Source: Eutreptiella sp. 'Long Island Sound 2002' (Eukaryota > Euglenozoa > Euglenophyceae > Eutreptiales > Eutreptiaceae). Taken from it: DNA of 64,000 bases. Under the pieces are notes generated by a model. That model was not told the DNA's origin. It saw only the letters and a list, made by a program, of their open reading frames with translations, and did not search any database. Numbering within the stretch: the stretch's first letter is position 1; the number at the start of each line of letters is the position of its first letter. The DNA lies in NCBI GenBank assembly GCA_964036045.1, contig OZ038385.1, positions 57,091,919 through 57,155,918 of the forward strand, given 5' to 3'. This document shows positions 1 to 64,000 of the stretch, piece by piece. The position numbers and the translations under genes were made by a program.

Positions 1-380
1 AGGGAACAAAATCAGAAGTCAAAACCTACGCCGGGGGTAACCCTGATGCACCACGCAACAAAGCGTGGATTCAAAGATTGTCCCGGTTTCCTCAATAGCA
101 CCGGACGGTTGGGGCCCAAAAGAGGGCGGAAATGCTACATCACCCCTGCATTCTCGGGGGTCCCCAACAGAGGGAACAAAATCAGAAGTCAAAACCTACG
201 CCGGGGGTAACCCTGATGCACCACGCAACAAAGCGTGGATTCAAATATTGTCCCGGTTTCCTCAATAGCACCGGACGGTTGGGGCCCAAAAGAGGGCGGA
301 AATGCTACATCACCCCTGCATTCTCGGGGGTCCCCAACAAAGGGAACAAAATCAGAAGTCAAAACCTACGCCGGGGGTCA
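1..380. repeat. 170-bp tandem repeat, two full units and a third partial
   Basis: AGGGAACAAAATCAGAAGTC recurs at 1, 171 and 341, an exact 170-base period with almost no divergence. Each full unit holds the hairpin CCACGCAACAAAGCGTGG (51-68, 221-238). Half of the unit (GCTACATCACCCCTGCATTC) is the same sequence family as the 5.7-8.35 kb array. ORFs that cross it are by-products of the repeat. The array probably continues left of the window. Confidence 0.9.
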
Positions 381-726
381 CCATGACGCCCCTAGGGGCC
401 CCTAGTATACCAAAGTATGGGTCTCTAGTACGGCCAGACGCCCAAATAGCCACCGCTATAGAGCGGGGAGGCAGAATCAGAATTGGCCCACTTGTGGGCA
501 AGGATGGGGCAAGGTGGCTATATAACCCGTGCCGCCTAGGGGATCCCCACCGCCTCAGAGCGGGGGGCAGAATCAGAAAAGAGCCCGAAAGTGGGCAAGG
601 TGGCTACATAACCCCATTGGGCGCCTTCGGCGCCCGTTGGCTCCTTGGGCCCATACCTTTGACAACTAACTGTCGGCCGGAGGCCCCTGGGGGGGGGGGT
701 TAGTTGGCATCCTAGGACCCGCGGAG
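381..726. repeat. Degenerate continuation of the same satellite family
   Basis: Phrases such as GCAGAATCAGAA, GGGCAAGGTGGCTA and TAACCCC occur at 470-620 in the same order as in the main array, but spacing is irregular. It ends in a G-run and short inverted sequences. No gene is seen. Confidence 0.55.
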
Positions 727-921
727 TCGCCCCCCCCCTACCCCCCCCCTACCTCCCCCCCCTACCTTCCCCCCCCCTACCTTCCCCCCCCTACCTTCCC
801 CCCCCTACCTCCCCCCCCTACCTCCCCCCCCCTACCCCCCCCCAACCCCCCCCCAACCCCCCCCCAACCCCCCCCCTACCCCCCCCTACCCCCCCCCTAC
901 CTCCAAGGTAGGGGGGGGCGA
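727..921. repeat. C-rich simple array (CCCCCCCTACC)n with inverted ends
   Basis: About 180 bases of 9-13-base units made of C-runs and TACC/TACCTT/AACC. The left edge reads AGTCGCCCCCCCCTACC, and the right edge GGTAGGGGGGGGCGACTT is its reverse complement, so the array is bounded by a short inverted repeat and could fold back on itself. Confidence 0.85.
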
Positions 922-3140
922 CTTCGTGCGATATATGAACAAGTAGATAGTCAGTTGGGAACTCAAGACACAAGGGTAAAGTGTGAAACAAAATAAAATC
1001 TGGGTAGGTGTAGGGTGAGGGGATTATGGTTGGGGATTTGACGTCGCGTGCCCTTAGAAGGTCGGCTATTGGCCTTGTGCTGGATACCATGGGTGATTGC
1101 GGGGAACCCGTCCCCCCTCCCCGTGCAAGTTTACGACCCCTTGCTTGGATTGCTAGCTTGAGAGAAACACAAGGGGGCGTCGTTGAGGGAGCACAATTTA
1201 TGGTGGGGGCAGCCCGTGTGGGGTTCAGTATGAGTGGGCGCATGGCTGGCAGAGGGTCAAGGAGAGGGTTGTGTTTGCGCTACTACAAAACCGCTTTCAC
1301 ATTTGAAGATAGGGCCTTTAAGGGGGAGGGCAAAATGTCTAACGCTCTTTGTTCCCGTGGGGAAGTGAAAGTTTTATACAAAGAGAAGCGAACACGTGTG
1401 CAGGCAAATTTCCGCAACTAGATTGTAGAGCAAGGACATACCAACCCACGATGCACCAACTGGGACATGATTCATCCCCAAGTGTTTGCCATGCGGTGGA
1501 GGTGTGGAAGCATGGCGAGACATAACACCCCGCAAGAGGTAGCATCCAAGAAGTGAGGTTTGAGGCATGAGGGGTACAAGCTTGAGAGGTCCCAAAAGGG
1601 CACCACACCTACATCTTGCATACCATAGGCACTCAAAACCCATTTGGGAGCAAAAGAGGTAAACAATCAGTAATGTATTTCATAGCCCAAGCTTAGAGCC
1701 ACTAGAATTCCAATGCGTCTATGATGGAGGTCAAGCTTTCTCGAGTATGCCCGTAGAACTTTTGAATGTCATGATTGCCATGAAAGGTGACCCTTTTGGG
1801 GGGACAGGCCCCTGGCATTGGCTAGCGGGGACATCTGCATGGATATTTTTTAATATTGCCAAGGAAGGGAACATGGAGATTGAAGGAATCTGCACAGATG
1901 GTGAATTGCACCATCGACATAGAATATGCCTCACATGGGCTACAACCTTAACCGATTGTCGCCTGATACCCTCGGGTGCTATGAGCGCGCATTCTTGCCA
2001 GGCTTATTTTCGGTAGTTTATTCATCCTTATCGCGGTTGGGCTTACCAACATAGACCCGGATGCTCACCACTTGGCCTACAGATCCGACCTCTTATGAAA
2101 TTTGAAAAATGGGTCGCGGGCTTTACACCTCCCCTTTCTATATTTTTGTGTGGCAAAAACCTTGTTGATGCCGGCCGGGGTCTTGCTGGAGGCTGCCTTG
2201 AGAGGGACATTCGAAGCGGCAGAACAAGCTGGCCTCCACTCCCGTGGCGGTGCGCGCCGATATGACTCTGAGTTGCAAATCGAATTCACAGCGGAGCTTG
2301 GTAGCAATACATTGTTGAAGGCCACATGCGATTGGCTATTCCATCACAAAAATCAGGCGAGGGAAAGCGCATCCGGCATGGTTATGAGAAAAGCGGAAGA
2401 GCTAAAAGTAAGATCATGGGGGAGGAAGTGCACTCACTTAGGCGGTTGTACCGCAATATGTGCCGGCAAAGGGACACATAAAAAAGGATTTCTCATATGG
2501 TACAACAGCTCTGAAAGCCATGCCCTCAAAGCGGAGAGCTTTACCCCAATTGGGTGAAACCTTATGGGCGGATGAGTCAATTTGTTAGGGCTATCAACTC
2601 TACTGAAGTCAAAAAACTATGTCACACTTTGGCTACAACCTCTCCGCGGCAACGGCGGTAGCTATGGAGTTTGGGTACAAGCTTTCGAGGGACGTAGAGG
2701 CGGGGAGTCCTCGGTATGTATCCTACATTTTGTGCTCTGTTTTGCTCTTGCTTTGCGGCCGCTTTGCAAATCTTCACATCAAGAGATACCGGGATGACCA
2801 ATGACGCCGAAGAGACCACGCCGAAGCAAAAGAAGAACCGCAAGCTCAATTTCCAGCACCTAGCCCCACGCTAGGTGGTGCAGAAGGTGAGGACCAAGGG
2901 GGTGGAGAAGAAGAGAAGGGCAGCGTTTGGCATGATTAACATGACTCCGCAAAAGCATTGCAATGAGTGCTTGCAATTCTTGAACAACCCTCGCCCCCTT
3001 GCGGAAACAAAAAAGCCAAGTGTTGTGAGTTTTGCAGGTTTACCGGTGGATGAGCCCCAAATCCTCAGAAAACAACAACATACTAGATGAATGGTGGTGT
3101 TGCACGACCTTGACACTGAACACATGCTTTCTCCATGGGG
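922..3140. other. No recognised gene
   Basis: Less repetitive and more AT-rich than its surroundings. The longest frames (2102-2557 plus; 1747-2016 plus) have mixed composition and no recognisable motif. It could be the remains of a mobile element, but I see no reverse transcriptase, integrase or transposase residues. Confidence 0.4.
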
Positions 3141-3143
3141 ACC

Positions 3144-3560
3144 GGCAACTACAACCGGTCCGGATGCCACCCAGCCCCCGGCTATTTGTCAAAACGTGGG
3201 GGGGGGGCGGGCGGCGGGATGGCGCGGGGGGGGGGGGGGGTATTGGCAGCTCAGCGAGGGGGGATGGGCTGCGCACGACCCGCTACTACCGCACACATAC
3301 CTCTATGGTGTGTGTGTGTCTCGGGCCATGGGGGTATAGAGGTATGTATGCGTTAATAGCGATTTCTTGGCTTTGCCACGAAGAAAGTCCTAGGGGTCTT
3401 GAGGACCAAAGGCATAGTACCCCTTTCAAGCAAGAATGGGACAAAAAATTTGGCGCCCTTGGCGCCATGGCCCTCGCACCACTATCTTTCAAAACTCGGG
3501 GGGAGGGGGGGGGTCGCATACAAGGACCGGGCCTGGCCGCCCCCCCGTGCTTTCTCCTGC
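3144..3560. repeat. Dispersed G/C-tract repeat, two copies (matches 45.73-46.35 kb)
   Basis: The first copy (3144-3240) has GGTCCGGATGCCACC followed by GCTATTTGTCAAAACGTG and a long G-tract. The second (3449-3560) has TTGGCGCC, CCACTATCTTTCAAAACTCG, a G-tract and GTCGCATACAAGGACCGGGC. Both sets of phrases recur in the same order near 45.7 and 46.3 kb. Confidence 0.75.
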
Positions 3561-5700
3561 ACATATGTGAGCGGGCCGGGCACAGGCCCAACCGGGTGGC
3601 GCCCACAGATACAACGTTCGTGACTAAGGAGGGACCACTGGGAACACGAAATACGCCCCTTGACGGTTTTGTCTGTCATTTGCGGGCTCTGGGCGGGGGT
3701 GCATCTCTAGGAAGCGATGCATTGGTAGGAATGGTGGGCACACCCGTTGGCCTTTGGGTTTAGGCCAGCCCGTAGTGCGGCACATGGGGAGCAATGACGC
3801 ACCTACTCTTGGAACTAGGCCGCCCGAAGGGCTGGCGGCTGGCTGGCATGCGGTTGGACTAGCACGCAAATTTCGACCTACGGCAAGGCATCCTGTTTTC
3901 GGTTTGTTACCGGCTGGGCTCCTGCAAGGGGGTGTAGAGCTACAGGGGATGTATGGCTAGACTAGGTGAAGTGTGCGTTCAAGCCGGCAAGTGGGCTGGG
4001 GGAGTGGTGGAAGGCAACCAACAGCACGCCCTTTGGGAGCACGTACTTGCGGCCACTAGAGCCTTACCACTACAGCGAGTATGGGCAGAAGACAATTGCG
4101 AGTAGATGGTTCCCGAGGAGCAAGACCTGGGTGTTGTGCACATCGGTGCTAGGGGGTACACTGGTGACATGGAGGTGGTGGCGCTAGGTGAGGCGGCACT
4201 ACAACGAACCGCGCAAGGTAGAGAAAGATGGTTGCGGCTAATCGACGAAGATGTCAATGCGGAGAAATCAACGGTCACAATTTTGGGTGGCGACATGGCA
4301 CCCCCCGTTCGACAGCTGGGAAGCCCAACACTGTTGGGGCCATAGTAATTTTGGGGTAATTGGATATAACGATCATTTCTTCTTGATCTCCCTGCAAAAT
4401 GGACTTATCTTCTTTGTGCACAGGTACTTATTCTTGTGGTGTCCACTTTCCAAACGAATTCGCTCAACGGTGGGCAGATCGTGATGACAGTGCTGCACCT
4501 GCGAAAGTTTTTTACTGTGCACGAGCAAAATGCATCCAATTTGTGGTCACAACAAAGTGCATCACAACAAGCAATTTGCTGGGAGCCATTCACTGTGGAC
4601 ATGGTGGGGAAAACGTGGCACCATGGAATCCAAAACCACTTGGCAAATCACATCATGGTGCGCGGTCGTTGTGAATTAGATATTAGAGACACATTGCATC
4701 TTGGAATCCTCAAGCAAGAAGTTGCAATGATGGGAGAAGTATTGGCTGTGGGCATTTCTAGTTCTAAAGTTCCGGTATACACATCTTACGAACCTTCGCA
4801 ACTTCAGGCTAAATGGGACATTTGTGTTCCCGCGGACCACGAAGCACTGATACAGGTGCTCCTAGAGGTGCAAGAGGGGCAAGCATGGAAGTCCCCATGC
4901 GCGGAAGAGATGGGCCAGCTGTGCAAAAGAGACAAACACCGAACACTTCTACCATAGCAAAGTACAAGAAAGTGACAGTCCACACGGTACATCATTGTAG
5001 GTCTATGCCATGTGTTTTCTGCCATTTGTAGCAACTCAACATAATAACCTGTATCTCCAGCAATAAGCGGCACAACCTTGCGAAGAATCGGGATTTACGC
5101 ATTGCATGAGCTCAGCCGTAGGGCCAGAGGCACTCAAGTCCAAATAAATCAGCAACTGCTTTAAATTCGCAATAGTGCATTGCCCGTTCAAACCCTAACA
5201 ACCACGTGCTTGCCGGAGCAAACGTTCCACCTCACCCTTCACTCTAGGGGTAACCATACCACAACGCCGTTTGAGGTGCTCTTCGGCTTTTGCAAATTGC
5301 TGCAAGCGGCCGCGAGCAAACCAATTTTGCAAGCGCACACTTGCAGCATCACTAATGCAAAAGGTAGCCACCGCAACAACATGGATCTCTTCTGCCTTAT
5401 GGTAGTTGTTCTTGTCCCACAACCTTTTGCATAATACGGAAGGGGGTGTAACCGTCACAACTTGCAAATCCTCTGGGCACTTTTTCCTCAACAATTGCTC
5501 GTTTGTCAAGAACTGCCTGCCTAGTTGGACGACACGATCATCCAAAAAACCAGGGACACCCTACAATTGCAACTCTGCACAACACATGAAAAAATGGGGG
5601 GTACAGATAGTCATCCGGTGTAAACACAACCAACCGATTTTCAACGTTGCCCAACAGGTGTTCCTACGGAGTTGGAAATCATAGTGCCCATCCGAACAAC
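3561..5700. other. No recognised gene
   Basis: One open frame of 173 codons (4436-4957, plus) has balanced composition but no known motif and no splice or start context that stands out. It might be a fragment of a decayed element. Nothing else was seen apart from a few short hairpins. Confidence 0.35.
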
Positions 5701-8350
5701 GATGATCAAAATCAGAAGTGGCTACTTCACCGCCGCCTTCTCGGGGGGCCCACAAGTGGGCGGAAGTGCTACGTAACCCCTGCATTCTCGGGGGTCCCCA
5801 AATAAGGGGACAACATCAAAATTGGCTACCTCCCACCTGCCTCCTCGGGGGCCCACAAGTGGGCGGAAGTGCTACATGACCCCTGCGTTCTCGGGGGTCC
5901 CCAAATAAGGGGACAAAATTAGAAGGGCCCCAGAAGAGGGGACGAAATCAAAAGTGGTACATCACCCTAGCCTTCTTGGGGTTCCCCATAGCGGGGAGAC
6001 ATGAACAACAGCCAAAGCGGTGCCTCTTCTCCATGCAAGAATGGTGCCTGTCAATTGAGCCATTTCCCAACACCCCCCCCCAAGGTTTTTGGGGGCCCCC
6101 CACTTGCAAGCCCAACATGCCAAATGCCCAAGAAAACAGACAGAAAAAACGTAGAACTGGCTGCTTAGCACCTGCAATAGTTGGGGCCCAACATGTGGGT
6201 AGAGTGGGTGCAACACCCCTACCATCTTTGAGGTCCCCAACACTCGCCTCGTCTGAAAAAGTCAGAGTTGGCTACCAAAGCCCTGCTGCTTCAAGGGCCC
6301 ACATGTGGGAAAAATGGCTACATCACCGTGGCCATCTCACGGGTTCCGTACGCTTAGCACGGGGACAAAATCAGAAGTGGCCGCCGAACCCTTGCTGTCT
6401 AGGGGGCACACATGTCAGCAAAGTGGCAACGTCACCACTGCCGTCTTGGTGGTCCCCAATATTGGGTGTGTGCAAAACGTAAAAGATGCTTACACAACCT
6501 ATGTTGCTCCGGGGCCAAAATGTGTGCAAAGTGGCTACATGACCCCAACTATCATTGGGGTCCCCAACACTCGGTGCAAGGACAAAAAATGAGATGACTG
6601 CCTAGTCCTTGCTGTGTCAGAGGCCCGTAGGTGGGCAAAATGGCTATATCACCACTACCGTATGTGGAGTCCCCAATGTTCGGGACGGGAACAAAAATTG
6701 AAATGGCTACTTAACCCATGCTACCTTGGTGGCCCACATATGGACAAAGTGGCTGCTATTGTGAGGTCCCCCAACGCTTGGCGTGGTGAAGGAGTCAATA
6801 ATGGCTACCTAACCCCTACCTTCTAGGGGGCCTGCATGGGGGCAAAGTGGCCACATCACCTCTGCAGAGTCGCGGGGTCCGTACGGCGCACGTGGGAAGA
6901 AACTGAAAATGGCTACCTAACCTTTGCCGTCCCGAGGGCAAACATGTGGGCAAAGTGGTTCATCACTGTTGTCGTCTAGGGGGTCATCTACGCCGAAAAT
7001 TGCGATGTAATCATAAAAGCGTGCCTAGCCCCTGCTGTCTTGGGGGCCCAGGTGTGGGCAAAGTGGCTACATCACCCGTATCGTGCGTGGGTCCCCAACA
7101 CCAAGCGCGGGGACAGGGCCACAAATGGCTACCCTACCCCTGCCCCCTAATAAACTAGGTGCATCACCCCTGCCATCTTGGGAGTCCCCTACGCTTATCG
7201 CAAGGACAAGATACGAAATGGCTACTGAGCCGCTGCTGCCTTGGGGGCCCACAAGTGGGCAAAATGGCTCCATCATCAATGCCATCTATGGGGTCCCCAA
7301 CGTTCGGCGCTGTGACAAAATTAGCAATGGCTTCTTACCCCGTGCTGTCTTGCGGGCCCACATGTGGGCAAAATGGCTATGTCACCCCTGCCATCTCTGG
7401 GGGCCCCAACGGCCAGAGCTGGAACAATGTCAAAAACGGCTACGTAACCCTTGCTGACTCGGGGGCCCACATGTGGGCAAATTTGCTATATCACGACAGC
7501 CATGTTTGGGGTCTCCTCTGCTTAGCGCAGGGACAAATTGGAAATGGGGCTTAACCTTTGTTGCCGCCGGGGCCCGCATGTGGCAAAATGGTTGCATCAT
7601 CCGTCTGTGAGTGCCCTGGCGCTTCACGCGGGGATGCAATTGGCAATGGCGACTTACCACATGCTATCTTGGCAGCCCACATGTGGGCAAAATGGCTACA
7701 TCACCCTTGCTGCCATGGGGGTCCCCAACACTCCACGCGGGGAAAAAGTCAAGAATACCAACCCAACTCTGGCCATCTTGTGATCCCACATGGGGGGGGC
7801 AAAATTAGAAACGCTTACCCTACCCTCTCGGAGCCTCACACCGAGTCAAAGTAGCTACATCACGCCTACCGTATGGGGGGCTCCTATCGCTCGGTGCAAG
7901 TAAAAAAAAAACAGAACTGGCTACCTGGACCCTGCCGTCTCAAGACCCCACATGTGGGCAACATGGCTACATCACCGCTCTTGCCTCAAGGGTCTCCAAC
8001 GCTTAGCGCAGGGACAAAACAACAAATGCTGACTTCACTCCGTCTCATTAGCCCACATATGGGCATGGTGGCTGCATCACCCCTACCATCCAAGGAGTTG
8101 CTACGATGAGCGTGGGAGAAAAAACCAGAAATGGCAACCTCCCTACCGCCTCAGGGGCCCACATGTGGCCAAAGTGGCTACATCAACCCTACCATCTTGG
8201 GGATCTCCAACACTCGGTCTAGGGATCAAATAAGGAATGCCTGCTTTACCCCTGCCGTGTCAGGGGCCCACATGTGGGCAAAATGGCTGCACAACCTTTG
8301 ACGCCTTGGGTTCGCGAACGGTCTGCGTGGAGCCAAAATCAGCAATGACA
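5700..8350. repeat. About 24 tandem units of a degenerate ~108-bp satellite
   Basis: The landmark ACATGTGGGCAAAATGG recurs at about 6301, 6409, 6520, 6630, 6736, 6834, 6942, 7052, 7252, 7360, 7470, 7575, 7680, 7950, 8055, 8160 and 8270, spaced about 105-110 bases. A unit also has GGCTACATCACCCCTGCCAT, GGGGTCCCCAACGCT, GGGGACAAAATCAGAAATGG and a GGGCCCACATGTGGG palindrome. Because 108 is a multiple of three, long false ORFs arise in all frames. Confidence 0.92.
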
Positions 8351-9080
8351 ATCCAATCTCTGCCACAACTCACAAATGTCCTAGTCTTGTTCGGGGGCAA
8401 CCCCACCTCCTATTGTCGCTAGGTGTAGAAGTTCATTTCATGAGCCGGTTCCCGTGCGTGGCCTTGGGTTCTACACATGCCGAAGCATGCTCGTGAACCC
8501 TTGGAGTGATTGCGCCTGATTGTGGCATAGGAGACTTTAGGCAACCCTTTGCACTCCTCAATATTGGCTTGCGTTCGTTCCCTGGACGCAAATCTGCATA
8601 GGGGGCCATGTTGATGCCACTTCTGCTCCCACAGCCCGTGGATGGCTACACCCTGCCTTGCCGTAGAGTGGACACTCCGTGCGTCTCCTCCACGTGGTGG
8701 ATGCGGAAGACAAGGTGTCGCCAATGGTGTGCCATTGTGCACATGATAATCACAAGCTCCTGGTTGTCATCAACAGGGGGAATGTGCTAACAATATGCCT
8801 TAGCCTATGTGTATCTGACGTGCTGCTGTGAAGCATCATGGAGGCAAATCATCGGAAGAGCGCGGACAAAGGTTTTATGTGTAGCCCTGACATCTCAAGG
8901 GCTGTGTAGCCTAATTCACTCCTCGCTGCTTTGGGGCTGTGAGCTGGTAGGGGTGGGGTACGGGTAGGGGTTGATTTTTTTCCACCATACTTGTGTCCAA
9001 AGCGCCTAGGGTCTATCGTCCCTTCATGGCACACAAATCTCTCATTCGCACGTACTCATGTGCATGTACAACTGGATGTA
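8351..9080. other. No recognised gene
   Basis: Non-repetitive sequence between two blocks of the satellite. Open frames are short and overlap on both strands. Nothing supportable was found. Confidence 0.4.
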
Positions 9081-9370
9081 TTGGTCCCCAAAGGAATCCA
9101 AAAGAGCTACAAAAATCCTTCTGTCTCGGGGTCACAATAGAATGGAGGAATCCAACCGCCTACACAACCCCTACCGTTTCAGGGTTCCTCAAGCAGAAAG
9201 GAATGAAAAATAGCTGCATAAGCCATGTTTTCTTGGGGTCTCCAAAGCGGAAAAGGATCAAGGGGATCAAATGGCCACATATCCATGCCATCTACAGACC
9301 CCCTAAGCGCAAAAGAATAACAAAACCCCACATAGCCCTTGTCGTCTCAGGTTCTCCACACCACTCTCAT
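9080..9370. repeat. Outlying degenerate units related to the ~108-bp satellite
   Basis: Phrases GGTCCCCAAAGGAATC, CTACACAACCCCTACCGTTT, GGGGTCTCCAAAGCGG and CCCCCTAAGCGCAAAAG repeat every 60-70 bases, as if each 108-bp unit had lost about 40 bases. The 185-codon ORF over it is a by-product. Confidence 0.65.
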
Positions 9371-9675
9371 TGGGCCCTATCCGCGGTACGCCAGGCCGTG
9401 CAACACGGGATGAGGATCGCAGGGTGTGAGAAACCAAAAGAATCTGTGGCCCCAGATACCCCTTTGCGCGCCCATGCAGCCAGCCAGATGGTCCTGTCCC
9501 CTGGCGCGTATGGCTTCGCACTGGGTACTGTGGGCCAAGCCCACGATTAGACACACGTTGGGAACCGCGAAACATGAACAAAGCAAGAAAAGCGGTTGGA
9601 GAAACTCCTCAGGAACTGCAGAGCAGTCCTATGCGCCTGTCGGTCTGCCAAAGAGTGCACAGCGTACCATTAGAC

Positions 9676-9699
9676 ACACACACACACACACACACACAA
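9676..9699. repeat. (CA)n microsatellite
   Basis: About 12 uninterrupted CA dinucleotides. Confidence 0.95.
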
Positions 9700-11547
9700 T
9701 CCCACAATCAGGAGTGCTGTGCGTTTTAAGGCCCTGGACGCACAGTTGGGAGGGCACGTTAGACCAGGGGACTGCGCGTGCGTAGGCTCTTGCGCAGGGC
9801 CCAGCCCGTGCACACACCTGCGCGGGGTCGGAAGGTGGATTTTGCCTTTGATGGTGTGGCCCAGATACCGCGGGGAGAACCGGGGGCTGCCGTCCACGGG
9901 TCCCAGCAGATCCGCCGTCGGGTCAAAGGGAGCTGTGCACCTCCGAGGCGAGGGGAGGTGCTGAGCATCTATAGCCCCAAAGGCCTATAGGGGGACACAG
10001 GGCGTGCGGCTGGGGGACGCCCTCTGGCATTGTTCAGGGTAAGGGTAAGCGTCAGTGATGGGTGGGGGCCCTGTTCCGCTGTGACCACCCCCAAACTCTC
10101 TGTCCTGCCGGGAAAAGGGCGGGGGGCTGCTAGGGGAGGGGCGAAGGGGTTGGACGTTGGCATCTTTGCATAAAGCAATGAGGCACAACGGCAAGCAATT
10201 ATCATGCACCATCAGTCTGCGCTTTGACGAGGAAACAACCAGCAAAACACAATTAGCAGACGAATACCACAAATTGTGTTTAAAATTTTTCGGTATCAGA
10301 CAAAATTCTGGGCACCAACTGCCTTGTCTGCTTTCGTTGGGGGAGGGAGTGCCAACCCCTCCCATCCCCGGCCACGGTGGGGAAACACTGTGCTGACAGA
10401 CCTCCTGTGGCTGGACCACTTCCGGGATTCGCCATGCAAGCAACACCGAGAGGCACACCCGACACAATGCAAATTTATCTGTCTACACAGGATGTACCTG
10501 ACTGAAAGATATTACGTTTCAACCCGATCATTCCAATATTACCCTGTTTTTTTTTGTATTGTGGTTTTTTGTAGCCCCTCTCTTGCCCGCTGCCCCTGCA
10601 GATATCATACCTGCAGATGTCGTGGCTGCGGATGTTGTGCCTGCAGGTGTTGTGTGTCAGAGTTGCAGATGTTAGCCCTCTGGAGTCCCCATCCGCACTG
10701 ATGTGGCTCTTTTCCGGACGCTACATCCGGAAAATGCTCCACTGCGCTTCATGCAATGCACAGCGCAAGAGGAGAGGGGGATGGGGGCTGATTGGTGGCG
10801 TGGGTGTCATGTCTCATCAAATGGTTGTCCAAACATGCCCAGAGCCTGCCCGAACACCACAGCCCAGGGATGGACGGGAAAAATGTGTGTGTGTGGGGGG
10901 GGTGTCCCTCAATGGCGGAATCAACACTTTTGGCGGACCAACAAAGGGTTCCCAAAGGGGGGGTGGAGGAGGGAGTCCCTGGCACCCCAACCTCCCTCCC
11001 TCGCCTCATCCCTGTCCCTCCCGTCCTCTCTCTCCTCAGGCCCCAGAAGTCTTATAGTGCCTGTCTGCACCCCAGGGAGGGGGGGTGGATGCTTCACGTT
11101 GCCCAGAGCACTCTACGGCAGTCCGGGGGGCAGGCTGCCTAAACTTGCCCACCATAAGCTGATGAGTTATGGGCTTTATCACACCTAAATCCCACGGGTC
11201 AGCTAAGGCACTCCAAACAAGATCAGAGCTCGCTCATAGGGATGTTGTGCAGCCAGAGCTTCGTGTGTGGGTCCCAGGGAGCCGCCCCCCGCAACACATC
11301 CATTCATCCATCCACATACCCCCCCCCCCCAAAAGTATCCTCACGGCGCGTTGATCATTGTGAGCTTAATTCATGAAAATTCTTCCCTCAGGGCCGCTTT
11401 GCAGCCCAATTCACTCCACCACTGGGCCGCCAACCGCCCTTTTCTAAGGACTCCTGCAAGTAGTTTGTCATTCGTGATTTGTCAGCACGCCCCCCAAACA
11501 GCCCCCCCCCCCCCCAACACACAGCGAGAAGGGAGCCAGGTGTAGTG
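9700..11547. other. No recognised gene
   Basis: GC-rich sequence with several G/C homopolymers. ORFs on both strands overlap and show no motif. Confidence 0.4.
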
Positions 11548-11825
11548 CCCTTGTGGCCCCCTTGGCTAACGGGGCTGTAGCGGGCTGCAGCACAACCCGG
11601 GATCTGTCCCCAGTGGGTCCAAGGCCAGGGAACGCTTTTCGCGCCCTGGGACTCCTCCAACTGCCTCAGGCGCATCCCCAGGCCATGCGATGCTGGACCC
11701 AGCCGACACCTGTCCTTACTGGCAGTCAAGGGGTGTGGGTCCTTCCCAGTTTCGCTGTGCGCGGCTGTGACCCTGCAGCAGTGAGGCGGCTTGGCAGCAT
11801 GTCCCTGTGACCAGGAGGTTGTGCG
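11548..11825. repeat. Dispersed repeat copy A (matches 23.21-23.49 kb)
   Basis: Shared in order with the second copy: GCTAACGGGGCTG, a CCCCAG..GG.CA.GGAACGC block, CGCGCCCTG, GCAGTCAAGGGGTGTGGGT, CCCAG and GGCGGCTTGG.AGCATGTC.CTGTGACC. Same orientation, perhaps 70 percent identical, about 275 bases. The 198-codon minus ORF here covers it and is not considered a gene. Confidence 0.75.
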
Positions 11826-13138
11826 CCCTGGCCCAATACTCCACGGTGTGCTCAGCGTCAGGCTCCCAGACCTCATCACATTACAACAGCCCTCTTGCAC
11901 AGGTGAGAACAAGGGGACCCGACGGTGCCCTGCAAACGACAGCCACCGCACGCAATTCATCCATCGGTGGGAAAAAGTCCCCAAAAACTGTGAACCCCGG
12001 CTCTCGAAGACATACCCGTCCTTCCCCTTGTCCAGACCACGCTTCGTCCAAGCAACGCAAGGTGTTGGCTCGGTCGAACTGTTTGGGACCGTGGCTTTCG
12101 CGGTTCCAATGTTTGAGATGGAATGAACTTAGCCCCATTTGCTGAGTTGCGGCATGATTCGTTGGCCGGGAATGTTGTTTTCTTGTGCATCCGCTCATCG
12201 GCCCCTGAAACTTCTGATTTGGATCACATTTGGTTTGCCCTTAGAGGCCCCCCCCCCCCCCCCAGCGGCTTCGTGAACACCTCATCCCCTGCTTGGACGC
12301 TATGTCACTGAATCCCAACCAAAACCCGTTGTCCATCCCACGCGTGCCTTGATTCAGGCCCAGGAAACGGCCAAAGTCTTCCCTCTTTGCGAAAGCCATG
12401 CCAAGTTGGGCACCGATGCAAAGGGGTCCTGTAGGAGCGTTTTCTGTTCTTTTGCTCTCTTAGGGACCCTGATCCACCCCCTCACCTGCATGCCTCATTG
12501 GGTTTAACGCCGACCGTCGTCGGTTAATCGCCAACGCCGTCGGTTAACGCCAATCGCAACAGCGCACCAATCGCAGAGTCAGTTGGCTTGTGTTGTTGTT
12601 GTTGTTGTTGTTTGCTCTTACAGCCCCCCTGCACCGGTCAGGAAGAGATCGTCATGATTCTGAAGAACAAAGGATTGTTTATTGCTGGGCAGGACCGTTC
12701 GGTCGGGTGAAGAGAAGACCTTGTGAACGGCGAACCAAATGCCCACCCTTGCGCACATGGCTGCACAAATGTATCTTTTTGTTGGGGGGGGCATTGCTGG
12801 TGCTGTTTGGGTACCCATGCGTCCTAACTCATCGTAACGCCTGCAGGGGCCTCTCAGGCAGTCGTCTAAGAAAAGCAACGCTTCCGTGCACCCATGCCTT
12901 AAGACAGCACCATTGGTTTAAGGGCTCCGTGTAACGAAGGTCCAGGTTGGCCCCCCTTCAGCCCCCCCCCCCCCCCCACTCGCCCCAACAGCCCCAGTCC
13001 CAAGACCCAGCAAAGCCGTCAGTGGATGAGACTGGAATCCGCCGACCGTGTCCTACATCGCAATCGAACGGTCACTGATCTACCGAAACATCTGCGATAT
13101 TGCCCAAAGCCTCAGACCCTGGGGCCCTGGCGTAGCAT
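11826..13138. other. Sequence downstream of the receptor gene, no further gene recognised
   Basis: Contains two C-runs (about 12250 and 12965), a (TTG)n stretch at 12592-12612, and a cluster of GTCGGTTAA/CGCCAA motifs at 12505-12565. It should include the receptor's 3' UTR if exon 28 is right. Confidence 0.4.
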
Positions 13139-13246
13139 TCAAAAAGAGGAATCTAAAACGGGGGGTTGGGGGGGGGCAAAGAATGTCCGCAGGTGCCCGG
13201 AGGTGGGCGCTTGCTGAACCCGCCCCCCACTTGTTGGTGTGCAGGA
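13139..13246 (-). CDS. Giant receptor exon 28: candidate terminal exon with stop
   Basis: After GCGGATGCAG| a phase-0 frame of 35 codons (SCTPTSGGRVQQAPTSGHLR, ending in a Pro-rich run and DSSF) reaches TGA at 13139. It fits exon 27 by phase and gives the gene a stop, but the peptide has no recognisable features, and other terminal exons further left are possible. A minus-strand TGTAA, which could act as an algal-type poly(A) signal, lies near 12620; this is only suggestive. Confidence 0.3.
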   Translation of the reverse strand, partial: SCTPTSGGRVQQAPTSGHLRTFFAPPQPPVLDSSF

Positions 13247-13826
13247 CTGCATCCGCAGGGACCGACGCCACTATTAGAGACCCACAACACCCCGTGTACG
13301 CAGCATACCCGGTTTGTGACCACTGTCAACCGTCAGCCCTCGCTGCGCCACTCTCCCATCAGAAATCACGATTGATCTGTTTATAAACACAGCAAATGGA
13401 CTTGCACAAAGACAATCCCCACCCAAACCCGCGAACGTCAACGGCAAAGCCTATTGCTGGCGTTCAATCCTGGAACAAATCGGGATCGGGGAAATCGGGC
13501 CACGATTCGGGGGGGGGGGGGTTGACCCACTACCGAATGTTGACATCTCAACGCTGCTCCTTCGGCCCGCATGCATTGCCCAATGTATCCACCCAAACGA
13601 TGACCGACAATGACTGGGAATACTGCGGTTGCTGAGGCTGGCCGCAGCTTTGTCCAACGACAGGCAACGTGCTTGGCTGAACCCGACGGGGCACTTGAGA
13701 GGGCACAGAGGGACTGAGCACTGCAGAGGGCACCCCCTGTGCGGTGACCGGGGGTTGTGTGTGGGTGAGTGGGGGGGGGGGGGGCGAAGGCAGCCACACG
13801 CCGAGCCAGACCACGGCATTGCACAC

Positions 13827-14004
13827 CCGCGCATGCGACTCGCCATCGACGGACTTGCGTTTCGTCGTCTGTGTGGCTTGGCGGGCCTGCGTCCGCCGTG
13901 CAATCAACGGGTTTTGCGGGTCGTGCACGCCCGGTCCGCGTGTTGCACTTGGGGACACGATCGAGGCCGACGAGCTCGCGTCCGCAACTTCGGTTCCTCC
14001 GACT
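13827..14004 (-). CDS. Giant receptor exon 27: cytoplasmic tail
   Basis: Residues about 2230-2289, low-complexity and basic (EVADASSSASIVSPSATRGP, then ARRTQARQATQTTKRKSVDG), suggesting an unstructured tail with Ser/Thr-rich phosphorylatable stretches. Acceptor CGTGCCGCAG|A completes the split Arg codon of exon 26, and donor GCGCGG|GTGTGC is phase 0. Other long ORFs here in both strands are GC-rich shadows. Confidence 0.47.
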
Positions 14005-14275
14005 CTGCGGCACGGGCGCGGGGCACAGAACGCATGAGACACGCATCGATGTGGAGGTGCGCACGCCGAGTAGCACCAGCACCGGAGGCGCGGGGCCCAT
14101 GAATTCATCGCCCAAGCGTCGCGGCCCAAGCAAAGCACCCGACCCTATTCCCAGCCCTCCCAAGCCAAGGCGAGAGGGTAGAGGCGATGCCGGCGCACTG
14201 CCGTATGTTCCCTTGACCTCTCGCCTACGTCCTCCCGGAGGAGTATCATGAGCGGTGCCAAAGCCAGACCCAAGG

Positions 14276-14340
14276 CGTCGCTCCCTCCGTCCCTCCGTCC
14301 GGCCGTCCGTCCCTCCCTCCCGTTGCTGCTCGTGTGGAGG
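14276..14340. repeat. (CCGT/CCCT) tetranucleotide-like tract
   Basis: CCTCCGTCCCTCCGTCCGGC-type repetition inside the intron between exons 26 and 27. Confidence 0.7.
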
Positions 14341-14659
14341 GGAGGTTTGGAGAGGGCCTGTGTTGTGGCCAGAGGTAATGGGGGAGGCGGCAACAAGGGG
14401 CACGGGGCACAGATATGCGTGGACAGCGTCTGCAGACTGTTGGGGGGGGTACGGAGGGAGACAGGGGTACGGAGGGAGGGAGGATGAGGTGAGGTGAGAT
14501 GCGGTGCGGTGCGGGGGAGTTGAGGTGGGATTGTGGACATTCCACAGGCCCAGCGCAGCATTATCATCACTACTACCACGAGGGCCGCGGGATTTGGGCC
14601 GTGGATGCCCAGCTGTTGCACTCGGGCCGTGCCAGGCAGTCCGAGGGCTCAAAAACCAG

Positions 14660-14730
14660 TGCCCCCGGGGCTCGAACCGGGTATCCCCAGCCCGGGTGGT
14701 AGGTGCATGACTGCTGTCCTATGCGACCCC
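14660..14730 (-). repeat. tRNA-like (SINE-type) sequence
   Basis: On the minus strand an A-box-like TAGGACAGCAGTCATGCAC precedes a B-box GGTTCGAGCCC at normal tRNA spacing. The acceptor halves are not complementary, so it is not a functional tRNA. It shares GTCATGCAC with the copies at 22.2 and 29.3 kb. Confidence 0.55.
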
Positions 14731-14734
14731 TGTG

Positions 14735-14777
14735 GGAGGGAGGGAGGGAGGGAGGGAGGGAGGGAGGGAGGGAGGGA
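14735..14777. repeat. (GGGA)n microsatellite
   Basis: About ten GGGA units on the plus strand, next to the tRNA-like sequence, in the intron between exons 26 and 27. Confidence 0.95.
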
Positions 14778-14814
14778 AGGGGGCCCACGGGAGGAAGACC
14801 GAGGGACAACGAAC

Positions 14815-15215
14815 CTTCGGGTCGGCAGTGGCTCCAGCTTCACGGACTCCACTTCGTACCGATTCTGGACCTTCCTGCCGAACGACTTCCACCGCATGAC
14901 GGTCGAGAGCCGCCGCGAGTCTCCGCCGCGGATGTCTGCCTTCGCGCGCGCGCGCGCACGCTGCCACCGCACCAGCTCCACCCCCACCATCAGGGCCAAC
15001 AACGCCCCCGCAGCGATAACCGCGTACCAGACCTCGAATGGCAGGTCGTCCTCCGCCGCCGTCGGCGAGAACTGGATTGGGGCGGCGGGGGACGGGGAGG
15101 GGCTGTGCGATTCCGCGGCGGCCGCGGTCCGAATGGTGACCCACCGTTCGGGGGACGGCAGAATGCAGGAGCTTTGGTCCTGCTCCACGGGCTCGTAGGC
15201 GCCCCCGTGCAAACT
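14815..15215 (-). CDS. Giant receptor exon 26: transmembrane helix and start of cytoplasmic tail
   Basis: Residues about 2097-2229. After a Ser/Pro-rich stalk, the acidic EDDLPFEVW leads into YAVIAAGALLALMVGVEL, a single hydrophobic helix, followed at once by RWQRARARAKADIR, the positive-inside stop-transfer sequence of a type I membrane protein. The basic tail continues (STVMRWKSFGRKVQNRYEVE). Acceptor CTTCATTTCAG|AGT is phase 0 and donor CCGAAG|GTTCGT leaves phase 2. Only one membrane span is predicted, unlike polycystins or adhesion GPCRs. Confidence 0.73.
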
Positions 15216-15287
15216 CTGAAATGAAGACGAACCACTGCCGAGGCCCAGCGCAAACCAAATGTGGGGGGGAGGGGGGGAGGGGGGCAC

Positions 15288-15395
15288 CTTTCAGAGACGC
15301 CGCGCGTTCCTCGTGCTGGACCCAAAACACCAAGTCCGACTCTCCAAAGTGTTGTTGCACCAAATCACATACATCTTCAGCGTCTTCCGGCGATG
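15288..15395 (-). other. Protein-like stretch between exons 25 and 26, not placed
   Basis: The minus strand reads DAEDVCDLVQQHFGESDLVF, then WVQHEERAASLK, up to a donor-like AAAG|GTGCCC. It looks coding but its end phase does not fit exon 26 with any acceptor I could find, whereas exon 25 joins exon 26 directly in phase 0. It may be an alternative exon or an old relic. Confidence 0.25.
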
Positions 15396-15916
15396 AGTGC
15401 GCGGGGGGGGGGGGGGGCATTCCGTGTTTTCATGGGTCACTCCGTGTGTTCAACACATATCAGCGAAGATCCGGCCACGCATTGTGCAGGGGCCCATCGA
15501 TCGTCCAGGGCCTCGGCGGCCCTTTCTCAGCCCCCCCCCATCCCCCACCACCCGACCCCCATTCTACCCAGAGCCTCGAGCCCCACCCCCGCCCCCCCCT
15601 GGCCCTATGGTACAGATCCCACATCGGATGTGGCGGAGAGCCTTCATGGCCTGGGGACGACTGCAGGTGAACCGTGTCGGCACTGGCAGGGGGGCGGACG
15701 CCACGAGCTGAGCGTAGATCTTACCGAACACCCCCCAACCCCCCCACACTTGCCTGGGCTTGATCGCATCCCTTCATGACACTGCACACGGGCCGGCCAT
15801 GCGTGCCATACATACCAGCGTCCACGCGGCGCCGCCGGGGGAGGGGGGGGGGTGAGCCATCGAAGCTGAGCAGGTTTGCCAGTGGGTACGTTTGGTTTAA
15901 TGGTGTGTGATTGTGG

Positions 15917-15918
<2 letters not shown>

Positions 15919-15999
<81 letters not shown>

Positions 16000-16021
16000 T
16001 GTATGTGTGTGTGTGTGTGTG
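15919..16021. repeat. (GT)n microsatellite, about 100 bases
   Basis: About 50 GT units with a few GTAT interruptions near 15962, 15992 and 16002. On the gene strand it is (AC)n, and lies in the intron after exon 25. Confidence 0.97.
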
Positions 16022-16152
16022 GTTGTGGGGATCGAGAAGCCCCGCCCCGCACCCCCTCCAGCGCGGTGAGCCTCAACACCGGCCAACCAACCCCCAACCC
16101 TCCGCCCCCGCGGGCGGCACCGTGAGGCTGCCCCAGAGGCAGCAGAGCGCAC

Positions 16153-16349
16153 CTTGGCCACACACTGCCCCTCGCCGGCGTGCACGGAGTGCAGCATGTG
16201 GGTGTAGTTGGACATCACATTCGGGAGCTGGTCGCAGTCGATGTCCACGTCCAAGAGCATCACGAGTTGGGACCCCGTCAGCAGCGACCGGCCCCCCCGG
16301 TCCGGGTTGCAGTACGTACTGAACTCCGCCGTGCCGGCCACGAGGGACC
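16153..16349 (-). CDS. Giant receptor exon 25: membrane-proximal ectodomain
   Basis: Residues about 2031-2096. FSTYCNPDRGGRSLLTGSQL, then VMLLDVDIDCDQLPNVMSNY and a final GQCVAK. Three cysteines and one Asn-Tyr-Thr sequon. Acceptor GCCCGCCCAG|GG and donor GCCAAG|GTGCGC (phase 0). The position would suit the GPS-bearing half of a GAIN domain, but the motif is absent. The following intron holds no clear further exon. Confidence 0.62.
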
Positions 16350-17865
16350 CTGGGCGGGCACATGCGGTGCGAACGCCGGGCGGAGGTCATGCCGTTGAGG
16401 GCGTGCGGGGCCGCCGCAAGTCCAAAGGGCTAAACAGATCGCGACCATCACCTCTAGTGCCCCCTCCCCCTCCCCCGCAGATACTCCTGCACCAAATCAG
16501 GTCCGGGCACATGGCCACCCCAGGGCCATTTGAGCCCCAGGACGGGCATGTCACCGCGGACCCCGTCATGACCCTTAATTGCAAAACCAATTCATGGTAA
16601 TCTGCGAGGAAATCGAACATAGGGTACACATGGAACAAAAATCAAACCCTCTGATACGCGCTGACGGCGCAGAGAAAAGGTTTTCGGCGGATTTGGGGCG
16701 GAGGGGGGATTGGGGGGAAGGGGTCCAGGGGGAGCCCCCCCCGCTGCCGGGATGAACAATTACAGCAACACGCTGCCCCCTCCCCCCCAGCCCCACCTAC
16801 CCACCCACCCACCCACATGCACACACATACACATGCACATGTTCGGGCATGTCACTGCAGGGCCTCATTCTGACCCAATACCACCTTTTCATACATTTGT
16901 CACCAAAGCCAATTCCACACACGTTGGTTCCCGGTTAAAACAGAAACATTGTTGCGCACGGCGACGCCGTTGCCAAAAGTCGAAGGGACAGGTTTTTGGG
17001 AGCACCTCCTTCAGCACCACTGACCGCTACCCTAAGCGGGGGACTGTGTGAAGTGCTGTATCGCTTCGCACTTCGTGATGGGTCGCTAAGCCATAAACCG
17101 TGTGTCAGGGGCCCATCCTTGTGCAGACCTGTTTGTTTTCATGGCATCGGTCAGTCGAGGGCGGCCCTGGGCATCCCTTTCCCCTCCGCCTGCTGGTGGA
17201 GCCGTAGCTCCTGGAGGGCCCACGCAGTGACGCTCTGGGGACTTGAGGAGCGTGTCGCATGCGCACACGTCGGCAACACCCTCATCACCTCGTCCAAAAT
17301 TTGGTTGATGAGTTCGGCCCCCCATTTGTGTGGGCCCAGTGATCTAGACATGAGCGTGGCGCAGGGACAGGGTGGCTACGGCTGCCACCCATTGTTCCAG
17401 CACCACGGGCTCCCAGATCTCCTGGTGGACTGGTGCCGCGACTGGGCCGCCACGGGCGCCCAACCACGCGGCATAGTGCGGTCTGGCAGGCCACCACCTG
17501 TGGGACTGTGCGGGTCTCGAGTCCTTGTCTCGAGTCGGTCCTGGTGGATGGTCTGGCGGTCCCCAAGCGGATCCCCAGGCCCCTGAGGCAGCCACTGTGC
17601 GTTCGCACCGCCGGCCAGAACTCCCCCACGCTTGCACTCGTCTATCGCGAAGATGGGCAGCGGTGGCGCAATGGCATCACAAGCCCCGAGAGGCAATCGC
17701 AGCACAGCAAGACGGTGCTCGACGGGTGGTGAGTGCCGCTAGCAGGTCTCAATGGTACTGCAGTGCCTCTCCACCCGGTGCTCTGTTCTGTGGGCTCTGC
17801 GGGATACCGCAGCGTGTGACCCCTGTGTGATTGGGCTGAGGCTCCCTCCTCCCTGTACCACATCG

Positions 17866-18060
17866 TGCATTGGACACAATCCACTGCACCTTACACCTGG
17901 TGTATGCGGTGCATTGGATACAATCGACTACATCTAGTGTCACGTACTATTTTGGATACAATCCATTGCAAAGTCAGTACTATGGATAAAGTCCACTACA
18001 TCTCCTCTCATGCGGTGCATTGACTTCACTGCATGTGGTGCCATCTAATGCATTAGACTT
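17866..18060. repeat. Four short near-palindromic repeats
   Basis: TGCATTGGACACAATCCACT, CATTGGATACAATCGACTAC, TTTTGGATACAATCCATTGC and TATGGATAAAGTCCACTACA each fold with a TGGAT/ATCCA-type stem. They are spaced 30-45 bases apart. No gene is visible around them. Confidence 0.65.
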
Positions 18061-19007
18061 TCCCTTCTTCCAGTCGGCCTGGAGGTTGCTCTTGGTTGTG
18101 TGTTGGGGGAGGGGGGTCACGGATGTATTAGAAGAGAGGAAGGGGGGGGTTGGTACCAGGGCGTTGCTTGAGTGGAGGGGGGAGGGGGGGGGATTTTGGA
18201 TTGGGATTTGGGGGCCGATCATAAGGCTCACAGGACGCCAGGGGTGACGCACGATGGCGCTCCCGGCGACACTGCACATCGGGGGGAGGGGGTCTAGGCG
18301 GGCGGGGGCAGGGGGTCCATGGGGGAGGCCCCCCCCCCCCCCTCCCTGCCGAAATGCAGGATATCTGCAGAGCATATGAATTTGTCATAATGTCTGAAGA
18401 CAGGCAATGCAACTCATCTTTTTGGGTCCATACATCGTGCCCTAACCTAAACACCACCAGGCCACACAAACAGGAAATGCGGAGGAACGCACATTGTTAT
18501 TGAATTCTTCGTCAAAAATCAACCAGAGTTGGACTCACCTCGCGGTCTTGTCGCACCATTATGGCTGCTTGTCTTACAAACTCACACAGAGCCGCCATTG
18601 GAGTGTTCAGAAAAAGTGTGGAACATGCTGTCTGTGCAGCATTGTATGCCTCTTGCCTTTTCTTTCCACTCCATCTATCTTGAAAGCGAAAATAGAGGAT
18701 CACGGTTATAACGTCGCCGCGTTTTGCGGCAGGGCACGGCTGGACTGGAGTGCCAAAGGGCGTACTTATGGGATGCTGCGACCTGTTATCTGCAACGCAG
18801 GGAAGAAGTGATACGAGCCGAATGACCAAAGAACCCTGCTATACGTGTGCTGCAGGCACGGGAGAAACGCATTGGCCCAAACAAAAAAAGGTTCCCAGAA
18901 CCCTGATTCTTATGCGACTCACAGCCAGGGGGGAGGGGGGGAGGGGGTCTAGCCCCCCCCCCCCCCGCCGCCGAAATGAAAAGTAAAACAACGCCCTGGG
19001 GGGGGTA

Positions 19008-19050
19008 GCCTCCTCCTACGGTGTACGGCCATTCTAGTACTTCCCTGAGG
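19008..19050. repeat. Short dispersed repeat copy 1 (matches 21.33-21.38 kb)
   Basis: CTCCTCCTACGGTGTACGGC continues as CATTCTAGTACTTCCCTGA, nearly identical to the copy in the next intron upstream, in the same orientation. On the gene strand it lies about 80-120 bases after the donor of exon 24. Confidence 0.8.
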
Positions 19051-19127
19051 AGTTCTTTGTCTGTGGCGCTGATGCGCGGGAGAAATCATCGGGGCCACCA
19101 GTCCACGGGTTGTAGAGGGGGGCACAC

Positions 19128-19391
19128 CTGAAGCGGTGGGAATGGCGGACTCAAACAGGTTCACTCGGACATTGCTCAGGTCCACGGAGCCCGCGGCGCC
19201 GACCAGGCGCTCCTGCATCGCCAGGCAGCCCTGGAACGTCGAGGACAGGGCGCAGGGGAACGGGGTGCTTCGCGTGGCGCAGGCGCTCTGCACCGCGAGC
19301 GACCGCGTGGAGGACATCTGACACATGCGCTTGCCCAAGAGGCTGCCGACCCATCGGAACGACGTTGACTCGTGCAGTCGCGCGGAGGGCC
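19128..19391 (-). CDS. Giant receptor exon 24: GAIN-like region with five cysteines
   Basis: Residues about 1943-2030. STSFRWVGSLLGKRMCQMSS, then AVQSACATRSTPFPCALSST and FQGCLAMQERLVGAAGSVDL, closing with a strand-like DLSNVRVNLFES. The acceptor TTCCACTGCAG|GG was chosen over a nearer CAG (19343) because only it matches phase. Donor GCTTCAG|GTGTGC leaves phase 1. No GPS cleavage motif (HL-T) is visible. Confidence 0.62.
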
Positions 19392-20831
19392 CTGCAGTGG
19401 AAGTGCCGTAGCAGGAGCGCCCCCGACGTCCGGCCGATTAAACGAGCACGTTCCCGGACTTCAACAAAGAAAGCAATCGTGGTACGGGTTGGCCCCGAAT
19501 GCCGACCCCCCCTGGGGGGGGGGGGGGCAGCCGCCCACAGCAGCATCGGCTTTCCCTTGTTCTCTTCAAGGCCACTCTCTCCTCTCGCCTGCGCCCTCGT
19601 CGATGGTGCTCATGGATGGCGCCACAGGAGGTCGTGCACAGAGGTCCTTGTGTCATGTTGTGCACCGTCGCATTCCGGGGACAGCCCAGAACAAAGCGTC
19701 ATACAACAACAGAACCACCCGCCAAACCGCCTATCGGCACTTTCCTTCCTTCACTCTTGTGCCTCATGTCAGCCTTTGGGACTGAATCTGCAAAACTAAT
19801 GAAGAAGAACGGCCGCACTCCCGTACGCCCGGACCCCCTATCAACACAAATGCGGACGATTCCGGACCACTCGACTGTCGACCAGGAACTGCCGTCAGTC
19901 CAGCGCAACCGTCCCACGTCAAGATGCTGGCTGCCCCCGAGCGGAGCAAAAGGAAAATCCCTCATTCCCACCAAAGCCCCCCGGCCCCCCTCACCACCCT
20001 CCCTCTGTTGGCCCCAGGTTTCATTCCGCCACCACAAAGCGAGGGTGCGGGCGGTGGGCCGGTTTTCCATTCATGGAACCAGAAAATGCAGGCGGTGGCC
20101 TCAATGCCACCGCCCTCTGCCGGCACACAAGGTGGTGGGGGTAAAAGCACGACCCCCGCCCACCCCACACACACCCTCTGCTGTCGTGCTGCATCACAGG
20201 TACAAGAAGCCGCCCAGGCGCGGCAAAGAACGGCGAGTTGGCCCCCCTGCGGGGGTTCCACGGGGCACTGGGAACCAACCACAAGTGCTGGGGTGCGGGG
20301 GCGGAGGGGGTGGGGGCGTGGAGGGAGGACCACCGCAGGTGGCCGTCCAAAGCCTCCAGCGCGGCCTGACGCCCCGAGGCAGTGAGACCCTGAGAACGGC
20401 CTGGCAGCCCGGGGACTGCACCGGGAGTGCACAAGGGGGTGTGCAAGAGGACGTGCACAAGGGCGAGCAGTCAGGAGGCCAGAGGGATGCGACGTCACCC
20501 CCGCATGAACAATGGAGATGGGAGCACCAAGACAGACATGCAGCAGGCACAGAGGTATGCAGCACGAACAGAGGAGAGGACAGACACACAACAGGCAGAA
20601 GCAGGGCGAGAGTGCAGCAGAAGCACAGCAAGGCACTGCACACAGACAGTCACAAGCGGGAGGCAGCAAGCGAAGAGAGCAAAAGAGAGACACGCATGAT
20701 GTCACGCCAGATGAGCACATGCCAGAACAATACACGCCTTTGGAACGGCACATGCCTTTGCACACCCGCGGGAACCCCCCAGAGTTTTGGTTAACGGGGG
20801 TGAGGGGGGGGTCTGGAACCCAAAAGTCCAA

Positions 20832-20935
20832 AAGTTTGCGGACCAAAAATAGCCAAATCAATTGTAAATTTCATTTTTTCCCAGAATGATATCCGGGTCC
20901 GAGGGGGGGGGGTTCGACCCTCCGCCCCAGGAGAT
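20832..20935. repeat. Dispersed AT-rich plus G-tract repeat copy 1 (matches 34.57-34.68 kb)
   Basis: The order ACCAAAAATAGCC, AAATCAATTGTAAATTTCAT, TTTTTCCCA, ATGATATCCGGGTCC, G-tract, then CCCTCC is shared with the second copy. Confidence 0.75.
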
Positions 20936-21150
20936 GCTGATTTGTCAAGCAAAACTCCGGAACCCCCTTGTACAGCCCCGCACATCCCAAACCAGCACGC
21001 CACACAAGGGCCACATGCCCCGGGGCCCACGCCTCAGCTTGTCTCCCGACGTCGACAGCACAACAGCCAACGACACATCAGGACCTCACGTGCACCCCCG
21101 GGGGCACACCCCATGCACACCCCTTGACCACCGCACCACCGCCCTCGCCA

Positions 21151-21245
21151 TCCGCCGCCGCCGCCGCCGCCACCACCACCACCACCACCACCACCACCAC
21201 CACCACCACCACCACCACCACCACCACCACCACCACCACCACCAC
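21151..21245. repeat. (CCG)n-(ACC)n trinucleotide tract
   Basis: Six CCG units run into about 27 ACC units without interruption. Antisense it is (GGT)n. The poly-His, poly-Thr or poly-Val ORFs here are by-products. Confidence 0.97.
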
Positions 21246-21330
21246 GAGGGAAGTATTAGAGGGGGGGGAGGGGGGACCCAAAAAGTCGTGTAACCAAAAC
21301 GGTCACTTTGGTCTGGAGGGGGGTGGGGGT

Positions 21331-21376
21331 GACCCCCTCCTCCGACGGTGTACGGCCATCCTCATACTTCCCTGAC
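21331..21376. repeat. Short dispersed repeat copy 2
   Basis: CTCCTCCGACGGTGTACGGC continues as CATCCTCATACTTCCCTGA. It sits 50-95 bases after the donor of exon 23 on the gene strand. Confidence 0.8.
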
Positions 21377-21425
21377 CACCGCCACCGAGCCTTCGCCCAG
21401 GACCTCCTCGCACCCGTGCGCAGAC

Positions 21426-21617
21426 CTGATGACGGGGGAGCTCTCGCCGTGGCCAACAGTTGTAGCGTCGTGATGGACATCTGCAGGTCGTCCAGGGCCG
21501 GATCGGAGAGCGGGTCCGTGAAGGGGCCGGACATGGTGCTGTCCACTATCGCAATGGCCGTGGCCACGGAGGCGGCGCTGGTCGCGTTGCCCGCGAACGC
21601 CAGCACTTTGGCCAGAC
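21426..21617 (-). CDS. Giant receptor exon 23: helical, GAIN-A-like stalk
   Basis: Residues about 1879-1942. LAKVLAFAGNATSAASVATA, then DPALDDLQMSITTLQLLATA is strongly helical and Ala/Leu-rich, similar in character to helical GAIN subdomain A. Acceptor GCCGTTGGTCAG|GT and donor TCATCAG|GTCTGC give a phase 1-1 exon. The intron that follows begins with a block shared with the intron after exon 24 (about 21.33-21.38 kb). Confidence 0.62.
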
Positions 21618-22168
21618 CTGACCAACGGCGATGGCGGTGCCTGGGGCTGAGGGGGCACAGAGCACACGGCCCTCGCGGGGCCGTTTTCGCGGGGGCGCAA
21701 CGCAGCGCTGGCGGGAGGGCGAACCAGGAGCCCCCACCAGCCCCGCCACCGCCGCTGCGAAGATGAAAGGCCCTCACGCTGTGCCGCCCCCCCCAGTGCA
21801 CGAGCGCCCCTCGGGGGGGGGGGGGGGGGTTGTTTGGTTTTGGGGCCGGGGGACCGGGCCCCGCCCCCCACAAGAAAACTCTTCCCCAGACCATCATGTC
21901 TGGCACTCGCGACAAACCGAATTTGACCTCCCAAAACTACAAGACCGCCGCCTAAAATCCAACGCAGACCACCCGCCTACGGATTCTCCGACGGCCCCAA
22001 CAATGCCGATCCTTCCGGCTCTTCCACGCAGGCCACGGCGATGGAGGGACAAAACCACAAGAACAACACGGGTCACTGCACACGACAGCTCGCGGGCATG
22101 GGGGGAGGGCGGGGGCGTCACGAGGAGCGCACCCTGATGCACGTACTCCGTCACTGTCTGGTCCGAGG

Positions 22169-22275
22169 CTCGTAGGGTCACAGACACCCTAGCGCCTTGG
22201 ACACGACCCCACCGGAATTCGAACCAAGCACCTTTAGTGCAGGCGTCACGTGCATGACCGCTGAACTACGCGACC
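22169..22275 (-). repeat. tRNA-like SINE copy 1
   Basis: Minus strand: GGTCGCGTAGTTCAGCGGTC (A-box region), a GCGGTCATGCACGTGACGC hairpin, then the B-box GGTTCGAATTC, followed by a conserved non-tRNA tail (CTAGGGTGTCTGTGAC). It is about 90 percent identical to 29.23-29.34 kb. The acceptor stem does not pair, so it is a tRNA-derived repeat rather than a gene. Confidence 0.72.
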
Positions 22276-23210
22276 TTCTACCACCACCTGAGGGCACGGG
22301 GTTCAGCTGTCACGGCACAGGGCACGTGACCCGTGGGTCCTGATCTTGTGTCCGGGGGGGGCATATATAATACCGCTTGGCCGTCTTGAGTGGGTGTCCT
22401 CGGCAGTCCCCGCGGCGGGAAGGGACTCGTACATTCGGTTTGCTGGTGCTGGTGCCCAGAGATCGCCCGGGGAGTGCACCTCTCCTCGATCCCCCCGCCC
22501 GGGTCCACAGCCCAGCCTCCCAATCACCCACACCCGCATCCATTTCCTGACCGGACGGGGGCGCCCAGGACAACCGGCTGTACAGCGACGTGCCCCCAGA
22601 AGCATCTCGGCAACCTCCGGGGGCTGCACTGAGGTTCGCATTAGCCTGCAGTCGCCCGGGTCTTCTGCGACTGGTGTTGCTCGCTGCCCGCCCTTTTGGC
22701 CATTGATCCATCGAACATGGGGACCACCGATATGTTTCACGCTCTTTATCATCCCCATCTCCGTGCCCGAAGGCACCCGGGCTCCTACGCCCACACTGAT
22801 ACTCGTGGTTTCTGGGACCAGCGACTCTACTGTGGGTTGGCCGCGCATACGGACGGACTGAAGTGGTGCACTGGAAGGGCCACGGCTGGGGGTTGTCGGG
22901 CAATTCCGAACTGTTGGGTTTAGGAAAAGAGTGGCTGAATACGTCGTTACTCCGCACTTCCGCTTGGTTGTTGGCCCCCCGTGACCGGCTGAACAATGGC
23001 CGGGCACAGCAGTCCACCAAAAGGGGTCCGTCCACCGTGTGGCACCGGTGAAAACTCGATCCCCAGCGCTCCGCAACTGCCGGCCCGCCACCCACACTCC
23101 CACACTCAACACTCAACACTCAACACCCCCCAGTGCACCCAATACCGCGCTTGTATCCCCCCCCCCCCGCCGCCGCCCTTTTGCGCTCTGGAGGGGCCGG
23201 GTTGGTGGTA

Positions 23211-23490
23211 CGCCCACGTGGCCCGCCGAAGCTAACGGGGCTGCAGCGCCGCACCCCGCCTTCCCAAGCAGGTCCCCAGGGCAGGCAAGCGCTCTGCGCG
23301 CCCTGCGACCCCTCCCAGTGCTTCTGGTGTGCTCGTGGTACGTTGGACCCTGCCGAATCTGGCAGCACCACCCGTGCCACAGGGCAGTCGAGGAGTGTGG
23401 GTTCTCCCCAGCCGTGCCGCACGCCGGGGCCGCCGCCATGACTTAAGCCGTGGGGCGGCTTGGGGAGCATGTCACTGTGACATGTAAGGC
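23211..23490. repeat. Dispersed repeat copy B (matches 11.55-11.83 kb)
   Basis: Second copy of the ~275-base element, here inside the intron between exons 22 and 23. Landmarks are GCTAACGGGGCTGCAGCG, CGCGCCCTGCGACCCCTCCC, GCAGTCGAGGAGTGTGGGTT and GGCGGCTTGGGGAGCATGTC. Confidence 0.75.
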
Positions 23491-23760
23491 TCCCATGGCC
23501 TCCCCATCAGGGCCCAGAGCACCGACCACACACCTCCCCTGCCCCCTCTCCCACCCACACGCAGGCACCCGGACGACGTCTCGCGCACGCCGGCGCTACG
23601 GTGCGGTCCATGGGGGCTGTCCCAGTCCGCCCGGCTTTGGGACCGGACAGCCAGGGATTCGGGGCCAGCGCCGGGCAGGGGCGGACGCGTGGGCCTGCAA
23701 TCCCCCGCCCGTGTGAGGCCTGTCCTAAGCACAACCCCCATCCCACCCGCAAGACTGGAG

Positions 23761-23812
23761 CGCAAATATTGACAGAAACAAGGCCCAGTGTTCCTGGGAC
23801 AGGGCGTTGTGT
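23761..23812. repeat. Short dispersed repeat (matches 44.34-44.39 kb)
   Basis: GCGCAAA..TGAC.GAAACAAG then GCCCAGTGTTC.TGG is shared by both copies, about 40 bases, same orientation. Confidence 0.75.
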
Positions 23813-24132
23813 GTGTGCTACACTGCGCATGGCCTACACCCGAGGGACCGGCGGGGACTTGCGGCAACATCCCCAAATCCCAAAAATCCAAATGGTAAAC
23901 AATGCCCCCAAAAGCCCCGACCACCGTCCCTTGCACAAGGGACATTCGCAACCCAATTCAAAGGGGCGGATGACCTCGTTGTGCTTGACCAAACCTCGTC
24001 TCCCCCTTCGTTGTCCAAACGGCCCCCTCGAGCCAACACACAGGCATCGGTTCCGTCACCGTCTGCGTCATGAGACATTCTGCCACATGTCAACGGGGGA
24101 TCCCACCGTCCAGAACCTCGGCCCCCCAGTAC

Positions 24133-24202
24133 CTGAACTGGCAGATGCAGTGGCGCGTAACCCGCGGCGGCTGGCAGTCAATGCCAAGCAGTCGGCAGCC
24201 CA
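24133..24202 (-). CDS. Giant receptor exon 22: short helical exon
   Basis: A 70-nt exon, WAADCLALTASRRGLRATAS and a few residues. It uses acceptor CTTCAGAG|TGG, two bases past a better-looking CAG, because only that one keeps phase 0 with exon 21; donor AGTTCAG|GTACTG leaves phase 1 for exon 23. The alternative frame encodes a Cys-rich peptide (VGCRLLGIDCQPPR) that is also protein-like but breaks phase, so this call is moderate. Confidence 0.45.
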
Positions 24203-24403
24203 CTCTGAAGGGGTCGCTTTCGTGTCCAAGAAAACAAGGCCCCACCAGTCCCAGTTTCGGGGCTCCATTGACCCCGCCGTGGAATGCAGACGTTGGATGC
24301 CAACCTGTACGCCGTATTGACCCCCTCCCCCCCCCCGACCCCGACCCGCAGTTGAAAGCCCCACTTTGCCTGTCCCCTGCGTGACGGCTGCACACGAACA
24401 GAC

Positions 24404-24681
24404 CTCAGCATACGCGGCCACCTCCTCGGCGCTGAGCGCGGAGGCCGCGCGGAACCTCTCGGCCTCCGCCAGCAGCGCCGCGCCGGTCGCGGGGACTATG
24501 AGCACCGGCGGGGCCGCGTCGACCCCGACGGTCCATACGGTCGACCCCCCCCAGGCATCGTAGAGGGTGACGATCACGGTGGCGTTGGTGGCCACGGACA
24601 CAAACGGGGCCGTGAAGCTGAGGGTAAGGCCACTGGAGATGCCCCGTAACAGCCCGGCAAACTGGACAACGACTTTGGTGA
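24404..24681 (-). CDS. Giant receptor exon 21: REJ/PKD-like strands, then helical stalk start
   Basis: Residues about 1763-1855. The first part (LTLSFTAPFVSVATNATVIV, then TLYDAWGGSTVWTVGVDAAP) has the beta-strand, D-A-x-G-G-S turn and closing strand seen in REJ, PKD and related cadherin-like sandwiches. The second part (AALLAEAERFRAASALSAEE) switches to Ala-rich helix, as N-terminal to GAIN domains in polycystin-1-like and adhesion receptors. Acceptor CCTGTTGCAG|TC and donor GCTGAG|GTCTGT. Confidence 0.72.
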
Positions 24682-25361
24682 CTGCAACAGGCGGGCAGTA
24701 GCGTGGGCACACGGCGGCCCTTTCGGGGGGGCCGGTCAGACGGTCTTCGGTGCGCACATCAAGGCCCCGCTTGCGCAAGCCCGGCCCAACTCAAGCGCGT
24801 CCTGGAGGAGGCTGGGGACAGGGCCCCATTGCGGGACCTTTGGGCCAACAACACATTCAAATAACAGAAATGGGTGGCATCCACCGGAATATTGTCATGA
24901 CCGCAAACAGCTCTTCACAGGCACGCTGTTGGCGTCGGTGGTGTCCCCTGGCGCCGGCCGGGCCCTTGGTGTGCTGGTTGTGCTGTTTCCGCGCTGTTGT
25001 TGTGCTTTTCTTGCGGTTGTGGCGCTGGTTGTGTCTGCTGGTGTGGCTCGTGTGGCTTTGATGTTGATGGTGCTGCTTTTGGGCTGTTTGGCAGGGCTCT
25101 CCTTAAGGGGGGGGGGAACCTTCGTAACGCCAACAAACGAACGTCCACGGGGACGCTCTCTGCTTCCTAGTCATGGTACCTTCTCTAGTTCAAAGGTGGT
25201 GGCGGTTGGCAGCAGTTGGTGGTTGGTGGGGGTTGAAGGTTGGTGGCGGTTGGCAGCAGTTGGCGATTGGCGGTTGGTGGTCCCTGGGGGCTGTACTTAA
25301 AGGCTGTTCTTAGCAAAAAAAAAAAAATCTGGCTTCTTAAGGAAGCCCTGCTGCTTGGGCC

Positions 25362-25430
25362 CGTTTGGGCCGTTTGGGCTGTTTGGGCCGTTTGGGCTGT
25401 TTGGGCCGTTTGGGCTGTTTGGGCTGGTTG
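25362..25430. repeat. 9-bp minisatellite (GTTTGGGCY)n
   Basis: Seven to eight units of CGTTTGGGC/TGTTTGGGC in perfect 9-base register, in the intron between exons 20 and 21. Confidence 0.95.
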
Positions 25431-25904
25431 GGATCTGCTTGTGCTGTTCTGGTTCCAGTTGGGCTGGTTGGCTGTTGGTGGGCTGGGTTCGGTGCTGGTT
25501 GGAGCGCTTGGTCGCAATTGTTTGTGCACTGTGCCCTATGGCGGTGTGCCCCTTCCCCGTTTTGCTGGCCCCCGTGCTCTTTCGCCTCCAGTCGGTGGTT
25601 CCCTTGCCGCCCTGCTCCCCTTGCCCTTCTCTCTCCCTGGCCCGCCCAGCCACTCCGTCCCACTACAACCGGCTCTCAAACATGTCAAGTCGCATTCGGT
25701 CCGCACAGCAACGGTCAGACAGGGTCGCCGTCCTAAGACAACGCCGTGCCAGCGCAAGAATGGGGGCTAAGCTGAGCGGCACAGGGATAGACGGGGTTGT
25801 GGGCCCACTGAGGCCACAGTCTCTTGGAGGTTGAAGGTCATTTCGGGGCATGAGTACTGTTTCTGAGGACCGCTCGCTGGTGCACGAACTGGCGTGTTCG
25901 CAGT

Positions 25905-25985
25905 GGTATCAGACCCAGGGTTCGAACCCGCGACTTTGGGTCTGTCGGACAGTTCGGAAGGTCCGGCTTGACTCCCGGCGGCGGT
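25905..25985 (-). repeat. tRNA-like sequence (weak)
   Basis: A perfect GGGTTCGAACCC B-box, with an A-box-like AGTCAAGCCGG about 40 bases upstream on the minus strand. The rest does not fold as a cloverleaf. Confidence 0.4.
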
Positions 25986-26247
25986 CTGACGACACCCGGA
26001 ACCTTGGGGGTTTAATACTGACAACTTGGATGCAGAATACAAGTACCGTTCCGCCAACAAGTGGCTCTGGCCGGTTGGAAGGTAACGAATCGCCATTGAA
26101 GCATTACCAACGGCGGCGGACGGTGACCAGGGCGCTGTCCGGCGTCCTAAATGCCAGAAACGGACCAAAAGTGTTTGCCGTGGACCACGCAGGGTACGTC
26201 GTGCAACGGCAGCCACGGGGGTCGCGCTGGCGGATGGGCACACGTAC

Positions 26248-26402
26248 TTGGGGCGACGTCGGACCCCTGCTGCAGTCCCCCTATGACGGCGGAGAAGGCA
26301 CTGGCGGTCGTGATGGTGGCGGGAATGCTGAGCGTGGCTGTGGAGACGTTGGGCCCGGGGTTGACGACGAAGAGAAAGTTGGAGGCGATCACGGACTGAT
26401 TG
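26248..26402 (-). CDS. Giant receptor exon 20: start of the REJ/PKD-like region
   Basis: Residues about 1711-1762. SVIASNFLFVVNPGPNVSTA, then IPATITTASAFSAVI and a Gly-Gly turn. The acceptor TTACTGTCCCCGCAG|C is the best in the gene and the donor CCCCAA|GTACGT is strong. The composition (Ser/Thr/Ala/Val strands, Asn-Val-Ser sequon) continues smoothly into exon 21. Confidence 0.63.
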
Positions 26403-28199
26403 CTGCGGGGACAGTAAGAGAACGGGTGGTAAGATGTGATGACGGGAGGCTCGTGCTCGACAACGCGACGGACAGTCGTCTATGGAAGGGGTGGGGGTCA
26501 ACTTCAATTTAGTCCTCAGAGATGCCTAACAGGGAGTTCTACTCAATATCTAGTCCGCACATCACACCTGATCAGTGCCTGTTTGTGTAAGACGTGTGAC
26601 TATATAGACCTCTGCATATCCTGACATAAATACAACGTGTAATGATGAATAATCAGTGAATGCATGGCGTAATTGCATGGGTACCTCATTCTTCTCACCC
26701 TCCAACCCCGACCAAGTGCACTTTGGGTGCGAGTAAAGACACCATCCACCCCTTCGTGGGTGCCGCAAGAAGCAGGTCTCAGAAGGAATTTACGGGACGG
26801 GGACTGGGGCACACAAAGGGGTGGCAGGGGCTGATAACAGGATCCTACCTCGTTTGCCTGAATTGCACAAACTTGGGAAGCGTTGTTTGGACGAGCCCAT
26901 GGTGAGTGCATCCTCAGGTAGGACGCGGACTAGCCCCTCCCCAACTAACCTTGGCTGGAGGCCCCCTTTAGGGGGGGGGGGGGCAGGGGGGCTAGCGGGA
27001 AGGGGAGAGGGGGTTGGATGCTGGCTGTGGGGAGCCAAGGGTTGACCATCCCAAGATAGGGAAGGGGGTCATGGGGTTTAAACATTGGAGCCTTGGACCG
27101 TTGCAATGAATGGTCAACACAATATGCATAAGGTTGCACATCACTCAAGCCCTCACTGATAGGTATACTGGGCTGCCAATCTGCAGTAGCTTGTGCAAGC
27201 ACCCTGCCGTGTCGCCACCAAGGCGATCTGCATGCTCAAAAATCGCTGTTTGGAATGAAATGCAAGCACCTTACACCCTCTACGGCAGGTACTTAACCCT
27301 CACCAAGACTGGATATTGGGACCAAGCTGTTAAGGATAACAACATTGCACACTATAAACGATGCACCCCCCAAACAAGAAACCGCGCACCTTGTCTATGC
27401 CCCGCCCTGCATCTTTGTTTGTGGGAGACGGCTGCAATATATTGGCACACCTAAGATGTGTCCGTGCATGGGCCAAAAAGCTGAAAATGTTTCGTCTGTG
27501 CTCTGAATACGCCGAAACCACTTGCATAAGCATCTCAAGTGGTTCAAATTCACTTTTGGAAAATTGCATTTTTGAACCCTGTTGGACACTGTTTCTGTCA
27601 TCAAATGGCCCATCTTCAAGCCTTTATGGGACATTTGGGGGGCCAAACGGGTAACCACAGGCTCAAAAGGGGCTCAAAACCGCTTGTTTAGACATGAAGA
27701 TGGGCCATCTCAGCACAAAAGGGGGCCAGATATGCGTTAAAAATTGGCCCAAGACGTGGTCTTCCCAAAAATGACCCGGAATCAATTGTGACAACCACTT
27801 ACATGTGCTCACCCCATTTGGCTGCATTTTGGCATATTTGGAAACCTGCAAAGCCCTAAAATGCCTTGAAAATGAGCCATGAGCAATGGGGACTACAAAT
27901 CATCACAAAAGCGTCGATAATTGACACCCGGGCACCTACCACCCATGCTTTCACTTGGGGCAGTCATGGAAAATTGAGATGTCGCACTCCAGAGAGGGAC
28001 TTGCATGATTTGCTTGTCCACGGGCTGGCGAAATGCCGCCTGCGTTGGCATCTTTGGTATCCCCCCTGGGCGCTGGCCACTAGTGCCCACTTGCGCTGCT
28101 GCCCACAGTCTGCAGCAGAGACATATCTCAACCCCGTGCCCCACACACGTGACGCAGAAGCGCAAGCGCAGGCAGACACTTGCACACTACAAACAGCAC

Positions 28200-28309
28200 C
28201 TGGACGCAATGTCAACGGATGACTTCACGTACAATCGAAACCATGTCAATTCCGAAGGTCCGTTAGCGCCCACGTAAATCAGGTGCCCGTCCACAGGCGC
28301 CATAAAGCC
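28200..28309 (-). CDS. Giant receptor exon 19: end of the beta-rich module
   Basis: GFMAPVDGHLIYVGANGPSE reads like the GxFxPPxxGxYxFxxxSxxxSE core of PA14-type domains, only loosely. Acceptor TCACTTCGCAG|GGC is phase 0. Two donors leave the same phase 2: TCCAG|GTGCTG (used) and CGATT|GTACGT at 28233. The second is closer to a consensus donor and would shorten the exon by 33 nt, giving WFRLF at the junction with exon 20. Confidence 0.5.
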
Positions 28310-28434
28310 CTGCGAAGTGAGAATGAAAAGCACAGAGAGAGGAGCGCGGCCCCAATGCGCACAAATGCCCGAGATAAGGAATCACAAATTCAGAATGACC
28401 AACAGCGGGCATTCGGACTAATACAGACACAGAC

Positions 28435-28618
28435 CTGGGCGTCGGGCACCGTCTGAAATGCCGCTCGAACTTGTGCGGTCCGTTGCGCATCATAAACGAG
28501 GCTGCCCGACGTTCTGATGTAAGCCTCGGCCCGATAATGCAGATACACAGTAAAGGCTGAAGTTGACTGGAGCAAGGCCCTGAAGAATCGCGTTTGGGTC
28601 CAGTCAGTGAGGTTCCAA
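28435..28618 (-). CDS. Giant receptor exon 18: beta-rich module, continued
   Basis: Residues about 1613-1674. WNLTDWTQTRFFRALLQSTS, then FTVYLHYRAEAYIRTSGSLV is clean coding sequence with one N-glycosylation sequon. Acceptor GAAAGCAG|T completes the phase-2 codon of exon 17, and donor GCCCAG|GTCTGT is phase 0. Together with exon 19 it may be one sandwich domain. A PA14-like fold was considered but key motifs are weak. Confidence 0.62.
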
Positions 28619-28854
28619 CTGCTTTCGTCCGCCCCCAAATGCCGTCCATACGTTTGCAACCGCCCAAACATGCGTCACGACCACTGTTCCCACCGTCAAT
28701 ACCCACTTTCTGCAGCTGCTTTCCGGACAACCCTCCAGACTCCTACTCCCTAATGCGGAGCCAGGGTGGCACCAGGGGCGCGTCATGTTGCAGTGCCTCT
28801 CAAGTGCCCTGATGCAGTCCAACGCACATGCGCTGATGGCAGTGCCGGTCACAC

Positions 28855-29053
28855 CTTCTTTTGCTGCGGCCAACGGTCTGCTGCATGCCCAAAGTGGAGC
28901 TAAACTGATGCTCCTGCGATTGATCCAGCGGGTAGACCTGCTCCCCGTCGACGGAGACTTGGGTTCGGATTCCGGAAATGGTGGAAGCCGGGAACAGGTA
29001 CGCGGAGAAAGAGCTCGAAACCGATGCAGTACCCCGGGCCACTTGCAGCTGCC
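28855..29053 (-). CDS. Giant receptor exon 17: beta-rich module
   Basis: Residues about 1547-1612. TASVSSSFSAYLFPASTISG and TQVSVDGEQVYPLDQS are typical secreted beta-strand sequence with no cysteine. Acceptor CACACATTAG|GG is less pyrimidine-rich than most but fits phase 1; donor AAAGAAG|GTGTGA leaves phase 2. The following intron is only about 240 nt. Confidence 0.6.
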
Positions 29054-29224
29054 CTAATGTGTGGAGCGTTGTGGAGGCGTTGGGGGGGGGGGTTATGGGC
29101 GAGGCATTGGCTGATTTGCGAGAAGTCAAAGAGGGGCGGGTAAGGTAAAGGTAAAGTGCTCGGGCGTACTCCGAACTCCAGCGCAACCGTGAACCCTACC
29201 TGTCCCTCGCAGCATCCCTTCCGG

Positions 29225-29342
29225 CTCGCGGGGTCACAGACACCCTAGCGCCTAGGACACTGCGTTCCGACCCCACCAGGATTCGAATCAAGCACCTCTA
29301 GTTCAGGCGTCACGTGCATGACCGCTGAACTACGCGACCTTC
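29225..29342 (-). repeat. tRNA-like SINE copy 2
   Basis: Same element as at 22.17-22.28 kb, including the tail, with B-box GATTCGAATCC. It lies in the intron between exons 16 and 17, gene-sense. Confidence 0.72.
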
Positions 29343-30097
29343 TTTCATAGAGGGGAGAGGGGCAAACGGGGCCCTGGCCCGGCGCTCATGCACCGCAATA
29401 CCCGGTCCTCCCCGCTCCTCGTGGACCCGCAACCCCACAACGCCTCGCGGAAGAGGGGGTGGGGGGGGCAGACAGGGGCCGGGCGCAGCTCAGCGCCCAG
29501 GAACCCCGTGTACACGTATGCGAATTCGGAGGGCGGTCGTGTCGGAAACCAACAACACCCGCGATGCCCCCCTCCCTCCACCAATTACCATTGAATCAGG
29601 AAGACCCGAACCCCCATGATCGAGGCGAGACGGAATCGGGGCATCGTCAGCTCGGCCTTTAGCCCCCCCCCTCCCCCCTCCCACCCGCTCCGCCCTCTCT
29701 CTTGTATGCAGTGAAAGACAGCTGCGGGTGCAACATGCTTTGGTTGGTGTGTGCCATATCCCATTACGCACTGGCTCTTCCATGCAGGCAGACTGTCCCA
29801 CAACAACTTACTGCCAGCAACAAACTGTCCTCGGGCAAATGTTGCAGCCAGATGTTGTAGAGCCTTTGCAGCGAACCCAGCATCCCTGTTGAGGCGGTAT
29901 GAGGACATTGGAAGAGGAAGTAGGTGCGTGGGTTGGGCATGATAGGAGAGACCCTCGGAACTGATGAACCCTCATTGACCTTCATCGAGCTCCTCCAAAC
30001 CCCGCGACCCCTGTCCCTACCATCCAACAGCGTTGATCCGCACTCGACTGTCACCCTCCCAACGCAGCGATGAACCGAATCCTCTGCCGGACAGCAC

Positions 30098-30279
30098 CTG
30101 CAACAAATCCTGGCGGGGCTCCGGTCCGGAACCCGACCGTAACTGCCAGCCCCGTGCCAGCGGTAAGCGTCACGGGGTACGTGACGCTGGAGGAGCTGCA
30201 CGTGCCCGACGCCACGGCGTAGAGGCAGGCGGATTGGATCTCGAGGTACGTCGTGGGCTGCACTGCCACACCGTCGACG
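30098..30279 (-). CDS. Giant receptor exon 16: beta-sandwich-like extracellular module
   Basis: Residues about 1486-1546. VAVQPTTYLEIQSACLYAVA, then SVTYPVTLTAGTGLAVTVGF shows regular alternating strands with two cysteines, as in Ig-like or PKD/IPT-type sandwiches, but no family is certain. Acceptor CTGCTCGCGCAG|C completes the phase-2 codon of exon 15, and donor GTTGCAG|GTGCTG leaves phase 1. Confidence 0.65.
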
Positions 30280-31407
30280 CTGCGCGAGCAGAGGGTTGCA
30301 CAAGGGTCATGAGGATTTCACAGGGGCTTGGGCAGGGGGCGGGGGTGTTACCTGCGGTCGCACCAACACAAACGCCGAGTATGAAAAACCGTTGGGACCA
30401 ATTGAGCGGGTGACGAGATTGAAGCCCCGCCCCGCCCCACGGACGCACGAGCTGTGCTTCCAGAGTGAGAAGTGGGGGGAGGTGGAGGAGCTTAGGCCAT
30501 GGGGATCAGACGCGAAGGAGACCCTGTTTGGTCTGGGCTAAGGCACTGTTCAAATGGACCCAGAAACAATTCGTTTGACCCGCCACCAAACACCGTTTGG
30601 CCGATGACAGGATCTGCATTGGCCCCTGTTCTGGCCACTTACGAAGGGGGATGGAGGCCCTGTGTACTGGCTTAAGGCTTCGAGTGGCTGTACGCTATCG
30701 ACATACCTGCGGGCCTGCCCTACGTCTGGACGGTAGGAGAGCGGCCGCCGGCGACGCTAGAGCCGGGTGGCCTTGGGCTCCCCGCGTTGCGTGTGTTGGC
30801 GGCGTTGCGGTCGCTCCGCGCGTCGTTCTGGGGAAGTGAGAGCCGATGCTGGCCTCCAGGCAGCTCGGCTGTGCCCCTGACGACCGCTCACTGGCGCGAC
30901 ACCATCTGCACGGCATTTCTGGGCACCTCGGTGCCAACTGCAGGCTCATGGTGCACCAGGCACGAGGTTTGGGCTGCTGAAGGGGCGGGGCCGGGGGAGG
31001 GGGGGTATCCGCCGGGGCTGTGCCGGATTATTTCGGCCGCTCCGGGAGACAGTGGTGTCCTTCTGTCTGCCTCGGCGCCGATGTGCTGCGACGTCGCATC
31101 AGCGATGTCGCGCCGACTCGGAGGTTGGGCGGCCTCGGCTGTCCGTGTCTGCAGACTGCCATTGTCATCGCCGGACGAAGGGCGGCAGTTCGCACCAAGT
31201 CGCTAGAGCTGGATCGTGGGCCAAGGGCTTTCGCCGGTAGCTGCCAGCAGTTGGTGGCCAACTGACGACAGTTGACCATCAGCGGTTGGCCGATAAACGC
31301 TGGCGGTTGGCCAGTAACCGTCAACGTTACGGGTGCTCCGTAAACCAGGCATGCGCGCTCACCGCCATCGAAACCACCAACTCACCAAACCAGGATTTGG
31401 GAGTGTG

Positions 31408-31500
31408 AAAAAATGGGGGAAATGGGGGAAATGGGGGAAAATGGGGGAAAATGGGGAAAGCTGGAGGAAAATGGGGAGAAATGGCGGGGCAATGGGGAAA
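31408..31500. repeat. (AAATGGGGG)n imperfect repeat
   Basis: About eight units of 9-11 bases with the core AAATGGGG. A similar, shorter run lies at 38838-38875. Confidence 0.9.
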
Positions 31501-31963
31501 TAGCGGGCATAGAACACGGGATGTGGGTTGTAGAGGGTTGTGGCGGGATGTGGTTGAGGAAAATGGCAGAAAAATAGGAGAAAGATGGGACAATAAACCC
31601 ATTTTTCACAGTCCCATTTCCTCTATTTTCCCGTAGATGGAAGATCTTCCCCACAGTTCCCTTTGTAAAACCAAGTCACCGCACTCACCGACGGAAAAAT
31701 GGGAATTTTTGCCACTCACCGATACTCACCGCCAGTGTGCATGGCAAACGCGCTCGTTGATGACAAAAACAAACAAAGTGATTAGCTGCCGCTCCCATGT
31801 CCGATGGCGCATCTTTGTTTCCACACATCCACTCAGGCGGCCCCAGGAGGCAGCACCCCTGGGTGGAGGAGCCTTAGAACTTGGTTGGTTGGCTGAGGGG
31901 TTTGGCGGCCCTCACCCTGCGTCTCCCTCCCTGGTCCCCTCCTCAGGGACCTGGCGCGTATAC

Positions 31964-32483
31964 CTGACTTGGAATTGGCCCGATACGGTCACGTGTGAAA
32001 CAGCGCTGTTACTGGTGGGCGATGCCGTGAGGGCAGATAGACTTAGACTGAGGGACGAGAGAGCACCGACGGGTGGAGGACCAGCGGATGAGGGAGTGGC
32101 GGAGGGCGTGGGGGTGGGGGTTGACGTAGAAGTATGTGTGCGCGTCGCTGTCAACGTGCCTATGGAGCTGACGGTCCGGGTGGGAGTGAAAGTAGGAGTG
32201 CAAGTGAGGCTGGGTGTGGGTGTCGGCCTGGGTGTGGGGGTGGAGGTTGGCGTTGTGGTAGGCGTCGGTGTAGGTGTCGATGTGGATGTAGATGTTGGTG
32301 TGGGCCGGGGAGTGAAGCCAGGGGTCCATGTAGCGTCGGGTGTGCCTGTATGTGTGATTGTGGGGGTGCGAGTAGGCGAAAAGGTGGACGTGGGCACAGG
32401 TGTGGACGTTGACGTGCGGGTCGGTGTGTGTGTAGGTGAAGTCGTGGGTGTGACTGAGGGTAACGAGGTCAGTATGGCCGTGG
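31964..32483 (-). CDS. Giant receptor exon 15: second part of the Thr-Pro linker
   Basis: About 170 residues of Thr/Pro/Ser repeats end in ordinary sequence (SALTASPTSNSAVSHVTVSG, then QFQV). The donor CAAGTCAG|GTATAC leaves phase 2, which exon 16 completes exactly. Two acceptors, CTCCCACTTTGCAG at 32484 and GTTACCCTCAG at 32454, are equivalent in phase. The repeat frame here differs from exon 14, which is why an intron of 100-150 bases inside the array is proposed rather than continuous coding. Confidence 0.5.
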
Positions 32484-33480
32484 CTGCAAAGTGGGAGTAG
32501 GTGTGGATGTCGTGGAGGTCGTTGGAGTGAATGTCGGCGTCAAAGTGGGTGTGGGTCTGGGTGTGGCTGTGGCTGTGGGTATTGATGTTTTCGGAGCTGT
32601 TGGTGTACATGTTGGCGTGAGTGAAGGTGTGGTGGTCGGCGTGAATGTCGGCGTCGCTGATGGAGAAAAGGTGGGTATAGCTGTGCAGGCGACGGTACAT
32701 GTAAATGTGGGTGTTGATGTCGGAGTTGTTGTAGCTGAGAGTGAGGGTGAGGGTGTGGGTGTGAATGAAATCGTGGGCGAGTGTGTAGCTGTAGGTGTTG
32801 GCGAAAGCGTGGGCACAGATGTACATGGTGCAGTGTGTGACGAAGTAAATGTTGGCGAAGATGTGGCCGTTGATGAGACAGTAGAGGGCGGTGTGGCTGT
32901 AATTTGTGCAGATGTGAATGTGACTGTTGGCGAGGGAGTGGATGTAGGCGTAGGTGTTGCTGTCGAAGAGGATGTGGGATTTGGTGTGCATGGGATGGTC
33001 GTTGTGGGTGAAGATGTAGCCCTTGGGGTCGGTGTGGGTATCATTGTTTTGGGGTCGGTGCGTGATGCTGTCGGCGAAGATGTGAGCGACGCTGTAGTTG
33101 TGGATGTCTGTGTATTTGTAGGCGTGGGTGTGGGCGTGGGTGTCAGCGTACATGAAGGCGTGCAACTTGGGGTGGCTGTTGATGTAGCGCTGGGTAACAA
33201 TGTCTTGGGGTTTGTGGAGGTTGTCGTCGATGTGGGCGTAAGAGTATCTGTGGGTGTGCCGGTGGATGAGGGCGTGGATGTAAGGCTTCGTGTGCCTGTG
33301 GCCGTCAGCGTGGGTGTAGAGGTGCATGTGGGTGAGTTGGTCGGCGTTGCTGTGGGCGTGACTGAGCGCGTCCGCGTGCATGTCTGTGTTGCTGTGGGGA
33401 GGACGGTGGGTGTGCATGTGGGTGTGGGCGTTGGACTGTGTGTCGATCCGAAAGTGCCACGGAGCAGCACATTGTCATGT
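32030..33480. repeat. Degenerate hexanucleotide array (GTNGGN)n, exonic on the minus strand
   Basis: About 240 units, mostly GTGGGT, GTCGGC, GTTGGT or GTAGGC variants. The minus strand encodes the Thr-Pro linker of exons 14 and 15. Because units are six bases and avoid stop codons, both strands stay open for hundreds of codons; the plus-strand Val-Gly ORFs are shadows. Confidence 0.9.
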
Positions 33481-33574
33481 TGGCAGCAATCGACAGGTTT
33501 TGCGGTGAGTACCGGGGCGGTACCGCCCTGCCACACCTGACATGTCCCATACTGAGGAACGTAGTCTGTGTAAC
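32609..33574 (-). CDS. Giant receptor exon 14: Cys module end, then long Thr-Pro linker
   Basis: The exon begins YTDYVPQYGTCQVWQGG and includes DCCQHDN, finishing the Cys-rich module, then becomes almost purely Thr/Pro/Ser for about 270 residues (TPTPT-type repeats). The DNA is a degenerate hexanucleotide array, (ACNCCN)n on this strand. A rigid, probably O-glycosylated stalk is the likely role. The acceptor TTCTTCTGCAG|GT matches exon 13 in phase, and this is the TP-reading frame. The frame hits TGA at about 32.47 kb, so a splice or frameshift must precede it. The GTACAC donor used here is a guess that fits phase. Confidence 0.5.
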
Positions 33575-34574
33575 CTGCAGAAGACGAATGGACGGAGCAG
33601 AGCCGGGTCCAACTTCATGGGAGGGAGGCTAGGGCAGGGATGCATTAGAGGGACCTCAGAGGCGGCCCAAGGAGCGGCTAGACAGGCGGTTGGAGGAGGT
33701 TGCCAAAGCTGTCGGTTAAAAATGCCATTGAAGCTGCCACTTGCCGTCAGGGAGACAGTGGCTGGGCATAGGCTGGGCGCCCTGGAGGGGGGTTTGGCAC
33801 AAGGCCATGGGGTTGGTTTGCTTGCCTTTGGCGGCGCCTATTGGCTTCTCGCCATGGTATACTCTGACCCTCTGTGGGCCCGAACGTGTTTTGGTTGTGT
33901 CAACGGAGCCCCTGGATGACTTGTCCTGTTTGACTACTCCGGGGTCGGCTGTCCCAGAGACGGGCTGTTGCCCTTGCCGTTGACCAGGTGCATCCAGATG
34001 CACACTCCGAGTCCATGCTGGGTTTGCCGACTCCAGCACCGACTTGTGCGCGCTGGGGTGTGCATCTGCAGGATCATTTTCCTGACAGGGGCTTCTAACG
34101 ACCCCAATGATTCTTTCCCTTTTGTCCTTTCCTTTGCCTCCCTCTACGCTCTGCACCCCTGGAGGGGGGGGGGGGGGTAAACCTCGCCCCCTTCCAATGC
34201 ATCCCTGGGCTGGGGGGGGGGATGAATCCACAAGGGCATTGGTACAAAAAGCAACCACAGAGTGCGCCCTTGAGCCCTACGGATCTACCACAGCTGTTCG
34301 GAGTGATTTGCAAATCACGCCTTGCAGTATGTCGCACATTGTACCGCTTCCTGGGGCAACAACCAATTGGGCTGCGGGCTGCCCGTCAAGCCATCGGGCA
34401 CTTCCAGCCGGACATCGTTGACGCACTGGCCAAGCCACTACCACACTGCCGGTCAACCCCTTCCGTCCCAGCCTCTACTGCCAGGACTTGAGGGCTGCCA
34501 GCCTTGTGCAACCCAATCCGCAGTGGTTCTGCCTCCACTTTGGCAGGGATCTTAGCCCTGGCAGACTGAGCCCA

Positions 34575-34680
34575 AGAATTTGTGTACCAAAAATGGCTCA
34601 AATCAACTTTTGTAAGTTTCATGTTTTCCCACCATGAAATTTGGGTCCACGGGGGGCAGGGGGTCCAGCCCTCCCCCAAT
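34575..34680. repeat. Dispersed AT-rich plus G-tract repeat copy 2
   Basis: ACCAAAAATGGCTCAAATCA, then TTTGTAAGTTTCATGTTTTC, CCCACCATGAAATTTGGGTC, G-tract and CCCTCCCCC, in the same order as the copy at 20.83 kb. Confidence 0.75.
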
Positions 34681-34936
34681 CCTCATATGGTCGTAAGTCG
34701 TTCTAACACATCCTTGCCCCCCTGTTTGTGATCCATTTGGTGCCGAAACCAAATCCCGCCACAACAAAAGAACACAACATCCGCTCATGGCCCACAGAGC
34801 AGGTTTAGCCAAAACGTGACGGGGAGACCGCGGCAAAAGGCAGAAACGTGCAGACGGTATAATCGGCCCCCTTCCACAGCAGCCACTGACGCGCAGTGCT
34901 CGGCAAATTGGGGGGTTGTGTGCAAGACGGCGGCAC

Positions 34937-35104
34937 CTCCAAAGCAGTTGATGAGCATATCATCGATGTATGAGAATGAATCCACACAAATCGCGCATTC
35001 GGGGCTCAGCAGGGAGAAGCTTTGGTATTGGCAGGCGTCGTCGGTGGCCGCGCAGCTCATGCCATTCCTCAGGTAGGTCCAATCAGCGGACGAGCAGTTC
35101 GAAG
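34937..35104 (-). CDS. Giant receptor exon 13: compact cysteine-rich module
   Basis: Residues about 935-990 hold six cysteines (NCSSADW, MSCAATDDACQYQ, ECAICVD, NCFG), a likely disulphide-bonded extracellular module of no recognised family. The acceptor TTGCTCTGTAG|CT and donor TTTGGAG|GTGCCG make a phase 1-1 exon. Exon 14 adds three more cysteines directly after, so the module probably continues across the junction. Confidence 0.6.
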
Positions 35105-36075
35105 CTACAGAGCAAGAGCGGTCCGGGGCACTGAGGGGGTTGAGGTGCGGTTGTGTGGCACTATGCGGGGGGGGTATAACAGGGAGAGAGGAAAACGGAA
35201 AAGTCTGGCGCCTCCTTGACCTCCGTGGGGCTGCATTCTTGACCACCAAAAACGCGAAGCAGGACCGCCTAAACCACAGAAAGAAAACAGTTTCAATATG
35301 CCTGCGGCCAACGACGCCGGGCCGGCGATGGACCACCCACCGACATTTTGATGGCGGCTACCCATTTGGCAGATGGCGGTCATGAGAGGGCGCTGGTTCA
35401 CCCACACATTTTCGCCAGCAACCGCCGGAAGTTGGCGGTCCCCTGCCGGCGGTTAGCCAGCACCCGCAGATCCAAAACGCGGTCCCTCGCCGCTGGTAAG
35501 ATCAGTCTGCTAATCCGAGGGCCAACGCGGGTCACAGGGGGCGGGGTCAAGGTACGTGCGGCTAAAATATGCCCAGAAAACCATTTCCCGGGAAAACCTA
35601 TCCTCTCAAAAGGGGGCGGGGGGCACTGCACACGATCCAGATGGTTCTGTGAAGGGACAATTGAAGGTCAAAATCTTTTTCCCTCGCAAAAAATGTGCGA
35701 CTATGTGAAAAAAACACCTTTCAAAAGAGGAATTGCACACCAGTCGGCTTACACTGGCACAAACTGAGGAGCAAGACATCGACATGTGGCAAATAGAGGA
35801 CAACGAGATGCCCACTTCACACTGCTTGAAAATCGGAGAAAAAAATGTGCAATGGCACATGGTGGTACATGGGGCACATGGTGGTACATGGGCAAACAGA
35901 GATCCGGAAATTCTGAAAAGAGGGGGAGGGGATGACACAACACATCTTCACGCATATTGTTCCCCCTTTAAAATCCCCGCCCCCCCCAGCACGCCCCCTG
36001 CCCCCGGTATGAAGTGCATGTCAGAGTGCCCATCCCCGTACCCGTGGATGGCAGCCCAGCACCCCCGCCCCCGCA

Positions 36076-36180
36076 GTCAGCCTGCCTGCCTGTCAGTCTG
36101 CCTGCCTATCTGTAGATCCCTACGTTTGTTTAACAATCCGTCGGTCCGTGTTTCTGTCTATCTGCCTGTCTCTCTGGGTG
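36076..36180. repeat. CTGC/CTGT tetranucleotide-like tract
   Basis: Imperfect repetition of CTGCCTGC, CTGTCTAT and CTGCCTGTCT on the plus strand, intronic. Confidence 0.75.
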
Positions 36181-37364
36181 CCTGAGCCAAGGGACTGCGC
36201 CGCAGTATATCGCCCACTGCCTGGCCCGAAATGCGACGGGTTTGTTATGCAGTTCTGCGGCGGTGGCTGAGACGGTCGGACGGACGGTCAGACAGGGTAG
36301 ACGAAGGGACGGGCAGAATGGCAGCCAGACAGCCAAACAGCCACGCCAACGGACGGCTGGACAATTGCAGACACGTCTGCCAGGCACTGCGTGCAGGGGC
36401 CCAGACGGGGGAACACCAGCCCCACGCAATGTGAACTGTTGCTGTGCAGGACACAACGATAGTACTGCAGTATTGCAGTGTAATCGGAGCAATTGGGCCC
36501 TGAGCGGAAGATGAATCACGGCGTGAGGGCGCAGGCTTTGTTGTGGAACACGAGGAGTGGAGCGGCGGGGGGTGAGTAGCGGCGAAACTGCGTAACGGGG
36601 CCTCGGCGTGTGGGTGCATGGGCATGGCGGACAGGGGTGCCACTCGCAATGCACATGGCTGACCATACTGTCAGACCATTTCCGCTGGAGCCCCGCAGCC
36701 TCCCTCCCCGTCACGATCCTACGCCCTACCAGAGTTGCAGAGGGGGAGGGGCCACTATGCACGATGACGCTCAATCCTGATTGGGAGATGACACTGCCTG
36801 TTGCCTCTAATCAACCAGAACAACCAGAAGGATTGCCACACTGCGGCCGGCCTTCCAAGTAATGGCCAGCTGTTGCAGGTAAGAGATCAACCGTCTCTTG
36901 ACAGGGGCCTCGGACCCCATACCACAGAGGACGTCCAAAGATAAGCTTAAGTTGCGGCGGCCATGATGCAAGAACGCTGTCCGTGTGCAAATCGCTGCCC
37001 CGCTCTGTGCACTGCTTCACGTGTTCGGGCTACTGACGGTTCCCAATAGTGACCGAGTGGTGTTGTGGGGCGGAAGAAGCAGGGTACGCTCCCTTCCCCC
37101 ACGCGCCTGAGGGAAGGGGTCTCCAAGCCCCTTCGGCGTGAACACTTCCCTCCGCCCCTACCACGTGTGCCCGCCCCCAACGGCCCACCAACCGCTTTGT
37201 CACCACCACCAGAACACGCCATCTAACCCCTCTTTGCAACCGGCAGAAACCGCTTTGGCAGCACATTTGGTGGCCACTCACACTCAGCCCCAGTACGTGA
37301 GTCCCTGAGGCTGCCTGAGGCATCCTGAAGACGAGTTCGGGGGGCGGGATGGTCGGGGTAACAC

Positions 37365-37469
37365 CTGAGAAAGAGGAGGGGGACACATCGGACGACGTCG
37401 GAGGGACAGGGAAACCTGCAATGGTCAGGGACTGACTTGCGTCAACGATTGTGGCCGACCTGGATAGCA
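37365..37469 (-). CDS. Giant receptor exon 12: Ser/Pro-rich spacer after the MAM domain
   Basis: Residues about 900-934; it opens with the residue that completes the MAM ending, then SRSATIVDASQSLTIAGFPV and a Ser/Pro-rich tail. The acceptor GCATTTCCGCAG|TG fits exon 11. The 3' end is ambiguous: TTCTCAG|GTGTTA (used here) and CTGA|GTGTGA at 37284 both leave phase 1. The longer version would add about 27 protein-like residues (FRMPQAASGTHVLG). A third donor, AGT|GTGAGT at 37282, is stronger by sequence but breaks phase. Confidence 0.5.
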
Positions 37470-37701
37470 CTGCGGAAATGCGAAGGGGATGGGCGTGAAC
37501 GCGTGCATACGTGTGCACGCGCGGCACTGCCTCCGTCCCAGCACACAGTACTACTTGTCCAATTTGTGCCATCCAGCCTCTCCCGCAAATCACATCCCTG
37601 CAAACATCCCGCATTCCACACGCCCCCGTGCCGTCCACTCCCAACCGCTGCCGGCCGGCCCCGTATTGCCCTCCAACCTTTGGTAGCCGCCAGGGCTTAA
37701 C

Positions 37702-37770
37702 ACTCAGTGGGGTCGAACCCATGACCTTGTGGTCACGGGTCGTGTGCATAGCCCAACTACACTGGGTCAG
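37702..37770 (-). repeat. tRNA-like sequence
   Basis: Minus strand: A-box-like GTGTAGTTGGGCTATGCAC, an anticodon-arm-like GTGACCACAAGGTCA and a B-box GGTTCGACCCC at tRNA spacing. The acceptor stem is unpaired. It is intronic (exons 11-12), gene-sense. Confidence 0.55.
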
Positions 37771-38397
37771 TTCGCAGGGAAACTCATCAAATGCTTGGAA
37801 AGTAAGAGGTATTAAGAGGCTGCCCCTCTGCAAAGAAAACAACTTTTCCCCGATTTCCCGCATCTACAGAGGGCAAACTGAACAACAAATGTTCTGAAAC
37901 TAGATTACCTCTTTGGACAGAAGGCCAGAAATCTCACTTGTCCAACAAGGTGACAGGTCTTACGAGGAGCCTTCACTCAGCTTTTGGACACAGCAATGCT
38001 AGTTATCTCTTGCAAGTGCAACTCCTGAGGAGGGAGACGGAGAAAAATTGAAGGCTTTGTTTCACATGGCCGGATCAATGCAGCCGTGTGTCATCGCCCA
38101 CTGGCGTGCGAGGTGGTCGAGTTGGTTTTTGCTGAGCAAGAGCATCTTGAGTGCAGACGGGCGCGGTTCATGATAGTGCACATTTGTGCTGGACGGTGTG
38201 GTTGTGCCGAGTGCCAGTATGACAGGAGGAAGGGTACCACGGGGAACAGTGGGAGGCGAGGGGAAATTCTGGTCCATACCCACCTCACACTATCCCTGGG
38301 CGTACCCTTCCTCGCCTCCCACTCTCCCTCTGCATAGCCTGCGACTGGTCCCCGTGCATAGCCTTCACCCCCGGCTTGCCCCCGGTCATCAACATAC

Positions 38398-38575
38398 GTT
38401 CCACATCCGTCACTGCCATGTCTGACAGAAGCCCATCCGCAGTGGAACCGCTGAACCGGACGCGTTGGACAAAAGTGGGCGCAAAATGCAGCACTGCCCG
38501 CAGCCACACGGCCGTGGAGGTGTTGTGCTGCTGCCCGCCTACTTCCCAAATCCTCGTCCAGACGCCGTCGGCTGC
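38398..38575 (-). CDS. Giant receptor exon 11: MAM domain, C-terminal part
   Basis: Residues about 841-899. After joining to exon 10 the frame reads VEVQ then AADGVWTRIWEVGGQQ, then AVWLRAVLHF, VQRVRFSG and LLSDMAVTDVE, exactly the order of strands ending a MAM domain (xxxxWTxLWExxGxQxxxW ... VxFxGxxGxxxxSDIAIDDI). Acceptor GGTCATCAG|GCA is phase 0 and donor GGAAC|GTATGT leaves phase 1. Antisense and other-frame ORFs here are shadows. Confidence 0.82.
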
Positions 38576-39891
38576 CTGATGACCGCGAGTAGGAGAGCGC
38601 GCAGGCGACAGCAGTATTCATGGTCCGTATCAGAGCTGGGGGAGCAGCCTGGATTTGCGATTTGAATACCTCGGACTTGCAAATTTTGAGGTCAGAAATT
38701 TGTGGGCCGATTGGCCTCTTGCTTTTGCCCGTAATATCATTATGCCTGTTGCCCTCGCGCGGGGCAGACAGTCCCTCTCGGAAGGTGTGTCGGCGATAGC
38801 ATCGATGCCAAAAAAAATTGATTTGCCAAAAACGCGGAAAAAATGGGGAAAACCGGGGGAAACGGGGGATACGGTTAGGGGATGGGGGTACATGAAGAGG
38901 GTGCGACGGAGGAAATGAAGAAAACTTGGAGGACAATACTAACGTATGACCACGGTTGAGCGCTCTTGGGAGCTTCCCCAAGTCCCATAGGTTGCAAACA
39001 GGTTGATGAGGTTGCAAACAGCAACCGGCAGTTTGGATGCCCATTGCGAGAAGACGTTGAACACTTGCAGCGCTCCCCTTCTTTTGTAATGGCTCCCTGA
39101 CCCATGACCTTCACCACCGTCCCTCGTCGTCAAATCCTCTGTGTGCGGCATGCAGTCCCCTATGTTGCGGGCTCTGCACATGCTCGATAGCTGTGTCATT
39201 CGGCTGCCGACCCAAGATCCCCGGCCCGAATCCCAGGTGGGGCGCCCGGCGAGTGTCAGGACCTGCCTCGGTGTATAGTGTAGAATCCGGGACCTTGGTT
39301 GTGCTCCGAATACCACAGGAGTGCGTCTCCGGGTTGTGATCTGTGTATAAAATGCTTCCTGTTGGGTGGGTGGGCTGTGGTCTGGGTAACAAGCTCTTGC
39401 CGCAGGGACAGCGACGCCGACACACACGGACACACGAACGGCAACCTGCACCGCAACTCCAACGCTGACGTCATCAGCCACGCCGAGTATCACGATTTCC
39501 CCAACGTTTTCACTCACTGGCACCACGACCCTCACGTCGACCCAAACGCCCACTTGCTCCCTATGGCTTATGCTGCCTGCCATGCAGCCTGCAAATTTGT
39601 AATTCAGTGGTGCACCTGCCTGCACACAGGCTAGGCTTGCCAGCCAGAAACGGCTGTATCACGCTACTACCCACCCATCCTCGGACGTGGCTGGCATTCA
39701 AAGGGAACCGATCAAAAGAATTTGTGTGTACGACTGCGTACAGCCGGGCACGAGAACCACGTCGGCTACATGCGCCTTCGGCTGGCTCCATTGCACACGG
39801 CTGGGCCTCACGCTCCCGGGCGGCTCTGAGCACACGTCTGGTCCTGAGAGAAACAACGCCGACTGCCAGTGCTCAACAGGTGCTGCCAGAC

Positions 39892-40211
39892 CTGCACTTC
39901 CACGGCGAACGTCCCCATATCTGCCCCGTACATGTGGTACCAGAAGCTGACCCCCACGTAGTCACTGGCGGCGGACGTCAAGTGAGCAGTCTTGTGGGGG
40001 CGGTTTGCAGCGAACACCGCGAACCCGACGCGCGTGTAGCCTCCCGCGAAGATGTACGCATACGAGCGGCCACTGGGGCCGGCAGCGGGCCCCGTCCCGT
40101 TGATGTGCGAGCCATTGCCCCGCGACCACCGGAAATCGCCCCCAGACGTCACCCAGAGGCCGTTGCAGAAGACGGTAGTGCCACTGGGGAAGTCGCAGTA
40201 ATGCGAGTTGT
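39892..40211 (-). CDS. Giant receptor exon 10: MAM domain, N-terminal part
   Basis: Residues about 734-840. YCDFPSGTTVFCNGLW, then DFRWSRGNGSHINGTGP and VGVSFWYHMYGADMGTFAVE match the MAM domain closely (CDFExxxCxW ... FxWxRxxGxTPSxxTGP ... LSFWYHMYGxxxGTLxV). MAM domains mediate homophilic adhesion and receptor clustering at cell surfaces. The acceptor CTTTGCACAG|AC and donor GTGCAG|GTCTGG give phase 0 at the 3' side, a split inside the domain. This is the clearest domain in the window. Confidence 0.87.
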
Positions 40212-40384
40212 CTGTGCAAAGGCGGGGGCAGGACCGCAGTGAGTAAGACACAGGGCACACCGACAGGGGGAGGACGGGGAGGGGGCTGGTCCATGGGAAA
40301 ACACGACCATCGCACAATGGGGGATTCAGCCAGGGACGCGACCCCTCACAGCCAGCCTGTGCCACACCCTGCTACCTCACATCC

Positions 40385-40960
40385 AAGTGTCTTGCCTACT
40401 GCCTGACAGCCGGTATCACACCCTAATATCAAGACCTACACCTAGGACCGAGCTGGGTCCTTATGATTCTCTTGAACCTGGTGGACGCACCGCTCATTTC
40501 CCCCAACTAGGAGAGCGAGCTCGGTGGCCTTATATCCTGCTGTCTCGCCTACTGCCTCACAGCGTATATCACACCCTGCTACCTCACATCCTACTGTCTC
40601 GTCTGCTGCCTCACAGCCTGTGCCACACCCTCATGCCTCACACCCTAATGCTTCACAGCTTGCTGCCGTAGAGCCCACTGCCGCATACTCAAACGCCTCA
40701 CAGTCTGTCTCGAAGCCTACCTCCTCACAGCTCACAGCCTGCTGCCTCACAGCCAGGAAATCACTGCCAAGCATCCTGAAGCCAAGCCTACCAGCCTGTG
40801 TCGAAGCCCATGGACTGTACAAAAGCCTACAGCCTCACACGCTGTGGCAAGACCACGACCACACAGCTTTTATGCAAGCCCCTGCCTCACAGTCCACTGC
40901 CCCACAGCCCGTGAGGAAGCCCACTGCCACTCCGTATCACCACCCTTCTGCCTCACAGCC
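40385..40960. repeat. Degenerate CCTCACAG/CTGCCTCACA minisatellite
   Basis: The phrases CTGCCTCACAGCCTG, CTACCTCACATCC and CCTCACACCC recur about every 15-30 bases throughout. The 224-codon ORF over it is repeat-derived. Its 40553-40734 part is one arm of a large inverted repeat. Confidence 0.8.
40553..40734 (+). repeat. Inverted repeat, left arm
   Basis: Reads the same as the reverse complement of 41735-41932, with roughly eight mismatches and one indel of about 15 bases (for example CACACCCTGCTACCTCACAT and CCGCATACTCAAACGCCTCA in both). The spacer is about 1.0 kb. Confidence 0.9.
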
Positions 40961-41734
40961 TTCCACTTCTGGGGATTGCCGAGGTCCACAAAGCTATTTT
41001 CCTGCAGTGCCATGCCCAGTCCTTCCGTGCAAACCATGGGACAGCATTGTGCAAGCGGACTCGTATGCGCAACAGACTTCAGATGCAACTGCACAGCAAT
41101 TTCATGGTCCAACACGACGTTGCATTCCTTCATTTATTCATTTTCATGGTCCGACACCATCATGCCCATTTGCACGGCATTTTCTCACCGATCTGTGAAC
41201 AAGAGGTGGCCATGCTGAAAACTTTGCCATGCTGCAGTATCTGCCTCCTATTGAAAGCCTGGGTGCCTGCCTGTGTGCTGCATGCCGTGTCTGATGGCAC
41301 CACACAGCAGAGGACAGTGGATGAAACCTGGGGTTCGGATCTGTGACAAGCCGCCATCAGGACCGTTTGGCTGTGGGAGGTGTCGGGGCGATGGTGCCAA
41401 GGGGGCAATCCCTTGGTCACTGTTTGTCCTCTTGCCTGTCCAGGCCTTCTACCGCCAGCCAGCATCGCTAGACATCTGACATGGGGATCTGGGCCAATTA
41501 CAGGGGCGCCGAAGCTGAATCGTTGTCGCGCAAGTGGGTGTGACTTGGTGCGAGGGCGAGGCGGGGCTCGCATGGGTGTGTGGGGAGAATTCTTCCGGTG
41601 TCTCTGGATTCCTCGCCATCCCACTTCGAGGCCTCTCAGCCATGATCTCATTACAATATCTGCTAAAACTTCTGTCCTCACTGTTGCCTGCGCCGCTACC
41701 TTCATGCTGTCTGCCTGCTGCCTGCTGCCTGCAC

Positions 41735-41932
41735 TGAGCTATGAGGAGGTAGGCTTCGATACAGACTGTGAGGCGTTTGAGTATGCGGCAGTGGGCTCAA
41801 AGGCAGTACGCTCTGAGGCAGCAGGCTGTGAAGCATTATGGTGTGAGGCATGAGGGTGTGGCACAGGCTGTGAGGCAGCAGGCGAGACAGTAGGATGTGA
41901 GGTAGCAGGGTGTGATATAGGCTGTGAGGCGG
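41735..41932 (-). repeat. Inverted repeat, right arm
   Basis: Reverse-complement partner of 40553-40734. It stands alone, without the wider minisatellite that surrounds the left arm, so it looks like an inverted duplication of that segment. It lies in the intron between exons 9 and 10, about 130 bases from exon 9. Confidence 0.9.
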
Positions 41933-42060
41933 TCTGCCTGCTGCCTGGTGCATGCATGATAGCGCCGCATGTGTGCGTGTGCCTCATGTTCCCAGTATGC
42001 GACACGTAGCACACATGGCGCGCATGGTGCCTCACAAGGGAGCGCGCGCATGGGGCATAC

Positions 42061-42339
42061 GCAGGCGTTTGAACACTACGCCGCCCAGATACGTCACATT
42101 CTGCGAACAGGCCCAGACTCCGGAGCAATTGGCGATGCCCAACGGATCTTGGCCGTCGAACTCAATACCCACACAACCCGTTGTGACGAGGCACCGTGTC
42201 TTGCAGTCCTCCAGCGCCAGGGCGCCCCAGTAGTCACCTCCGAATATGGGACGTTCTTGGGATCCGCCGTACAGCGCCGCCAGGGACGCCTCCGCAGCGG
42301 AGGCCCTGCACTGCGTTAAAGGGGCCAAATCCCAGCCGT
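42061..42339 (-). CDS. Giant receptor exon 9: PAN/Apple-like domain
   Basis: Residues about 641-733. The exon opens with GWDLAPLTQCRASAAEAS and carries DCKTRCLVTTGCVGIEFDG, then NCSGVWAC and a final GGVVFKR strand, a full PAN/Apple pattern with six cysteines. Acceptor CTGTCTCCAG|AC was chosen because it completes the phase-1 codon of exon 8; nearer AGs (42.31 kb) do not. Donor CTGC|GTATGC leaves phase 1. Together with exons 7 and 8 it forms a run of symmetric phase 1-1 modules. Confidence 0.7.
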
Positions 42340-43657
42340 CTGGAGACAGAGAGGCCCGGGGAGAGAAGAGGCAGGCGCAGGGGTGTAGATGGCAGTGCAT
42401 TGGAACACAGGGCACGCGCAACAGCAGTGGAATGGTATCACAGAGGAAGGGCGGAGGCACAGAGGGATGGAGGTTGAGGGTCCCAGGAGAGGGCTCCCTC
42501 AAGGCAACACAAGCGAAGCCGATACGCACACTTGGCGTTGAAGGGGATAGGGTCGCTGCCCACCACGAAACACCCTCTGCATCCAAATAGGCGTTCGTCT
42601 ACACCCACAACACCGGCCACTCATCTCTGATCCTCGTTCCTCCCTCCCCCATCCAATCAGGTTGGTGACGTTGTTCATGTCGCTGGTGCTCATGGGCGCG
42701 GTTTGCACCCTCAGTGCCACCACCTCAAGCGGCGACACACTCAGCAGAAGGCTATTACAATGTGAGAAGGCTCCCGTGCATTGTGTCTTGGATCTTGCCG
42801 ACGCGTGGACCACTGTCCTGGGCATAGCAAACCACACTCCATCTCATCAACTTGGTCGGGATCACCGCATGAATACAGATGATGATGATGTGCACATCTA
42901 TTTGTACTTTGCGAGATTGCGGAAACCTGACTGTACTTCGCGCTGCCCACCAATGGCGGACGTCAGCAGTGTTGTGTGCAGAACTTTGGGCATGGGGACT
43001 GCAAACTTGCAGCCTCCGCAAACCCGTTGTACTGCTGGGCCTTTGAGTGCCCCGAGAAGTCATATACAGCTGAAACGTGCTCTGGACCTCAGACTCGACC
43101 CCCGCCCCCTTCCTTTAATGCGTCTCCTCTCCCTGCTTGAATATGCAGCTGGTAAATCACGTGGCCTACGGTGGAAGAGCAGCACAGAGAACCAGCAGGT
43201 CCTGTAGGGTGTAGTGGTGGACGATTCTGGCGGACCCATCGACGTTGCCTTACCATCCGTTGCGCATGGCCCGGCTGGAACATGGACCGAGCAAAACCTT
43301 TGTGGTCGCTGACTTGGAAGCGGGAGCGCGGGGGAGGGGGGAGAGGCAGGGCACGATGCAACACGCATGCAACACCACACAAAACAAACAGGATCCTCTC
43401 TAATCAGGGCCCCACCTTCCCCTTTTCCAAAGGAAAATCCGGACTCAGACGGATGACTGTCGGTTGCCAGCCAATCGGCGTTGGTTGGTGACGCCGCTCC
43501 GAGGTCAACCGTCCTCGGGTGTTTTCACTCGTTGCGCCCTCTTGGAGTGTCGCACGGTTTGGGGCGGCTCGGATCCCGCATTCGCTAGGTCCCAGAGAGG
43601 AGAAACCAGTCCCTTGTCCCGCTACGCTGCGTGTCGCATTACAAAGCACACACATAC

Positions 43658-43894
43658 TCCATTTGCTACAGAAGACGTAACTCCCATTTGGGGCCTGTGT
43701 TGGGGCAAACGCCGTGTTGAGGTTGCATTGGAGCGTATTGGGGTCGCACTCGAATGACAAGCAGGTCGCCCGGAGGTCGCACTGCAGCCCACATTGCCTG
43801 CAAGTCTGCACGGATTGGCCACCGCCAGCCCCATCGACGATGCCATCCCCCGGGATGTCTCCGGGCTGGTAAACGTGGCCGGCTCCACAGGTAT
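43658..43894 (-). CDS. Giant receptor exon 8: PAN/Apple-like cysteine-rich domain
   Basis: Residues about 562-640 contain eight cysteines, with TCRQCGLQCDLRATCLSFEC at the core and a closing VFCSKW. The arrangement of a helix carrying two Cys, then C-xx-FE and a terminal FC, is PAN/Apple-like. The acceptor TTTGTCAG|AT and the strong donor TGGA|GTATGT make a phase 1-1 exon, the kind easily shuffled as a whole domain. Confidence 0.7.
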
Positions 43895-44341
43895 CTGACA
43901 AAGGGCAGAGCACAAACGTGCGTATGGGCCCTCAGGGGCAACAACAGTCACCAAACAGTCAAAGCCGCAGGGACAACCTGAGGGGGCCTAAATCTGCTTC
44001 TTTGACATAAGTTTGGCCGTCCTGCCACTCAAGTCAGAGATACCAGCCGCAGGTGGTGGTTCAGTTCAGTTTCGGACCCCCACCCCCGAGGCGTGGGCAG
44101 GGGGAGGGCATCAAAATTTATTTCGGGTTTTGGGGGCATTTTTGCATTCCCCATTTCAATCTGAGCTTTCTGGAGTAGCACAAATCGAGGGGTAAAATCC
44201 CCTTTTATTCCTCACCACAAATGGGGGGCCGGGAGGTTCGTCCCTACACGTAAGCCCCCCCCCCCCCCCCCCCTCCGTGACCACAGCAGCACAGAAAACG
44301 AGATCTCTCAGTGCTAGAATCTTGCGGTGCTGAAACTCATG

Positions 44342-44390
44342 GCGCAAAAGCTGACGGAAACAAGGCCCAGTGTTCTTGGAGAAGGGGGTT
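44342..44390. repeat. Short dispersed repeat (matches 23.76-23.81 kb)
   Basis: GCGCAAAAGCTGACGGAAAC then AAGGCCCAGTGTTCTTGG; partner of the 23.76 kb copy. Confidence 0.75.
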
Positions 44391-44965
44391 GTTTGCGCAA
44401 AGGGTATAAAAGCAGTCAGCTGCTCAGCAGTAGCCAAGAAGTCTGCGCTCAGGAGACACACATCCTTTCAAGCCCCACGATGGTGTGTGAACTGAGAAAA
44501 CCGGAAGGATCACTCAGGTCACTTAGTATCACTCCATGCTTCTGCTTGCCCCCTTTGGGTGCGGCCTCTCTGCCCGTGGCTGTGGCTGTGGCCGTGGCGG
44601 TGCTGCGACCTGTGGTTCTGGCGCTGTGTGCTGATGTGGCTGTGCCTGTGGCTGTGATGATGGCGGCGCCTCCATCGCGTTTTCTTGGGTGGGTTTGGCT
44701 TCCCCTTCACTCTGTCCGAGGTCGGGTTCCCTACTCGGACGAGGCAGAGGTCGGAAGAAGAGAGAACACGTGCTGTCAATGGGAGAGGCGGGGAGGGTGA
44801 GGGGCAAAAAGTAGGCCCTCGAACGGTCCCTGAAGGTGCACGCCCAGCCTGCTGCTGGGAGAGGTTCGCGTGCCAGCCCTGGCGCTTGGCTGTGGCACCA
44901 CTTCGACTTGGCTGCAGCTGATCGCATTGTAGAGGTAGCGTGTGTGCCGTGGCAGAAACGGACAC

Positions 44966-45040
44966 CGAAGCAGACGCAGACACGGACAAAGATACAGACA
45001 TAGCCATGTGTGTCTGTGTCTGTGTCTGCGTCGGCATCAG
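44966..45040. repeat. Hexanucleotide inverted repeat (hairpin)
   Basis: GCAGACGCAGACACGGACAA and following on the left pairs with TGTCTGTGTCTGTGTCTGCG on the right, with a loop of about 10 bases around TAGCCATG. Further GCATCAGCATCTGCGTCAGC units follow. Confidence 0.85.
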
Positions 45041-45726
45041 CATCTGCGTCAGCATCTGCACATGCCAACGCAATCATTTCCACCCCTGCTCAAATAGCGA
45101 AACTCGCCCACAGAGCGGCATGTCAGTACCACTGCTCACCGTCGCAACGGCCTTCCCCAGTGGCGTCCGCTCCACTGCCAGCGCCGGCAGGCTTCAGAGA
45201 CCTATGGCTTCTGCAGCCCCATCCCCCCCCCCCGCCCCTCCAACGCGCCTTCGTGCCGTATCTGGCAGTCCAGTGGGAAGTAGGCCCACCAAAGTGCATC
45301 CCTCCCCGCTCCCATACACTGTTGTACTGCGCGTTCACCAACCAGCAGACATGGAACGCCACGCCCCTTCATCACAGGGGTCCCAGGAAGGGGCCGGAGG
45401 TAAATCAACCAGGAAACTCGGGATCGGCGAACCAGCGTGTGTCCCCTCCGCCTCGTGGGGGTCACGGAGCCCTCCTGAGTGCTGAGTGCCGTTACACTGC
45501 GTCCCGGCGGGGGCCCAGTCCCGGGATCCCTTGGTCAGGGGCCATGTGCGGCGGCGAACTCCGGACGTGGCGGGGAGGGGGATGGCGGCAGGACTGTGCT
45601 GGGTACTACAGTGCCGCGGGGCAGCCCCGGGCGGTCGACGTGGGTACGAGAGCGCAGACAAAGTGCATGGGGGCCCAGGGGCCATGACCATGGTGCTACT
45701 TGTCCGGCGTCAGGACCCCGGGGGGG

Positions 45727-46352
45727 CGACTACCAACGGTCCTGATGCGACCACCCCCCAGCTATCTGTCAAAACTCGGGGGGGGGGGGGGGGGGGGGTA
45801 GATGTGGGGGAGGGGTCGGCTGGGGGATGTAGGGGGGGGATTTTGGCTGTGGGGGGGGAGGGTTCCCAAGGTGGGGGGGCTTGCTCAAGGGGCCACGCAA
45901 CAAAGCGTGGATTGTGAGTCCCTAACCCCAACTCAAGGGGCCACGCAACAAAGCGTGAGAAAAAATAGAAACAGGAAAGAAAGAATGAACGCAGTGTGTT
46001 CGCCCCAGAAAGAATTTGGCGCTACACTCGGGCCGGGGTTTTGCTCCGAATGCAGGATCTTCAGCTAGCAACAAACGACATTTGTATAGTGGCCCGTCTT
46101 GCTCATCTCCGCTGGAAAGCACCTCGCAACAAACGACATTTGTATAGCGCCTTGTCTTGCGATATCTGGCGCTCAAAAGCACTGATGGTTTGCTGAAAAG
46201 GAAGCATACACTAAAAAAGGGGGGCGCTGTTGGCGCCATGCGAAAAAAAGGGGGCGCCATGCCCCCAACCCACTATCTCTCAAAACCCGGGGGGGGGGGT
46301 GGGGGGGCTGGGGGGGGTCGCATACAAGGACCAGGCCCGGCCGCCCCCCCGG
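45727..46352. repeat. Dispersed G/C-tract repeat, two copies, plus tandem units between
   Basis: 45727-45800 has GGTCCTGATGCGACC and GCTATCTGTCAAAACTCG before a run of about 22 G. 46222-46352 has GGCGCCATGCCCCCAACC, CTATCTCTCAAAACCCG, G-tracts and GTCGCATACAAGGACCAGGC. Both match 3.14-3.56 kb in the same order. Between them lie two CCACGCAACAAAGCGTG hairpins (45893, 45941) and two copies of ACAAACGACATTTGTATAG about 60 bases apart (46068-46164). Confidence 0.75.
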
Positions 46353-46410
46353 GGTCGGGACCACCATGCACCAGGGCTGGGCTCCTACGGGCCCGCACAA
46401 CAGATCACAC

Positions 46411-46659
46411 CCGCGGCATCTGCATATTCCGCATAAAGGTTCCGGATGTAGATGGGATCGGTGCTGGGGGCCCAGCCAATGGAAAGGATGCTGTTGGCAT
46501 GCAGTAGGCTGCTGAACATCTCCAGGCCATCCAACTGAGCACTGAGCAGGGGGCCGACCCTCCGCACCGTTAGCGTCTGCTGTAGGCCGGGCTGCAGCCG
46601 CGCGGAAGCGAGAGGGAACGATTGCGGTGGTGGAGTGACTGAGATGACTCCAGATCCAA
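46411..46659 (-). CDS. Giant receptor exon 7: second half of the possible LamG/concanavalin-like module
   Basis: Residues about 479-561. The pattern LTVRRVGPLLSAQLDG, then ILSIGW, then YIRNLYAEY resembles the end of LamG/concanavalin-like domains (VxRxGxxLxxxLDG ... LxIG ... IDNLxxxY). No cysteine is present. Acceptor CCCCTGTGCAG|TT and donor GCCGCGG|GTGTGA give a symmetric phase 1-1 exon. A copy of a dispersed G/C-tract repeat sits just downstream in the following intron (46.22-46.35 kb). Family assignment is tentative, but the coding call is good. Confidence 0.65.
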
Positions 46660-47756
46660 CTGCACAGGGGAGCATGTGTTTCGGCAGGCACACGCTCTGC
46701 AGCACGGCAGGCGGCTTCAACGCAAAGTCCCTCTGTTCCTCTCTCGGCAATACCCCACCACCTTTCCTCTGCCCTCAGTGCCATTAGCTGTGTCACTCAC
46801 CCCACTTTGCTCTATCCTTCCTGGCCTATCCTCTTCCCTTGTTCAACCCCCCATCAGCGGCTGTCATTGCGCAATTGATTTGGTGGTCCATTACGCTCAC
46901 GCCCCCTCTGGCACTACACCCAGTGGGCATTGACCAACCACTCCCTCTGACCTTTCCTAACCTCCCCCATCGTCTGTCACGGCGTCTACCAACGCCGTCC
47001 TCTGTTCCTACATACGCCCCTACCCCTCTACTCTGACCAGCTACCCCCAAACGAGGAGGTCGGGGCTGCACTCAGAGAAACACGCATGCACCGTGTGCGC
47101 CGTGCTGCGTTTTTACTAGCCCATCTCTGGAATTTTTGTGTATTTTCAGGGTGGCAGGGACGTGGTGGCCTCCACTCTACCTCCTCACCAGTGGTAGTTG
47201 TAGCCGCCCACACCCCCTGCCAGGGGAGGGCTGTACGAAGAGGAAAAAGAAGATCTCTCCGGAACGGCTGTTCAGACTGAAGAGCCCAGTACCCCACCGG
47301 GTACCCAAGCCTGTGAGGCCAATTCGGACGTTTTGCGTTCAGGTGTGCCCAATTCAGTGAGGCACTCGTTTCACAACGCTGCTCAATGGGTTGCCCATTC
47401 TCATCATGCAACCGTATTGTATCGGTTCGCATTTCGATATTCACATTGTCACCCAGGGGAAGTCTCTTCCTCCACCATTGCAACATCCATCGCAACCTGG
47501 CTTGGCGCCCTGTCCTGCAACCACGGCACACGGGCTCACCACGGAGGGGGGGGGGTAGGTGCAGAAAAAAGCACAAGGGGAAAGAAAATGTCGTCTGCAC
47601 ACATCGAAAACGCACGCACCATGCACACACCGTGTGCACCGCGCGTGCGTCTTTCTCCTAAATTCAAAGAAGGCAGAGGAAGGATCTCAAGAGCGACTAC
47701 AACAGCGGTTGCTGTCGGTTGGAAATACGGTTGGAGGGGTAAACTCTGGTTGTTAC

Positions 47757-48101
47757 CAAACAGTTGCAGGGCAGTTGTGGATGGGGGTAGGGCGGAACAG
47801 ACAGCGCTCCACAGGGAAGTCCCAGCGATGGCAGAGGGCGTGGAACAACTCTGGTTCAGATTGATAGCGAAGAGCTCGTCGCTTTGGAGGTAGAACATAA
47901 GGTCGTTGCTGGACCCCGTGGTAGTAAAGACGGTTTGGATGAAGAACTCCTGCGACCCCGCGGGGAAGGACGTGTGGATAACGTTGCTTGGCCCGGAGCA
48001 ATTGTAGGCTTGCAAAGTGGCGGTGTAGCCAGCGCAGGTCCCGTCACCTCCGTTGATGGTGGCCGTCTGGGGAACCCCATCAACGATCCCGTGCACTGAG
48101 C
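47757..48101 (-). CDS. Giant receptor exon 6: beta-rich extracellular module, first half of a possible LamG/concanavalin fold
   Basis: Residues about 364-478. Four cysteines, several Asn-X-Ser/Thr sites and alternating hydrophobics (EFFIQTVFTTTGSSNDLMF, ELFAINLNQSC) suggest a secreted beta-sandwich. The acceptor CCCCTCTTGACAG|GC has a good pyrimidine tract, and the donor GTTTG|GTAACA leaves phase 1. The frame remains open past the donor for about 100 nt, so a longer exon is possible. The LamG idea rests mainly on exon 7. Confidence 0.65.
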
Positions 48102-49439
48102 CTGTCAAGAGGGGAGGTATGAAGCGGAGCAATTTGCAGAGCTGTTTGGTCGGTCATGCGCACGGACACTGGGGAAACCTCTGCTGCAAGGGCGGAACCA
48201 CGAATGAAACCGCCCACGCAAACAACGCGACAGGGGTCCCCCTGGCGCGTGCTAGCCAGCAGATGGTGATACACACCGGGTGCTCAGCCGTGGCCCACTG
48301 TGTACAGGCATGGTGCCTTCAACAGAAACAAAACGAAGCCGGGATTTGCAAACAAGACAGCAGCTCCTCACAGAACGGGTGAGAGATCGTGGGGAACGCC
48401 AAAATCAATGCCAACAGCCGGACACTGCTCATACGAAACTCACAACAACCCCACTCATGCAGAGAGGATGACTGCAGGTATGCCTCTTGTGTCGTGGAGA
48501 CATAAATTCACTACTGTTGCAGGAAGGAAAACGAGTCCAATGGGACCGACTGCAGAGTGGATACTGCCTAAAACCTCGCCAACACCACCAAACCTTTAGA
48601 CACAGGATGTTCACTGTTATAGGACAAGGCCGCACCAGTCTTGAGCGAGATCACTCGGCCCCACCAATCAACCTGGTTAGGGACGGCGAAGCTTGTCTGG
48701 GTCCGCCTTACCGTTTTTGCGATGACCAAATGTGTACTCTGAACGTCATCATGAACTGAACATGAGTTCAGTGGGCTCTAAACCCTGAATCACAAGCCAA
48801 CAGGGAGAACCCATGCACCTTGAAGCGCATTGCACAAGCCGGACTGTACCCCACTCAATTCCCTGATTCCCTGAGAATCACAAGGCCACAAGGGTATCAC
48901 CTACTAGTCAGCATTAGCAGGGCCTGACCAAGCTGAACTTCTGAATTCAGGTGGCAGCAAGTGTATTTCAGGTTGCGTGGCCCCGCACATCAGCCCTTAT
49001 TAGGCATTGCGCACACAAGGCAACCAATATCAAAGTCGAGGTTCAGGGCCCAGGCCGCCAAGGGGCTGGAAAGCCCTGCCCTGCAGCCCCCTCGATGGAA
49101 TGCTGAGCTATTGCACGTGTGCACAGGTGGCAGGCAGCACAAAGCTCAGAAAGAAAATTGGCTGATCAGTGGCCTAAAAGACCATAGGTATCTTTCTGTC
49201 AAGAAGGACATACGGATGCCAATGGGCTGGCCACCAACATGCACAAAGATGCAATAGGGTGCAGCGGTACGTCACAAACCACCGCTAAGTAGCGACTATT
49301 GGACCTACTCTGTTGACGAGTCGCTGAGTTCACAAACAACAGGGAACTGAGATCCCCCCTTTGCAGCCACCCCGCCCCAGTGTGACATTCCGTCTGGTTG
49401 TTGTTCTTTTACGGGGCCCTGGACAGTCACCCGTTCTTC

Positions 49440-49640
49440 CCTTCGCATATTGCGTCGGGTTGCTGCTTTCTGTTGGCCGCTGCGGCCGGTGCTGTTGCTG
49501 GTGTCGTTTCCGCGTTCGCGGAGCCCAGTATTTGGTGTGTTGGGGCTGTGCTGAATGTGGCATGGTGTGCCGTTTGCGCGTCAGCGGCGCCCAATAGTTG
49601 GCGTATTGAGGATGTGGTGGTTGTTGCCGGGGTCGTTTGA
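49440..49640. repeat. Imperfect ~75-base direct repeat
   Basis: On the minus strand ACTATTGGGCGCCGCTGACG and AAATACTGGGCTCCGCGAAC each lead into CGC.AAACG.CACACC-type sequence. In one frame both give YWAP.TRKRH. No protein family is recognised, and the region falls in the intron between exons 5 and 6. Confidence 0.5.
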
Positions 49641-51321
49641 CTGTTTTTGTTGTCCATGTGCCTCTGTCCACAGGCCGTCCATAGCTAGCCTCGCTGTATT
49701 TCTGTGTGCGTGAGGCCCGGGTGCCCTGTTCCTCCACGCGCTGTCCCGGCCGTCCACCATACGTCCTTTTCCCATTCACGGTTGGTCTGCCCCTGATCTA
49801 ATTGGTGCTGTCCATGTAATAGCGATATACACTACAATGTAATACAAATGGTACACGGCGTAAATGCAGTATGCTGGGGGTGTACAGCAAAGGTGCCCGT
49901 CAAAAGTTAAATGCTAAATGACGGAGCTCCCGCAGGCTTTTGTTGTTCCTCCAGGGTAAGTAACGTGTTCCGGAAGCAACTGCCCCCACTTCCCTAGGTT
50001 GCACTCCTGTAGCACTTTGTGTACTTGACTTGTGAGCACTTTGAGAAAACTTGTGCTGTTGCGGGGGGTAACATTAGGAAAATAACTGACTCTGTATTCG
50101 TGAAAAAGGAGGCTTAGGCGTTGACACTGTACCTCTATCGTTGCCCTGAGGGCACACTAGTGTAATATAGGCGAATGGGGCTGGTTACCCCTTTCGTAAC
50201 AACGCCAACCTGCTGCTGTGCATGCACGGTGGCTTCAAAAACTGGAAGGACGGATTCAGGGACCCAAAACCAAAGGTGCTTCACTTCTTGCGGGAGACTA
50301 GTAAATGGAAAATGGTGCTTGACATCACCGAAGTGCGCCACTGCATGGGGGGAGTTGTTTATCCTGTTTTTGTGACCTATATCCTGGCACAGTGGAAAAT
50401 TGCATATTGCAACGCAAAAAACTGCATGGTACCACACACACGACCCTAACAAGGAATGCAAAACTCTACAGGCGATACAAATCTGGAATTGCTTGTATCT
50501 GTGGATCGTCCTTCGAGGTGAGCAAAACTTGCTGTGGCAGAATGGCGGGTGCAATGTCCGACCAGTGGTCATACTCAGCAAAAGCAACTTCGGCCCTTTG
50601 TGTGGACACAGAGTTCACAACGCAAGCTACTTACACAAATTGGTGTGTGAGTTGCTGCTTTGTGTGTAATGCAATTGGTGGTATGTGTTCTGATGTAGGG
50701 AACTGCCACACTCCGTTGTCGTGCACAGGATCACAGAATCCAAGTCCAACTTCTGCTGCACCCACCGCAAGCTCATACCGTTGCCACAACGGCGTCCACC
50801 ACCGTCCCTGCATCTGGTGGGTCTGCTGAAGAGCACCGAAGGAGCACCGGATCCCCTTGTGCCTTGTCTTCTGCACACTCTGGATGCTGGATCCATGGGG
50901 CACCGGTGGAGCCAATCACTTTTCCGGCAAATTGGTGAAAGCCCGTGGTTAATGATAGCATTCATGTGTATGACAGGCGGGAGGGGGGGTGGGGGGAGGG
51001 GTCCTGTGTCGCCCCCTGAAGGTCTGGCTTCCACCCAAGCCCTGCCAGAGATGCAGGCAGCGACTGCCAGACCCCCTTCCACGCACCCGCTCCTCCTCCA
51101 CACAACCCTCACAATTAATAGTCCGAGCGGGTGTGCCAAACTGCATTTATGGGGGCGAGCACACGTCCGACGTGCACCGAAACCGTCCCACGGATCCGAT
51201 GGATATTGCAGACCACAGATCGAACAGCCACAAAGCCTCAAACGCCCCCGTGGCCCAATTCCCTGCACCGCGTGCCTGTCAGTCCAGACACCCAAAATAC
51301 AGCCCCGCAGGACGCGCATAC

Positions 51322-51384
51322 CAAACGTAGACGCCGTGGTGTCCAACAGCAGGTCTGACGCCGTCCGCACGAGCGCTTCCGCAA
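51322..51384 (-). CDS. Giant receptor exon 5: short helical linker
   Basis: A 63-nt exon encodes about 21 residues, AEALVRTASDLLLDTTASTF, an amphipathic helix-like stretch. The acceptor ATGTTTGCAG|TT completes the phase-1 codon of exon 4, and the donor TTTG|GTATGC leaves phase 1 for exon 6. It is supported by phase on both sides and by the clean protein-like sequence, but its small size makes it the weaker call in this stretch. Confidence 0.45.
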
Positions 51385-53058
51385 CTGCAAACATGCACAT
51401 TGCAAATACAACAGAAGGTAGCGGCGAGGGGGCCTGGGACGGGGAAGCCTCTGCAATACACCAAACTGCCTGGGCCCAGGGCTCGCATGCCTTGGCTCTA
51501 GCCCTGGTCCCACAAGCCGGAGCAGAGATCGAGGCTGATGGAAGAGCGGGACGGGACGGGACGGGACCGAATGATCTCCGTCACTTTTATGTCTGTAAGG
51601 GGCAGCGGCAGAGGGCAGTGCTTCGCACTACATGGGCACCGCTTGCCCATGTCACCTCCTGATACACGCACAGGTACATAAGAGGCATGGTATACGCGCG
51701 GATTGCCAGTCCTTATCCAGGGCACTGCATGATGAAACAATCCCGCATGCGATGGCTGGCGCTGTGCTCACTGGCATGTCGCTTTGCGCCTTTCGGCCAC
51801 AAACATGGCGGCACGAGCCCCTGCCAATCACTCCAAGGACAGATCAAAGGACCCCTTTGCGAGCGCAGCGGGTCGCATCCCGTTCCGTGTCATCGGTCCT
51901 TCGTCCTGGCGATCCTGTCGCATTGAGTCTTGTGGATGTATCACCGCCACAGACGGCGATGCTTTTGCTGAGCCCTGGCTCAATAGTAGACCGAAGGGAA
52001 GAAGGGGGGGACTACTTGCGGAAGTCGGACTTTCAACTGCGGGGCTGGGGGGGTCGGTAGGGCCCGCACACAACAGGGGAAGTCCGGGCGAGGGGTCCAA
52101 TGGGCCGGGACCATGGAAAAGGTGCTCAGCGCCGGTGTCGCCCTGTCAGGTCCCCGGACCATTGCCAATTCGGTTCCGCCCACACGGCCTCAGTGGGCCC
52201 GCAATCCCAAGGGGCGTAGCGCACATGGCACGGCAGGCGTGGGACGGTGCATTGCCAGTCAACAGACCATTGCTTACGGACGCCCGGGGGGCGGGGGGTG
52301 TCATTTGGGCTCTGTGGCCAGTCCCGGCCGCCCGACCCACCCACATCAGACCAAATTGCCTCGGGGGAGAAATGGAATTGACTAAAGAGGCCCGAAACTG
52401 GACAGAAACACAAACTTGGCGTCTGACCGCCCCCCCCCCCCCGCCTGCCAACGAGCAATGGCCTGCCACAGACCACGATGCGTGCGATGGTGCACTGATA
52501 TGCTGCTCGTGCGATGCTGTTCATGTTGAGTCCACCCAAGGCGGTGAGAAAGGCATGTCATACCACCGGCCGTTGGGGGAAAACGGTTCTCCAGAAACTG
52601 TGGCGCCGCACGTATCCTCAATTTGTGGACCATCTCGGCGGAGGGTACCGAATTCGGATGCCATCACTCTCAACAACCCTCGGCGCCCCTCCACAACACT
52701 CTGCAGCCCCAACAGCACCGCCCCCTCCAGCCCGCACAACCCTTTGCATGGCCCTCTACAGCCTCTCCAGCCCACCGGCCCTCCATCCAAAGCTTCACGC
52801 ACGACAGGGACCGACCGCCAGCTCGCAGGCCGCAGAAATGCTGTCACAAGATGTGGCTGTTGTCAGGTTTTGCTGCAGTGGATGGGGGCATGTGGTTGTG
52901 TGGGCGGTCAGCGAATGCCAGCCGTGTCTGAGGATGTGCGTACGTCGGAAATGCGCGTTGCACGTGCGCGATGCGCACCTCTGCGCGCGGCAGTCGCGAC
53001 CCCGTCATAGCCCCATCCCAAGCCCCAGCCCTCGCCAAAACCCTGGCCCCAGGATGAC

Positions 53059-53326
53059 CTGCACTGCCAATGAGCTCGACTTGCGACAGAGCGATGAAGT
53101 CCGCGGTGGTGGCCGTCTGAGAGGCACAGAGGCCCAGGCGGTAGAGGGAGTAGGACGCGTTGTTCAGAAACGACAGTTCGGTGCGGCAGCTCCGGCACGC
53201 GAAGGTGACGTTGCCTGCGCTGATGGTGGCCCAGGAGAGGCCATCCGCGGAGCCTTGAAGCTCCCATTGGGCGGGGTCTGCGGCCTGGAAGCAGAGCACC
53301 CGCGAGGTCAGTGTGGCTCCGAGCCA
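53059..53326 (-). CDS. Giant receptor exon 4: F5/8-type-C (discoidin)-like domain, C-terminal half
   Basis: Residues about 254-342. The run QWELQGSADGLSWATI, then VTFACRSC, then YSLYRLGLCASQ and IALSQVEL matches the characteristic C-terminal strands of F5/8C or galactose-binding-like domains (LQGSxDGxxWxxL ... YRYYRL ... LxEIEL). Such domains bind carbohydrate or phospholipid headgroups outside cells. Acceptor TGTTCCCAG|TGG is phase 0 and donor AGTGCAG|GTCATC leaves phase 1. The same frame stays open upstream, with further phase-0 AGs (for example GTGGAACAG near 53.43 kb), so the exon may begin earlier. Confidence 0.7.
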
Positions 53327-53987
53327 CTGGGAACACAGAGACGTTGCGTTCTGAGATGCATCGTTCCCCGACACAGGACCCTCTAGTGCCATGGGGGTAC
53401 TCATGGGGACACCTCTAGCGCTATGGCTACAGGCATCTCCTGCCTGTTCCACGGCGAGAGTCAGTAAAAACTGTCCTTGAATCACCACACAAGCACCGAA
53501 GCAACAGTAACGCCCAAGCACACGGTACAAAGGGGCCAGGCAGGGGCGTGGCGGTTTTGCAACATAAAAGGCGATGCCTCCAGACTCGCTTGGGTTTCCA
53601 TCGCGATAGAAACACCGCCCGTACGCGTTGGTTTTGAAAAAATCACTTTTCTTTAGCATCACTGCACACGCACGTTGCAGATGGAAATCTGCTTTCCACT
53701 CGCACTTCGTTTTCATGTCACCATGGCGTCACCGTCCTAATTCTAAATGCAATCATCACGGCGGAAATGGCTGAATGCAGTCAAATGTCGCGAAAAACAA
53801 AAGTCCTCTCTCTGCAACAGCGATTTTAAATGTTCCACAACATTTTGTTATTTTTGGGTTAAACGCATATAAGACTCAGCATGGACATGCAACACCCCCA
53901 ATACATCCAATACACCCAAAGCAATTCAGAACTGGTGTTCTGGCGAACTCTACTTTTTCTTGTATCTCACCCTCTAATAATGCCTCA

Positions 53988-54200
53988 AACGTACCCGGTC
54001 ACCACGCTGGGGTCATTCACCAAAACCGTGGAATTGGGCTCGAAAAATCGAAGTCTCATCCACAAAACGTTGGGCTGGATCTGAAGCCCGAGGGCTGAGT
54101 TCTGAATTGTGACCCACCTCCCACGTGCTGGAGCGAGTTGCCAGCAACCCCAAACTGTGTCAATGGCGATCCAAGTGTTCTCTCCTCTGCGCACCCGAGA
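53988..54200 (-). other. Possible extra exon between exons 3 and 4
   Basis: The minus strand has a protein-like stretch (GRWVTIQNSALGLQIQPNVL and following) ending at a very good donor sequence, CCGG|GTACGT. Using that donor breaks phase with exon 4. A shorter version (acceptor CAATTCAG, donor TTTTG|GTGAAT) is phase 0 on both sides and would fit between exons 3 and 4 without changing the frame. It could supply the missing N-terminal strands of the discoidin-like domain. A transcript is needed to decide. Confidence 0.3.
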
Positions 54201-54573
54201 CGGCCCTGTTGCTGGTCTGTAGGCGCCAGTGGGAGGGGGAGGGGGGGGGTTGTCAGTGGGTGCTTCGTGGCTCCTCCTGTGTTTGCATGTGCTTGCGTGG
54301 TCACCAAACGACCCAATCCCGCCGGGAGATGTCAAGGGTCTGGGCCCTCCTGATCCTCCTTCGTCAACGCGGACCTGCCTCCCGGATGCAGTCATAGTCA
54401 CGGAACACTCTCGTGCCGCGATGTGCCACGTCTGGAAGTCCGAAGGGGGTGTGTCGCGATCACCTTCTTCGTCGGGGGCACCGTGAGAGTCCAGGACCCC
54501 CTCCCACACACACGTCCACCGGCAATTACCGGCAGAAGAAGGGGCCGAGACAGCACAAGGGGAAGGGGTGCAC

Positions 54574-54776
54574 CTCAAGATACGCGGAGGACGTGATGGC
54601 CAGGGCAGTGACCACCGTGGCCCCGAGCATCGGCTGGACCTCGATCAGCAGCTCGCAGGGGCTGGGGTGCACATACACACCGCCAGACCGCAAGAGCACC
54701 GTCGCATCGGAAGAGGGAGCGCTGGAATTTGTCAAATGTGTGGCCACAATGTAGTCACCCGCTGACACGATGTTGC
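54574..54776 (-). CDS. Giant receptor exon 3: extracellular beta-rich segment
   Basis: Residues about 186-253. The segment is rich in Ser, Thr, Val and Ala, with one Cys and one Asn-Ser-Ser sequon, and ends in the hydrophobic strand-like stretch MLGATVVTALAITSSAYLE. The acceptor CTGTCATCAG|GC completes the phase-1 codon of exon 2, and the donor CTTGAG|GTGCAC closes in phase 0. No family is recognised. It could complete the second Apple-like unit and begin the discoidin-like one that follows. Confidence 0.6.
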
Positions 54777-56268
54777 CTGATGACAGGGGGGCGGTGCAGC
54801 TCACAAAGGGGCCACACGCCCTTGCACACCAGCACTGGCCGTCACCGGCATCTGTTGCCATAGCAATGGTGCCCCCATGAGTACCCCCACGGCACTACAG
54901 GCCCGCCCATTGGTACCCCTCCGTGGCACTGAGGACGCCACCTGGGCTAAAAGTCCGTATTCGACCGGTAAAGCCGCAAACGTATTTCACACGTGATTCT
55001 GAAAAGCGAAACACTCATGAAATGGACACCTCCCGGAAGATCCTTGCTGCCACACAGAGGTGTACGGCAACTCCCCTACGATGAGACGTTCTCTCTTAGG
55101 AGCATTGTAGCTTGCCACCTGTGAATCCGCTCGGGATTTGCAGGCTTTAGGACTGTTTATACTTCAAGTGGGCCTCTGGCAACTCTCGTGCGACTGAAGG
55201 CTGTGGAGGGGGCGGAGATGGGGTCAAATGAGATGTAAAGACATGCGGCGGGGGGGGGGGGGGATACTTTGCAGAACCTCTACGGTTGTTGCCCCATTGC
55301 TTACTATCACAGCGCGCTGGGCACCCATTAGGATTTCGCATGGACTCCAGCATGCCAGCAAAACACAACACAAACACGTGTATTTTGGCACCACCATATT
55401 AAAACCCCCATTCAAGTGTTCATGTGTATTATCTGTTGCATGCTCCGTGTGCGATGGGATTTCTGCAACCCTAAAGGTGTTTGACCGAATGCAAGTTGGG
55501 GGGGGAGGCCGTGCAAGACCTAGCTAGGGCTCTTGCAGCTGGTGAGAGCTTGTACGGAAAATACAAGGGCACACCAGTTGGGGTTTGCAGCTGTTGTGTA
55601 TTGCGAAATGCCGTGTGCACTGAGTCATTCCGTACATTACTTCTCACATCATTTCTTTTGGTCGGTACTGGGAATCATTTGCGCATGAAGCCTCTGACCA
55701 CTCTGCACTAACGCACGCCTGGTGCGGCCGCGTCGCCATGACAAAAGGAGGGGGACGGCTCGTGCGAGGGGCGCTGGGACGGAGTTGCATTTGCAAGAGT
55801 CCCTCTTAAAGACCCCTCAAAAGGAATGCCTTGCTTCTAAAAGCCCTGGCTTAGCCATTCGTTTGGATTCTTGTGACGAAAATTCATTGCCCACAGGCAC
55901 CCCGTGAAATATGAATATGATCACGATGGAGATGATGTTGGGGTAGCAACAGATCGATGCAATTCCTTTCACAATAGGTGTAGCTTGAGGGTGGTGACCT
56001 GTTGCATGACAACCTCACATGAATCACCGGAAAAATTGGTAATATTGTGGTAATGGTAGTGATCTATTGCATGATGCACCCTATGCCCCAGAGAAAGGGT
56101 ACAGGGTTTGGGGGTCATCCTGAACATGAGGCCCAACACTTGGGTGGATAGAATTAACAGAGTTGGGGGTCCAACCCCTCCGCTCCCTGAGGATTTCAAT
56201 GGCATTGGCTGTCTCCTGGGGGGCGACGGCTCCGTAGGCTCCAGAGCAGAGAAGCACGGGAAACACAC

Positions 56269-56608
56269 CTCCTCCTCTCCATTGCACCGCCTGACAGTTC
56301 GCATCACCGAGACACCACAAGCCACACTCCGTTTGTGTGTACTCGTGGCACCACCCGGCACCGGGCCCGGGCGCGACCACTTCATTCCGCTCCGAGCACA
56401 CGCCGCCGGCGCTTCGTTCGAATTCGCTGCTGTTGGCGAACACCACGTCTGTGAGCCACGTGAGCACGCGGCTCCCACGCACATAAACGTAATGGGAGGC
56501 GGTGGGGACCAGTACAATCTCCTCAGTCCAATGGCGGATGTAGCAGTCGGATGCAGCCCAAACAACCCCCAAACAGTTGGGGTCGCTGATGCACCAGTCT
56601 AAGCACTC
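56269..56608 (-). CDS. Giant receptor exon 2: two PAN/Apple-like cysteine clusters
   Basis: Residues about 73-186. The first cluster reads ECLDWCISDPNCLGVVW and then a Cys in DCYIR; the second reads CHEYTQTECGLWCLGDANCQ. This spacing (CxxxC, five or six residues, C, then an aromatic-hydrophobic strand) is the PAN/Apple signature, a disulphide-knotted fold used in extracellular protein or glycan binding. The acceptor is GCTTCTGCACAG|GAG with a good pyrimidine tract, and the donor GAGGAG|GTGTGT leaves phase 1. An upstream AG (about 56.73 kb) would extend the frame but breaks phase with exon 1. Confidence 0.75.
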
Positions 56609-56850
56609 CTGTGCAGAAGCAGGCAGTGGGCTCACACACCTGCTCTCTTCACCTTGGTCACTGGGATTAGCTGGTCTGAGTAACTGTGCTGTGCCTCCTG
56701 ACTGAGCACTGATCCCGACAAACTGGCATTTGGCACCTGCGGGCATGTGCAATTTGTGCTGCATCCGCAGCTACGCCTCCCTGACGACAGCCCCGATCGC
56801 GACGCAACCCAAGAGCCTGTAACCTAGCACTCCGCTGCTGCCGTACCTGC

Positions 56851-56960
56851 ACTCTATGGAGTAGGCGGGATGCCTCACCCTCCCCTGTTTCGCTAATTAG
56901 CCGCATGCTCGATGCCAAAGATGTCGATGTGAGACGGAACCCACTGTATTTCAATACAGG
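56851..56960 (-). other. Possible unplaced exon between exons 1 and 2
   Basis: The minus strand reads GFRLTSTSLASSMRLISETG, then EGEASRLLHRVQ, up to a good donor, GTGCAG|GTACGG. The natural acceptor (GAAATACAG) leaves a one-base start that does not fit the phase-0 end of exon 1, so it was left out of the model. It could be an exon in an alternative transcript. Confidence 0.22.
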
Positions 56961-58484
56961 CTCCCATAGATACCTGTGTGCGACCTCCCCCGACGACGTA
57001 TACCGGGTAGGCCGCCTCCAAACCACCACCCACTCTGTAACCCCCTTCACTCCGAAAACACAACTATGCGTAGGGCGTTACCCTCTGGCTTTTGTCGCAG
57101 TGCATGATGTGCTGCACGTAGCTCCATCCTGTTGTTGGCTTGCTCTTCGTCCTCTGGTAGAACAAAATACCATTTTGCCGACCCCCCTCCCCGCTGCTAC
57201 TGAAATGAGACCTCCTGAAAAACCCCCTTCTCTTCCTCCAATTCCCCGTTCTTGCCCGCCCTCTGCTCCTGTTTCCAACGCGGTACCAAAGACAAGGCGG
57301 TAGCAACAGAAGGGCAACATGCGAAGATGTGTTGGGTTGGGGTGGGACACGGCCACTGCTGGCAGTCAAGGTTCCCACAGTCCTGGCCCATACCTGTGGG
57401 ACACGGCTGGTACCAACGCACCACGCGGTCCGTTGCAACTCCGGCGAGGGTGTCCCTTCCAGACGGTGAAAATGAGAGGGGCGGGGGGTCTGGAAAACAG
57501 GTTCGAAGGGCGAGACCTTATGTTGAAATTGGTTCAGGAGCAGATTGCACGAGAAAAAGATGGCGAAACAGATTTGCCTCGACCACTTTTTTGAGCAACT
57601 TCAGACGTCCCGCGATGGTTTTGGTGGGCCCAGCCTTTGAAACCTGATTTGAGGGGGGAGGCCCAGGGAAACGGGCCCTCACGGGAGTTGCAGTGGACCG
57701 CAGGCCATGTCTGGTCTGAAGGCCGGCAGGACTGTCTACTGCCCCTTATCCCTGCGTACCGCGAGGGAGCGGGAAATACGCCATTTGTGGACCGAGGGCG
57801 GTTGGGAAGGGCACGTCGACGGACGAGGTGGCGCACAACGGTCGGGCACCATCGTGGGCACCGGGTTCCCCAGGGTCTATTGGTGGTGCGCAACGGCAGT
57901 GGTGGTGTATTGGGTGAGGCCCTGTGTAAAATTCATGGTGCTTCGCATAGGCCCCCTTCCGAGGGACGTGGACGGTGCCCTGCTTGCACGAATATCTCCT
58001 CTATCCACTTAAAATCAGCCGCTGCAGCCTTAACAATGCGGTGGCGGAGAAGGGCTCGGTCCAGGAGACCGGTACGGTTGCAGCAGTGCAGAGTAGTGTG
58101 GCTTCGTGGAGTATGCGGTTGGCGCGTGGAGCGGTGCAGCATCCGAGAGTTGTGCAGATGTAGAGCAAAGTTATCAACGCAGTGCAAAAGAACCGAAAGG
58201 AACCAAAACAAAAGGCTCATGACGTTTGTGACAATGGGGCACACAACTGATAGGGCATTCACACAGCCCTGTGTGCATGCAAACCTGTCCGCAGCTATGC
58301 TTTGCAATGCAAAAGAGAAGAATATTCGTTAAACCGACACGCATTTGCGGCTATTTGCTCCTGAAGGTCCTGAAGGTCCTGAAGGTCACACCTTTTCTGC
58401 ACAAAATGTGTAATCAAAACTATCGTTGCATGCAACTTAGGCAGGTTTCAGAAAAGCAAAGGTTGTGGGAGAGGGCAGTCGCAC

Positions 58485-58700
58485 CTGTTGTGTATAGCTG
58501 CGGCACCATGCGGGGGCCGAGAGCACCTCCACTCCGGAGATGAAGCAGCTACCGCTTTGTACAGCGTACATGAATGTATCAACCATCCCTCTCAAGGCCG
58601 CATTCGGCAGCCACTGCTCTGGATGTGGGTACACAGGTACCAGCAACGCGTCAAGAAGCAGAACACCGATGATACACCATGGGATCTTCCATGGGAACAT
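58485..58700 (-). CDS. Giant receptor exon 1: start codon, signal peptide, first PAN-like half
   Basis: This exon holds the proposed start (residues 1-72). The ATG follows an in-frame TAA two codons upstream, so the frame cannot extend further 5' without splicing. Residues 8-25 are strongly hydrophobic (CIIGVLLLDALLVPVYP), after a short basic start, as expected for a secretory signal peptide. The exon ends in frame (phase 0) at CAACAG|GTGCGA. Joining to exon 2 creates QQECLDWC, the usual helix-Cys pattern of PAN/Apple domains, which supports the junction. Three further cysteines lie in the mature part. Confidence 0.62.
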
Positions 58701-61700
58701 GCTTTAGTAGCCTGTAAATGGGAAGGAGGCATTTAGAGATCAGTAATTTGCCGTCGCAGTTGCACGTCAGCCTTGATGACGACTAAAGACTTGGTGCAAA
58801 TCTGTTAAACTTGTAAATTTGGGTCGCCACGTTTCGGTTCTTTTCACTGTCTCCCGTGGCTGACATGACCGTGTGTTGGGTGACAGGATGTGAAGGTGAA
58901 AGGAACGGAGGTGTGTCAACTCGGTTCAGCAATCCACTGCGTAACATATGATACAGGGGAGTCAGCAATTTAGACCATGTGGAGTTTGGGCATCTCACCC
59001 CAAGGCATGATTGGCATGTCGAATCACGCTGCTTAACAGCAAAAGGCCAAGTGGTAAATGTGGCGTCCGTAAACCCAATCTTGTCTTATTGCTTGGGACA
59101 GCAGAAATGCAATTGCATCAAATCAAATGAATCTACTGAAGTCTCCGGCCTTGTGATTTTACATCCAGGAGCAGCAGTTATGGCTGCACCCCTTGGTGGT
59201 CCTTAGTTTTTGAAGAAGGATTGTAGAAGTATGATGAAAAGACATAATGTAATGCACCCTATGATCAATCCCTCTGCATTTGCACGAACACATTCCCAGG
59301 CAGGGGCCAAGCTGCCACACAATGAGTGAATGAATGGATGAATGGTGGCTCCCCATATGGACCTAAATGTGCAGTAGTGCAATGTTTGCAGTCAAGGCCA
59401 GGGTTTGTGGAAGTGGTCCCACATCTAATTGGGGAGACAATTGGGGAGACTACAATGTACTTGGCGTACAGTGTGTACTTGGTGCGCAATGTGCTTGGGG
59501 CCGAATCATGTTCTGTGAAATAACACGAGTTAATCATTGATTAATAACCATTGAACTCGTCAATCGTTACGCACTTATCACATTGAAAACCAAACATATT
59601 GGGGTTCCTTGTTTCAAGGGTGACCGAATCGAGCCCTCACTCGTGTCTTGGGACCATGTGTATTGTATGCCATGCCATGCAGAAATCCGGAGAGAGGCGG
59701 AAATCCAGACCACACTGGAACCCGGCAATGTTTGCACAGGCCGGCTCGCCCAATATTCTTCCACGACAGCACCAGCCCCACCTCCACTCGCCAGACAGCA
59801 GGTGCACAAAATGATGGCCAAGCTTGTAAACTGCCAGCAGTAGCGCAATGATGGGCACTTAAACTGGAGAAAGCACTGTGGCCTACATATTGTCTACACA
59901 ATTGCATGACACAATGGTTAAACCACCCCCGCTTTGGCGCAAGGACCAGCAATGTTTCACCACTGAACCAGTAGGTGGTGTTTTCAGGCAAACAAGCGCT
60001 CTTCAACCAGGGGGCCTGTGCACAAGGCGGTCATTGCGCAAAGGAGGGTACCTTCCGGGACAAAATGACAACGCCACTCTGTCGTGCCACTGTATCAAAT
60101 CAGGTCATGACATCAGAACAGAAAGCGAAGATAGGGCAAAAGGGAATCATCACTTGCGCTGGAGGTGACGGTGACGGTTTGATAGCGCCCATGCAAACCG
60201 CACTGACTTGCAAACTGACTTCTTTTTTTTTTTTATTGCTGACACCAGACTGAGTTCAGGCCATCCGGCCTACGGTGTGCGTGGGCACTCAGGCCCAGAG
60301 GATATGTACAGCATGAATTGGGAAACCTACAGCTTCATGCGGACTGACTTGCGAACTGACTTCTGGTAGTACCCATATGCCCTCACAAGCTCCCCATGGC
60401 CTTGTGGGTCCCTCAATTGCCTTCAAAATGTTGCTGTTTGGGTGGGGGCTGCATCAGAGGGAATGCTGAACGCGATAAGAGGGGGACAACAAAATGAGGG
60501 GAAACTTGGGAGCGGGGTTAGAAAGAGAGAGTATGGTGGATATTCGGGTCAGGGCGTCGGCCCAGTGACAGATCTGGTAAATGTTCTTGCGCCCATTATG
60601 GGTGTATGCTGATGCTGCAGAAGGGTGCAGGTGCACTGCGCGTGCGCCAACAGCTGGGGTGGATGGGGTCTTCAAAACAGTTGTTCTGAAACCAATATGC
60701 AACGCCCGCCGGCACTTTGTCCTAGCGCAAAGGACTACAGGCGTTGCATGGTGCCTGAGTTCAAGCTGCGATGCACGCACGACCCTCAAGTATCTGCAAT
60801 TCATTTGAATTATCTACGAAAGTGGTGGAGTTCAAGGGAAAGGGAATGCGTTTGTCTGGCGATTTGGCATGCCCCACAATTCCGGCAGTGCAGGCAGCCA
60901 TGTCAGCGAATGCAGGGAAGGGGCCCTATCGGTGGACAGGGGCAGTGAGGTGAACTGAACCAAACTACGAACTTGCAAAATTTACCATCCCCCCCCCCCC
61001 CCCCCCGCCACGTGTAAGCCCGGCCAAAATCAGGCAAACGAGGGATGCCGGATGGTCGGCCACCAACAAACGTCGGTGGGTCTTATAATTCCGGCAGCGA
61101 ACCATTGACCTTCCTCCACTGCGAAAACCACACACTCGTTGAGCGTTCCACGGTATTTTCGCGCCAAGCCTGTTGGCGCAAGAACGGGTGGGGTGTCGCA
61201 CGCACACCCCCGCCCCCCCCCTTGCTACAGATGCTGGCGCACAAAGACGGCGCGACGGTCTTATTCCGGACGGAAGTGACGCTGCCGGGCGATCCGGCAG
61301 TATTGTCTCGTGTCCTGTGGTGTGGTCTCTGAGTGAGATATTGGTGTACCACAGGTTTAGGCACCGGGTTATGATGCCCATGAGAACACACCGCAAACTG
61401 GCGGTCAGCAGGCGGAGATTGCGGATTTTGGGGGGCAGGGGGCGGCGGGGTCGCCGAAAGGGTGCAAGCCGAGCACCTTTGCGGGGAGCCGATTACGGGA
61501 TTGGGAATGGGGGGCAGGCACTGGAACTGGGGATTGGCTGCATCATGAGCCCGCAGGCCGAACGTGTTGCACAAACACGATTGGGGCGTCACCCAACAAC
61601 AGCGGGCTCTACAGCAGCATGTCATTCAACCCGCTGAAGTCAAGCTCATTCAGCGTGTTCCTCCCAAAACCGTTGCTTTCCCATTTCCAATTCCAACACG

Positions 61701-63420
61701 AACCCGATGAGCTATCATTGAGCGCCACATTATGGGGCCAAGTTGTGCCCAAGGTACCCCCGCTTCAGTTGTCTAGACGGTGGCCGGAGCCCAGCAATCA
61801 CAGAGCAACACCGGAGCCACGGTGAATTTCAAGCAAATCAAGTCGGGTAGCAGAACAACTGAGTAAGAAAAAGATCTGGGAGGGCCCCAAACCGTGCGAG
61901 CATGTCTCCCCCCGACGTTGCCGCTACTGAACTTTGTTCGCTTCTTTTCGCAACGCCCGCAAGCAGCGACGAATGCGTAACACTCGGTGCTCCCCCAGCC
62001 CCCGGCATTGTGTCACACTTCCCACATCAGTGCACCCTCTAGACCTCGTGGTCAGGGGCGGACCTGTGAACGCCCGCAGGGGAGTGGACGCCACAAGGGC
62101 AGAATGCCGCCATTTTGAGCCGTCGGAAAGGCAGCCCTGTCTCACCCACAAAACTGCCTCACTCCCGCCCCCCCCAAATTGACCTCCAATAACAAGCAGA
62201 TCATACAAGAGACAAGGCACTGCATACGGGCCACACTACACCGCACCCATATTCCGCTTGAGGAGTGGCACGTGGGTACTATGGGGACCGGCAACCAAGT
62301 GTTGCATGTGCTGTTGATGAAAAGATTTCAGGTTTGCGTGGCGGGCGCTGGGGGGGGGGGGGGGGGCTCGGCACAGCCGATGTGCAGAACACTCGGGGCA
62401 ACACAAACTTCTGAAAGACACTGGTCAGTGTGGAAGGTGCCTTCCGAAGGCGGAGCCCTATTTCGCAGAGCTGCACTCAGGACCAGCCGCGGTAGAACAC
62501 TTTCCACTCGTTGCCACACAGCCCCCGTGTCCAAACATCTTTGCAGGTGTATTTGTTTGCCAATGAGGGCAAGGCTGCCGGTTGGTCCCTCCTGCATGTT
62601 TCATGTCAATCAGCCCACGTAAATGCGGAAATAAAATATATAAAAGGTCGGATCTCAACCCTGAATTCCAGAAGCATCACCATGGAAAATGGTACGAGGG
62701 CAGACATATGGAATGGCGCACCGGGTGGCAGCCTTCTGTCCCGTTGGGACCGATTCCCCCACCGTTGCAACAGCAAGGCATAGGGGGGGGGGGGGTTGCC
62801 AGGGGACAATGTCGATGGAGATAATTTCGGAAGGGGAAAATTTTGCCACCTCCAGGAATCCTGAAGCTTGCTGTTACTTCCTGGTACGGGGGGGGGGGGG
62901 AAGATTTAAGAGGTTTTTTTTTGGGATGACCAAAATTAAGGAGGTAAAAAATTGGTATTGCTCCTTAGAAATGAAGGAAAATTTTGGTATGAGGCCCCTT
63001 GTTGCTGCTTCCTAGTGGATGTTCATTGTGGATTCCGGGTGGGCTCTGGATGGTTACTGTTATTTCCTGGATTTCCATTTTTCGATTTCCATTCCCATTC
63101 GATTTCCTGCGTCTCATCTCTATGTTAGGCATTCACAATGCATGCAGCACACAGGAAACCCTCCCTGCAGCCCGTGTTTGATGTGCACAGCATGGCACAG
63201 AGAATCCTTAAAATTGAAGGAAAAATTTGGTACGAGGGAGGGCTTCGAAATTCGTCCAAATCAATTTTTTCACCCCCGAATTCCCCCCCCCCCCCGGTAG
63301 GCTCTGGATGGAAACAAACACATCTTTGTCTCTTCCCTCCGCCTCATACACCGCTTCCCTCCGCCTGGTGCACCGCTGCACATGTCTGAATTCACATTAC
63401 TCACCGGCGTCTGAAACTGT
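58701..63420. other. Intergenic region upstream of the receptor gene
   Basis: About 5 kb with no recognised gene. It includes three 9-base GGTCCTGAA units (58363-58390, just inside exon 1's intron side), a poly-T at 60220, C- or G-runs at 60990, 62350 and 62785, and three copies of GAAAATTTGGTA.GAGG-like sequence (62685, 62978, 63220). The receptor promoter should be here, but no TATA box or other motif stands out. Confidence 0.45.
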
Positions 63421-63431
63421 TGGTCACACGC

Positions 63432-63492
63432 CGCGAAAATTTCGCCGGGGGGGGATTTCGCCACTTTTCTTAACGGCGAAATTTTCCCCGCG
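63432..63492. repeat. Short inverted repeat near the right edge
   Basis: CGCGAAAATTTCGCCG pairs with CGGCGAAATTTTCCCCGCG across a spacer of about 26 bases, followed by a C-run of about 17. It lies between the stop of the upstream gene and the intergenic region. Confidence 0.7.
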
Positions 63493-63752
63493 AAATTGTC
63501 CCCTCCCGAACCCCCCCCCCCCCCCCGCCGATGAGGCCTGGGCACGGTCAGCATTCAATGACCCGCAGCAGATGCCCTGAAGACTGGAGCCCCCAGCGAT
63601 CCAAAGCCCAGCAGCCAGCCAATGCAAACGTCCCCAGTGCGCTGCTGCGCACCTGCTCCCGGCGATCCGCCTTGGGTTGGACCACAAAGAACATTGTGGT
63701 CTCGGCAGGTGTGCGCCCCCTCTGCATGTCACGGCCGCCCCTCCTCAGTGCC

Positions 63753-63988
63753 CTACGCCGCATTCTGTGTCAGCCCTCGCAACGGGTCCATGCAGAAGTG
63801 GAGGTACAGCTCCGCCTTCTCGTCCGCCGAAGTCAATAGGGCCTGCAACGCTCCCTCGTCCTCGAGGCAGTGCGGCTTCGTGTTATGCAGCTCCTCCAGG
63901 GCGGACTCAAGCTGCAGCTCCGCAGCCGACTTCGAGGGCTGGGGAATGGTCTTGTGCATTCGTGACAGCCACGGCTGGTGCATGTCCC
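63753..63988 (-). CDS. Last exon of an unidentified upstream gene (partial)
   Basis: A 236-nt terminal exon begins after CGTCCGCAG| and ends at TAG. It encodes about 77 residues: HQPWLSRMHKTIPQPSKSAA, then LESALEELHNTKPHCLEDEG and LTSADEKAELYLHFCMDPLR. The sequence is charged, helical and intracellular in character, quite unlike the neighbouring receptor. No family is recognised. The rest of the gene lies beyond the right edge. It is on the same strand as the receptor gene, about 5 kb upstream of its start codon. Confidence 0.6.
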
Positions 63989-64000
63989 CTGCGGACGAAG

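Follow-up and report, generated by a model that had tools for sequence, protein, structure and literature searches.

A very long, intron-rich minus-strand gene most likely encoding a type I adhesion or recognition receptor with PAN, F5/8C-like, and MAM modules

A chain of minus-strand coding exons

The minus strand of the window (i.e., the whole stretch of 64,000 nucleotides analyzed here) carries a very long, intron-rich gene running from 58.7 to about 13.8 kb, the core of which is well supported, as are the coding character, three tested splices, the identity of the MAM domain, a hydrophobic leader, and a hydrophobic helix. The protein-like segments of the original prediction form a chain of coding segments over 58.7-13.8 kb, with codon bias and GT-AG borders. 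That prediction had assembled them into 28 exons with phase agreement at all 27 junctions, whereas 23 exons could be placed here, encoding about 1,720 residues, and 19 of the 22 successive borders agree in phase. The placed exons, all on the minus strand, are as follows.

58485..58700, minus, exon 1: ATG, signal-peptide-like leader, and first half of PAN-1; 72 codons, ends in phase 0
56269..56608, minus, exon 2: remainder of PAN-1 and the larger part of PAN-2; starts in phase 0, ends in 1
54574..54851, minus, exon 3: last part of PAN-2, then the first half of the F5/8C-like module; starts in phase 1, ends in 0
53059..53284, minus, exon 4: second half of the F5/8C-like module; starts in phase 0, ends in 1
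47757..48101, minus, module C1 part a: phase 1 to 1; codon-bias score 29.9
46411..46659, minus, module C1 part b: phase 1 to 1; codon-bias score 15.4
43658..43894, minus, PAN-3 exon: phase 1 to 1; rival donor 43654 gives phase 2 (generic matrices)
42061..42339, minus, tentative PAN-4 exon: phase 1 to 1; codon-bias score 19.6; rival donor 42093 gives phase 2
39892..40211, minus, first two thirds of MAM: starts in phase 1, ends in 0; has relative P0002
38398..38575, minus, last third of MAM: starts in phase 0, ends in 1; placed by joined Pfam match and join rank
36375..36499, minus, module C2 part a, probable exon: starts in phase 1, ends in 0
34937..35104, minus, module C2 part b, probable exon: phase 1 to 1; codon-bias score 17.6
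30098..30279, minus, exon R1: starts in phase 2, ends in 1; codon-bias score 23.5; no phase link to the previous exon
28855..29053, minus, exon R2: phase 1 to 2; codon-bias score 16.6
28435..28579, minus, exon R3: starts in phase 2, ends in 0; codon-bias score 8.8
26248..26402, minus, exon R4: starts in phase 2, ends in 1; codon-bias score 21.6; no phase link to the previous exon
24404..24681, minus, exon R5: starts in phase 1, ends in 0; codon-bias score 36.4 (opposite strand 22.9)
22615..22645, minus, possible 31-base exon: phase 0 to 1; sought to fit the phase between 24404 and 21617
21426..21617, minus, exon G1: phase 1 to 1; codon-bias score 25.8 (opposite strand 17.0)
19128..19391, minus, exon G2: phase 1 to 1; codon-bias score 29.7
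16153..16349, minus, exon G3: starts in phase 1, ends in 0; codon-bias score 21.8
14815..15215, minus, membrane-helix exon: single helix and start of the basic cytoplasmic tail; starts in phase 0, ends in 2
13827..14004, minus, cytoplasmic tail, probable exon: starts in phase 2, ends in 0; codon-bias score 10.0

Exon 3 has a codon-bias segment at 54819-54532 (score 20.8) and an alternative acceptor at 54776, also in phase 1, which the decoder prefers; for exon G1 the decoder prefers an acceptor at 21754, in phase 2. Phase links break at three of the 22 junctions (near 36-35, 35-30, and 28-26 kb), and exons or sites are therefore missing from the placed model, including one between 36375 and C2 part b, whose phase at 35104 does not follow from that border. 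The predicted end at a stop near 13139 was not recovered, as no such terminal exon stood among the 12 top-ranked candidates listed, the first of them being a 22-base exon that ends at 12638.

A strand control pointed in both directions, under a codon-bias score trained on minus-strand seeds: segments scoring at least 6 numbered 53 on the plus strand vs 49 on the minus strand, and those scoring at least 15 numbered 4 vs 19. One of these four plus-strand segments is of low complexity and the other three lie opposite minus-strand exons, while 3 of the 19 minus-strand segments are of low complexity; the membrane-helix exon shows equal codon bias on both strands (31.4). With identical seeds, the gene finder scored 291.5 on the minus strand vs 27.6 on the plus strand, a comparison that is biased toward the minus strand as the origin of the seeds and that includes the low-complexity stretch. 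This stretch (33.4-32.0 kb, read as THTHTH) received the top exon score (65.4) and was masked in later gene-finding runs and not counted. A first, self-trained gene finder was set aside after drifting to 122 exons on one strand and 123 on the other, and later runs used fixed seed exons.

Splice joins and exon phases

Three introns split a recognizable module, and for each of them the proposed join was compared with all GT-AG joins of its own local stretch, with the unspliced read included among the scored sequences. The proposed join ranked first in all three cases. For PAN-1, scored against the PAN-2 repeat, 58485|56608 was first of 1792; for MAM, 39892|38575 was first of 2505, at 84.7 bits vs 47.6 unspliced; and for the F5/8C-like module, 54574|53284 was first of 1090, at 38.5 vs 37.4 when that acceptor is paired with a different donor, on a profile that is circular in that it was built from sequences found with the joined query.

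The phase agreement reported at 27 of 27 junctions owes much to the choice of sites, because phase-blind prediction agrees at fewer borders; in the placed model, too, several donors and the 31-base exon were picked with the phase known. Phase-blind decoding was run with the THTHTH stretch masked, and its trained splice matrices and codon usage are circular, being derived from this gene itself. Across all exons, 16 of 25 borders agreed with trained matrices and 11 of 21 with generic ones. In the shuffled-order test, which leaves out exons shorter than 60 bases, trained matrices gave 14 of 21 agreeing borders (shuffled mean 8.3, p 0.008) and generic matrices 10 of 19 (shuffled mean 7.1, p 0.12, not significant).

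Modules of the N-terminal half

The MAM domain predicted here was confirmed, with the joined exons matching PF00629 at 34.6 bits vs a gathering score of 26.4 (E 2.1e-8, profile positions 1-150 of 158). A relative on another contig (P0002) is identical to the first MAM exon at 74 of 106 positions inside it, vs 5 of 14 upstream and 3 of 27 downstream, such that the similarity stops at the proposed splice sites. Further, intron-free MAM domains, mostly bacterial, are colinear across the MAM splice; these loci were fetched with an ORF (P0001) that does not contain the second MAM exon, and the match to that exon is thus independent. One bacterial MAM-repeat protein (ORF L001:1818-5201) is colinear with our domain over nearly its whole length, but is intron-free and carries three MAM copies behind an apparent subtilase (read by eye). 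MAM domain-containing GPI-anchor protein 1 (MDGA1) shares the MAM domain as well (E 0.0041), but the pieces of this gene sent to Pfam had no match to its Ig or FN3 domains.

The proposed PAN modules passed in pairs and fell short singly against the PAN_1 (PF00024) cut-off of 21.4 bits. The unspliced exon-2 ORF (56084-56770) reached 21.9 bits and joined PAN-3 and PAN-4 reached 24.0 bits, with the best stretch in PAN-3 and the second stretch not located; PAN-1 alone (exon 1 joined to exon 2) scored 17.6 bits and PAN-3 alone 16.8 bits, both below the cut-off. PAN-2 alone matched only PAN_2, at 10.6 bits, and another Pfam scan, limited to E 1, gave it no match; for PAN-4, Pfam found nothing, either alone (E up to 1) or as ORF 42035-42598 (E up to 0.1). 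The F5/8C module had no Pfam match to PF00754 at E up to 10, but phmmer matched the joined query, as a whole sequence, to a solved GH92 mannosidase (7nsn) across the exon 3/4 join at E 4.7e-8, with two stretches that singly reach E 0.0015 and 0.13 and that we take to be CBM32/F5-8C modules. LamG, also listed among the profiles to search, gained nothing from module C1, for which Pfam returned no LamG match at E up to 10 and the one solved-structure match was GphF (E 1.2); part a of module C2 weakly resembles part of C1 (internal match to 48153-47539, E 0.045).

Leader, membrane helix, and C-terminal half

Both ends of the predicted topology held. The ATG at 58700 opens a hydrophobic leader whose best 19-residue window has a hydropathy of 2.11, and close to the C end lies a strongly hydrophobic segment (2.20), after which comes a basic tail. 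A single further window of 19 residues, within the F5/8C-like module, rises above 1.6 (1.77), and the six middle exons reach at most 1.39. By hydropathy and reading, a signal peptide, one helix, and a positive inside agree with type I topology; there are 21 N-glycosylation sequons in 1,723 residues.

The domain names suggested for the C-terminal half gained no support. REJ (PF02010), searched with the exons that could be joined (some exons missing), and the GAIN/GPS families gave no hit in Pfam up to E 10, and the half matched no solved structure at that limit; exon R5 is probably the segment first called REJ-like. Structure prediction, which had been proposed for the joined protein, was run on two single exons without alignment and was uninformative (mean pLDDT 39.7 and 47.3). 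Roughly half of the protein is without an identified domain. A rough joined query of 1,706 residues was scored against a capped set of 7,989 candidates and yielded no homologue, and exon 2, R5, and the membrane exon together as query found only the window's own ORFs among 7,999 scored candidates, likewise a capped set. In addition, 20 stop-free ORFs (13 in the flanks and 7 inside the gene span) had no Pfam match at E up to 0.1, and Rfam and ARAGORN found nothing on the window.

Discussion

We favor, with moderate confidence, one large protein-coding gene on the minus strand with ordinary GT-AG introns, whose product would be a type I membrane glycoprotein running from extracellular modules, several of them animal-like binding modules, to a basic tail. 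Its N end would carry a signal peptide, two PAN modules, the F5/8C-like module, and module C1; one or two further PAN modules and the MAM domain would follow; and the protein would close with more extracellular domains, a single membrane helix, and a basic tail in which no enzymatic domain is recognized. The type I mosaic receptor originally predicted stands as the best reading of the coding chain, with its MAM domain above the Pfam cut-off, and with no support for REJ, GAIN, or LamG. We infer that all exons belong to one transcript; a length of about 2,300 residues and a single gene across the 35-30 kb gap are plausible.

That gap is also where a division into two adjacent genes would fall, i.e., a secreted PAN/F5/8C-like/MAM protein (58.7-34.8 kb) and a single-pass membrane protein (about 30.3-13 kb), an arrangement we regard as unlikely, yet deserving of attention. 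The phase link fails from 34937 to 30279, the gap contains a low-complexity stretch with G skew, the reading frame at 35104 runs on to a stop just after 34788, where the first half could end, and this half has no likely membrane helix besides its leader, as a secreted protein would. However, signal-peptide-like ATG candidates numbered zero on the minus strand at 34.9-28.6 kb, which is a weak argument because about one is expected by chance (8 in 60 kb window-wide) and an initial exon may lie elsewhere. Decay of a pseudogene or mis-assembly of unrelated exons is very improbable: three phase-breaking junctions and the want of a clear terminal exon speak for it, but 23 stop-free exons, most with codon bias, and three joins that restore whole modules speak against it. 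Within a single gene, symmetric phase-1 exons might instead act as alternatively spliced cassettes that vary the ectodomain. Seven of the 23 placed exons both begin and end in phase 1, such that skipping them would preserve the reading frame, and exon 3 has two in-phase acceptors, but symmetry alone does not show skipping, and we give this little credence.

Under the favored reading of a single type I mosaic surface protein, the product is most likely an adhesion or recognition receptor, with an ectodomain that would bind partners on another cell or in the matrix, either glycans or surface proteins. Because the tail shows no catalytic domain, it may act in adhesion or signal through partners, in the fashion of neuropilins. 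Neuropilins are single-pass proteins with the order CUB-F5/8C-MAM; they resemble our gene in having a MAM domain and an F5/8C-like module, in crossing the membrane with a single helix, and in a tail where no catalytic domain is recognized, but our gene has PAN modules, a larger ectodomain, and further membrane-proximal domains. No CUB match came from the pieces sent to Pfam, the neuropilin module order was not found, and the MAM domain matched neuropilin-1 weakly (E 0.18), so that the receptor works like a neuropilin at best and is not a family member. One report presents neuropilins as co-receptors that span the membrane and lack a kinase domain on the cytosolic side (PMC6387129). The large modular ectodomain also recalls sea urchin REJ proteins (suREJ1 is single-pass) and polycystin-1, but no REJ, GAIN, or GPS domain was matched here; a brown-algal REJ-GPS protein differs in its 6 or 7 predicted helices (PMC4700764), vs the single helix of our gene.

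Among the open-licence PMC papers listed by keyword searches, none showed the module order PAN-PAN-F5/8C-like-C1-PAN-PAN-MAM followed by other domains and one helix. Discoidin (F5/8C) proteins as such have been described in a green alga, a strain of Micromonas (PMC4815162). In the placed model, C1, PAN-3, PAN-4, and MAM are flanked on either side by phase-1 introns, with phase-2 rivals for two donors, and these borders resemble metazoan exon shuffling, which, in its class 1-1 form, a review treats as restricted to Metazoa (PMC8001218). We raise tentatively, as a doubtful prospect, that exon shuffling in a non-animal eukaryote, possibly a green alga, brought class 1-1 modules together into a giant surface receptor. 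Should the organism be an alga, the phase-1 border pattern would be unusual; if it is non-animal, phase-1 module shuffling outside Metazoa would become directly testable, and the gene would be a candidate cell-recognition receptor.

Coding segments and strand

The window looks eukaryotic in character, with GT-AG introns interrupting coding segments and a GC content of 0.49-0.65 per 2-kb block. Seed-trained decoding, together with a scan for codon bias, put the coding exons at 58.7 to ~13.8 kb of the minus strand, with G or C at 78% of third codon positions in the seed exons. The final placed model holds 23 exons, all stop-free; exon 1 has a leader, and the only helix lies in the exon at 15215-14815 (-). 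Strand is not decided by codon bias alone: segments scoring at least 6 numbered 53 on the plus versus 49 on the minus strand, and the exon that carries the helix scored 31.4 on either strand. At scores of at least 15 there were 19 minus segments (3 low-complexity) and four plus segments (1 low-complexity and 3 opposite minus exons). Within the gene span, 31950-33560 is a degenerate low-complexity stretch with strong G skew (GC skew 0.457 at 32-34 kb); translated from the minus strand, it gives an open frame rich in THTHTH that misled the decoder.

Other features of the window were as follows.

5707-5919 and 7234-7511: tandem repeats, units of ~103 and ~109 bases
14678, 22225 and 25928 (-), 25919 and 57500 (+): tRNA B-box-like GGTTCGA motifs
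63756-63998 (-): open segment at the edge of the window, coding bias 11.8

Both consensus repeat units contain GGGGGCCCACA. The GGTTCGA motifs are perhaps SINE remnants, and ARAGORN called no tRNA in the window. The edge segment, without a Pfam match and with the opposite strand scoring 14.4 nearby, may belong to a neighbouring gene as one of its exons.

Splice joins and reading phase

Three introns each split a recognisable module and thus permit a join test whose score does not use phase, in which the GT-AG joins of each stretch were constructed and then scored, the unspliced read being included in the scored totals. For PAN-1, with the protein's own uninterrupted PAN-2 repeat as the reference, the proposed join (58485|56608) ranked first of 1792 scored (1885 built), with 30.4 bits versus 23.8 for the runner-up and 5.9 unspliced. 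Against a profile of intronless MAM domains, bacterial for the most part, the MAM join (39892|38575) ranked first of 2505 (2556 built; 84.7 versus 79.8 for a runner-up sharing its acceptor and 47.6 unspliced). The F5/8C-like join (54574|53284) also ranked first, of 1090 scored (1165 built), at 38.5 versus 37.4 for another donor with the same acceptor and -1.5 unspliced; its donor won by a narrow margin, and this test is the least independent of the three because its profile was built from sequences that the joined query had retrieved.

The first MAM exon is also matched by P0002, a protein in an ENA record from a different contig, which may be an orthologue or paralogue. Identity is 74/106 inside the exon, 5/14 immediately upstream and 3/27 downstream, where the first two residues are the translated donor site.

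The original prediction held that phase agreed at every junction; the placed model gives 19 of 22 and must lack exons or sites at its three mismatches (36375 to 35104, 34937 to 30279 and 28435 to 26402). Phase-blind decoding gave agreement at 16/25 junctions with trained and 11/21 with generic matrices over all exons; for exons of at least 60 bases, the counts were 14/21 (shuffled mean 8.3, p 0.008) and 10/19 (shuffled mean 7.1, p 0.12), respectively. Given these counts, the full agreement first described is, taken alone, weak evidence, and the case for real splicing is carried by the join tests.

Among the placed acceptors, 13/22 are phase 1, and seven exons run from phase 1 to phase 1. Phase-1 introns flank C1, PAN-3, PAN-4 and MAM in the placed model, two of the donors having phase-2 rivals; such flanking is the pattern that PMC8001218 terms class 1-1 in metazoan exon shuffling. 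Base composition, codon use and an RRALLQ-type motif make a green alga a tentative guess for the source.

Domain identities

MAM exceeded its Pfam cut-off, as did PAN_1 for the exon-2 ORF (unspliced, 56084-56770) and for joined PAN-3/PAN-4; no single PAN module passed the PAN_1 cut-off, PAN-4 alone had no Pfam match, and PAN-1 and PAN-2 are mutually similar. MAM-like matches occurred at 78 loci of the prokaryotic collection, and one Flavobacteriales ORF (L001:1818-5201) looks like a subtilase that carries three MAM domains. The F5/8C-like module had no match in Pfam and matched a GH92 mannosidase of solved structure. For C1 and the exons at 36.5-15.2 kb, nothing exceeded cut-offs in the searches run, the exons covered differing between libraries; weak matches were Big_12 (E 0.03) and DUF5801 (E 0.0086), each under its cut-off, and GphF (E 1.2). 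The REJ, GAIN and LamG names proposed earlier found no Pfam match at E up to 10 among the pieces searched, and the labels should be dropped until they can be tested against deeper profiles with the exon set complete.

Gene extent and function

These exons may form one gene or, less probably, two. The phase link is broken in the 34.9-28.6 kb interval, as two genes would have it, but the minus strand there offers no signal-peptide-like start (six 10-kb blocks of that strand hold 3, 1, 2, 0, 0 and 2), an absence that favours a single gene only weakly because about one would be expected by chance in that interval. An ectodomain built from PAN, F5/8C-like and MAM modules, a lone helix and a basic tail in which no catalytic domain is recognised suggest a role in adhesion or as a co-receptor, like that of the neuropilins, a reading drawn from architecture.
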